A stretch of DNA of 64,000 nucleotides from Echinococcus granulosus (taxonomy: Eukaryota > Platyhelminthes > Cestoda > Cyclophyllidea > Taeniidae): NCBI RefSeq assembly GCF_000524195.1, contig NW_020170463.1:305200-369199 (forward strand). Reading direction: 5' to 3'. The stretch's first letter is position 1. Each line of letters starts with the position of its first letter. The notes beneath the pieces are model-generated. The model ran no database searches. It worked only from the letters and a program-made list of their open reading frames with translations, and was not told the DNA's origin. The translations under genes and the position numbers were made by a program. Shown in pieces: positions 1 to 64,000 of the stretch.

Positions 1-125
1 CTATCAGAATGTTAGCTTACTTGAAAGAAATAGAGGGCAATAAATTGATGGTCTTTGAGGTTTATCACCACTTGTTAGTGATTGGCATGTGAATTGCATT
101 TGTTCAGCACTGCCAACGTCCTCAC

Positions 126-264
126 CTGATTTGTATTTCTTTCGTATCACACAAGCTGTAAATTGCTGAAGGTTCGTAGATACTTTATCCTCTGGCTCGC
201 ATTTCCTAACCCATTTCACAGTGGTACTCTCATAGCTACCGAACTTTCTCCAAATGTCTGTAAC
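126..264 (-). CDS. candidate internal exon, unknown gene
   Basis: The minus strand shows an open stretch between a good acceptor (pyrimidine-rich run ending TTCCAG) and a donor (CAG|GTGAGG). It would encode about 46 residues beginning VTDIWRKFGS and ending near RKKYKS. The reading frame also stays open upstream to an ATG at 327, so it could instead be a first exon. I do not recognise the family. Neighbouring exons, if real, would lie to the left of the window or at higher coordinates, where I found none convincing. The mixed-charge, cysteine-poor composition looks coding, but the call rests only on splice signals and openness. Confidence 0.3.
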
Positions 265-732
265 CTGGAATAAAGCAGGAAAAGTAATCACTTTGTCCAA
301 CCCGGGCAACCTCTGTACGACCATCATATCTATCTGTAATCGCTGAAATTTTCCTTACAAGGTATCTTTGAAACATGTCTCTTCATCGTGCCTATAACTT
401 AATCACTAAGACTCATTCTTGACCGTTCTCGTGCTTATGGGTTTTCAGCACCGGACACACGCCGTGTCCGACGCAATCGCTTCAGACTTCACCGTTGTAG
501 AGCATGCCAGATATCGAATGTCTCCTTATGACTAGCATCTCTTCTCTTCTGTATTTACCATCAGGCACTTTCAAAACTTCCAGATCCGTACCACATGCAG
601 GTGTTGAATGTTGGATTGCCTTGGAGGCGATAAATGAAATCATTATAATTAATGCTGTTTAAAATTTGCTATCCGTCGAATTGATGAGTACCGTAAATTT
701 TACGGCAAATTACCGTATTTTTTGCACCTCAG

Positions 733-1054
733 GAAAGCCTTGAAACGCCTTCGGAAGAAGCAACGCAAAGCAGAACTCCTCTCCGCGGTGGCTGCAGCTG
801 AGGGCACCATCAAACAGGCTGATGATAAACCCACGTTGAATAATGCCACCAAACTTGTTGAAGAGAAGGCGAAGGAGTCTCGTCCAACGAAAAAGCGAAA
901 GCTCAAATCTAATGCGCCAGCCGAGAAGAAGCCGAAGAAACCGCATCATCAAAGGCCGCCCTCGAAGAAGCCAAAACTCTCGGACGATCGTTTGAGAGCG
1001 GCCGGCATTGACCCCAAACAGTACAAATACATGACCTTTAATAGGAAGAAGTAG
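733..1054 (+). CDS. 3'-terminal exon of a lysine-rich, probably nucleolar protein
   Basis: A pyrimidine-rich acceptor (TTTTTTGCACCTCAG) precedes an open frame of about 106 codons ending in TAG. The peptide is very basic, with several nuclear-localisation-like runs (KKRKLK, KKPKKP, KKPKL). It ends in a less biased tail containing AAGIDPKQYKYMTFNRKK, which is the sort of C-terminus kept in ribosome-biogenesis factors. I cannot name the family. An upstream in-frame TTG is not a plausible start, and the splice acceptor explains the 5' edge better. The earlier exons must lie to the left, probably outside the window. The long minus-strand frame over the same DNA is a shadow of the biased composition. 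Confidence 0.5.
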
Positions 1055-1917
1055 AGATTGTTCATCTGTACAGTAATTTGTGTATTTTATAACCAAAGGG
1101 ATTTGATACAATCATTGTTTCATAACTTATTCCCGTTGAATCGTCCAGGAAACTTTGTGATTTATAGGTGATGGGGAAGTTTACTGTCCTTGGAGAAAAA
1201 AATTGTGAATTTTTTTGTTGTATCCAAATGTCTACTGCCCGGTGGTTCTAATTACTAACTAGAATTCCGAAGTGCTTGAATTGTGGTAGCGCAGTACCCA
1301 CTTCAAGCATCTTGACTTCGATTCAGCGGAACCGACTGGTCTTTCAGTCCTTCTGGGTGCTTAACTAAATCCATCAGGTAATAAAAAAAATTTGTCCTGT
1401 GTTTGATATAGCTTGTTGTAATAACTTGTGGAGGCTTGTATGGATAGATGTTGGCATTCTGTTGGTGCAGTATCCCTCCCTGTGGTCTCGACTACTGTTC
1501 TGTTTATTTCGAATCTTCATATCATCCTATCTTTGCTAATTCCATGGAATATGATTGGAGTTTGTCTACTTTACGAACCAGGTTTAACTCGGTTTCTATG
1601 CTGTGGAAACTTTGTAATGCCTTCATTAATCGGTTTCGGTTTAAAGGGCGCTTAAGGCTCCACGGTGGTACTTTGTTCCAGCAGCATCCCCTCCAAGGCC
1701 TCTTAGGTATAATTGTCTTTTTTTGTCTTCCGCAAAGTTTCTGATCACAACATTGGTAGCAGCGGAAAGCGAACTTGATCCTGAAGGACAAGTACCTTGA
1801 TAAACCTTAGTGGGACCAAAGAAGTGCATATGCTGCGGATAGGAGAATTTGTGTTGACCTTTCGCAGAGGGGTTAAAAATGACGTTTACTGTCGGTAACT
1901 ATCCCAGTCTCGTGATC
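1055..1917. other. intergenic, nothing recognised
   Basis: This is 3' flanking DNA of the lysine-rich gene. Short overlapping open frames at 1,430-1,830 on both strands have no splice or family support. No RNA gene or repeat was recognised. Confidence 0.4.
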
Positions 1918-2345
1918 TGAAGCGACACTAGCTGTGGAAGTGAACCATCTGAAAAAGTTTGTTAAGGGAGTTGTCCACGATGCCTGTACAAAGATGGCAA
2001 CTATGTGAACACGCGATGCCTCCTTGACTTCTCCATTGGCTGGATCGAACTCAGATAGATGGATGGCTGGACAGCACTGAAGTTAGAACAAAGTGGCAAG
2101 GAGAATTCTACACGAAATTCTACCCCAAGGAAGCATATAAAAACCCCGTCCTTTGTTATGTGAATCTACTGTTTGGCCAGTATTCCTACGACCAGCGATG
2201 GGCATACATGCTGGACAACACCTTCCCTCTCTCCCCCAATGCAGTTCCCATCGAGGGCGAAACTCCGGATCCAGTAGAATTCCCACGAGGGATCACTGAC
2301 GTTGTGGCTAGATATCCTCTCGGTTTCACCCGAATTCGATGACTA
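1918..2345 (+). repeat. dispersed repeat family R1, copy a
   Basis: This stretch aligns by eye along its length with 3,675-4,065, and its second half aligns with 48,480-48,770. Shared landmarks in order are: GTGAACCA followed by AAAAGTT, ATGGCTGGACAG, GCCAGT.TTCC, CAGTTCCCAT, a TCC.GATCCAGT box, then AGGGATC. Copies a and c both end near GAATTCGATG. I saw no protein-coding potential and no clear terminal repeats. The class (SINE, MITE-like or other) is unknown. Confidence 0.6.
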
Positions 2346-3531
2346 GCGCGGCTGGTTGATTCGTGGATGTTTCTCTTACACCACCAACGCGGCAGGTTGA
2401 CCAAGGGAAGCAACGCGGACGATGCTCATTGGGAGGAGGAGACTACCTAGCACCTTGATTATTTGTTTAACCCCTCGTTTTAGTTTTAAGGTCAATTAAG
2501 CCTCCGCGATGGAGAATAACGAGTCCAATAGTGTTTGACGAGAATGCTGGAACACATCGTTTACACCTACATCAAGTGGAAAAGGACAGTAGCGACTACC
2601 GCGTAACCATGTCCCGTATTCCAAGCACCAAAAGGTGACAATCACCTTCACACCCTCTTTGTTCTCATTTCCTTTCGACTACCGTTCAGTTTGAAAAAGC
2701 TCGTTTGTTGACTGACTAAATTGTCATCAGAAATGGGTTTGTCTACTTCTGAAGCACCACTTTACTTCCTGATAGCTCGGTTTCTGCGGTGGATTGTAGA
2801 TGGAGTTGCCCACTGTGGATTTTTTTATAATTAAAGTCTGACGGTTACATCGGAGGCTTATCTACTCGACAAGATTCAGAGGTGTGCAAGGGACGCTTCT
2901 TCAGAAACACCTGGGGCTAATGACAAATCAAACCTTGAATGTTAAAAGACCTCACATGTGAAATTTGGGATAGAAGGGAGGCATAACCTTATCCCCTGGA
3001 CCATATTCCCTCTCTCTCCCTGATGGCAAGGAGACTATCAGATCTGTTTCTCGTCTTGCTTCCAAAGATAAAGTGTTGGATAAAAGTGAAAAAGGGCTTA
3101 GAGGTGGTAATTATGACGACTTCAAGAAGTAAAGAATGTGAAAACTTCTGTAAGAAACTGTTTTGTTATTTTATGCTTCTTGGATTCAGATATTTTATTA
3201 TCCCCTTAGGGGCAACTGGAGTGCCATAGTGATGGAAACGTGTTTGGATTCGCTTAATGCTTTTCATCCCCTCTGAGGAATGCGACAAATTCGCCAATGC
3301 TCAAAAGTTGGGTCACATTTAAAAGAATTATTTTTGGCAAGGAAAAGAAGTAAAATTCGAGCATCTCAGACTTATTAGTAGTGCAAAGGAAAGGAGGAAC
3401 AATGCCAAGACCGCACGTAAATTATCAACTCTACGGTTTGGTTTTTCCTTGCCGAAGGGTTCCATTGAATTCCATAGTCTGCTGTCATTCAACAGTTTTG
3501 TAACACTTTAATTGGTTATGTTTCAGTGTTG
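2346..3531. other. intergenic, nothing recognised
   Basis: Low-information DNA with only short open frames, such as one at 3,023-3,229 with no family resemblance. No repeat family was recognised. Confidence 0.4.
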
Positions 3532-3612
3532 GTAGCGGACCAATTAGGAGACCCGACGTTGTACCTCTGGCGGGCTTCCAAGCCTTTGGACCGTGCCGGT
3601 AGCCCCAAGACC
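3532..3612 (+). repeat. dispersed repeat family R2 (5' part)
   Basis: This matches the left part of 17,460-17,590: GGACCAATTAGGAG here against GGCCAATTGGGAG there. Both continue with a TTGTACC box and a GACCGTGCCGGTAG or GAGCCATGCCAGTAA box. Confidence 0.5.
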
Positions 3613-3674
3613 TGCAATACGTCAACATTTGGCAACTGCTTCAGTTTAGTGGTCTACAGGAAAGCTGCCAACAG

Positions 3675-4065
3675 CTGAAGCAACACCTGCTGTGAACCAC
3701 TCGGAAAAGTTCCTTACGAACGTATCCACGGTACCTGCATGAAGACGCCAACTAAGTGGACTCGTATTGCCTCCTCCTCCTCCTCCTCCATCTCTCCACT
3801 AACGGAATAGAACCAAAGTAGATACATGGCTGGACAGGACCGAAGTGAGAACAATGTGGCAGGGAAGAACAGACGCGAAACCCTACCGGTATGGAACTAT
3901 GTTAAACCACATCTTTTGCTAGGCCAGTGTTCCTCCGACTAGTGATGAACATGTGTGATGATCCGTACGTTCCCTCGACCACCCCCCAACACAGTTCCCA
4001 TACAGCACAAAATTCCAGATCCAGTGAAATTGTCAAGAGGGATCGGTGACATTGTGATTGGCAAA
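3675..4065 (+). repeat. dispersed repeat family R1, copy b
   Basis: This is a diverged copy of the repeat at 1,918-2,345, with the same order of landmark boxes. It includes a (CCT)n expansion around 3,771-3,789 that copy a lacks. R2-type sequence flanks it on both sides, so R1 and R2 may be parts of one larger mobile or repeated unit. Confidence 0.6.
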
Positions 4066-4067
4066 GG

Positions 4068-4205
4068 GCGGCCTGGCCTCTGCGTCATGCCAGTAGTCCT
4101 GAAGCCCTTTTGTCCGTCGACAATGCATATTCAACCCGAGTACTGTGCCTTCTTTTGTCTTGAGAAAAGTCTCCGGATGCTACATTACCTCGTAGTGATC
4201 AACGC
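4068..4205 (+). repeat. dispersed repeat family R2 (3' part)
   Basis: It shares CATGCCAGTAGTCC, a GTCGACAATGCATAT box and TGTGCCTTCTTTTGTCTT with 5,085-5,212. In reverse complement it shares these with 43,755-43,990. The open frame across it has no coding support. Confidence 0.55.
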
Positions 4206-5054
4206 CAAAAGGCTTGTCATGATACTTGCTGCAGCCTTGATGATGCCATCCATGCCTTTCGGTCCTCCAGCTGTGGTGCACATTAGTAAAAAGCAGCCAC
4301 CTTTGACCTCCAATGCAACCTTCTCAGAAAGCAGAGCAATACCAGTGGACAATGGGTATTTTGAATAAATCGGGGAATTCAATAATTTCTAAAACCCAAA
4401 TCAGATGGAAGTGGCTTTCCAATGTTGAAGCTGCCTGTGAGTTGTTAAAACTAATGATTTGCATATGACAGGACAAAACAATACGACATTTAAAAGTTGG
4501 ATAGATTTCAGATATAAATTAAAATCTTATATCACAATTCATGGAAAGGATATCTATCTGTAAAAAGGAATGTGGTTTTTGTACAGCGGCATCAGCATAA
4601 CCTTTCAAAAGCTTAGCAGCCCCTCTTGGACATTCAGAATTTGGGATTTACCAATTCCTCTGGGAAAAAATAATAGAAAGTCGAGTTGGAACAACTGGAA
4701 CTGGGGGTAAACAAGCTATTGTGGATCATCCAGCCTCTAAGACGACTAAAATACCGATCCTTAGTGATCAGAAAGACAATATCATGCTACGAAAATCAGT
4801 TTTCATTATTTAGGCAATGAATTTTTCATTGTTTCGTCTTCACCACCGGCTCGCTTTCTTGGTCATGTAAAGGGCCACTTAATGGGTGCCAACCAATGAT
4901 GACGATCAGGGGGAGGGATCAAGTTAATAACCTCTCTCTCCCTCTCACGAAATGCAATCGTGACAAGCGCGAAACCCCTCGGCAAGGACACATTCCCTTA
5001 CACAATCATCAAATGGAGGAGTTGGTAGCAAATCCTCTCATTTTTTGATAACGG
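4206..5054. other. intergenic, nothing recognised
   Basis: No credible exon, RNA gene or repeat was recognised. Confidence 0.4.
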
Positions 5055-5212
5055 ACCTCGTTGGGCTCCGCTACCGTACCTCCGCCAAGTGTCCTGGCCT
5101 CCGGACCATGTTAGTAGACTCCAAGTCCTTCTGTGCGTTGACAATGCACATCCTTTCCAAGCTTTATACTCCTTTCGTCTTCAGAGAGGTCTCGGGGCGC
5201 TAAAGTAGGGGA
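5055..5212 (+). repeat. dispersed repeat family R2
   Basis: It contains the full series of R2 boxes: GGGCTCCGCTACCGTACC, CTCCGGACCATG, CCTTCTGTG, GTTGACAATGCACAT and TTTCGTCTTCAGAGAGGTC, then GGGGCGCTA. The same order is seen at 17,460-17,590 (plus) and 43,755-44,090 (minus). Confidence 0.6.
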
Positions 5213-5718
5213 ACTGCTATAAAAGCCGGTATTTGTGTCTTTTTTAAGCCAAGCGATTTAGAGCTGCGAAATGCCTACAAAGAGGAGATAGGGAGGTAAA
5301 CACATAAAGTTCTAGCAACCTGTATAGACAATTAATGCATTTTTGACGCAGCTACATTTCAACGACTTGTAGGTTCTTATCCCCTACCCTTGGCCCTTTG
5401 GCTCATCTCTGGGGGATAACAGGCGTCTTGAAATACCCTAATCCACTTTATATACCTCTCAAAGTTAACTGACAACCATCTAGGTATGGAGATGGCAATA
5501 TGATGGTGTTAGCCTACGAGACACAAATGAGAATTATCACCTCGCAAGAATGAAAAATATATTGACCTATTAACAAAAATATTCAGAATCTCTCAGCACA
5601 TGCACATACATACATATACATGTATAAAAAAGCACAGAAGCATGAAGTAAATACACATACATACATACATGCGGTAAATGTGTGCATTATTTACTGCCAA
5701 ATGCAAATGAAGGCGAGT
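5213..5718. other. 3' flank of KDM1B-like gene with CATA microsatellites
   Basis: This is the 3' flank of the minus-strand gene that ends at 5,719. Two short imperfect (CATA)n tracts lie at about 5,597-5,625 and 5,655-5,670. Nothing else was recognised. Confidence 0.5.
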
Positions 5719-8700
5719 TCACAGATTCAATGTGCAAGGTCGTTTGACTTGTCGGGAGGAGCGACGTAGGGACGGAGGATGGGGACGTTTGAAGACGTTT
5801 ACTACCCGACTTTTCATTTCGCCGACGTCATCATCGTTCTCGTCTCCGCTGTCATCATCATTAACATCCCCAGTCTCCATAAAAAGGCAAGGACTTCCCA
5901 AATAGAGAGCACCACGCGTGTTGATAGCTGCAGCCTTTAGAGTAGCTATTGCACGCTTCTCCGACCAGCCTGGAGACGAGTTCTCTGAGAGGTAGAACTT
6001 AGCCCACCTCAGACCCATCATCACTTCCCATGATAAAGCGTCCCTTGCCAACGTCTCATCCTACAGCAAAATGATTAAAGAGGATTAAACCAACCCTCGG
6101 TGTTGATCATTAAGAAAAAACGTACCTCCGGAGATTTGGTGGTTTCACAAGAATGTGTCAACTCTGGCAAAACATGAATAGCTGCTCCATCTGACAGGAG
6201 TCTCCACCAATCCTCCGTGATGTAAAAGTCTGCCTTGGTGATTTCCACTTCTGGTTTTTTTGCATCACTGAAGTGAATGGCCATACCGATATCTGTGAGT
6301 GCGGGCTCTGCAGACCTGGCCTCCATGTAAGGCGCATTCCATGGGGCGTTGGCCACAGCCAAAGGCGACAAACGGTTTATTGAACTGGCAATGTACCTCT
6401 CGTAGCCATTCTTACTGGCCTTGAGACATTTTACCAAATGAGAGTGCACCAATTGAGTCAGAGACGCGTCATTGTCTGCCCAGTAACTGTCGATACTTTT
6501 GGAAAGAATGTGGGTTTGAATTATGCCCACGCTGTCTGGAGATTCCTAGCAAAGGATCAAACCGAAATGCATAACCTATATATTCGAACCGGTAATCGAA
6601 AAAAAAGTGGGATACTCATAAAACATACGCAAGATAGGTCTCTAAAGTTATGACAAAAACCGCGCATCGAGCGGTCCTCTGGGATGAATGCAAATAAAGA
6701 CGGGGCTTTGTTGTCCTCTGGAAATGCGTCAAGATCAACTCCGTAACCCTCCATAAACAAAGAATCGGGTTCCATCGCCCGGCTAAGGAGTGGACGCCAC
6801 CAAGGCGATGGATAGACGAGAGTCACTGATATGCAAAGCGGTTTTTCTGTCATTTCTCTGGGGTAGCATCTTGTCTGACCGGAGGGAATACGGAAGTGAT
6901 GCGGCAAGTATATCGACAAAACGTCATTGTCCGCCTTCAGAGGGTGCGATTTAAGCGCCTCCTCTACTGGATCATCACAAAATATTATTTTGAGGGCTGA
7001 GCTGGGAAGGGTTACGATAACCTAAGCAAAAATAAAATGTCATACTAGCAAGTCCTAAGTAGGTGAAAAGCCTTGAAGGTAAAGTAAGGACATACGGAGG
7101 CGACCAGCTGAAGTTCAGTGCCATTCTGACGCAGGATGTACAGACCACCGTGCGGACCGATGTGTTGAAAAACAACACTGCACACCCTATTCTCCTCGGG
7201 ACTGGAGGGAATAAGTCGGCTGACAAGCACTTTATGGGCATTGAGTCCAGCAAATGTAAGGGGACTATAGTTATCACTGAGGAGGTGTAAGGCGTGTAAG
7301 TAAAAAGGATCCGACCTCGATAACAAGGAATGCAGTGAAGTGGGTGACATGTCACAAAGAGAGATAGGCGATGGGGTATCTTCATTGCCGTAAAGAAGCA
7401 AGCGCTCGATCAGCCGTTCCTCTATACATGCAAGAAAGTACTCGCACAATTGGGAGTCATTCTACACATAGAAAAAGAATAATAGCGTAATACATAAATA
7501 TTATTCTTTCTAGCAACTTAAAGCGTGTTTAAATATACCTGGAAAGCTTCCTGTTCTGGTAGTCCTCCCAACATGCTACAACGCAAGACATCAAACATAT
7601 CTGAAGGGTAAACAAAAAAGTGACGTTAAGCTCAAAGGTTCCAATAACTTTGGGAGATGTTATTGTCCAATGATACCTTGCACAGTCCTTAAGCTGACAG
7701 TCTCAGTTTCAAGTGTCTTTTTGGTCATTATGGCAAGGAAGAACTTGTAGGCGCTTCTTTGAACGCGGTTGAACACGTCCTCAACGACAACCACCAGCCT
7801 CTCACCCCTTGGGTTAAATATGGTTGGCGGCAATTCGGCTACACTTGGCAGATGTAACTGCAAAAGCAATGAAGAAGGTGATGAGGTCAGAGGAGTAATC
7901 GGGGCTAGTTAATCAAGCAGTTTTTTGCATGACAGAAACTAACTTGATGTGCAAGCACCATCACGTCATTGTTAATTGGATCAACCACGTGGTTTCCAAT
8001 GCTGTGATTCAAGAAGGTAATTTGATTCTAAGTCCAGAAAAAAAGGTACTCTTCAACTCAAGCATTGGTGGCACTGAAGGTACTGCAAATTCTTACTTGT
8101 TCAATCCCGTCCGACCGAAATGTAAACTGGGATTCAGCAAATACATTAGAAATGTAGACATTTTCAAGTGTTAGGAATTCAGCTACATCGGGCACATTTG
8201 TGGAATGCATTCGATGCAGTTCAAAGCTGTTTTTCAGTTGACAGTGTAAGACTGCCGACTTTAAATCCATGGGTCCAATGACCACACTCCATCGTAGATT
8301 CGGACAATTGGGCTGAAATTACCATTAATTTAAAATAATTTGATTTCGAAACTGAATGTACTCAGAAGTAAGTTGTTTAAAATACCTATTTAAAGTACAG
8401 TAAATAGCTATGTATCTTAATTTCCACCGATTATGAGTAGGCTTCAATGCGGAAATGGAAACCACTTCGTTGACTAACAAAATATATGAATCTAAGTCAA
8501 AGACCTGATTTAAATTAAATAGAGTCCAATTTCGAGAAAATAAATATCTAAGAAGAAATAATGGCGTACAGGATTGCACTTGGCACAGAGCCCAAAGTTG
8601 ATGAGGCCTCGATGGGTCAGGTGCTCAAGAAAAAAGGGAAGCCACTCATCGACGATTATGATGCGTATTAGTCCCCTGATGAGAAGGGATCTTGCTGCGC

Positions 8701-10447
8701 TTTCGGCAGTGACCATTCGCTTTAAAGGCAAGAAATATTACCATAACAGACTCTACCCACTTTCAAGTGCACTCAACTTAACATAAAACGTACAAATTTT
8801 TTGTGATTCCAGAGATATATCACAGTGTTTCTTATGGCCCGATATAACGATGGGTACCTTTAATGTATAGTGGTTGAATTAGCTTATAAAACCCCCACGA
8901 CCGGTTAGTATTATTAATTAATGCTTACCGTGTCATGAAGGGGAATAAAGAATTCTCCCACTTAAAAATTTCAATGGGCGACCAGGCTCCAGCAGGAATC
9001 GGAAACTCACTTGGTCCACAAAATGGTTTCCGATACTCCGGATAGTCTGAAAGAAGATAGAAAACGTTCTTATGCCTTTTATTTATTAAAACTCCATGAA
9101 TTTATCTACCACCCTTCGATAAGAACAGGATTTTACGGAGGAAATTATAAAACACCAAAACTTGCATACAGAAGTTAAGGAAAAAGTTGGGATCGGAATA
9201 CCAGGATGCAACCAAAAAAATACTGCCTGTGATTTTAAGCGTTAGTTTACAAATCTGACTCTATTAAATACTTCATAAAATTATAAAAGAACATTATTAA
9301 ATACTCATAAAACGCGGGAGACAACATATTCTAACCACTTTGAAAGGAGATGGACCGATAAATGTCAAAAAAATTCCCTTAAATTGTCGACTTACTCAAT
9401 GACCAGTCACTACACTTGGCGTGATCGATAAGGGATCCTATAGCAGGAGGTTCTATTCCCAGCAAAACAGGCGAATACTGAGGACAGAGGAAGATTAGCT
9501 GACTCTCGTGCACTAGACCTGGCATTTGCATGCTGGCTTGGAAGTTAACGCGGTTATTTATAACCAGAGAAACTCGCTAAAACGAAGGCAAAAGAGTAGT
9601 GTGGATGACTTGACAACGACAGAATTTAAGAAATTCGAAAGAAGTATCCATGTGTTCACAGAAAGAGCTCAGAAAGGTGAGTCAGGATTACATGTCAAGT
9701 GGCAAAAACTTCTAGGCAAGCATTTTCAAGCCAAAAAAGTGGTAAAAAATTCTAAAACTGGGAAACAATGTGGAATCGGGCGTATATGACGCTAGTGATT
9801 ATATAATACACAGCGTGCGAACGTACCTGATCTTCTGGTTGAGAACACGGATCACCTTTGAGCTAAAACGACAAAGTTGGTCAGAAAACTATTCATCTTG
9901 CAAATAGCACATCAACGGTTTCTATACATACGCTTGAAATCAATGAACACTTAAATTTCCGTCCAAAGATCGCTGGATTCGTAGCATTACCAATTGATAC
10001 GTGCCTCCAACGTCCACACTTTTTACATTTAATCCACCAGGGCAAAATGTTGTTGGTTATAAAGTCATATATTGAGATTTTCGTCTCTCCATAGGGAAGA
10101 GACCAGTCTTTAAAACTATCGACCCATTCTCTGAAACGCCGGTACCACGCATCCTGGTTTACCGTTAGGCAGCTTGAAGTCGTGCTAACAGCTTAGGTAT
10201 CAAATGAAAGTTACTTTATATAATCGAAAAACCGCCTGCAATTATGACATATATGTTCACCAAATGAATGATGCGTCCAAACGCCTCTGCCTCTATTTCG
10301 GTCGCATCTGATGACGTGGCAGAAAATGCAAACATCTTACTTATTATCAACTCCAGCAAAACATATGGGATATACTTCTGTGCAGTACGCACTCCCACAT
10401 TTAACTTGAGGAGATATTGTTGAAAGTTCGATGCCGCTGATATTCAT
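5719..10447 (-). CDS. KDM1B-like: KDM1B/LSD2-like flavin amine oxidase family protein, probably inactive
   Basis: Fifteen exons join in phase to about 957 residues. In order they are 10447-10341, 10184-9932, 9862-9827, 9477-9396, 9046-8929, 8857-8794, 8719-8570, 8312-8097, 8027-7944, 7857-7677, 7600-7539, 7461-7096, 7021-6629, 6545-6126 and 6060-5719. Known members are nuclear H3K4me1/2 demethylases. The N-terminus has a CHCC-like finger (KCGSAYC, PICFAG; residues 16-32). A CW finger follows (C89, C92, W95, C115, C126; motif CKKCGRWRH). A SWIRM-like segment at 221-270 contains LIRGLIRI and THRGLINFG. The oxidase fold includes IVTLPSSALK (575-584) and a candidate catalytic-site lysine at 633. 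The usual GxGxxG of the Rossmann fold reads IGPMDLK (282-288), and the C-terminal FAD motif xxAGExT reads VLPELT (829-834). An acidic run (909-922) and a basic tail end the protein. Human KDM1B is 822 residues. The family call is firm. Loss of activity is inferred. Confidence 0.85.
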
Positions 10448-13400
10448 CTTTGATCAACGAAGCCAAGCAGGCAATTCCGCCCGCCCATATAAGCTAACCA
10501 ATCAAAAGAATAGAGATGTAATTGGTTAGAAAAAGGTCACCGAAGGGTTGGAAGATGTGAATATTATGCCTAAATTTATCCTTATTATTCAAAGAAAAAA
10601 CTTGATTATTCTGCTGTGTACCACCAAATGTAAGGCAACGCTACATATTTAATGATAACAGCCCAGTTTATAGACAACAAGGATATAAGAATATTCTTCA
10701 GAATTACAGTAAGCTAAAATGCTATTTTTTGCTCCGTATTCATCAAAAGTGTCATAAAACTGTATTTGGCCTGTATTTTAGGGTTTAGGGAGCGGTTGTA
10801 CTGCTGCATAATAACCAAAGGCAATATTATCTTGCCTTTGTATAATAAACTTTATGACCTGAAATTCCAATTATGAATGCATGGCGAAATAAGCAAATTA
10901 TTGTCTCTCATTCTCACCCTAATGCTAGGCAGTGCATGGTTTGATTGTGGTACTTTTTACAAATCTATGACATTTTAATATGATAGGAAATTAGACATCT
11001 GCTGTTCATGGCCAAAAGTTAGTAAGGGTCTTAGTTCCCTTAGATCATTCGCTTATTGTCACCCTGGCGTCAAGATATGCTCTAAACTAATTAGGACTTG
11101 TTTTGCTATATCAGAAAAAACGGGACAACCTCGGGTATCACTTTCATGGCGGTTTCCCACTAAATGAAATCGACTAAATGCAAACTAGTTTCTTTCCGGT
11201 CCGCAATTTGAACTTATTGCCATATTGCCAGTTTCCATTGCAAACTGCATTACCAATGGCAACCGTTTCGGCATATTAGATAACCAATCAGAAAGTCAAG
11301 ATTCGAAATCGACAGCCTCTCCAGGAGTGAGCAACCCTCCAAGGTCAGTTTAAAGGTAATCACTTAATTTTAACTAAAAACATGGTTCAGGTTTCGTTGA
11401 TATTACAAGCTTTATAAAATAGGGCCTATCCATTTTAACAATAACACAATCAGAGCCTCCTTTTAATTGGGTATTCGCTGCTGAAAAACAGTATTCGGAA
11501 ACGAAATTTAAATGTATATTCCGTCCATATTTGTACGTATTTTTGATGAAAGAAAACTGACATTAAACACAAAACTGACTTTAAAGTTGCTGGATATTAT
11601 TGTCTATGGAGCAACAGTTTTGCGATATAGCAACAAACTTTGCGAAATCTTGACAGCCTTCCGAACGTAAAAACACGTTTTTCACTGTTTCTAGACCGAG
11701 GATAATTTCGATACATTCTCATTTACCATCATATACTCAACCATTTTAGTGCACACTGAGTGTGTGTTTAAGACCATTTATTTTATTCTTTTTGCAAAAG
11801 TAACGAACTTCACACCGGCGGCTTGTAGACCGACTTATCGTGTGAGACAACCAAGGTGTGAGTAAAGTAATTTTCCATGAGTTATTCACAGCTGATTCTC
11901 CCACATTTTGGCCAACGATATCAGTCGCTGAAAACGCAAAAGCATAGGCAAAGAAAGCGATTCCAGCAGAAAGGTTTAGGTTAAAACTGCAGGCCCGAAC
12001 GCCTCGTTTAGACGCAACAATGACTAAGCCTGACTGGGTTGGCTGAGTCAGCAAGCCAAACACGCCTCGCTTGCTGGTGCGACTCGTTTCCTGATAGCTC
12101 AGGGATGTAGCTTGTTGTTTGTGCCTCAACTGACTCAAGCCTCATTTTGTCGTTTAGATGATGGAGGGCCAATTCGTGGTGTAGCGATATAAACGTGCTG
12201 GCTCTTCAATCTTGCAGGGTTCTACCACCGTCTCGGGATTGTGATCCATATTAACCTCCCCCCTTTCACCTTTAGAATGATACAAATCGGTACACTGGCA
12301 GCAGCCATGAGTGAATCCTATCTGCAAGGACAAAAATCTAGATTTTGTAGGCTAGTTAACGTGCCTAAGCCGTAAAGAAGGAAAACATCTGCCGTGGATA
12401 GCTGATTCGGTGTAAGCTCATAAGCTCTGCCTCCCGATTCATCAAAATTTACTGCAGGACTCGATATGGTTAAGGCAGTGGGGTGACTGTTAGCAGTGCT
12501 GGACTCGACGCTCTGGTGATCCAGCGTCCATACCTATGGCTTTGTCTACCACGTCAGGATGACGTATGATGGTCCCAAGGTCTACTCGAGGTGTAACAAA
12601 CTTAGACATAGCTCTTTGTTTAAATGTGTTCAACTGCGTGGCCGATTTGCTATCCGCAGGTTGTGCCTTGGCTCCGCAGCATAAACTTTTGGCCATGCCA
12701 AGAGCCTGCCGCTTCTCCTGTACGTTGGTAATGTATTTTTCAGCGAGCTACTTTGGCTTATAACTACCGCGGAGAAGATTCAGAGCAACTGTCTTCTTTT
12801 ATGTGACTGTATGTTACATCTTAGTATCACAGAAGGTAGGCATCTCCTGCAGATGGCTTGATCTGGTTTACCAATCGCGTCCACCTTTCCCAACACTGGG
12901 CTCGGACGACTTGACAACTGGAGGCGGAGCCGTTTACAGTACCGATATGAAAGGTGTGATCTACGTGAAGAGACCATATCTCCTTTACGTGTCTGCTGGC
13001 TGAATTTGTGGAATCCAGACAGAGGTACAGCCAGATGGGTGAACAGTATGGAGAAATGGGGGTCAATTGTCAAGAGGTATGAAACAAGAGGCAAAGCGAT
13101 TGGTTCCGTGAAACAACTCCTATCTCCTTGTGGATTAAGTGATCCTGGATTTGGGCCATTGGACGGTTGGCATACGAACGGCCCAAGTTGTGGTGCGTGG
13201 TCTAGACGTGGGTCTGGGCCTGTGTCTGCGCCTGTGTCCGACCTCGAGGCTGCATTTGTCCTAGTCATTACACGTCACAAATGGGACGTAGCCGCAGGTG
13301 GAGAGAGTGGAAGTGGAGAGATGCCTTTTTACATGCAAGAAGCTGGAATGACCGGCGCTGCTGTTTTGCGGGTGCTTCTCAAAGCACCGACTTCTTCGTG

Positions 13401-14556
13401 GTAGTCAAGGCAGAAGATGAGCAAGGGATCAACGCTGAAGAGAATGGGGGAGAAAAGAGAGAGGCTGGGTTAGAAAATTGACATTTTGTTTAAGTGTGTG
13501 TTGAACTACGAGGGCATTCCAGTCTCTAGAGTTTCCCCCCTAATCTGCGGCAAAGCCTACGGATCGCAGTAACAGTCGCAGGGCCCTTCAGGCGAGGCTC
13601 GACGCGCCACAATACCATGGCACGAATCTCACCAAAACCATGCGCAGTAATTTACTGCAAAAGTCCGACGTATTATAGGAAAAATATGCCGATCTTCACA
13701 CACCCGACGACCAAGAGAAGTGGGCTTAACATTTACCTGCAAATCAGCCTATAGAAAAGGGATCCATGCTAAAATGAGGAAATGTCAAATGGCCCTAGTA
13801 AAGTATTTGCTTCCGCAAAAAAACGGCCCTCGTAAATGCTCGTTTGTTTTTCGGCTTTTTTTTCTACCCAAATTCTGACCAGAGTCTGGTCCCTCACCAA
13901 TTTCGCGGGGAAATGATAAACCGGGAAGTGGCCATATTAAGCATTGCCGTTAATTAATTCGTTTGAATAGGGATAGAGATATACTATACAAGCCTATTAA
14001 TGCCCGTTGCTGGGATGTCAGCGAATAGCCTATCACCACAATCGTCAACGTGACAACGACTGCCATAAATTTTCTTCAAATAATTCGATCACTCCTTGGA
14101 AAAACCCAAACATGTAATTATCCCCAAACTAGAAACGTCCAACATGCAATTTATTCGCTATTTTCGCCTCATCGAGGCATCGCACCTGTGGGAGGGTGGT
14201 AGCGAACTCGTTGTGAAACCAAGACAGGTAGTAAACCAAACTGCTTGTTTGATTTATTAGCCAGGATGAATATGTCCCCAAAAAAGAGCTGTGAAAAATC
14301 ACGAACCAATGGCAATATAGAAAAATATATTTTTGAAAATTCTTTCTGAGAATTTTCACATCTCTTATCGCATAAACTTCATTAGGCCACAAACCTACCA
14401 GTGGGGCTAAGGGAAACCGCTTTACTGTCGCATTTTGACGCTCGGTGCCAGCGCTCTTGTAGGCTTTTTTAACACTCAAATTACTTTACGAAAACTATTT
14501 TACAAATTCCTTACCTATTTTTACTCTCCTCTTTCACTCTTGCTGTCTCGCTGCAG
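10448..14556. other. intergenic, upstream of KDM1B-like
   Basis: No recognised gene. A GC-richer stretch at about 12,480-13,480 is open in several frames on both strands (one of 132 codons on plus, one of 162 on minus). Neither resembles a known domain or has convincing splice boundaries. It could be a decayed mobile element. The rest is AT-rich and featureless. Confidence 0.35.
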
Positions 14557-14663
14557 TGCTATACGAAACCGACTCCGTCACAGAAGGAAGGTGTCTACTG
14601 GAGATGGTCCAATCTGCATCACCTGCAGTTCTCCAACTGCTGGAAGGTCATATCTGGCCATGA
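14557..14663 (+). CDS. weak candidate 3' exon
   Basis: One of the longest pyrimidine tracts in this part of the window ends in GCTGCAG at 14,556. It is followed by 34 open codons (LYETDSVTEG, then CLLEMVQSAS) and a TGA. A possible donor lies at GGAAG|GTCATA. The opposite strand is open over the same bases (14,578-14,919) and ends its cysteine-containing stretch at a possible donor CTGCAG|GTGATG. At most one strand can be right, and neither is recognised. Confidence 0.2.
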
Positions 14664-16182
14664 GGAATGCATGCGCTGAGGAGTACTGGCCAATCCTTAA
14701 GCACTTTATCTCCTTCCCCACCCCAAATGAAGCCTCCTCGATGCAGTCCACTTCGCAATGGGCACGACATTCAACAGCCTTGATTATATCGACTGATTTA
14801 GCTATCGGCATAAAATTGATGGGATTCTCTTTTTTAAGAAAACCTGATGTATCACCTTTGTTCTTCCCTTCGCTTGATAACAAAAAAAAGGCTTCCGATG
14901 TCTGATGGAGGAGTGCCAAATGACGACGCTCTGAGATTAGCAGTTTCGGTCACCGTCTTTTTTACTATTGCACATCGTTTATGTCTATAGCCGTACAGCC
15001 TTTTCGAATGTCAAGAACTAACCTCCTTCCCTACTGGTATGGCTCAATGGGCCACTAGAGATAAAAGTGTTACAACGGCACACTGGTAGTAAGTCTGATG
15101 AACGGCCGAATCGGATGGATGAGAAACCTATCATGGAATGATAAACAAAGCAAGATGTAAATCACACTTACAAGGTGTGGTGGCTATCACAATAATCATG
15201 GCGGCAATTAGTGTGTACTTGTTTGAGACAAAAAACCAGTGCAGTGACGTTATACCTGGCGAACGAAACACCACCAATGTGCCAGACTGAAAACGTGCAC
15301 ACTAGAGCGATATTGCCACAGCAGCAATTTCTAGCAACGTAGATCTTGATTTTGCTGTTGAACGAACATTTGCGTCTAATTGAAACCTTCGATTCTCCGC
15401 TCGGCTAAAATAAGGTGCTACCTCGGTGGTATTGCACACAGAGGTAGATGTACTCTCTTTCAATTCTCAATATCATGTGCAGACAATATCTCAGAGCGGA
15501 GGCATGAAATAACACGATAGAGGGTGTGAAATTTCACAATTCAAGTATCTGCTCGTATCTACAGAAGGCTACAAGCATAGGCGCTTGGTAGTATGACATC
15601 TGTGAGCGTTTCAAAGGCGGTTACACATCTGGTAGTGACTATACCGGCTACAGTGGCTCTTAAGCCATGTTTAGCGTTGTGGATATTCTGTGTGATAAAT
15701 GTACGAGTGACGAATGGTTTTGTGGGAACTGCGACCCTCTGTACAGTCATTTAAGGCCACGAACATCTGTAATCTGGGGAAGATAGCAAGGCTTTCTTCC
15801 AGGTTGCTTCGGGTGTACTGCAGATCTTTTCGTGGAAAGACTAAAACCACGAATACTTGGTATCAAGGCGGTATTTGTGACAAAGAGGCATTTGCATGTT
15901 ATACAAAATAAACTGGTACTTAGAATACACGGGGACGGAGGGAGACAAAGGGGCAATAATGGCATTGATGGCGGTCGTATTGAGATATGGAAATGCACAT
16001 CGGGATAAGAGAGGGAGTGGGAGAGAGGAGCTCGAGGACCAAAGATTGAGTAAGTGAATAGCGCTAAAAGCATTACTTATTTAGAAAATTCTTATCCACT
16101 GTACACAGCACTTCGAGAGATCAGAAATGAAATGGAGCAGAAAAAAGTACATACAATGCACAAACAGCGGCGTTTGCAAGGT
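14664..16182. other. intergenic, nothing recognised
   Basis: Short open frames only. None has a recognisable domain or paired splice sites. Confidence 0.35.
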
Positions 16183-16197
16183 GGGGGGGGGGGGGGG
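16183..16197 (+). repeat. poly-G tract, 15 G
   Basis: An uninterrupted run of 15 G residues, unusual for this base composition. Its length is a likely site of sequencing error or length polymorphism. Confidence 0.9.
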
Positions 16198-17459
16198 TAA
16201 GGGACCGAGAATATAACCAAAATAGTAGACTACGGCACGACGAACAGCACTGTGCTTTGGAGGTGAACTGGCTGAACGTTTGATTTTTGTGCGAATGTGC
16301 TACAAAAAAGACAGTTTTTTCTTTTAGATCCTCTAAATACCATAATAGTGAAGCCGATTAGGAGTATTTTGAGAAATTCGTTCTGTGTACGTTCATAGCG
16401 TTCTTTAGCGCATTTTGACTGGTCAATTTTAACCAATAAAAATGCCCACCTTCAAGCATGATGTAATGCTGGAACGGGAGCTACACAAAGATGAATACAA
16501 AATGCTTTAGAATTCTTCTTTCTGCATTTAAAGTAGGATGGGAAGTGAGATTCTCTCTTACTTTAAATAAGTGCAGCTGTGCACGCACAAGTGGGCTTAG
16601 CGGAGGTGCATAAATTATCCGAAAAATCACAAATGCCAAGACTTAAGTTCCGTGAGAAACTTAGTGCGAAATAAATACAATTTTATCTACATTAATGACT
16701 ATCCAAAGGATGATCTGCCTCCTAGGCGAATCGGAAATTTTCGCCATACACAGACACCGCCGTGAGAGAAAGGCTAAAATAACCAAATCGCGGTTGTGCA
16801 CAGTCACATGACGCAGTGAGAGGAGTCAACGCTACATCTTCTCACAGATTTCTGGTGAACTTTTATGGGCCATTTCGTTTTTTGTACTTTACAAGTGCGG
16901 AAGTAAAGTGACAACTGATCAAGGTCTTGTCCGGTAGCATTCATGTTCCATTCTTTGAAGGGGCCAAGTTGACACGGATGTTAGGTAATCATTAACCTTG
17001 TTGCTATAACAGTGCCACTTTCGTCCTTGGAAAGGCTGAATGGTAGCCAATAACTAAGAGGTCATTGCTGTAATTAAAGGCACCCGTGCTTAAAGAGGAA
17101 TTGGGAAGAAAAAGAAGCTAATAAGGCCATTTTAATAGCGCTTGCACATCTAAACTTGAATTCATTGTTGGCAACTCAGAAAAGTAGATGTGCAAGCAAG
17201 ATTTGGATTTAAAAGGCCATGACAAGGAGTAATGTCAATCTTTGGATGTACCTCAAGTGATCTGGGCATCTTCGGATTTATTTGTTTATTCTAAGTGAGC
17301 CTGTAAGTACAAGGTGGTACCTGTAAATGCCAGAAACATAACTTGGGCACAGTAAATATTGCGAACATAATAAAGTAGTCATGCATAAACAGCTGAAGGT
17401 GGCGTGGAGATCAGGCTAAACCATCTTAACCGCATAAAGTGTCCTTATACAGGTGCGAG
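16198..17459. other. intergenic, nothing recognised
   Basis: AT-rich DNA without a supportable exon or RNA gene. Confidence 0.35.
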
Positions 17460-17590
17460 TGTAACAGGCCAATTGGGAGCCCCACCATTGTACCCCTTCG
17501 GGTAAGCTGATCTTCGAGCCATGCCAGTAACTCCCCTCCCCTCCCTCAGCCCTTCTGCGAGTCGACATATAGGGAAGTCTCGGGCGCTCT
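17460..17590 (+). repeat. dispersed repeat family R2
   Basis: This is one of the clearest R2 copies. It has GCCAATTGGGAGCCCCACC, a TTGTACCCCTTCGGG box, GAGCCATGCCAGTA, CAGCCCTTCTGCGAG and GGGAAGTCTCGGGCGCTC. The same boxes occur at 3,532, 5,055, 38,515 and 38,690, and reversed at 43,755-44,090. Confidence 0.6.
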
Positions 17591-20500
17591 AGGGGACAAA
17601 TTTCATGCCTCTACATCACTAGAAGGAATGTAAAGGGGGTCTAGAACAACTAATAAAATTGCCATTCATAAACGAAATGTGCGGCAACTTGAGAATGAGG
17701 AGTTGAATCAATTAAGCTATCTTCAACAGGCTATCCTACACTCATAGAAAACCTGATTCCTAGAAGGATAATTAATAACAGAGAAGAAAGAAACTCCGAG
17801 GTAAAAGTAAGAGGTATATGCTGCATTGCTGGAACAGTGCAGTCATTAGCGAACCGGAAAGTAGTACAATAAACATCCGGTGCGTAGCATTCATTTAAAT
17901 AATGACTTCAAGGAAACACCGCTTCACCTTGAATAGTACAACGACCTTTTGACAAACAACGCTATGGGCTTTCGGTGGGCATAATGGAATCGAGTTTTTT
18001 CCGACCTTGCAATATCAAAAAGAAAAGTAACATTCTTTGAAAAGGAAAAAGGAAATCCGATAGATAAGGGTAGAGCAATTTATAATTAACCTCCAGCCCA
18101 TACTTCCCAAATCTTTGCCTCGACGATTCGCATGGCCTAAAGTCAAAGTAATACTGAGTTTTGTGGCTTTGGAAATCGCGGAGGCCGCATGGGTACCGCA
18201 CACGGTGGTAAGAGCCAAGCGTGTCCAGGCTAAGTAGTTGGCTAGTCCACGTTCTAATAACCAAGACGGCAGACGGCAAAGTGTGCAAGAAACAACATGT
18301 CAAAGAAGCCGTCAAACTCCAAACCACAGATACCTACACGTATCTGCAGGTGTAAACGTCTCGTAGACAGTCACATGTCTGGCCAAGTGGGTTTTTAGCC
18401 AGTACACGGAATGTCCACCTGGTTCTAGAAGCCTGCTGAGAATTTGCAAGCGAAAAGCGCTCCTCCGAGGACGGCGAACATGACTACTTACTTAAGTAAC
18501 CTCAAAATTCTTGATATCATTAATCGCCTTCTGTAGTCAAGGCGCTTCCTACTTTTCCAACTACACGCTTAAAAGTTGTCATGAGGTACGGGAAAAGCAG
18601 TACGCGAGAATCCGAGAATCCCTTCAGCAAACAAAGAAGTGCATTCAGGCTGCGACCAACTGTTAGAACTTAATCTAACGCTAGCTCTTGTCTTCCATCC
18701 GGAAGGTATATTACAAGTTTACTTGGTGCTTTGTTAGTAGTGCTGCATCATTTCTACTTTAGACTATCCCAACACTACCTCCAGACAGTACCATCGCTAC
18801 TCCGCCCACCTCTACGTGGATGAATAGGACCTATTGTATGGCGGTGAAAAGTTTGGGTTTGGGTTTTTAAAGGCCTGTCAAAAGCGTTGAAATTAAAATG
18901 CATCATCGCTGTTTCATTTGGGTCTCTCAAAAATGGAGATAGGAATATGCGCTTGCTTACTTGGAGAGTTTCACCGACCACTGACATTTTCGTACTTAGA
19001 GTTTCACGTCCATGATGCTCTGGCAATTACCAGGTTCGGTAAGCTAGCAAACACATGATAGGTGAATCAGTTAAACTCCAGCTCAAAAATAACAGAACAT
19101 GGTACAAAGGTTTAGGGGATACTTAAGGTTACGTTCTCTCAAGATGGACAAATAGCGCCTTAAGTATATTTTTCAGTGATGTTACCAGTGCAATGAGACA
19201 TGCGACTGTACTAACTAGGCGGAATGTCGTCTTTAAAGGAAGGATTTGAGTTTTCTACAACCGCTTCAACGAAGCAAGACATTGGGCACTCAAGTAAACA
19301 GGAGATACAACCTCGAAGTGAATAGAATAGATAAAATATATTATTTCAGAATATTAAATGTAACTCTTATAGAGTTTACTCTTTCTGTCTGGGACAGTGA
19401 ATAATTCCCTTTCCCGCCTGCCTACGCACCTATTGGTATGCAATTTATAAAATCTTTTAATAGAAGATTGCACGAGGGGCGGACGGACGGACGGACGGAA
19501 GGAGTGCCAAATGACGAGGGTTTATGCATGTGCAGACATGGTGCACCGAGAATTCGGTATTTCGACCGCTTCTAATTCCTCGCTGTGCCTTTCCTAAGGT
19601 ATCTTATTTTCAGACGTCTAAATTTCCCTTCTGGGCTAAAAGTAGACCACGACTGTAGAATTATTCACAAACATACGGATTTCTAATTTATGTACTCATT
19701 TGTGGATGAAGGAATAGTGTATGGAGGTCATCTTTCTTTCTACTTTTGAGCCACGGATAAGCACTTCCATAAGGTCCACTAAAGTATTTTTTTTGGCTTT
19801 TGAGAACCGGTGACACGGAGCTGTGGACACCCTATGGCTGCCAGATCTCAACTTCTATGTCATGCAAAATTCCAATCTCGTAAACCCTACGTGTTCAGGA
19901 CTAGCTGGAAGGTTGCACTATTGCCTGACTCAGGAACAATCCTGAATTACTGGCCGTACACTATGCCACGACATCGGGGAAGAAAATTTCCTGACGTAGA
20001 TAGCTGGATCTAATTGAAATGGGGGCGGACATTTGAGGGACACCGCATAATTTTGACCTCTATACAATGGCCACTAATAGAAGCAGAGTAGGCGCTAGAT
20101 CTGGAGCCAATCCGTTCCCAAGACGGCCCAGACCATTGTATTCTAGCAGGTACCATTCTTCCAACGGTGCTGATTAATCACATTTCATCGATCCTGACTT
20201 ATGCCACCGCAGAAATTGGGAGGGACGATGTTCAAACACAGAAGGTTATGCGGCAAAGTATACTTGGTTGTTCATTTCTTCAAGTTGCATACCGTAATCC
20301 TCAGGCCGTGCCTAGAGCCATTCTTCTTAACGGTCCCATGCTGAGACTCGAAGAAGGAAGGAGCTATTGGTATGTCTGACGTGATACCTTATTCCGCGTA
20401 AATAGAAGCTGAAGAATTGCTCAATTAAGGTACCGAAGATCGTTGACATGCCAATGAAAGAAGCCCTTTGGCTCTATCTTAGTTTGGTTCTCTTAGTAAT

Positions 20501-22001
20501 CACGTGGCCTTTGTGCGTCTAGCACATGCGAAAGCACAAGCAATGATGAATGAATAGACCTACTTTGCCCCCAACACACAGAGGACAAGGAGTGAGTCAG
20601 AGGCCGGGGTTAGAGGCGCACCCACCTTTCCATCTATGCGACGGACAACGGAGTTGTTAAATGTTCCCATTGCATGACTGCCTTCACTCAGGCGCTCGCT
20701 CTCTCACCCTTTTCTACACAGAAGCCACCCGGTATGCCATTTAGTGTGGAATTACATGCACGCTACACACATGACGCAAACGGGTAACTAGAATCGTTTT
20801 CGGCCTTGAAAAGAAACCCCACAACAGTCGGACACTCATATCCCCTCCAGATGGCGATATACGCAGAAAAATTAGCCATTTTCCGGTGAATACGAAGTGA
20901 GTGTGAGAGCCTTGTGTTCGTGCAAACCCAAGAAGTGGCCGGAGTGTACTTGGGTGACAAATCAGGCCTCTCGCTCTCTAGTAAAATTCGGTAATAAATA
21001 AACCCAACGCTGGCAGTTTTTCACCTTCATTAAACACGTGGAACAGAAAATATGCAGGATTTGCAGTGCCAGAAAATTGTTAAGAAACTGGTAGAGGAAA
21101 CAATGAAAGAAGGCTTGTAATCGGTTTAAACTGACTTACTTAGCATTCAGCTTAACTTCAGATAGCGGAGAATGTTATGGAGTTAAGTACAGTGTCTGTC
21201 CAAGTTCCTCAGTCCCCTCCCCTAGCCCCTTAATTGCAATCCCTTTTCTCTCATCAGTATGAAGCCCTATTAGAGCCTACAGAGGTGACACGGAACGGCA
21301 CAGTAGAAAATCAAGTTAGCGGAGAACAGCACAACCAGATTATGGTTGATTAGATAGCTAAATTAATGTTAAGGGTAACCGTTATTTCAAGGCTTGGGGT
21401 AACGAAATCCCCCTCCCCCCGCTACCATTACCAGCTGCGCAAAATAGACGAGCATAATTTTATTTGCTAAGGTGGACCTCTCTTTCCCCCCGGCATTGCC
21501 AGATTTTTGACGCCTCGCCAAATAGGGTTCAATAATTAAATTTGATTCCACTTCGCGCTGCGCTGGCCGATTTGGGTGCTCCAAAGCGAGGTACATTTTA
21601 ATTCAGACACACCAGTCAAGGCTGCAAAAAAGCTGTACCAACAGCTAACACACACGAAAGGGTTGCGGTTGACTAAATTAGCGCTAAATAGATGAGAGGC
21701 AGCAAACTGCAGGAGGCTGAACTAGTTATAAAGGGGTTTCATTTTGACTCATCATTCTGACTTGTAGTAATCACCGATTCCCGCACGGTGTTCATAGCAC
21801 CACCACCGCCGCCGCCGTGGGATAGTTCACACCATCGCCCACACGAATGCCTAGTCAGGTTTTTTGGCATCGCACTCCCTGTCGAGTCAACAGTATGCGA
21901 TATCAAACTCACATGCTTCTACCCTTGAAAACAGTCGTTTGTTTGTCTAACTTTTCAATTCTGTCGAAATTGAATGTGAATATGTGTTTTGCATGCAACA
22001 G
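17591..22001. other. intergenic, no supported gene
   Basis: Several 60-120-codon open frames lie here (for example 17,962-18,327 minus, 18,775-19,026 minus, 19,810-20,013 plus and 20,167-20,379 plus). None has a recognisable motif or consistent splice sites. Short tandem tracts include (GGAC)n at about 19,478-19,498 and (CAC)n/(CGC)n at about 21,800-21,818. A TATAAA-like site lies at 21,728 (GTTATAAAGG). Confidence 0.35.
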
Positions 22002-22131
22002 AGCCCCTCCTCAACTGAAGGAAGGCGAAGACATGCATGTGCGGCCGCCGCCGGAAGACGGGCAATTGACACAGATGGCATTACAGGAGTGGGAAAACGA
22101 TGATGATTTTATCGTCAATAACTTGCCTTAA
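22002..22131 (+). CDS. candidate 3'-terminal exon, acidic C-terminus
   Basis: An acceptor (GCATGCAACAG) is followed by 42 open codons and TAA. The peptide is proline-rich and acidic: APPQLKEGED, then VRPPPEDGQL, ending WENDDDFIVNNLP. Its regular charged composition contrasts with surrounding non-coding DNA, and it looks like the conserved tail of a small protein. I do not recognise it. The frame continues upstream without a stop to an ATG at 21,847, but that part has a non-coding look. No 5' exon was identified with confidence. Confidence 0.4.
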
Positions 22132-22754
22132 TGGATTTAAATGAAGACGATTTCTCAAATAAATCGAAGAAATTAAAATAAATAGATACGGAATTTGCGT
22201 AGGATTTGATGGAAACAAGGTGTTCATTATTACAGTCACAAAATAACCAAGTCTGGGAAAGGCAAAATACGTAGGCAGAACAGTTGTTCCACCAAGAAAT
22301 TGCACTAAAACACTGTCACATTCTTTATCAATGCATAAATAATTTCATGTTTTGAAGTGTGGTACCGCGGAAAACAAGCTCCACCCCGAGAAACAAGTAG
22401 AGTCTATTTAGAGGCGCTCCTTAAAGTTGACCAAAATTGGATTTATACGACAAAAAAACAACTAACGATTCAACAAAAAGCATTAAAAAACCACCTATTT
22501 ATTCATTACTTTTTTGTCTCATCTTGGATAGCTTAAGACATCCAGTTGGTGAAATGAATGAATACAAAAAGGGAGCTTCAACGTAGTCAAAGAAATCTCG
22601 GACTGATAAAACACTGGCATTTTCAAGGGCTAAACACTATGGTTACCCGGTGACATAAAAGCGTAAAGAAAAAGAATTTAAAAAAGAAATAAACACATTT
22701 ACTCACCGTGGGCTGTGAAGAGGCTGAGTGCGCGGTTAGTGCGACAGGAGATCG
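22132..22754. other. intergenic between convergent ends
   Basis: AT-rich spacer between the candidate exon (plus) and the stop of the LRR gene (minus). Just downstream of that stop the minus strand reads CCACG|GTGAGTAAA, a donor-like site, so a 3'UTR intron is possible. Confidence 0.4.
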
Positions 22755-24134
22755 CTACTGAACCATCTTGAAGGTGCCATCGTGCGACCGCTTGTAGGAA
22801 GGTGTGCCTGGAAGCCTGAATCCAACACTTGTCGGCAAGGGAGGCAGACCAGGATCCCCATTCATGAGAAGGATATCACCGTTCTCCACAGAAGACTTAT
22901 GTCGTGGTACCATGTTGAGAAAGTCTGGTATAGAGGCTCGGTAGCCTGGAGGTGGTAATTCGGTCGAATATGCACTTCCACGTAGATGCGAATAAGCCAG
23001 ACCGGAGAAAGGTGGTCGGAAAGAGTATTGACTACGCGTTTCACTCAGAAGGTTTGAACATGAGTTCTGTAATGGTGTCCCATAGAACCACGTGCCACCG
23101 TTACTCAGAGAGGCTCGATGCAGTTCCTCACAGGAAGCAGTTCCGCAGATGATGTGCTTCAAGGAGGTAGCAGAGTATCGACGTTGGAAGGTATTGCGTT
23201 CCTCCCTTTGTTTCTTTGCTCTAACTCGTCGTCGAATTATTAGTGCGACAATGAGACAAATTAAGAGGACTGTGAGTACAGTGCACCAGATTATTACTGA
23301 CAACAAAAGGGGCTTCATACGAGTACTCCCTTCCGCCGCGCGTAGGCCACTTTCTTCAACCTCTTCCAGCTCAACCTTCCAACCGTTCGATGCATTTACA
23401 CTTACTATGTAATCGTCAAAAGAGCCATTTTTTGGACAGCCCAGAGCTTTGCTCAAAGTTGGACAATTGTCCATGTACACCATAGTAAGAGAATCCAGTG
23501 TTCCTCCAGATCTGACCGATTCGTGCAATGGAAATGTTAGTATTGCGGACTTTTCAATGGGTTTTTCTCCAACACACTTGTGACACCTAACCTCCACGTT
23601 TACTTCTATAGGCATACTGGGATCCTGTGGTTGTAGACGAAGAAAGGTTGGAATATCTACATTTCCTCTGATATCATTAGGCAGTTTAGGGAGTCGATCA
23701 CTGTCAAGAGTTAGTGACGCAATTTTCGAGTGCTTCATAAGTGTGTCTGGGTGAATAGTGCCCACTTGAAGGACTTCCAAATTGGTTAGAACACCTTCAA
23801 GTCCAGCAAAAGAAGTTGTAGTGAGCTCAAGGATGTTCATGTTGAGGAAAATATTTAATGTTCCCTCTGAATTCAATTTGGTGAGGTCTTTCAACCCTTC
23901 TGGAAGTATTCTTCGTATACTGCTACGATTGCCGATTATTATTCTGTCATTTAGCAAGTCTTTTTGGCAAGGAACTTGTGTCTTGAAATTTACATGTGGA
24001 ATTGCAGAACAAAGGAGCTCCTGATCTGCAGAAAGGGAACAGGTGAATGGACATTCCTCGGAGTTGGGAGATTGGGCGAGCGCTGCTGCCAACACCGTAC
24101 TCAGTAGGGAAATTAGGCTCATAAATGGCCTCAT
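22755..24134 (-). CDS. leucine-rich type I transmembrane protein, single exon
   Basis: An intronless frame of 459 residues from an ATG at 24,134. The frame stays open a few codons upstream but only to a TTG. Residues 1-20 form a signal peptide ending in a run of Ala and Leu. A cysteine-containing cap resembling an LRR N-terminal flank follows (C28, C32, C42, C56). Weak leucine-rich repeats span about 78-155. Four more cysteines (C184, C187, C224, C233) follow before a single membrane segment at about 276-300 and a RRRVRAKK stop-transfer run. The 159-residue tail is rich in Ser, Tyr and Pro and contains PPPGY (394-398), a PPxY motif known to bind WW domains such as those of NEDD4-type ligases. 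It is probably a cell-surface adhesion or signalling protein. The repeats are too degenerate to assign a family. A decayed inverted partial copy lies about 2.2 kb from its start. Confidence 0.75.
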   Translation of the reverse strand: MRPFMSLISLLSTVLAAALAQSPNSEECPFTCSLSADQELLCSAIPHVNFKTQVPCQKDLLNDRIIIGNRSSIRRILPEGLKDLTKLNSEGTLNIFLNMNILELTTTSFAGLEGVLTNLEVLQVGTIHPDTLMKHSKIASLTLDSDRLPKLPNDIRGNVDIPTFLRLQPQDPSMPIEVNVEVRCHKCVGEKPIEKSAILTFPLHESVRSGGTLDSLTMVYMDNCPTLSKALGCPKNGSFDDYIVSVNASNGWKVELEEVEESGLRAAEGSTRMKPLLLSVIIWCTVLTVLLICLIVALIIRRRVRAKKQREERNTFQRRYSATSLKHIICGTASCEELHRASLSNGGTWFYGTPLQNSCSNLLSETRSQYSFRPPFSGLAYSHLRGSAYSTELPPPGYRASIPDFLNMVPRHKSSVENGDILLMNGDPGLPPLPTSVGFRLPGTPSYKRSHDGTFKMVQ

Positions 24135-26303
24135 CCAGACTTGCCCTTGATAATTAGGGCGCAAAAGTCACGGTGACTCTACCTTAAAGCTCTTAAATTG
24201 ACATTATTACAGCCATGGTCTCCGAATCAGCTGTACAGTTGCCCGCAGGCTCACCGATTGGTGGAATTCTCCTGTCTGCACGATGATTGGTCATAATGGA
24301 AGCCAATGAATGAACTGTAAACCACCTTGGCGTTGAGGTTCACAATGCTTGTGAAGGTACTACGAAACTGAGATGTTTGGCGTCAAATTGGACCTTGAAC
24401 TATTAAGTAAATGCTCAAATTGGCGATAATAAAATGAGGTTCTGTATTTCTTTTGCATCATGATGAGTTGCAGGGTTTAATCTTGTGGATAACCATTTAC
24501 AGTAACCATCATCAATTTCGGAAAGTATTTAAAAGTGCTTTTATCTGCGAATTCAGGAATGCTTTTTTAGGCATAAGAGCTAATTGATTTCCGCAGCTTA
24601 AATACTTGGTTATCACTAGCTTTCCAGCTCGTTTGCCTTTCACTGACAAGTGCGTCGCATACATGCAACGTGGGGAGCGCAGGTGTAAATATGAGGTGTC
24701 ACAAATGTTCGTGATGCTGGTAGTAACCTTGGCAGCGGGTATACAATGGAAGAGATTAACATCCGGACCCAAAAGTAAAAATAAGAATAATTCTTTTTAG
24801 CACCGTGCCTCAGTAATCACCCAAATAAACGTGCAAAACAATAAAGTCCGCAATTTGTTTTGATGTTCGTTAATGCCGCCGATCTGGATTATGGATCACC
24901 AAATTCCCCATTTTATGCCAACAATATATACAAAGATTGGGGCTCTTTACAATAAACACTGAAATGTTTTAAACTACTTTCTGGACCTGTTTTCGCATTT
25001 CTAGGATTCTCAATCTACTAGGATAAAAGTGAGGAATTAGGAATTCGTTTTCTTCCCACGTCACAATCCGGCCAAAAGTACTCCATCCATCCATTAATTA
25101 TGCAGGCTATGAAAAGCATGTATTACAGCCTAAGATGTGAGCTGTTTTTTGTTTTTATGGTGATGTGACAAACTTTGGGCCGGTTTTTAGGGCAAGAATT
25201 CACTTTCAACCCTAAGGGAAATGCACAACTAATCGCTCAATGTAAATCGGCTCGAAAAGTCAAAAGAAGGAAAGGAGGACGCTAAAAAAATTTAGGGAGT
25301 TTAGTTTTTATTAATTGACCTGAAGAATGGAGTTTAGCAGTTGACTGCGATAACTTGGGTGCGAAGTTTGAAGAATGCATCTAAAATCTCTCCAATTTCA
25401 TTTTTTTAATCACCTACATCCACAAAATAGCATTGGAGGGCTCGGAATCACACTTTAAACTTCTTCAAAGATGGACACGGAAACTCCTGCATCTCGAATA
25501 AAGAAGCATTTTCTCCATGAAAATGATTGTTTTTGTTTCAGCAAGTTCCACATTTCCAGTCCACCGCAATACGCGAGTAACCTTTAGTTTAATTCGCATT
25601 AAGCCTATTTACTTCCGGGTGTAAACAAATGCCGAGCCTGCATGACTTGAACATTTGAATTGACGAAGAAACCGAATGGCTAATATTTGGAACACTTTGA
25701 CCAGAAATGAGAGTCTTTATGCTTGTGTCGCGTATTGCGTTATCCGACCCTGTCACCGACGCGGCTCCTGATTAGCGAATCGCATTTACTCTCAATTTTT
25801 ACATTGTTTACATTACATCTTGGAGAGATGTTGGCACAAGTCATGGAAGCCAAGTTGCACATGAAAAGGTATAAATAGTTCAGATGTTATCTTCCACTGT
25901 AATTGTAGTTGATGAAGTTAGCCAGACGTTGAGATGTCAATGCAATTTGCTCATTTCCCAATCTTGGAAGGTTTTACTGGAATCGTAGACTTTCCAGACA
26001 ATGGTGAAAACTTCCCTTTTGCCTAATTGGACGTACATATCGAATGTACAAATGAACCGAAAGAGGCCAGTCTCCTTGGGAGTTCTACTTCTAGACAAAC
26101 GGATTACCTCTGCCCAAGCTGATGTCTACCTCTAGACCAGACTGTGTCAAAAGTAGAGTGACTATGGCATTCAAGCAAACAAAAATAATGAATTTTGACA
26201 CTTGGGTTAGCCCCTCTAGATCAACCACTGACTTTGTCTTTTCCGTTGGACATAGAAAGACTGTTTGATGCCTGTCTGGGAGTAATTAAAATTTTCGGCA
26301 CAA
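24135..26303. other. intergenic, upstream of LRR gene
   Basis: This is the putative promoter region of the LRR gene plus AT-rich DNA. No exon, RNA gene or recognised repeat was found. Confidence 0.4.
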
Positions 26304-26630
26304 GTTAGAGCGAAGAAGCAGAGAGAGGAACGCAATACCTTCCAGCATCGATACTGCGCCACCTTTTTGAAGCACATTTGTGAGAAACTGCAGCGAGTCT
26401 CTCTGAGCAACGGTGGAAAGGGGGTCTATGGAATATCCGCACAGAACTCATATTCAGTACTCCTTCTGACCACATCTACCGCCAGATAATAAAGTCTCTC
26501 TACCAAACTCTCTCAACATAGTGCTACGAAATGGGCCGTCTGCGGAGAATCCTGACATCCTCCTCATGAACGGGGGTCTGGTCTGCTTCCCTTGCCGACA
26601 AGTGTTAGGTTTAGGGTGTCAGGCGTGATC
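26304..26630 (+). pseudogene. decayed inverted partial copy of the LRR transmembrane gene
   Basis: The plus strand starts VRAKKQREERNTFQ, as in residues 304-317 of the neighbouring LRR protein. It keeps the frame for about 61 codons (including KHICEKLQRVSLSNGG) to a TAA at 26,487-26,489. Nucleotide similarity then continues out of frame through the regions matching the PDFLNMVP and LPPLPTSVG segments, ending near 26,630. The signal peptide, LRRs and membrane segment are missing or unrecognisable, and small deletions and a stop are present. Orientation is opposite to the parent, so the pair forms a long, imperfect inverted repeat. It is a pseudogene unless spliced in an unseen way. Confidence 0.8.
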
Positions 26631-28481
26631 GCATCACCTAACTTAGTTGAGACCCTCCCATCTGATAAAGCAAGTATTTTCGGGCTCACGAAGAAAGCGT
26701 TTGACGACGCGATACATACACGTACATATGGAGACGGGGCGATAAAACCTCGCCAGTGGATGATCAGTGAATTGCTCCCTCCGTCAATGCTTACCACAAT
26801 AGGTTATAACAGGCTTATTGTATCTGCGTTCTTCTAAGAGGAGGATGTGTGAAAACTAAACCAACTTTAGACACCAAATGATCTACTTACGTCACATCAA
26901 ATTTCCTGACTAAAGACAGCAAACATTAATGTCTCAACTATTAAAAGGACGCACAAAGTGGCCTCAAAATCACTTAGGGATGGGACTAGACTTCCAGGTG
27001 GATCAAATTTTGACTGGTGAAGGACCAAATTTACACATGATCGTGAGGTCGGTAACTCACCTGCAGAAGAAACGTAACTAATGGAGCGAGTTCTTACGGT
27101 GAAAGTAAGACCGTATGAGTAAGAGCGCTAGGCAAAATCGACTGAGTCTTAAAATAACATGTCTATTTACATAGCCGAGGCTCATCACTTGGTAAAGTCT
27201 CTCAATCGTAAAACACCAATTTTTAGCCTCTCCTCATGGTAAGTTTTGCCTCCGTTGACCTACCTCAACCTCCAGAAGGCGTATCAGGTACGCCACACCT
27301 TTGCTCGATTTAACCCATCTTCTCAGGGTTTGAATGGTGTGATGAAATGACTTTTTAGTAAAGCAGAAGGGGAGATAATAGGGTAAGTGGAGTACTAACG
27401 TGACACCTTGAGGTCTTCACCCACTCATGAATCACATAACGGTGAAATCATATGTGCAGCAGTAAATACGGTCTCTAGAGTAACATTTTTGCAACTGCTC
27501 AATTTAATGCAGGCTCTTTTTACCAGTTCTGGGTCGTTATTAAGTAACAAAACCTCTCAGTGCCCCCAATGCTTGTCGGTGCTGCCTGATCTCATGCTGA
27601 CTAATTTTTGCCTAGCAATGAGTCACTTATGTTTTGCAGTCTGGAGGGTCTCGTATTATAACATCTCTCGTGTAATCCTACACTTTGTTATTCGTCCAAA
27701 TGAGTGGAATGCCACCGGGTTACAAAACCTTCACTCTTGAGGGTGTTTTCGACAGCGCCAATCAGCATTCAACTAGGCTTGGAAATAAGTTGACAGCAAA
27801 TTGTGTCAAGGTGGTCTGAAGAAATGCCAGAAGCTAATGGCCTAACATGCCGAAATTCTCCTCTCCTTACCTCCCCCCACCCTAATAGCAAAATATGGGT
27901 CCATTTGGTTTGAGGGAGACTTTTACTTCCAAGTAGAACCTCAATTTGGAATTGGGGAGCTATGCCTCCATTAGACCAATAAAAAAATGCTTGTGTAGAT
28001 GCAAAAAATTTCTTTTTAATCCTGTATTTCAATCCGTTTATTTTCTAGCCCTACAAAGGTGGCCAACTGATTGAGGCCAACATCAAGACCGGTTTGATTT
28101 GTGGCAAATGGAGACTCTTGACCTGACAACTGAAGCCTCTGCTTTTCTGGTAACGAGAGTTGATACGTCTATGCGCATCATTTTGACAGTGTCAGTGTAC
28201 TTTGGATGATGGGGGGTTATTACTTTATTTTCAGACGTCAATTTCGTGGCTTGTCTGCGATTTTGTGAGGTAAAAAGTGTGCTAGTCCTTGAGGAAAAAA
28301 TAAAATAAAGGCAGAGATAACGAGGCATGACCTTAAAAGGAAGACTAAGACACCGTGACGATGGTGATACGTCATGCCTAAATCAGTCATCGCGTTAACA
28401 AACGAAGCTTCCTCGTCTCGCCCTCCTACAAGAATAGGGCTGTCGATCTAATTGTTGGACGTCGCAAATTTTTTCTCTTAC
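26631..28481. other. intergenic, nothing recognised
   Basis: Short open frames only, such as 27,408-27,740 plus, with no motif. A minus-strand stretch ending in an acceptor-like TTTTTTCCTCAAG near 28,280 could carry a short terminal exon of the candidate gene just to the right, with an in-frame stop after about 16 codons. Confidence 0.35.
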
Positions 28482-28707
28482 CGCGGAACGTTATTGTGGC
28501 CATTGCACGACCACTAGAGCCGGCATCCCGCCGACAGTTGACACAGGGAGGACGCCTGTATGAGTCTCTTAGCCCACCTGTACACGCATTCAGGCGTAGG
28601 CTCATTCCCATTGACGTGTAAACAAGGCGTAGACATGTGTCACCGTCGCGGAAAAAAAGATGCCAGATGTTAGGCTCGGAATCTACTGTGCGTGGCACGC
28701 TAAACAC
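28482..28707 (-). CDS. candidate internal exon, unknown gene
   Basis: A 226-base stretch is open on the minus strand, between an acceptor (ATTCACATTCAG) and a strong donor (CGCG|GTAAGAG). The peptide begins VFSVPRTVDSEPNIWHLFF and contains DGDTCLRLVY and MSLRLNACTGG. It then has a cysteine pair PPCVNCRRDA and ends near RAMATITFRG. The balanced composition and clean splice sites argue for a real exon. I do not recognise the domain. It lies downstream of the GALK2 stop on the same strand, so it would belong to a separate gene. Confidence 0.4.
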
Positions 28708-30350
28708 CTGAATGTGAATATCACCGAGGTGAAGGCCTCCCCAAAGCTATTTATGGGGTGTTTTATCAGAACTCCAAGAGGGACTGAGAGTCTAGTAGCA
28801 TAGGTAGCATCAGTAGGGTGCTAAAACACCGGCAGGAGTGATTAAGGCGCGTTGTTTACTTGAAGCGCCCCTTTCCTCTAATAGCAAAGGCCTGAAGTAT
28901 CCCTGATGCACAATGTTTTCTCACCCATGTGAGATCAACCACGTTGAAGTGGACTAATCAGTTATGCAATGGTACGAAGATCACAATGCGGTATAGCACT
29001 TTTTGAGGGAATTGAGTATGCGCTGAGAACAAATTACAAAGGCTATTCCCACGGTGCAGAATCACGTGAGAGATATCACTTTAAGAGGGTTGAAGTAGCA
29101 TAATGATGTGAACCCAACACGTGGTGGTGAGGTGTTAACTAGTCAAACCTTTGAGCGGGAGCAGTAAAAGTGGGTGACTAATTACAGCATTTCTTGGTGC
29201 TTTAATCCTCTCTGTCGCATGGCTGTATAGTCTGTCTTCCCTCCATCGCTGTCTCACCTACAGCTTGGACCCCACATTTCTCTTCACCTTCTAATGAGTT
29301 TTATGCCGAGGATAAAATTTCTGCTGGAAAAATAATACGGTAAATTATATTCCAAAATAGCAAAATGGGCTTTCTGTGTTGAAACAGCTATCCGTAACTC
29401 AGCTAAAATACCTTCCAATTGACACGCAGTATACTACTTATATCACAAGAGTAGGTTAACCGGTATTCACCACTCATGAAAAAATAATAATGCAATGGTT
29501 TAACACTAGCAAAGTGACAGAGAAAATGTCCAACACTCCTTATTTTTGTTATTATTTGGGGCGTAATCACTTCAGAATAGTACAAGCGCGATTGCCAATT
29601 TTTAATTGCTGTTTACTCGCTCATGGAATGTGATGATGGTTACCTGTGTGGTTACATAACTCATCAAAACAAATTTAAACAACATGTTGGGTGGTTACTA
29701 CTACTCGAATTCCAAATTCAGATTGTTGACTCGGTGGTTCTAAGCCAAGTGCACATCTTCACTTATTTACGGAATAATTAATTAGATGTGCGACCCAGTA
29801 ACGCCGAGGATGTGGAATCATCCAGAATAAACTGCCTGTATCTATTTCTAGACCACCTAATAAGACGTACTACTTATTTTCTCAAGGGATATAGCTTTTG
29901 TTTTCCTGTTTAGAAATTTATGTTACTTTTGTTGCACCAATTGTGCCCTTAATTCCGAAGAAGAATTACACAGTGGCTTAAAATTGCCTGCACTGAGGTG
30001 CAACATCTCGAACCATCTTCCAAGTGTGTCAAACAATTACCATAATGACTGTATGTGGTTAACGTAGGACCCATGCTCTATTCTAAAAGTACACAGGAAA
30101 AATGCTAGGAATACTTAGGTATTATCTACTTATCAAAAGGATAAAATTTTGCCAAGAAGACCGTTACAAAGTTTTAAAGGGTTTAAAAAATGCAGGATAA
30201 ATAATTGAAGATATAAGGACAGGTAATGAAGTTTAAAAATCACCCACAATCTTACATAAACAAAGGTCGCAAATCTGCCAAGTGTGGAGTTCTTTTTGGG
30301 TGTTGTTACCTAGAAGCAAAAAGTGGGAAGCAATGGAAAGTCAATCTCAT
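28708..30350. other. 3' flank of GALK2, nothing recognised
   Basis: AT-rich spacer downstream of the GALK2 stop. No exon or repeat was recognised. Confidence 0.4.
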
Positions 30351-33300
30351 TTACGGGGTAATGTCGACAAAACCCGCAGCTTTTCCAGGTAATGTAAAAA
30401 ATAGTTTTTGAGAAACTGCATCTGGAGACGTGTTGTAGTATGTCTTTGCAACAATCTCCAAAAATTGCTGAATATGGTCTTCTGCAACTAAGGAAATCAC
30501 ACAACCTCCCCAACCTGCTCCGGTTAATCGACTTCCATAGCTGCCAGCAGATCTACAGAAGAAAAAAAAACAGGAAAATGCTGCAGGTCTAGGTTTAGCC
30601 TAATGAATACATCCACAAATCGTTTATCCACCCAAACATTTCAGTTCTCACGCCATATCGGTGGTCCGATGTTTCATCCAAGTAGTTCTCTCTAGAGAGA
30701 TCTCGGACAGTAGAAAAAGTTTACTTCATGGGGATGACGTTTCCTTGCATAACAACCAATTTATTTGATCTGTTTGGAATTTCCTTTACTTGATCTCAGT
30801 GTATCGTACTCAGTAAGTTCAATGGATATTTGGGATGCCCGATGCAATCCTCGTCCTACTTCTCTGCTCATTTGAACCTTGACTTATACCCTCCAATGGC
30901 ATAGAGATGGACGGAGGTTGACAAAGTTCACACCCGATTTGTGTGAGGGGCTTTTTTCCCATGCAAAACTAAAAGGCGCTTGACTCATTGTAAACTGTCA
31001 AGACAAGCGTAAATCTGGTAAAAAATTACCCTAATTCGACGATTCTGTTGAAGGCGGGTGACATTTCTGATGACAGACCCAAGTTGTAAACGAATCATCG
31101 GTGAGCCCACTTTTGGCATTACTTATTTAATAATTGAAAGCTGAAATTCGACGTGTTCTTCTCACTTTATTCGTATATTTAATAGCATAGAGGGAATGAG
31201 CTCAATCAAAAGGACTTAGTGCTTTCGCTACTGAGGTCTAGCTTAAAGGCTAATTGACAACTCAGTCCTCCAAATTATCCTCACACAGAGAACAGGTGAA
31301 ATCCAGTTTGTGGTTGTAAGCTCAACCACTTGCCTCTTCGCGACACGATTCAGTTCAGCCACAGCTCTCAGAAACTGGCAAAGAACACTGGCCGGACTCC
31401 ACCAAGAAAATCGAGGTGGTACTCGTATACAACGCTGGTTGTAAATGCGTCCATGCCATAAAGCACGGTAGATACTTCAATTTGTGCCTCAGAAAGTATC
31501 CAACATCCTGAGCATGCCAAAATTTTAACAACTTAGTTTGCATTATATGTTAGGCTGTTCGCGATTGTGCCTATGCTAGGGGCCGAAAAGAAAACAACTT
31601 CTTCCAAGGGCCATCCATCACTTCGTGAACCAAAGAGGTTTTTCCATTCGCCGGATTTCACATGTCTTAAATTCCCCCCGACTTGATTCAGAGGGACAAA
31701 TTTTGCGGTATTGCGTAAATATGTCTAAACACACCAAAGTGGACTAAGACCTCTCCATCAACTGCCTTTGTGGAGTGCCTGTCAAGTGTGTCTGTTGACC
31801 GGGCTTCATTTATGGAAAACACAGACTAAATCACCATTTTTTGTTAAAAAAAGAATCGCTAGATTCTAATTAGGCGTATTTGGGTGATGTGTTATAGTTA
31901 AAAGTGTCAAGGGGCTTGTCACTTGAAGGCGGAGCAAAAACTGAGCGTGAGAGCTGGGATAAGGTGAAACTCCGAAGCCCCAAACACAAAAGCATGATAT
32001 GGTTGGGCATGATTGAAGCGGTTATGGTCGCTATCATTGCCTGGAAATAAAAGATTTATTACCCTGCGCAGGCAACATCTGCCATTCTCTGTAATCACTG
32101 TCTTTGTTTTGTTGTGAGAACAACTTATCTCTCGACTACCTCCATTTCAGCAATTTTGACTTCTCATTCCATGTGGGGCTTTAAACGGAAGGCATTTCTT
32201 GCAGCGGCATGGTGGCATAACAAGGCTTTTAACATCCATAAATATCTTTTAAAAAGGAGACACAGAGGGATAATAAAATCATGTTTAGGAATAGTTTACG
32301 AGGCCTAGTTTAACATCTAGACATTATCAATTTAATAAATGACGACATGGGAGCGATAAACCGTTCCAAGCAGTCTCCATTCAAGAAAATGAAATAAAAA
32401 CTTTCATTTTCGCGAAACATTTTGCTTTGTGTTTAAGAAGGACTGAAAATGAATTATCTGGAATTTACAAGAAATAATGGACGGCTGCTTGATGATACTA
32501 CTAATTACGAAATTAGGGTGTACAACAAAACGGCATTACTTGATCACTGTTACTAGGTATTTGGTAACCAACTTGGTATCATAGCCTTCTGTCTATGCCC
32601 ACAGTCTCTCAGCCCTTCTGCAAGTTAATAATAAGCGCTTTTTCCTAATAACACTGCGTGCTATTGTAGTGCTTTGATACATTGAATGTATTTGACTACG
32701 TGGCCACGTTGTGCTTCCGCTCTTAGGCATAGCCTCCTACCTCTCCTCGATACATTAGTAACATTTAGCCTTCCCTACTACTTTGGCTTACTACGACTTT
32801 TGAGAAGGCTCGGGGCACATGACTACGTCGTCAAAAGTGACTCAGAATGCCACAAGCTTTGTGAGAGTAATTAAAACAAAGAAAATTAAACACAGGCGGG
32901 ATAGCAACTTTCAGTCCGGCACAAGTTTCTTCAAAACGTGCACCACGTTATCATTGGAATGTGTCCGCCTCCTCCTCCTTTGCAAAATGTGCACAAATGA
33001 ATAGGCGATAAAATAAACGACTTAGGTTTCCACCAGGTGCATCAAATTTGCCGAATTGGCGCCAAAAGAGGGCCTTATTGATTCTGACAAAAGGGCATCT
33101 ACACCAAGTCGGAGATCCCTCCCTAGTTTTTCTTTATTTAGACCATGGTCCATGGCTTGATGGCGTGGCATTTATATTTTTGACTAGTATAATTAATTAG
33201 AGAAGGTTGAAAGGTTCGGTAATCATGGTAACTTGGCGCAAGAGAGGGGGCTTCTTCAATCTCTCTCATTTCGACGACCATCTTATGTTTACAGGCTCTA

Positions 33301-36300
33301 AACCCTTTTAGCCGCCATTAGCAAACCATTATTCTGTAACCAACTTGGTCATATTTATTTCTGTGGGTACGACTCAAAAGTGGACTAGAGAAAATAAAAA
33401 ATGATTGTAAAATTACCTGCAAATGTCGACCAATTGATCAAGTTCAGAGCAGGAACAATTGTACAGATGACGGCAGGACTCGTGACTCGCGTTCATCAGC
33501 TCGCCTAGCTTTCGGAGAGTTTCTTTATTGGCATCTTCATCCCCTTCTTCAACCTCATCCCTTTTACACAGGTCTTTAAAGTCCAGAACTCGTTGAGCCT
33601 CCGAATAACAGTGCCTCGCGCACCTAGCAGGAGCATTTTCCGCTGTCAGAAACAAAAACCACATTTTTAAAAAAAATTTTGAATTTGAATGCGCATACCT
33701 AACTCAGCACTCACTGCGGTGAATAGAGGAGTAAAATCTTATCCTTTGTGGTGCAAATATGTTTACGTGGAGGCAATTTAGAGGGCAAGAACAAGAAGTT
33801 GAAAAACGAGATGTGGTTCACATTGTTTATGTTGTGATATATGTCGTGACAAATAAAGATGAGATTAAAACACAATCCCATGGAGGACATAAGGAGAAGA
33901 TGTGGAGCTTAAAAAAACCTGTGGCTTTATTTTGTCTAATACCCGTTTTGACCTTGATCCCCGGGGATCCATGACCTTCCACATAAGTAACAAGGTCTTC
34001 TAGCAAAAAAAAGGAAGGAGTTAACTCCTCGTATCCTCCTGTTTTCACGGGATTTAAGACCTAAAATTTATTGAAAAGCACAAGGCTATTTTGTACCTAC
34101 TTTGGTGCCACCCTGCGCAATTAATAATTGATACCGCGTCTTGTAACATGCCTAAAATTCGGGTGGTCACAATTGTTGCTATGGTGAAATAAAACTTGGT
34201 CAAATTCTCCAAACTGCACTTTAGACAGCTAAACAATAAAACCATGGGCAGCCGAAAGCAAGCTTAAGTCTAAATTTTGCACCCCACCGCCTTTTTGTGA
34301 AGTAATATATCACCCGGTGAAATGCGATACAGTACATCGCCACTTCGCCCGGTTTATGAAACTCACTATTAATTACTTTATGAATTTCTCATCTTTCACT
34401 TTTTGAGGCGGAAATGCTACGCAGCAGTGAAAACAAGGCATCTTCGCACATTGAAGGAATTCTACTAGATAGGTGTAGGGCAGTACATTGTGATCGACCC
34501 ATCCCCTATCGGTTCGTCCACTCGTGTCTACCTCTTATTTGTCGGCCACTTTTAAGAAAATTTGAGAATCAATGTAGAGTGGAATTATAGTTTATCTCCC
34601 TTTATCGAATTTGAAACAACCTTGGAGACAAATGCATGGGGTGAGATTAATCACCATCCGTATAAATGAATACCGCGATGAATCCGACATGACCTTTTTT
34701 CTGTACAAAATTTCTCCAGCCCCACCCGATGAACAGCAGTAGGCAAAGTAGAGAATTTGGAAGAATGTAGAAATGCTAACGATAATTATGCTGATTCATT
34801 GCAAGTAATGGGGAAAAAATTTGTCTGAAAGTAAATAAAAGGAAACAAGGTTTGATTAAAGAGCCTAGTCAGCCCTCGTTGGCATTACCGACTTGGCTCA
34901 GAGGCTTGCCTTCTTGAAATAAACACCATGGAAGTCTATCAGCCTCTTCAACTCGTCCACCTCTTACCACCTCCGTTGATGTCAATCTATCTCGCCTCAA
35001 CAGCGATTCTATTATTTGTTGATACCCACTACTTGGAGAAAGGTGAGGGTGAGAATGCCTACCCTCAAGGGCAGATGTGGTGTTATGAAGTGTCTAGAAT
35101 TCGTAAAAGCAGCACCGATGGAGTCAATAGTCATGCTTGTTTCTCAAGAAGTAGATGACAATGTGCACGTGGAATCCCATTGTCTCGGCAGTTCAACATG
35201 ATGAGTAAGAGGTCCTCCTAAACATCCTGCTTCTCTTTATTAGTGTTGGATTGTTAACGCTACATTGTGTAATTTGGTCTGATAACACAATACTGCACCT
35301 TTCTGAAGTCTTCTGTAAAACATCTGCAGTGCTGTAACCGATTCCACTGCAGATTACCTCCAATCACACGAGTCAGGCTCGTTTAGACCGCATGACAGTA
35401 AGGGGAGATAACAAAGATCACTGTAAAACACTTAGGGTTGACAGACCGACACACATCTATCCGTGATTTGTGGTTCGTCCACATAAACAAATGGCATGAA
35501 TTTGAAGGTGTCTACAGATTTCAAGATATCATTGCCGTAAAATAAACTAAGTACCACACAAAATTTTTGTGACCATTTGATGAATTTATTTTATAGCGTT
35601 TCGGTGAGATGATATTCGTTTGGAGGTACATTCGCCGAAGCAGCCTCTAGTTTCCATAGGATCTGTTACAATTTAGGTGCTATGATTATCCATCCATCCA
35701 GTATCCATCCAGTATCCATCCAGTATCCATCCAGTATCCATCCATCCATCCATCCATCCATCCATCCATCCATCCATCCATCCATCCATCCATCCATCCA
35801 TCCATCCATCCATCCANNNNNNNNNNNNNNNNNNNNNNNNNNNNNNNNNNNNNNNNNNNNNNNNNNNNNNNNNNNNNNNNNNNNNNNNNNNNNNNNNNNN
35901 NNNNNNNNNNNNNNNNTATCCATCCATCCATCTTTTTCTGCATGCGAAGAAATGAGATGGCCTAAACATCTTACCGAGTTTCCCTGGGAAGGCCTCCTCT
36001 ATCGGTGAACCGGGACCAAGCATTTGACCAGGCTGAGCTTTACCGTATGCTTTTTGTACATCACCGAGAATCAAGAGTTCTTCATCCATATCTGGTTTAT
36101 TCCTAAGGTGCTTGTGTAGGATCTGCAAAGTAAGAAAATTGGGTGTTTATTTAGTCCATATTTACTACCCTTAACTAAAGAGTTTCTGCCCGAAACTTGA
36201 ATACTTGCGTGATTACTTATTTAAACATTTAAGAATAAAATTTCCTACTTCCCATAGCAACACTAAATAACCTTGCATTATATTGTCAAATAATATAACC

Positions 36301-39300
36301 AGGAGAGAGAGCTTTGACAGCAGAGGTACTTTGGCAGCCTGCTTGCACTGTGACACCCGACTATTGTAGTCTGGTGTGGTGGCCTTGTTTAGACGAGCTC
36401 CAGAGTCGGCAACGCAGAAGACGCCACCTTTTGGTATTCTCACAGGGGTTATTGTAAGGGTTGGCTTTGTAAATTCTATCATGATTGGCTAAAACATCGA
36501 AGACCAAGTAGCCTTACCACGTGGGGATAAGACTAGTAACTACATGGACTCTGTCACCTCTGTGAGGACCTGGCTTCTCTTTGCGTTAACGGACAACCAC
36601 CTTTCATTGTTACAAGTGTTGTTTTGTCTTCCCAATCCCATCCACACCATTATCTGAAATCGCGCTTCAATTTTTTGAGCAAAATATCTTGTAGGATGAA
36701 TCAGTGTTTTAAAACCCCCAAGTAAAATAAGGAAAAAAGTAACTGCTGTGACAGAATGTAAAAAATCTGCACTGTTTTTGCTTTGACAGAATTATATTTG
36801 TTTGTGATGCGATTAACCAAGTGAACTTTATAGCACTTACAGTTTTCGATCATCACCTTAAAGCTATGCCATTCCATTCGTGTTAATAGTTCGCCAGCTT
36901 TTCACTCCACCCTTCTGCACTTGAAAAATACAATTTATGCACCAGCTATCCTGAAGTAACCAAATTTGATCAAGTACTCATTTGGAAACACATGAATAGT
37001 CATAACTTTTTAGGTAAATGTCAAATTTGTGGGAACACAAAAACGATTCAATCAAAGACATTTACCGATGAATGGGAGAGAAGACAAGCTGCTTGATCCA
37101 TGCCACCACCTTGGGTTCCGATGAGACGTTCGCAATTCGCACAGATGTCGGCTAACACCCTCTAGCGCGACAAAACATCACCAACAAAAAAAAGGTAACG
37201 ATTTTGCGTCAGGAGATAAGCCAAAATTATTCATACACTGCACGCGACTTAGTCACGATTTCAGCATTTTGCGGATTTTTTGGCACACCTAACACAGGCG
37301 TAAACTAAGAATCCCTAAAAAATACACGCTGAACGGAGCATACTACTTAATAAGTTAAGGTAGGGGGTTTTCAAATTACATAAAATTTTATTACCTACTT
37401 AAAATGTCCAGTTCGACGCAAAATTTGTTAACCATTTAGGCCCTAGTAAGCTGATTCTTCTAAAGAAGGTGGTTTAAACATTTTAATCTTTTTAGGGTTA
37501 TTTTACTAGACAACCAGGCAGAGGTATTCACTTTTGCTCGCCACGATGAATCTCTGCTACTTGGGAATGCATACGATGGTCTTCACGAATACATTATAAA
37601 GAATAATTAGATAAGGATAAGTTTTTTAGTACAGCAAGCTTTTTATGTGGTCTCCATCACAGTAGAGGGCTAACTACCCTACACATCCCGATACAATCTG
37701 AGAATGTACAGGATCCACTTTTTAAAAGTACACAAGTCTGGTAAGTCCATCTAACATAAGTCATTCTCCTATTCTTGCAAGACATTAGGGCATAAGATCA
37801 CACATTATCATGATGGTGAGAGGAGTAGCCCTCTAGAATGTGAGGAGGGTAGATGCTGCCTACCTCTCCCCTCCTCATTCCTCTGATTTCCTTACTCCAA
37901 GTGATGGTTATCATCTTTTTCCTTCCAGCCTTAGACGATCGCATAACCATATGCAAAGTAGGATATAACGTTAGGAACTGTGAGGTGAAAAAAATAGAAG
38001 TGACCAAGGCTGACTATTCCTACTACTTTTCTACTCATCATATCTTCCCATTGTCCAATCATCTGTGCACAGTAAGTTAACGTAGTACGAGGGCCTAATT
38101 GCTGATTCAGAAGACAATTTATTACATCTACGTATTTCTTACTTGTGTCAGTGAGAATTACTTATTCACCGGCTTTGCTTAAAGGAGGCAGCTTACCGGT
38201 TCAACATACGTGTGTGTGGCACGCATTACGGCCATGGCTGAGGCGACTACAAGGGCACTACTGCTCGAGAGACCAGCATTCATTGGTAGATAAGCTGGAT
38301 CATTTCCATTTCCAACCAGTAAGCATATTGAAGGAGGAGTCCACTTCTGAATAGAGGATATGAAACTATAGGAGTGGGGATTTATTAACTGAAACGATTA
38401 AATAAATACCATAATCAAATTGGTGGCTTTAAAAGCACGGCATAAATATTGTAAAACTTCTACGCAAACGATTTTTATATGTAGCACTTTGATTGTTCGG
38501 TTGATTGTTAATTTTGGTAATGGGACGCTCAGAGGTCCCACCATTTTGCCTCCGCTGGAGAGCTATGCCATCGGGCCGGAAGCCCTGGATGTTTCTCCTA
38601 CAGCAGCGACCACGTTTTGATGGCTGACGTAGGAGGCTGACCACGGGAAGTCCTGCAAATGACGCTTAAGAGAAGAGAAGGGCTATGTTTGACGCTCGGT
38701 TTTGGTGACGGGGCACTTAAGTGCTTCACCATTGTCTTCACTATGCGGCCTATCCTTCGGGCCATGCTAGTAGCCCCCAATTTTATCTGCATGTCAACAA
38801 CACATCTTCTGCCCCAGTGTTATGCCTTAAAAAAGTCTTGCAGGGCTGCATTATATTCCATCTTTTCTCTTATACGTAAGTCATTGACATGGTTGTCTTA
38901 GCCTCTCATCAGTCACCAATGTTTCCAACCCACCCACTGATAGCAGAAACACTTCGTCCGACTACAATTGTCGCTCAAATAGAATTTGGACTTCACTCCT
39001 TGTCGGTGTGCCATAAAAAGGATTGCCACTATAATAGCAGATATTAATGTCTTTCAAAGCCAGTCGGGGACTTCATGTTTCGCCAGCTTTCCACAGAAAG
39101 GAATGCCACTATGGAGGTAATAAGTGTCCCATTGCACACTAACAGTTGGCACCCATGTGGTGGGTCGGTCTAGACCACATTCAATTAATCAAGGCGACCG
39201 AAAACAAATAATTATGGGTGAGTGCAGGCAGCAGCATACGGTTTTCTGGGATTGAAGACAAAACTAGGACCCCTGGATATCAACCAGCTCCTTCAGAATA

Positions 39301-41391
39301 ATTTGGCCAAAATGAAGCGTTGCCATGGCATTCTCAGATGCATAGGAATGAGTTTTTTGACTCCTGTTGCTAGGGTAGTCATTCCATGTGAGCAACACCT
39401 GAATTTAGACATCCAATGGTACAAAAGTCAAATTATTCTCCAGGAACATTTGAAATTTCAAATAAGTCAACCCTTGCTGGTTATCAAGACAGTTCTCCTC
39501 TTAAAGACAAGGGAATACTTTCGGCGTGTAGCTATTCAAAGTAAAATTTTGCCTGTAACTCACAGAAAAGTGCTGTTTTGCGTAGTCTCTGAATCCCCGA
39601 ATGCCACACAAGGCGTAGTGATACCATTTAAGGGGACGTGGAGGACCATTGCTGGCGAAATTCAACACGCTCTCTATATCACCCTCGTATTCACTAAAAA
39701 AGGCGCTATTACTGAGTGCGAAACAAAAAGTCATTTTTGAAATAAAGACTTACTCAAGTGTTTTGTTTTCTGAGATAATTTTGATTCTCTCCTGGCCGAT
39801 TTCTAGCTGGCTAGATACTGCAATGTAGACTGCTTGCCGTAGGGCCATTGGAAGCACAGCATAGCCGCTATAGTCGATATGTTCGCCTAAAGTGGGATAA
39901 AAATCCCTACGAGATTGGCCTCCTCAACCTTCCAATCATTCGGTCAATTCCAAGGCAGGTAAGACATGAACTTTCTAGAAGGTGTGGTTATGAGAGGGGA
40001 ATATTTTGAAATATTAAAGAACAAATGCTAACTGCTGCAACATAAACGTTAGGGAGCAGCTGCTTCATAATCCTTTTTATCCACCTCATTTATTATCACG
40101 AAGTTAAAACCTTTGATCCATAAAGATACCTAAATAAGCGTTTTGACCTTTGAAAGAAGAAGCTAATCACTTGAAGCAATAAAATCTTTTCGTATCAAAG
40201 GATAAACTCATTGCCTGGCCCTGCGCGGTCCGTGAAAGTGTGCTTAAAATGACATCAAAAGTCTACAAGCATCAGTTTGCTGCTCTCCATTCCTTTCCTC
40301 ACCAACTGACCGCGTGACCGTCTTTTGACGCGAAAAGTCCTCCAGCTTTCATTACTTCGTCCCTACGATTGCCTTCTCTTGTGCTTTTGTGATGCACAGA
40401 CTGGTTCTCTTGCTAAAGGATAAAAGGCTACATGAAGGTGCTCAAGAATGGCGAATATGCCAACGTTGCTCTCACAGGACATGGTGAGGCAGGACCACAT
40501 GGCTCATGTCGCAGACCTTAGAGAGAAGACGCTTCTCACTTGAGCACAGGGATGAGAGAGGGAAGGAGGTGCTGACTTTCCCTTTTCCTCGTGATCCCCT
40601 AGTGCTAATTCGTGTTCGTCTCATAGATCAAGCAGGGAGAAAACAAATGGATCTCTCAATATCTGCAAACGTAGTTACAACCGACACATGGCAAGCACGC
40701 GTCACACATTTGTGACATCGTATTAAGATGCGTCACATATATGTGACGCCGATACTCAGAATGCAAAAGTTGTGCAATTTTGTTTTATTAAGTAATTATC
40801 GGTAAATATTTACTTTTATCACATACCTATTAGGTTTACGCGACCTGGAGCCCTTACAACAAATTCACAGTGGTGTACTTCAGGACATCTAGCCACCAAG
40901 AGAGCACTCAGCCTTCTGGTTGTTTCATCCTCATCAAAACTGCCATATTTTGCCTACAAATAAATGATAACATCAAAACAGTCATGTAAAAAAAATTGTG
41001 GTTACTGTCAAATTACAAGAGAGGCAGTTGGGAAGGGAGGAGCAAATAAAATATGGAAGCAACCTTCAAATTTTAGGGCAATGCATCAAAATGAAAAGCA
41101 AGATTTGAGGGAATTTTTATCATTTTACTACACAGAAGGATGACAAAGTGAAACAACTTGCAGGCCAACAGCAAAAGCAGTAGAGAGCGCGTACCATCAT
41201 TGCGACGACTTGTGTTACATGTGAGTCAGTCTGTTTATCTTGATCACAAACGATGTGACTCTTTGATGTGTTTATGTGTGAAAGCTGACATTGATTGGCC
41301 AATGGCGCTAAGGTACAGTCTAATCAAACTTCGACCTCGGCTTTGCACAAACCGGAAGCAAGTTTACCTTTACAAATCCGGTGATAGTCAT
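30351..41391 (-). CDS. GALK2: N-acetylgalactosamine kinase (GHMP kinase family)
   Basis: The enzyme phosphorylates N-acetylgalactosamine, and galactose more weakly, with ATP in the cytosol (family knowledge). Nine exons join in phase: 40953-40827, 39886-39754, 39711-39564, 38346-38197, 37161-37066, 36488-36330, 36122-35975, 33642-33417 and 30552-30351. A small first exon, 41391-41368 (MTITGFVK, phase 0), completes about 470 residues but is uncertain. Human GALK2 has 458. All family motifs are present: the galactokinase signature [14 protein letters not shown] (45-58), the ATP-binding GLSSSSA (169-175), GGGMDQ with catalytic Asp216, and LTGAGWGGC (413-421). GALK2 rather than GALK1 is favoured by segments such as [12 protein letters not shown] near the C-terminus. 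The last intron but one contains the gapped microsatellite. The 5' seven exons are repeated in the 13,977-base second unit. Confidence 0.9.
32550..32825 (+). repeat. diverged R2-like fragments in a GALK2 intron
   Basis: Boxes CAGCCCTTCTGCAAG (about 32,610) and TTTGAGAAGGCTCGGGGC (about 32,798) recall the 3' half of R2, but the intervening sequence is poorly preserved. The assignment is tentative. Confidence 0.3.
35689..35930 (+). repeat. (CATC)n microsatellite interrupted by assembly gap
   Basis: A tetranucleotide array, first with (CCAGTATCCAT)-type variant units and then pure CATC units, runs into the gap and resumes after it for about 14 bases. Translations of this stretch (repeated Trp-Met-Asp-Gly) are not real proteins. 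It lies in the GALK2 intron between the exons at 35,975 and 33,642. Confidence 0.95.
35817..35916. other. assembly gap, 100 N
   Basis: Exactly 100 N characters, a conventional placeholder of unknown true length, placed inside the CATC array. Confidence 0.98.
38515..38855 (+). repeat. two R2 copies in a GALK2 intron
   Basis: The first copy (38,515-38,600) has GGTCCCACCATTTTGCCTCC and ATGCCATCGGGCCGGAAG. The second (38,690-38,855) has CTTCACCATTGTCTTC, CTTCGGGCCATGCTAGTAG, a GTCAACAACACATCT box and AAAAGTCTTGCAGGGCTGCA. They lie in tandem on the plus strand, opposite to GALK2, and recur in unit 2 at 52,492-52,832. Confidence 0.5.
40701..40748. repeat. paired TCACA palindromes in GALK2 intron
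   Basis: Two palindromic elements sit 14 bases apart. GTCACACATTTGTGAC (40,701-40,716) has 6-base arms. CGTCACATATATGTGACG (40,731-40,748) is a perfect 18-base palindrome. The flanks (ATCG and GATG around TATTAA) also pair. A hairpin pair or a dimeric protein-binding site is possible. The element is repeated at 54,678-54,725. Confidence 0.7.
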
Positions 41392-44300
41392 GGAACAAGT
41401 GTTTTAGCAGCACATAATTGATTACAAGAAAACGTCATTAAAAACCGTCAAATAGGTCTGCTAATAGGGATGACACGAGGGAGGAATGTCATAAAAACCA
41501 CGAAGCTGGAAAGAAGACCTTACACTATGGGTTATTTGATCCCGGTGTCAATGACGAATCCCCTTGATTGCGATAGATTCCGAATATTGTCGCACTTTTT
41601 GCAAGTTACATTATGGAAGTTCGAGAGTACTCACGGATGGTGGATGCCCTACAGCAAGCCCATTTGTTGGAGCCAATAATCCTTCCTTCAAGTGCTGTCC
41701 GACTTCCTATCTAGATTTCATTTTAACTGCAGGGAACCTAGAGGAGAGCGATTTACTTACACAATTCGTGCCCGCACTCTACCCTGTCTTCAGTAGCCTT
41801 TCTGGTGTCGGCTGCAGCAGTTTAAGCCATCCATTGAAGACGCCTTTCTTCAGCAGCCTTTAGGATGCAGCATTTGGCTACCAAAGTTGGTTTTTTCTTC
41901 TAACACAAGTGAAATCACCGCTGTCACTGGTAAAGCGTCTAAACTAGCCGCAGAGACGTATTGAGCTTTCTGTTAACAAACAGAAGGCTGGAAAGTTCTA
42001 GCAAAGGTGACACAAACACGACAATTATTTTATTCCAAGAAAAGTTTGATTTTCTCAATTTGCATTAAAGGGAGGTGTGAATAACCTTTCTCACAAGGCA
42101 GACAAGTTGCGAGCAGTTACAATTCTACCATTTTTATGATGGAAAGTATTATATCTGCGCAAAGCTAAAAACAGCCGCTCCGCTCCAGACAGATGTAAGC
42201 TGGTACACCCACTGTCTTCATAAGCAAGCAAGCAAGCAAGCTGGTCTCAGCCCTAGCTTACATTTATTTTCCAACAACCTATTCCATTTTGCATGTGTTT
42301 ATCCGCATGTCTAATGCTAGTGCCAAGAATAGACGATAGACATCGCTAGGAGAAGTAGCAACAGAGGAGGACGGAAGAAAGTGAGGAAAACGAGGATAAA
42401 TTATAGATGAAGTAGTATCTTTCCTTTTCCAATCCTTAGGGAAAAATCGTCTTAGCACCAAATTTTGATCTGCAGAAAATAATTCCAAAGTGCGGAGGTG
42501 ATACTTCATCGCCTTCTTGAGAACCACCCATGACTGTTATAGCGTAACGTGTTCAGGAGTTTTCTATTCAATCTCCACTTTCATACTTCTGAACCGAGCA
42601 GACTGGTCTGAGGGGGACATCTTTTATTTGTAAAGTACAGAGAATCTAGGTTATGGAGGTCAATGGCTTCCCCTCGGTTAGGACGGGTGGTGTGTACTGA
42701 CCGCCACTAGCCTAAAAGGTGCATTCATACATTCACAATTATTTGAAATTTTACTTTTTACTTTCATAGCTCACAATTTCCGATTTTTGGGTTTCATGTT
42801 GAGGATTTAAACGGCCATGCTGTTTTATTCCATTTTGGAGTATGCAACCCGCATTTTAAAAGTCAACTTTTTTTACGGAGGGTAAAAAGCAGCCATAAAT
42901 GCGCATCATTAGGCACATCAAAAGGCAAGATACCATGGTAGCGTAGAAATCTCAAAATTTAGGCACATTTCTAACCGACAGAGCACTTTACTCTCCCTTG
43001 ATCTCCTCATGCCTCCGGTCAGCCAGCTCACCCCTCTCACGAAGAGTAAAAGCGTCAGTAGATCCTATCTTTTATTTTTTATAAGTAATTTGATGAAGAT
43101 TAGTAGTTTGCCTTTTTTTAAAATAGGCGTTACCTCGCAGGATTCGTAAAATAGTGGCTTTAAGCCTAGAAATATTTATTTTGAATGTATTTTGTGTTAT
43201 TGACCTAGAAGCTCAACATCGTTACACCAACCTGGATGGATCAGCAAGTGTAGGCCTGTCAAAATATCGCCAATTCTTTTACCTCAGACGTTGAATATTA
43301 TAATTTAAAAGCCATTCCAAAATTTAGAAAATAAAAATGTGTACATAAATTGAGGAAAGGGGATTTTTAGGGAAATCCACCGTTCCCTATTTTTCTTTGT
43401 AATTCAGTAGAGCCATTATTTATGAAGCAATGAATTGCAGAAACAGTAGGCTAGTAAATTTATGACGTAATCAGTGGCTAACACAATAAAGGTACTTGTA
43501 AATTTCTCCCTAATTTAAAAAAAGATTTGACGAAACCTGCAACTTCTGAATTGCGTTGATAAGGACAAAAAACGGTCGGGTAAATCAAATGGCCGGACAT
43601 CGGTACATCTACGCGGCAGCATTTGACCGTTACCCAAAAAAGGAAACTGTGCAATTTGGTAAAATTGCTGTACGTTTATAAATCACTTAACATCTTGCCA
43701 TGTTTCACAGGGGAAAAAGTAAAGCAATTTATACATACAAATTTATGATTACTCGTGACAGCTTTGAACATGCGTGTAGCACTCCGGGACTTTCCTGAAG
43801 ACGAAAGAAGACTTAATACTGACCCTGAGGTCATACCGCTTAGCAGAAGTACAAAAGCAGAGCCTCAAGTGCCAGCGAAACGAAAATGCGAAGTATTACG
43901 TGGACCCCTCTCCTCTTTGACGAGTCGTCTTCGGTTCGCCGCTGAGACCACTCTGAAGACAAAAGAAGGCACAATACTATGGCATAATATTTATATTACT
44001 GTTGCAGTGACGGGTTAAGTGAACCATTGCATGGCCGGAAGGTCGTACCGCCTAGCGGAAGTGCAGAGGCGGAGCCTCAGATGTCTTAGAAATCAAAACG
44101 ATGAGGTGAACAAATAACCAAAGCATTACATATCTGTGACTCAAAACAATTTTATTCATAGTTTAGAGAAAGGAGTAACGTGTACTCTACGGTGCGCTAC
44201 TAACCAATTTGTATGCTGCCCTTCCTTCTCAATTTGTCTCCAAACTTCATTTACACTCCTAATTGACTGACTTACTATAGATAAGTGGGACAGATATCTC

Positions 44301-45848
44301 CTCTACTTTTTTATTTTGCACTTTTTAGGACTGTTTACATGTTTTCCTAAAAAAAACTGGAGAAGGTTAGTTTTGTTTCATTGACCAATTAAATGCCAGA
44401 AGAGACAATACAGAATACACAGTCAATTAAGGCTACTACTTAAACGCAGTTCAAATCCACATGCATAAAGTAACTCCAAGATGATTAGGGAAGGTGAGAG
44501 GATAAAATAACACTTGCGTTGCGTCGCCACTAACTACGCATATGCGCCTTGACGTACTCGTTCCACTTCGACAAGGTAGTAAAAGAACTAAAATTTATGA
44601 CTAGAGGCCTATTCTCGGTTAAGCAGGTATATGAAATCAGACCTTTGTAAAATTAGCCATATTTACTACTTCGGTACTTGTTTTGGGAACAGAACATGTG
44701 TTCTAAATGCGGAGGTCCTTAAATAAGACATCACGAATGTATCCGTTACCTCGGGTAGACTGTTTCTGTATCCAAATTAGCCTCTAGTCACCACCATTAA
44801 TAGGAAATGTGATCACATAATTTTTCAGTTATTCGTTTGGCCTACAAGTTCAAATGCAACTCATGCAATGACCTTTTAATTTTCTAAATCATTTTTTGCC
44901 TTGGCTAAAATGCCTGAACCTATTCCCAATGGAGCGCAGTGATTGCAGACCGCCTACTAGCAAATCATATCTGCAAGGTTAATCAAACCCCACATAAAAA
45001 CTGATGGAGATTCGCACAATCGCTTTCTTCAGCAAATACTGCTAAATCAACTTAAAGTGTTTCTCATTAATTTTCATGAGAGTTTGGTTGATTTAGACCC
45101 TAGATTGAGACCTTCTAAGTAGTATAAAACGCACACACTCGTATGCGAGCTTGAGACTCAAAAATTCGTGTTGGGGGTACATTACAGGGGACCTGTCGGG
45201 GCATCCTCATCTTGGTTCTTGCCCTCGTGTTCTCCTGCGGTCAAAAAAGTCATGTCCATGTCTCAATAGTGGTGCAGTAACAATCCAAATTTTGCAGTGA
45301 TGAGGACATTTGTCCACAAAGTAAAGGGGCACAAAAGGCACTTCACGACCATTTCGAAATTATCTTCTCCGCCTAGGGATGCACTGAGGTGGACTGATGA
45401 AAAAGAGCTTTTACATAACCATCTAATGTGATATTTTTGTACCTTGAGACTTATATGAAGTCGATAGAAGACATAAAACCTGAGCAGAATATTGTTGGCA
45501 TACGGTAGGGTTTGGGGCTATTTTCATGGTTTGGGGGTCAGCTCATCTGACGAAGGTACAATGGCGGTGAGTAAAACCAACAACCAAATATCTAGCTCTT
45601 AGCAAGTGGCCAAGCATGAATTCTGGCTGCAATTAAACCAAACTAAAAAAATCTAAAATAATTTTACTCTTCAATAAATTTGCAAACAAATCTGTGCGAG
45701 GAAGAATGAAAAGAAAAAGAGATGTTTAGTAACGCAACTAGCCAATGGCAGTGATAAGCAAAGCGACCAATCAAAATTTAATTCCCCTTTGCAGATGATG
45801 CAGAAAATTGTGCAGTAACACTGACGTGGGCACACTTTTTCCGTAGCA
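41392..45848. other. spacer between divergent GALK2 and GPCR genes
   Basis: GALK2 (minus) and the GPCR (plus) are divergently arranged about 4.5 kb apart, so this should contain both promoters. An (AAGC)5 tract lies at 42,222-42,241. Reversed R2 copies lie at 43,755-44,090. Open frames such as 42,279-42,527 (minus) have no support. The CAAT-like sites CCAATGG and CCAATCA lie at about 45,742 and 45,769, upstream of the GPCR start. Confidence 0.4.
43755..44090 (-). repeat. dispersed repeat family R2, two or three reversed copies
   Basis: Read on the minus strand, 43,990-43,930 gives TGTGCCTTCTTTTGTCTTC, as at 4,148-4,166. Position 43,870-43,760 gives the GGCTCTGC, CTTCTGCTAAGCGG and TTTCGTCTTCAG boxes. 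Position 44,090-44,020 gives GAGGCTCCGCCTCTG and CTTCCGGCCATG. The open frame on plus is a by-product. Confidence 0.55.
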
Positions 45849-47821
45849 ATGGATTACAACATATCCTTATCCACATCTCTCATGCCCAACTCTTCCCAAT
45901 ATATAAATCTCTCTGTTCGACCTGCAATCTACTACAGCCTTCCCTATCGCCTTCTTGGTACAATCGCTGCAACCCTCATTCTCATAGTCGGTCTGTCGGG
46001 CAACTTACTTGTGATCACGGTGATTACGTGGTCCTCGAAGATGCGTAGTCCAACAAACTGCTACCTCGTATCACTTTCCTTCAGTGATATGCTCTTTCTC
46101 CTGCATGCTACAGCTCCATTTATCTGGGAGCTCTATGTCATGATCGGACAGTGGACACTGGGCACTCACGCCTGTCGAATTATAGTTGCAATGCAATACC
46201 TCTGTGTAGACACTTCTGCTCTTTCCATGGCGGCATTTTCTGTGGAGCGTTGGGTAGCTATCTGTCACCCAATGCGCGCTCAAACCCTCTGCACCGTGAA
46301 CCGAGCACTCAAAATCATCGCTGGCATTTGGATCTTCTGTGCTGCCTATAATTGCGTCTGGCTCTTTACTCTGGACACGCAAGTAGTTGAATATGTCTAT
46401 GGCACCTATCGAACCTGCACCTATAAGTTTTCGCGAATGCGATACTCCACAGTGTACCTCTTGGATTTTATCCTCTTCTACACTCTCCCTCTAGGCCTGA
46501 TATTTGTCATGTATACGCAGATCACTCTACGACTCTTCAAATTTCACAAATCCATCTGTCTAAACCTGAATAAAGGGAAATCAGAAAGCAACAGAAATGC
46601 TGTCAGAGGTGCAGGACGTGGTAGTCCCGCTCTCTGCAATTTAAATTCATTGGAACAGGCGAGACAGGCTGCTTTCTACCGAAATGGCGGTCGTCAAGTT
46701 CGTTCACGAAAACAGGTATGTGAACCAGTTGTCGGCCCTCTAAATAATTGTCCAAAAGGGCAAATTTCCCTGGGGTGAGACAGCAAAGTTAATTGGAGCA
46801 AATTTAGGGCGGATACTTCGACAATGCACTTAAACACACTTTGAAGTCGAAAGGTAAAAAGCCTCTGAGATTTTAGATAAGAAGGCAAATGTCTGTAAAA
46901 AGCCTGTATTTAAAAAATATAATAGTCATTAAAATATTTTCCAGCACAATTTATCGTGCCTTTTCCTACTGAATGGATAATTGCTAATTTCAGGTTTTCC
47001 TCCTGAGGCTGCTAGAACACCATCCCAGTCCTTTCTAAAACGCATTTAGCATAGTAGGAGTTCCCTCGCTTTTTAAATCCTGGCAAACTTGATTTTTTGA
47101 GCTTTTATGCGGTCAGTATAACCTTCATGCAAATTTCCTAACTAAAAATACTCCGTCGGCAGGGGCGGACTGGTGTGTTGAAGTAGGTCCATCACTCAAT
47201 CAAAAAAGAATGCACTCTTCAAGCTATTCAGGCGATTAACAATGCCTCATTTGCATGATAAATGGAATTTATATTTTATCTAGTAGGGTAAACTTTGTTT
47301 CTCACCATTGTAACAAGAATTACTTCCGTCATGATGGGAGCGGCATTGATCACTCTGCAAAACGGTTTGTTTTGCTACGTAACCTGTCCAGATGACGGAA
47401 ATATAGAGCAGCGCTTACTGAACTGAAACGCCTATCCAAACAGGATTGCTACTTTATACAGATGCTTAAAATTTGTTTTAAATTTTTCTAACAGGTGGTT
47501 AAAATGTTGATGGCAGTAGTCATACTCTTCGCTGTCTTTTGGTTTCCATACCGAACCCTGGTGGTGTATAACAGCTTTGTCACGCCAAAACGCACCGATT
47601 ACTGGTTGATACTCTTCGTCAAGACGATGGCGTATCTCAATTCCACTGTCAACCCGATACTCTACAACGCAATGTCCAAGAAGTTCCGTCGTGCTTTCCG
47701 CCTGTTAATTACACAGAGTAAGGACATAATTTATTTAAAGCTTTCAAATTTGCCCAAACAAATAAGGCGAATAGAGGAACTCATTAGTCGGTGGAAGTCA
47801 ATGAGCCTAGGTCCCCTCTGA
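45849..47821 (+). CDS. TRH-receptor-like rhodopsin-family GPCR, copy 1
   Basis: Two exons, 45849-46715 and 47495-47821, join in phase (AACAG|GTATG to CTAACAG|GTGG) to 397 residues. The N-terminus has sequons at N4, N14 and N20. Seven membrane segments carry class A landmarks: GNLLV in TM1 (51-55), FSDML in TM2 (D80), C109 and C190 for the loop disulphide, ERW (133-135) in place of DRY, FWFPYR in TM6 (304-309) and NPILY in TM7 (342-346). TM6 (PYRTLVV, then NSF) and TM7 (YLNSTVNPILYNAMSKKFR) most resemble vertebrate TRH receptors. The TM6 arginine known to contact TRH (Arg283 in human) matches R309. The TM7 arginine (Arg306) is K332. The ligand is probably a small amidated neuropeptide, and Gq coupling is inferred from the family. 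No signal peptide is evident, as usual in class A. Confidence 0.9.
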
Positions 47822-48479
47822 ATGGGTTATAAGATGGAGCGTATTTTTAATGATTGCGTCGAATATAAAAAGGTATTCAATGCTTAAAAAAAACATTAAT
47901 GAGGTCCTACAGTGATTTCCAAGTCAAGAATGTAGTTGTATGCAGGCGTCTTGGTCTAGGTCCTCAGATTTTGACAAAATTAAGTTTATCACTCTATCTT
48001 TAAGCTTCCTGCTTCGGACGACAAAGTAAGATGAACAGTGTGCTGGGCAGTCGACGCACCGAGTGCATTAGATCGCGAGATTACTTTCGTCACGTTCAAC
48101 AACAGAGACACCAGCTTTCGAGGACTGTCGCCAACTTAACTCAGGCAAATGAGTCACAAGCTCTTGCCTCCAACAACAAAAATGAAGCCCTGGCGGAGGG
48201 ATGATGTCTGTCAGATAACGAAACTGACACCCGGTTATTGTAAAAAATATGATGTAAATAACAAGAATCTGTCAAAGCTTAACGTGTTCTTTCGTCTGAG
48301 GTGATTTTACAGTGAAGGAGAGCTTCTTTCTTAGGAAAAATCCAGGCAACCCTCTCTTTTCTGCCCACCTATACATTCGTAATTGTTCTCAAAAGACAAT
48401 TAAGGGTTACCTTGCACCATTAGTTAAATCTCCTTCAAATTTTACATAGCAAGTAAAAGAGAGGGTATAAGGAAGTACC
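47822..48479. other. 3' flank of GPCR copy 1
   Basis: Contains AATATAAAAAGG and other AT-rich sequence after the stop. No further exon was recognised. Confidence 0.4.
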
Positions 48480-48770
48480 TCCACTCCTTTACGGCTAGAC
48501 GGGACCAAGATAGAGGTGGTCGAATGGGAACGAAGTATAAACTAAGCTATAAGGAGAGACAGACGCAAATCCGTATTCTCACAAAGCTATTTTAAATTCC
48601 GTCCTTTATTAAGTGACTGTGCTTTTTGACCAGACTTCTTACGACTTGTGATGGGCATGCGTGATGGTCTGCAGATTCTCCCCTTCCTAATGCAGTTCCC
48701 ATACCGGACGGAACTCCGCATCCAGTAGTGTTGCCGATTGCACGCGAATTCGATGTCTGTTGCGGAGGTT
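48480..48770 (+). repeat. dispersed repeat family R1, copy c
   Basis: It shares the 3' half of copy a: CCGTCCTTTATTAAGTGA, the TTGTGATGGGCATGCGTGAT segment, AATGCAGTTCCCATACCG, then ACTCCGCATCCAGTAG and the terminal GCGAATTCGATG. It lacks the stretch carrying the AGGGATC box between CCAGTAG and the terminus, which suggests an internal deletion. Confidence 0.6.
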
Positions 48771-49964
48771 TGACAAAAGGGAGTGATAGGGACGGCACTC
48801 AAATAAAAGAGCCAGGTGGAGAGCCTATGCAAGACGTTAATTGTATCACTCTTGATTTCGCAACATAACTCCGGGGCTCCGATATTGGTCCTGCGAAAGG
48901 CAGCCTGTCCTCTAAGGAGACATTAATAGCCCAAGCCCTAATATACTTCGCCAATAAATATTCTGACCTAGCATCACTTCTCCTTTTGTCTCGGGGCAAG
49001 ACGAAGTGTTCATGAGCAGAAGAATGAGCATGTAATATCACCTGTCAGAGATAAGTGAATGGAAGTTTTTATGACCAGCCATCTATTATCATCCTTTTGA
49101 CGAAATTAACTGGTTAGGGGCTGTTGTTTAAACGAACCACGTTAAGACTTGCTTTATGCATTAACTTAACAACTTAATGTTAGTCTTTGGGATTTGTACT
49201 TTTGATTTGGCATAAGTAATGCCTTTAGGCCTCCCTGTTCATAATTAATGGACCTCTCAAGGCATGACCAAATACTACCTCAGAGAAGATCAGCCGCGCG
49301 CCACAGATGGAAATGACAAGCTAACCCAGTTTAAAAAGGTGGATACAAGGACTTCTTTAGTCCACTTGTATGCCGTAACTTTACAGAAGTAAGGCATCTA
49401 CTGTGGGTGCTAACGTTACCATCAGCAGACGTGGATGAGTTCAACCTTTTATTGTGTGTCTATGATACCTCCAGGAAGGGATGTGGAGTGTGCAAACAAA
49501 TGCAGTCACTTTCAAACCTTCATTGGCTGGTGGTAGCCCTAGCAAACACCTGGGGAGAGGTGACGTGATAACATAGCCGTAAGAAAGAGGAGATGTCAGC
49601 TAAAGCTCCATAGAGCTACATTATGTATTCTGAACTTTGTACATGCTTTCCAATGAAGAGCCGCAAGCCACTATGGAGCATCATCAGTCTTGAGCTGTGC
49701 CTAATCAGTAAGCCACCTTCTCTAATACTGTTTGCATACAGGGGAGGCATAAGGAAGTAAAAGTCCAAATCTTGATCTAATTGACGAGAAGCATAACCGA
49801 CGCTGGGGTCAAACGTCTCCTCAGCTGTATTAAAATTTTGAAAATGTCTAGCCCAACTTGTTGGTATATATTTGACAGAACTACCCAAGTTACTGTGACA
49901 CACTCACTAGCCACTTCACACTTCTAAAACATGCATTACTTCGTCTCAACAGGCACGTGCATGC
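48771..49964. other. intergenic, nothing recognised
   Basis: Short open frames on minus (48,799-49,041 and 49,616-49,903) have no recognisable motif. No repeat other than the unit-end inverted repeat to the right. Confidence 0.4.
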
Positions 49965-50023
49965 TTCATGTCTGCGTACGTGAGTGTGGTGCCCTCAACT
50001 GTCGTCACGTACGCAGACACGAA
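49965..50023. repeat. 19-base inverted repeat at the end of unit 1
   Basis: Arms 49,965-49,983 and 50,005-50,023 pair at 18 of 19 positions around a 21-base loop. The core TGTCTGCGTACGTGA pairs with TCACGTACGCAGACA without mismatch. The outer edge of the right arm is exactly the last base of the repeat unit. The same structure ends the window. Confidence 0.9.
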
Positions 50024-52491
50024 ATGCTTTTTGTACATCACCGAGAATCAAGAGTTCTTCATCCATATCTGGTTTATTCCTAAGGTGCTTGTGTAGGATC
50101 TGCAAAGTAAGAAAATTGGGTGTTTATTTAGTCCATATTTACTACCCTTAACTAAAGAGTTTCTGCCCGAAACTTGAATACTTGCGTGATTACTTATTTA
50201 AACATTTAAGAATAAAATTTCCTACTTCCCATAGCAACACTAAATAACCTTGCATTATATTGTCAAATAATATAACCAGGAGAGAGAGCTTTGACAGCAG
50301 AGGTACTTTGGCAGCCTGCTTGCACTGTGACACCCGACTATTGTAGTCTGGTGTGGTGGCCTTGTTTAGACGAGCTCCAGAGTCGGCAACGCAGAAGACG
50401 CCACCTTTTGGTATTCTCACAGGGGTTATTGTAAGGGTTGGCTTTGTAAATTCTATCATGATTGGCTAAAACATCGAAGACCAAGTAGCCTTACCACGTG
50501 GGGATAAGACTAGTAACTACATGGACTCTGTCACCTCTGTGAGGACCTGGCTTCTCTTTGCGTTAACGGACAACCACCTTTCATTGTTACAAGTGTTGTT
50601 TTGTCTTCCCAATCCCATCCACACCATTATCTGAAATCGCGCTTCAATTTTTTGAGCAAAATATCTTGTAGGATGAATCAGTGTTTTAAAACCCCCAAGT
50701 AAAATAAGGAAAAAAGTAACTGCTGTGACAGAATGTAAAAAATCTGCACTGTTTTTGCTTTGACAGAATTATATTTGTTTGTGATGCGATTAACCAAGTG
50801 AACTTTATAGCACTTACAGTTTTCGATCATCACCTTAAAGCTATGCCATTCCATTCGTGTTAATAGTTCGCCAGCTTTTCACTCCACCCTTCTGCACTTG
50901 AAAAATACAATTTATGCACCAGCTATCCTGAAGTAACCAAATTTGATCAAGTACTCATTTGGAAACACATGAATAGTCATAACTTTTTAGGTAAATGTCA
51001 AATTTGTGGGAACACAAAAACGATTCAATCAAAGACATTTACCGATGAATGGGAGAGAAGACAAGCTGCTTGATCCATGCCACCACCTTGGGTTCCGATG
51101 AGACGTTCGCAATTCGCACAGATGTCGGCTAACACCCTCTAGCGCGACAAAACATCACCAACAAAAAAAAGGTAACGATTTTGCGTCAGGAGATAAGCCA
51201 AAATTATTCATACACTGCACGCGACTTAGTCACGATTTCAGCATTTTGCGGATTTTTTGGCACACCTAACACAGGCGTAAACTAAGAATCCCTAAAAAAT
51301 ACACGCTGAACGGAGCATACTACTTAATAAGTTAAGGTAGGGGGTTTTCAAATTACATAAAATTTTATTACCTACTTAAAATGTCCAGTTCGACGCAAAA
51401 TTTGTTAACCATTTAGGCCCTAGTAAGCTGATTCTTCTAAAGAAGGTGGTTTAAACATTTTAATCTTTTTAGGGTTATTTTACTAGACAACCAGGCAGAG
51501 GTATTCACTTTTGCTCGCCACGATGAATCTCTGCTACTTGGGAATGCATACGATGGTCTTCACGAATACATTATAAAGAATAATTAGATAAGGATAAGTT
51601 TTTTAGTACAGCAAGCTTTTTATGTGGTCTCCATCACAGTAGAGGGCTAACTACCCTACACATCCCGATACAATCTGAGAATGTACAGGATCCACTTTTT
51701 AAAAGTACACAAGTCTGGTAAGTCCATCTAACATAAGTCATTCTCCTATTCTTGCAAGACATTAGGGCATAAGATCACACATTATCATGATGGTGAGAGG
51801 AGTAGCCCTCTAGAATGTGAGGAGGGTAGATGCTGCCTACCTCTCCCCTCCTCATTCCTCTGATTTCCTTACTCCAAGTGATGGTTATCATCTTTTTCCT
51901 TCCAGCCTTAGACGATCGCATAACCATATGCAAAGTAGGATATAACGTTAGGAACTGTGAGGTGAAAAAAATAGAAGTGACCAAGGCTGACTATTCCTAC
52001 TACTTTTCTACTCATCATATCTTCCCATTGTCCAATCATCTGTGCACAGTAAGTTAACGTAGTACGAGGGCCTAATTGCTGATTCAGAAGACAATTTATT
52101 ACATCTACGTATTTCTTACTTGTGTCAGTGAGAATTACTTATTCACCGGCTTTGCTTAAAGGAGGCAGCTTACCGGTTCAACATACGTGTGTGTGGCACG
52201 CATTACGGCCATGGCTGAGGCGACTACAAGGGCACTACTGCTCGAGAGACCAGCATTCATTGGTAGATAAGCTGGATCATTTCCATTTCCAACCAGTAAG
52301 CATATTGAAGGAGGAGTCCACTTCTGAATAGAGGATATGAAACTATAGGAGTGGGGATTTATTAACTGAAACGATTAAATAAATACCATAATCAAATTGG
52401 TGGCTTTAAAAGCACGGCATAAATATTGTAAAACTTCTACGCAAACGATTTTTATATGTAGCACTTTGATTGTTCGGTTGATTGTTAATTT

Positions 52492-52832
52492 TGGTAATGG
52501 GACGCTCAGAGGTCCCACCATTTTGCCTCCGCTGGAGAGCTATGCCATCGGGCCGGAAGCCCTGGATGTTTCTCCTACAGCAGCGACCACGTTTTGATGG
52601 CTGACGTAGGAGGCTGACCACGGGAAGTCCTGCAAATGACGCTTAAGAGAAGAGAAGGGCTATGTTTGACGCTCGGTTTTGGTGACGGGGCACTTAAGTG
52701 CTTCACCATTGTCTTCACTATGCGGCCTATCCTTCGGGCCATGCTAGTAGCCCCCAATTTTATCTGCATGTCAACAACACATCTTCTGCCCCAGTGTTAT
52801 GCCTTAAAAAAGTCTTGCAGGGCTGCATTATA
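52492..52832 (+). repeat. two R2 copies in truncated GALK2 intron (unit 2)
   Basis: Same sequence as 38,515-38,855, carried in the second unit. Confidence 0.5.
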
Positions 52833-54677
52833 TTCCATCTTTTCTCTTATACGTAAGTCATTGACATGGTTGTCTTAGCCTCTCATCAGTCACCAATGTT
52901 TCCAACCCACCCACTGATAGCAGAAACACTTCGTCCGACTACAATTGTCGCTCAAATAGAATTTGGACTTCACTCCTTGTCGGTGTGCCATAAAAAGGAT
53001 TGCCACTATAATAGCAGATATTAATGTCTTTCAAAGCCAGTCGGGGACTTCATGTTTCGCCAGCTTTCCACAGAAAGGAATGCCACTATGGAGGTAATAA
53101 GTGTCCCATTGCACACTAACAGTTGGCACCCATGTGGTGGGTCGGTCTAGACCACATTCAATTAATCAAGGCGACCGAAAACAAATAATTATGGGTGAGT
53201 GCAGGCAGCAGCATACGGTTTTCTGGGATTGAAGACAAAACTAGGACCCCTGGATATCAACCAGCTCCTTCAGAATAATTTGGCCAAAATGAAGCGTTGC
53301 CATGGCATTCTCAGATGCATAGGAATGAGTTTTTTGACTCCTGTTGCTAGGGTAGTCATTCCATGTGAGCAACACCTGAATTTAGACATCCAATGGTACA
53401 AAAGTCAAATTATTCTCCAGGAACATTTGAAATTTCAAATAAGTCAACCCTTGCTGGTTATCAAGACAGTTCTCCTCTTAAAGACAAGGGAATACTTTCG
53501 GCGTGTAGCTATTCAAAGTAAAATTTTGCCTGTAACTCACAGAAAAGTGCTGTTTTGCGTAGTCTCTGAATCCCCGAATGCCACACAAGGCGTAGTGATA
53601 CCATTTAAGGGGACGTGGAGGACCATTGCTGGCGAAATTCAACACGCTCTCTATATCACCCTCGTATTCACTAAAAAAGGCGCTATTACTGAGTGCGAAA
53701 CAAAAAGTCATTTTTGAAATAAAGACTTACTCAAGTGTTTTGTTTTCTGAGATAATTTTGATTCTCTCCTGGCCGATTTCTAGCTGGCTAGATACTGCAA
53801 TGTAGACTGCTTGCCGTAGGGCCATTGGAAGCACAGCATAGCCGCTATAGTCGATATGTTCGCCTAAAGTGGGATAAAAATCCCTACGAGATTGGCCTCC
53901 TCAACCTTCCAATCATTCGGTCAATTCCAAGGCAGGTAAGACATGAACTTTCTAGAAGGTGTGGTTATGAGAGGGGAATATTTTGAAATATTAAAGAACA
54001 AATGCTAACTGCTGCAACATAAACGTTAGGGAGCAGCTGCTTCATAATCCTTTTTATCCACCTCATTTATTATCACGAAGTTAAAACCTTTGATCCATAA
54101 AGATACCTAAATAAGCGTTTTGACCTTTGAAAGAAGAAGCTAATCACTTGAAGCAATAAAATCTTTTCGTATCAAAGGATAAACTCATTGCCTGGCCCTG
54201 CGCGGTCCGTGAAAGTGTGCTTAAAATGACATCAAAAGTCTACAAGCATCAGTTTGCTGCTCTCCATTCCTTTCCTCACCAACTGACCGCGTGACCGTCT
54301 TTTGACGCGAAAAGTCCTCCAGCTTTCATTACTTCGTCCCTACGATTGCCTTCTCTTGTGCTTTTGTGATGCACAGACTGGTTCTCTTGCTAAAGGATAA
54401 AAGGCTACATGAAGGTGCTCAAGAATGGCGAATATGCCAACGTTGCTCTCACAGGACATGGTGAGGCAGGACCACATGGCTCATGTCGCAGACCTTAGAG
54501 AGAAGACGCTTCTCACTTGAGCACAGGGATGAGAGAGGGAAGGAGGTGCTGACTTTCCCTTTTCCTCGTGATCCCCTAGTGCTAATTCGTGTTCGTCTCA
54601 TAGATCAAGCAGGGAGAAAACAAATGGATCTCTCAATATCTGCAAACGTAGTTACAACCGACACATGGCAAGCACGC

Positions 54678-54725
54678 GTCACACATTTGTGACATCGTAT
54701 TAAGATGCGTCACATATATGTGACG
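54678..54725. repeat. paired TCACA palindromes (unit 2 copy)
   Basis: Same sequence as 40,701-40,748. Confidence 0.7.
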
Positions 54726-55368
54726 CCGATACTCAGAATGCAAAAGTTGTGCAATTTTGTTTTATTAAGTAATTATCGGTAAATATTTACTTTTATCACA
54801 TACCTATTAGGTTTACGCGACCTGGAGCCCTTACAACAAATTCACAGTGGTGTACTTCAGGACATCTAGCCACCAAGAGAGCACTCAGCCTTCTGGTTGT
54901 TTCATCCTCATCAAAACTGCCATATTTTGCCTACAAATAAATGATAACATCAAAACAGTCATGTAAAAAAAATTGTGGTTACTGTCAAATTACAAGAGAG
55001 GCAGTTGGGAAGGGAGGAGCAAATAAAATATGGAAGCAACCTTCAAATTTTAGGGCAATGCATCAAAATGAAAAGCAAGATTTGAGGGAATTTTTATCAT
55101 TTTACTACACAGAAGGATGACAAAGTGAAACAACTTGCAGGCCAACAGCAAAAGCAGTAGAGAGCGCGTACCATCATTGCGACGACTTGTGTTACATGTG
55201 AGTCAGTCTGTTTATCTTGATCACAAACGATGTGACTCTTTGATGTGTTTATGTGTGAAAGCTGACATTGATTGGCCAATGGCGCTAAGGTACAGTCTAA
55301 TCAAACTTCGACCTCGGCTTTGCACAAACCGGAAGCAAGTTTACCTTTACAAATCCGGTGATAGTCAT

Positions 55369-58300
55369 GGAACAAGTGTTTTAGCAGCACATAATTGATT
55401 ACAAGAAAACGTCATTAAAAACCGTCAAATAGGTCTGCTAATAGGGATGACACGAGGGAGGAATGTCATAAAAACCACGAAGCTGGAAAGAAGACCTTAC
55501 ACTATGGGTTATTTGATCCCGGTGTCAATGACGAATCCCCTTGATTGCGATAGATTCCGAATATTGTCGCACTTTTTGCAAGTTACATTATGGAAGTTCG
55601 AGAGTACTCACGGATGGTGGATGCCCTACAGCAAGCCCATTTGTTGGAGCCAATAATCCTTCCTTCAAGTGCTGTCCGACTTCCTATCTAGATTTCATTT
55701 TAACTGCAGGGAACCTAGAGGAGAGCGATTTACTTACACAATTCGTGCCCGCACTCTACCCTGTCTTCAGTAGCCTTTCTGGTGTCGGCTGCAGCAGTTT
55801 AAGCCATCCATTGAAGACGCCTTTCTTCAGCAGCCTTTAGGATGCAGCATTTGGCTACCAAAGTTGGTTTTTTCTTCTAACACAAGTGAAATCACCGCTG
55901 TCACTGGTAAAGCGTCTAAACTAGCCGCAGAGACGTATTGAGCTTTCTGTTAACAAACAGAAGGCTGGAAAGTTCTAGCAAAGGTGACACAAACACGACA
56001 ATTATTTTATTCCAAGAAAAGTTTGATTTTCTCAATTTGCATTAAAGGGAGGTGTGAATAACCTTTCTCACAAGGCAGACAAGTTGCGAGCAGTTACAAT
56101 TCTACCATTTTTATGATGGAAAGTATTATATCTGCGCAAAGCTAAAAACAGCCGCTCCGCTCCAGACAGATGTAAGCTGGTACACCCACTGTCTTCATAA
56201 GCAAGCAAGCAAGCAAGCTGGTCTCAGCCCTAGCTTACATTTATTTTCCAACAACCTATTCCATTTTGCATGTGTTTATCCGCATGTCTAATGCTAGTGC
56301 CAAGAATAGACGATAGACATCGCTAGGAGAAGTAGCAACAGAGGAGGACGGAAGAAAGTGAGGAAAACGAGGATAAATTATAGATGAAGTAGTATCTTTC
56401 CTTTTCCAATCCTTAGGGAAAAATCGTCTTAGCACCAAATTTTGATCTGCAGAAAATAATTCCAAAGTGCGGAGGTGATACTTCATCGCCTTCTTGAGAA
56501 CCACCCATGACTGTTATAGCGTAACGTGTTCAGGAGTTTTCTATTCAATCTCCACTTTCATACTTCTGAACCGAGCAGACTGGTCTGAGGGGGACATCTT
56601 TTATTTGTAAAGTACAGAGAATCTAGGTTATGGAGGTCAATGGCTTCCCCTCGGTTAGGACGGGTGGTGTGTACTGACCGCCACTAGCCTAAAAGGTGCA
56701 TTCATACATTCACAATTATTTGAAATTTTACTTTTTACTTTCATAGCTCACAATTTCCGATTTTTGGGTTTCATGTTGAGGATTTAAACGGCCATGCTGT
56801 TTTATTCCATTTTGGAGTATGCAACCCGCATTTTAAAAGTCAACTTTTTTTACGGAGGGTAAAAAGCAGCCATAAATGCGCATCATTAGGCACATCAAAA
56901 GGCAAGATACCATGGTAGCGTAGAAATCTCAAAATTTAGGCACATTTCTAACCGACAGAGCACTTTACTCTCCCTTGATCTCCTCATGCCTCCGGTCAGC
57001 CAGCTCACCCCTCTCACGAAGAGTAAAAGCGTCAGTAGATCCTATCTTTTATTTTTTATAAGTAATTTGATGAAGATTAGTAGTTTGCCTTTTTTTAAAA
57101 TAGGCGTTACCTCGCAGGATTCGTAAAATAGTGGCTTTAAGCCTAGAAATATTTATTTTGAATGTATTTTGTGTTATTGACCTAGAAGCTCAACATCGTT
57201 ACACCAACCTGGATGGATCAGCAAGTGTAGGCCTGTCAAAATATCGCCAATTCTTTTACCTCAGACGTTGAATATTATAATTTAAAAGCCATTCCAAAAT
57301 TTAGAAAATAAAAATGTGTACATAAATTGAGGAAAGGGGATTTTTAGGGAAATCCACCGTTCCCTATTTTTCTTTGTAATTCAGTAGAGCCATTATTTAT
57401 GAAGCAATGAATTGCAGAAACAGTAGGCTAGTAAATTTATGACGTAATCAGTGGCTAACACAATAAAGGTACTTGTAAATTTCTCCCTAATTTAAAAAAA
57501 GATTTGACGAAACCTGCAACTTCTGAATTGCGTTGATAAGGACAAAAAACGGTCGGGTAAATCAAATGGCCGGACATCGGTACATCTACGCGGCAGCATT
57601 TGACCGTTACCCAAAAAAGGAAACTGTGCAATTTGGTAAAATTGCTGTACGTTTATAAATCACTTAACATCTTGCCATGTTTCACAGGGGAAAAAGTAAA
57701 GCAATTTATACATACAAATTTATGATTACTCGTGACAGCTTTGAACATGCGTGTAGCACTCCGGGACTTTCCTGAAGACGAAAGAAGACTTAATACTGAC
57801 CCTGAGGTCATACCGCTTAGCAGAAGTACAAAAGCAGAGCCTCAAGTGCCAGCGAAACGAAAATGCGAAGTATTACGTGGACCCCTCTCCTCTTTGACGA
57901 GTCGTCTTCGGTTCGCCGCTGAGACCACTCTGAAGACAAAAGAAGGCACAATACTATGGCATAATATTTATATTACTGTTGCAGTGACGGGTTAAGTGAA
58001 CCATTGCATGGCCGGAAGGTCGTACCGCCTAGCGGAAGTGCAGAGGCGGAGCCTCAGATGTCTTAGAAATCAAAACGATGAGGTGAACAAATAACCAAAG
58101 CATTACATATCTGTGACTCAAAACAATTTTATTCATAGTTTAGAGAAAGGAGTAACGTGTACTCTACGGTGCGCTACTAACCAATTTGTATGCTGCCCTT
58201 CCTTCTCAATTTGTCTCCAAACTTCATTTACACTCCTAATTGACTGACTTACTATAGATAAGTGGGACAGATATCTCCTCTACTTTTTTATTTTGCACTT

Positions 58301-59825
58301 TTTAGGACTGTTTACATGTTTTCCTAAAAAAAACTGGAGAAGGTTAGTTTTGTTTCATTGACCAATTAAATGCCAGAAGAGACAATACAGAATACACAGT
58401 CAATTAAGGCTACTACTTAAACGCAGTTCAAATCCACATGCATAAAGTAACTCCAAGATGATTAGGGAAGGTGAGAGGATAAAATAACACTTGCGTTGCG
58501 TCGCCACTAACTACGCATATGCGCCTTGACGTACTCGTTCCACTTCGACAAGGTAGTAAAAGAACTAAAATTTATGACTAGAGGCCTATTCTCGGTTAAG
58601 CAGGTATATGAAATCAGACCTTTGTAAAATTAGCCATATTTACTACTTCGGTACTTGTTTTGGGAACAGAACATGTGTTCTAAATGCGGAGGTCCTTAAA
58701 TAAGACATCACGAATGTATCCGTTACCTCGGGTAGACTGTTTCTGTATCCAAATTAGCCTCTAGTCACCACCATTAATAGGAAATGTGATCACATAATTT
58801 TTCAGTTATTCGTTTGGCCTACAAGTTCAAATGCAACTCATGCAATGACCTTTTAATTTTCTAAATCATTTTTTGCCTTGGCTAAAATGCCTGAACCTAT
58901 TCCCAATGGAGCGCAGTGATTGCAGACCGCCTACTAGCAAATCATATCTGCAAGGTTAATCAAACCCCACATAAAAACTGATGGAGATTCGCACAATCGC
59001 TTTCTTCAGCAAATACTGCTAAATCAACTTAAAGTGTTTCTCATTAATTTTCATGAGAGTTTGGTTGATTTAGACCCTAGATTGAGACCTTCTAAGTAGT
59101 ATAAAACGCACACACTCGTATGCGAGCTTGAGACTCAAAAATTCGTGTTGGGGGTACATTACAGGGGACCTGTCGGGGCATCCTCATCTTGGTTCTTGCC
59201 CTCGTGTTCTCCTGCGGTCAAAAAAGTCATGTCCATGTCTCAATAGTGGTGCAGTAACAATCCAAATTTTGCAGTGATGAGGACATTTGTCCACAAAGTA
59301 AAGGGGCACAAAAGGCACTTCACGACCATTTCGAAATTATCTTCTCCGCCTAGGGATGCACTGAGGTGGACTGATGAAAAAGAGCTTTTACATAACCATC
59401 TAATGTGATATTTTTGTACCTTGAGACTTATATGAAGTCGATAGAAGACATAAAACCTGAGCAGAATATTGTTGGCATACGGTAGGGTTTGGGGCTATTT
59501 TCATGGTTTGGGGGTCAGCTCATCTGACGAAGGTACAATGGCGGTGAGTAAAACCAACAACCAAATATCTAGCTCTTAGCAAGTGGCCAAGCATGAATTC
59601 TGGCTGCAATTAAACCAAACTAAAAAAATCTAAAATAATTTTACTCTTCAATAAATTTGCAAACAAATCTGTGCGAGGAAGAATGAAAAGAAAAAGAGAT
59701 GTTTAGTAACGCAACTAGCCAATGGCAGTGATAAGCAAAGCGACCAATCAAAATTTAATTCCCCTTTGCAGATGATGCAGAAAATTGTGCAGTAACACTG
59801 ACGTGGGCACACTTTTTCCGTAGCA
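55369..59825. other. spacer between truncated GALK2 and GPCR copy 2
   Basis: Duplicate of 41,392-45,848, with the (AAGC)5 tract at 56,199-56,218. Confidence 0.4.
57732..58067 (-). repeat. R2 copies, reversed (unit 2)
   Basis: Same sequence as 43,755-44,090. Confidence 0.55.
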
Positions 59826-61798
59826 ATGGATTACAACATATCCTTATCCACATCTCTCATGCCCAACTCTTCCCAATATATAAATCTCTCTGTTCGACCT
59901 GCAATCTACTACAGCCTTCCCTATCGCCTTCTTGGTACAATCGCTGCAACCCTCATTCTCATAGTCGGTCTGTCGGGCAACTTACTTGTGATCACGGTGA
60001 TTACGTGGTCCTCGAAGATGCGTAGTCCAACAAACTGCTACCTCGTATCACTTTCCTTCAGTGATATGCTCTTTCTCCTGCATGCTACAGCTCCATTTAT
60101 CTGGGAGCTCTATGTCATGATCGGACAGTGGACACTGGGCACTCACGCCTGTCGAATTATAGTTGCAATGCAATACCTCTGTGTAGACACTTCTGCTCTT
60201 TCCATGGCGGCATTTTCTGTGGAGCGTTGGGTAGCTATCTGTCACCCAATGCGCGCTCAAACCCTCTGCACCGTGAACCGAGCACTCAAAATCATCGCTG
60301 GCATTTGGATCTTCTGTGCTGCCTATAATTGCGTCTGGCTCTTTACTCTGGACACGCAAGTAGTTGAATATGTCTATGGCACCTATCGAACCTGCACCTA
60401 TAAGTTTTCGCGAATGCGATACTCCACAGTGTACCTCTTGGATTTTATCCTCTTCTACACTCTCCCTCTAGGCCTGATATTTGTCATGTATACGCAGATC
60501 ACTCTACGACTCTTCAAATTTCACAAATCCATCTGTCTAAACCTGAATAAAGGGAAATCAGAAAGCAACAGAAATGCTGTCAGAGGTGCAGGACGTGGTA
60601 GTCCCGCTCTCTGCAATTTAAATTCATTGGAACAGGCGAGACAGGCTGCTTTCTACCGAAATGGCGGTCGTCAAGTTCGTTCACGAAAACAGGTATGTGA
60701 ACCAGTTGTCGGCCCTCTAAATAATTGTCCAAAAGGGCAAATTTCCCTGGGGTGAGACAGCAAAGTTAATTGGAGCAAATTTAGGGCGGATACTTCGACA
60801 ATGCACTTAAACACACTTTGAAGTCGAAAGGTAAAAAGCCTCTGAGATTTTAGATAAGAAGGCAAATGTCTGTAAAAAGCCTGTATTTAAAAAATATAAT
60901 AGTCATTAAAATATTTTCCAGCACAATTTATCGTGCCTTTTCCTACTGAATGGATAATTGCTAATTTCAGGTTTTCCTCCTGAGGCTGCTAGAACACCAT
61001 CCCAGTCCTTTCTAAAACGCATTTAGCATAGTAGGAGTTCCCTCGCTTTTTAAATCCTGGCAAACTTGATTTTTTGAGCTTTTATGCGGTCAGTATAACC
61101 TTCATGCAAATTTCCTAACTAAAAATACTCCGTCGGCAGGGGCGGACTGGTGTGTTGAAGTAGGTCCATCACTCAATCAAAAAAGAATGCACTCTTCAAG
61201 CTATTCAGGCGATTAACAATGCCTCATTTGCATGATAAATGGAATTTATATTTTATCTAGTAGGGTAAACTTTGTTTCTCACCATTGTAACAAGAATTAC
61301 TTCCGTCATGATGGGAGCGGCATTGATCACTCTGCAAAACGGTTTGTTTTGCTACGTAACCTGTCCAGATGACGGAAATATAGAGCAGCGCTTACTGAAC
61401 TGAAACGCCTATCCAAACAGGATTGCTACTTTATACAGATGCTTAAAATTTGTTTTAAATTTTTCTAACAGGTGGTTAAAATGTTGATGGCAGTAGTCAT
61501 ACTCTTCGCTGTCTTTTGGTTTCCATACCGAACCCTGGTGGTGTATAACAGCTTTGTCACGCCAAAACGCACCGATTACTGGTTGATACTCTTCGTCAAG
61601 ACGATGGCGTATCTCAATTCCACTGTCAACCCGATACTCTACAACGCAATGTCCAAGAAGTTCCGTCGTGCTTTCCGCCTGTTAATTACACAGAGTAAGG
61701 ACATAATTTATTTAAAGCTTTCAAATTTGCCCAAACAAATAAGGCGAATAGAGGAACTCATTAGTCGGTGGAAGTCAATGAGCCTAGGTCCCCTCTGA
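59826..61798 (+). CDS. TRH-receptor-like rhodopsin-family GPCR, copy 2
   Basis: Exons 59826-60692 and 61472-61798 encode the same 397 residues as the first copy, including ERW, PYR in TM6 and NPILY in TM7. Both flanks (4.4 kb upstream and 2.2 kb downstream) are copied too, so this copy would have its own promoter and could be expressed. The intron also shows no difference where compared, which means either no time for divergence or an assembly duplicate of one locus. Confidence 0.85.
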
Positions 61799-63941
61799 AT
61801 GGGTTATAAGATGGAGCGTATTTTTAATGATTGCGTCGAATATAAAAAGGTATTCAATGCTTAAAAAAAACATTAATGAGGTCCTACAGTGATTTCCAAG
61901 TCAAGAATGTAGTTGTATGCAGGCGTCTTGGTCTAGGTCCTCAGATTTTGACAAAATTAAGTTTATCACTCTATCTTTAAGCTTCCTGCTTCGGACGACA
62001 AAGTAAGATGAACAGTGTGCTGGGCAGTCGACGCACCGAGTGCATTAGATCGCGAGATTACTTTCGTCACGTTCAACAACAGAGACACCAGCTTTCGAGG
62101 ACTGTCGCCAACTTAACTCAGGCAAATGAGTCACAAGCTCTTGCCTCCAACAACAAAAATGAAGCCCTGGCGGAGGGATGATGTCTGTCAGATAACGAAA
62201 CTGACACCCGGTTATTGTAAAAAATATGATGTAAATAACAAGAATCTGTCAAAGCTTAACGTGTTCTTTCGTCTGAGGTGATTTTACAGTGAAGGAGAGC
62301 TTCTTTCTTAGGAAAAATCCAGGCAACCCTCTCTTTTCTGCCCACCTATACATTCGTAATTGTTCTCAAAAGACAATTAAGGGTTACCTTGCACCATTAG
62401 TTAAATCTCCTTCAAATTTTACATAGCAAGTAAAAGAGAGGGTATAAGGAAGTACCTCCACTCCTTTACGGCTAGACGGGACCAAGATAGAGGTGGTCGA
62501 ATGGGAACGAAGTATAAACTAAGCTATAAGGAGAGACAGACGCAAATCCGTATTCTCACAAAGCTATTTTAAATTCCGTCCTTTATTAAGTGACTGTGCT
62601 TTTTGACCAGACTTCTTACGACTTGTGATGGGCATGCGTGATGGTCTGCAGATTCTCCCCTTCCTAATGCAGTTCCCATACCGGACGGAACTCCGCATCC
62701 AGTAGTGTTGCCGATTGCACGCGAATTCGATGTCTGTTGCGGAGGTTTGACAAAAGGGAGTGATAGGGACGGCACTCAAATAAAAGAGCCAGGTGGAGAG
62801 CCTATGCAAGACGTTAATTGTATCACTCTTGATTTCGCAACATAACTCCGGGGCTCCGATATTGGTCCTGCGAAAGGCAGCCTGTCCTCTAAGGAGACAT
62901 TAATAGCCCAAGCCCTAATATACTTCGCCAATAAATATTCTGACCTAGCATCACTTCTCCTTTTGTCTCGGGGCAAGACGAAGTGTTCATGAGCAGAAGA
63001 ATGAGCATGTAATATCACCTGTCAGAGATAAGTGAATGGAAGTTTTTATGACCAGCCATCTATTATCATCCTTTTGACGAAATTAACTGGTTAGGGGCTG
63101 TTGTTTAAACGAACCACGTTAAGACTTGCTTTATGCATTAACTTAACAACTTAATGTTAGTCTTTGGGATTTGTACTTTTGATTTGGCATAAGTAATGCC
63201 TTTAGGCCTCCCTGTTCATAATTAATGGACCTCTCAAGGCATGACCAAATACTACCTCAGAGAAGATCAGCCGCGCGCCACAGATGGAAATGACAAGCTA
63301 ACCCAGTTTAAAAAGGTGGATACAAGGACTTCTTTAGTCCACTTGTATGCCGTAACTTTACAGAAGTAAGGCATCTACTGTGGGTGCTAACGTTACCATC
63401 AGCAGACGTGGATGAGTTCAACCTTTTATTGTGTGTCTATGATACCTCCAGGAAGGGATGTGGAGTGTGCAAACAAATGCAGTCACTTTCAAACCTTCAT
63501 TGGCTGGTGGTAGCCCTAGCAAACACCTGGGGAGAGGTGACGTGATAACATAGCCGTAAGAAAGAGGAGATGTCAGCTAAAGCTCCATAGAGCTACATTA
63601 TGTATTCTGAACTTTGTACATGCTTTCCAATGAAGAGCCGCAAGCCACTATGGAGCATCATCAGTCTTGAGCTGTGCCTAATCAGTAAGCCACCTTCTCT
63701 AATACTGTTTGCATACAGGGGAGGCATAAGGAAGTAAAAGTCCAAATCTTGATCTAATTGACGAGAAGCATAACCGACGCTGGGGTCAAACGTCTCCTCA
63801 GCTGTATTAAAATTTTGAAAATGTCTAGCCCAACTTGTTGGTATATATTTGACAGAACTACCCAAGTTACTGTGACACACTCACTAGCCACTTCACACTT
63901 CTAAAACATGCATTACTTCGTCTCAACAGGCACGTGCATGC
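61799..63941. other. 3' flank of GPCR copy 2
   Basis: Duplicate of 47,822-49,964, including the R1 copy at 62,457-62,747. Nothing new is present. Confidence 0.45.
62457..62747 (+). repeat. dispersed repeat family R1, copy c (unit 2)
   Basis: Same sequence as 48,480-48,770. Confidence 0.6.
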
Positions 63942-64000
63942 TTCATGTCTGCGTACGTGAGTGTGGTGCCCTCAACTGTCGTCACGTACGCAGACACGAA
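63942..64000. repeat. 19-base inverted repeat at window end
   Basis: Second copy of the inverted repeat at 49,965-50,023. Its right arm (63,982-64,000) ends on the final base of the window. Confidence 0.9.

Follow-up and report, generated by a model that had tools for sequence, protein, structure and literature searches.

An exact 14-kb repeat closing an Echinococcus granulosus scaffold as a probable systematic false duplication of the draft assembly

The repeat and its place in the scaffold

Does a 13,977-bp head-to-tail repeat at the end of a scaffold belong to the genome of Echinococcus granulosus, or only to its deposited draft assembly? The window (the whole stretch of DNA analysed, 64,000 nucleotides) corresponds to C190:305,200-369,199. 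Since scaffold C190 is 369,199 bases long, position 64,000 is its last base, as an earlier note made from the letters alone had held probable. That note had also described two full units that start 130 bases after a 100-N gap and fill the window to position 64,000, with no indels between them and no substitutions in the stretches it had compared. Its coordinates were exact, and a position-by-position comparison of 36,047-50,023 with 50,024-64,000 gave 0 mismatches and 0 indels over 13,977 bp. In a scan of the window, this was the sole identity run of at least 50 bases at offset 13,977. The features are collected in Table 1.

The sequence 40,000-41,000, used as a query against the assembly (103,588,672 bases in 272 contigs), matched two sites only, one in each unit. 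Apart from an ATCC microsatellite, no further exact repeat of at least 60 bases was found in C190 by a scan that covered 1-200,000 (minus N stretches) and 295,200-369,199, left out C190:200,001-295,199 and skipped words occurring six or more times. The true continuation of unit 1 on its right side lies outside the window, and the native right edge is not visible there.

The longest open frame of the unit codes for the larger part of a class A GPCR (Pfam 7tm_1, E 8.7e-39) related to thyrotropin-releasing hormone (TRH) receptors. The top-scoring protein, P0001 from E. granulosus, matches 89% of the query at 99% identity, and P0005, from the same species, matches 79% at 100%. The two models (418 and 391 aa, respectively) disagree in the first segment, which matches to 46,718 in P0001 and to 46,604 in P0005. 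Close to the unit end, 49,524-49,899 is part of a dispersed repeat with relatives at C99:119212-119588 (77%) and C190:81558-81937 (72%); the last 500 bases of the unit, searched against the genome, gave two exact copies and these two diverged partial relatives.

Table 1. Features of the window, and unit lengths of the duplicated tails found on other scaffolds
Feature	Position	Strand	Basis or remark
Galactokinase-family gene, extent	30354..40953	-	tblastn, E. multilocularis P0121 vs window, eight segments
Galactokinase-family segments 1-4	40,953-40,825; 39,890-39,564; 38,346-38,197; 37,161-37,066	-	tblastn
Galactokinase-family segments 5-8	36,488-36,327; 36,125-35,970 (boundary exon); 33,643-33,416; 30,557-30,354	-	tblastn
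100-N gap within (ATCC)n microsatellite	35817..35916	.	microsatellite on both sides
Galactokinase / N-acetylgalactosamine kinase-type exon, 148 bp	35975..36122	-	spans left boundary of unit 1
Unit 1, 13,977 bp, continuous with native left flank	36047..50023	+	exact identity run; gene crossing left edge
TRH-receptor-like class A GPCR gene	45849..48201	+	segments 45,849-46,718; 47,492-47,719; 48,007-48,201; repeated at +13,977
Inverted repeat, 19-nt arms (18/19 complementary), 21-nt loop	49965..50023 and 63,942-64,000	.	ends exactly at unit end
Truncated second galactokinase-family copy	49998..54930	-	upstream segments and part of boundary exon; source of P0122
Probable false junction, unit 1 end/unit 2 start	50023..50024	.	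unit comparison; without left-side microhomology
Unit 2, exact copy of unit 1, probably false	50024..64000	+	ends on last base of scaffold; identity; recurrence at other scaffold ends
Duplicated tails, unit length (bp)			C1 3,352; C15 4,865; C60 8,112; C90 6,839; C99 7,379; C120 44,843
Duplicated tails, unit length (bp), continued			C135 25,578; C165 5,565; C228 10,617; C250 2,998; C270 5,384

A galactokinase-family gene at the unit boundaries

The left boundary of unit 1 (36,046/36,047) lies inside a minus-strand exon with splice-like ends. The peptide encoded by this exon matches the E. multilocularis N-acetylgalactosamine kinase P0121 (458 aa) with 96% identity over all 49 residues, and also matches P0122 of E. 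granulosus. In tblastn, P0121 reads straight through the boundary exon and then continues in two more segments left of the N gap. These two 3' segments are single in the window, and the 5' segments are doubled. Since the gene crosses the left edge of unit 1 into sequence that is single in the window, unit 1 with its left flank is the native arrangement. The E. multilocularis protein is informative on the nativeness of the left boundary only. That the N gap in the (ATCC)n microsatellite is a correct join is plausible.

Unit 2 cuts the same gene inside the boundary exon. P0122, a public E. granulosus protein named "Galactokinase" (271 aa; window 49,998-53,825, minus strand), ends in GDVQKAFRVCVRDDS, and the minus-strand translation across 50,024/50,023 gives exactly GDVQKAFRVCVRDDS followed by a stop. 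The stretch of P0122 that crosses the junction is QKAFRVCVRDDS plus the stop (50,033-49,995), and its last residues, FRVCVRDDS, are translated across the unit 1/unit 2 junction. In addition, residues 237-271 of P0122 align to 50,102-49,998 at 97%, while copy 1 aligns with residues 237-263 only. Since the end of P0122 matches the translated junction, this protein is a product of the unit 2 junction and a truncated false gene model. Both P0122 and the TRH-receptor-like P0005 are annotated on a public E. granulosus contig of 369,199 bases. The public P0122 carries the junction residues, so the fault sits in the deposited record, and public databases contain at least one false, truncated gene that results from it.

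Tails of other scaffolds

The ends of other scaffolds were searched for the same geometry. A sample of 20 was taken across the numbering, not at random: C99 and C228 were chosen because earlier searches had matched them, and C189 and C191, taken as numerical neighbours, were then excluded since their tails contain simple repeats. For each of the other 18 scaffolds, the final 100 bases were searched against the assembly; the tail of the window, included as a positive control, gave both of its copies. A second copy of the tail was found upstream, on the same scaffold and strand, in 11 of the 18 (9 of 16 without C99 and C228). The search with the last 100 bases gave no second copy for the other seven (C30, C45, C75, C105, C150, C180 and C210). 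For C15, the match was 94% as aligned, with the alignment overrunning the end of the piece; the 100 bases themselves are identical. Every duplicated tail matched within its own scaffold only, and the unit length, from 2,998 to 44,843 bp, is a different one in each affected scaffold. Therefore, no shared mobile element explains the doubling.

In a tandem arrangement, the offset predicts where copy 1 starts, and the bases at that point must equal those directly after copy 1. This equality was found in all 11 scaffolds: at 100 of 100 bases in 9 of 9, at 82 of 82 in C1, and throughout the unit in C250, with 0 mismatches over 2,998 bp. Full units were compared for C190 and C250, and the other ten scaffolds were compared at both unit ends. 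To the left of copy 1, the adjoining 100 bases are unlike the unit end (18 to 33 matches of 100 in nine scaffolds), and the left-side microhomology ranges from 0 to 2 bases across all twelve scaffolds. These 100 bases contain no N in any of the nine scaffolds, and none was present on that side in the 688 bases inspected in C250 or the 166 in C1. The doubled segment is a suffix of the scaffold, with no visible bounding gap in the stretches examined. The breakpoints are not independent of the scaffold ends, as the second copy stops on the last base in C190 and in the 11 others.

Scaffold starts served as a small control. From the 20 starts considered, 15 had no readable sequence, or simple repeats only, in the part examined, and the five that were searched gave no same-scaffold copy (0/5). 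The repeat scan of the parts of C190 that it covered agrees with this control. As a side observation, the first 100 bases of C99 (from C99:1-200) have a 99% copy at C100:82587-82685, which may represent either a repeat or an overlap left unmerged.

Origin of the second copy and consequences for the draft genome

With a probability of about 0.97, the 14-kb repeat reflects a systematic false duplication within the E. granulosus draft assembly as deposited, and not biology. During scaffold building or gap closing, the terminal piece of many scaffolds would have been written twice, head to tail, and each affected scaffold would thus close with a copy of its own tail. The step responsible may have been a script for gap closing or layout, which would have emitted the last contig a second time once the preceding gap had been fully or partly filled. 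To this guess we give roughly even odds; under it, the 130 bases that separate unit 1 from the N gap would be gap-fill sequence. Twelve scaffolds with different tails end in self-repeats, and no biological process known to us would link duplications with the ends of scaffolds; hence the copies most likely arose as the scaffolds were written out.

An assembly artefact had been preferred in the earlier note, in the form of a mis-joined duplicate contig. The artefact is borne out by the exact identity of the copies, by their location at the very end of the scaffold and by the recurrence at 11 of 18 other ends; the unrelated contig has to be dropped, since it is the scaffold's own tail that is repeated, here and at those other ends. 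The alternative named there, a very recent tandem duplication or a higher-copy array, found no support, given the same geometry elsewhere.

The assembly is presumably the one described in Zheng 2013 (Nat Genet; cited in PMC8894454). No report of this fault was found in the titles and abstract openings searched, a body of literature with most subscription journals outside its scope. False duplications known from other assemblies (for example PMC9516828) are alike in that extra sequence and genes exist in the assembly only, with false gene gains. The present copies differ in being perfect (in the two scaffolds fully compared), head to tail, at scaffold 3' ends and of varying unit length. These features point towards a mistake during output or gap closing and away from heterozygosity or read errors.

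A real 14-kb tandem duplication of very recent date in the sequenced strain (or a longer array), at whose branch, the unit end, the assembler stopped, would fit the head-to-tail order and the perfect identity. It could also make a breakpoint of the inverted repeat that ends exactly at the unit edge, the sole one with 19-nt arms, at most one mismatch and a loop of up to 100 nt in 1-50,023. However, no comparable inverted repeat was found in the last 100 bases of the other scaffolds (0 of 20; best, 8 of 9 nt arms), and since 11 of 18 other scaffolds end with this geometry, against 0 of 5 starts, the duplications are tied to scaffold ends. Nor would a collapsed array put a unit edge on the last base of so many unrelated scaffolds. 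This explanation is therefore considered very unlikely. That C190 alone carries a real fresh 14-kb duplication, with a second neuropeptide-receptor gene, while a systematic error coincidentally affects the other scaffolds, is extremely improbable.

Concerning the inverted repeat itself, the exact 59 bases had no match in the assembly beyond the two copies, and the 14-nt core had one other match, on C228, which by our own estimate is about the chance level. Breakage driven by the hairpin was rejected, since the other scaffold ends (0 of 20) have no such inverted repeat. The inverted repeat may be where sequencing of the contig failed or stopped; it is not needed for the duplication.

Retained haplotigs, with both alleles of a region joined in tandem, would be an instance of a known problem, the false duplications that are targeted by haplotype-aware assembly (PMC9516828). 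Nevertheless, alleles are expected to differ somewhere, and the two full comparisons, over 13,977 bp and 2,998 bp, revealed 0 differences; the second copy also stops on the last base of the scaffold in every verified case. We regard this origin as exceedingly unlikely.

Contigs assembled from circles often carry exactly repeated ends, and a circular 13,977-bp molecule (plasmid, virus or extrachromosomal circle) assembled with redundant overlap would look similar, but unit 1 starts within an exon of a nuclear gene that continues past the gap to 30,354, where it is single-copy in the window, and the pattern recurs in twelve scaffolds with different units, which leaves this possibility practically negligible. 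The mitochondrial genome, considered for its size, was ruled out by gene content. A mobile element or circle was also set aside on separate grounds: the window has no Rfam match at the gathering threshold, and the exact hairpin is confined to the two copies.

Turning from these alternatives to the false duplication of scaffold tails, its extent can be roughly estimated. The mean extra length of the 11 duplicated tails is about 11.4 kb. On the assumption that the scaffolds tested are representative, spurious tail copies would be present on about 166 of the 272 and add about 1.9 Mb (1.8% of 103.6 Mb); these figures are an extrapolation and not a count. PMC8894454 lists two earlier E. granulosus drafts, of 110.8 Mb (957 scaffolds, N50 of 0.71 Mb) and 114.5 Mb (N50 of 5.2 Mb), and indicates that the draft of this parasite of humans and livestock has been used for comparison in later studies.

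Genes located in the tails appear doubled or as truncated chimaeras, as was seen for one galactokinase-family protein. The fault would inflate gene and paralogue counts, and it would split read mapping in expression studies. The value of the finding is that of a data-quality warning for the E. granulosus draft, and not of a biological feature of the parasite.
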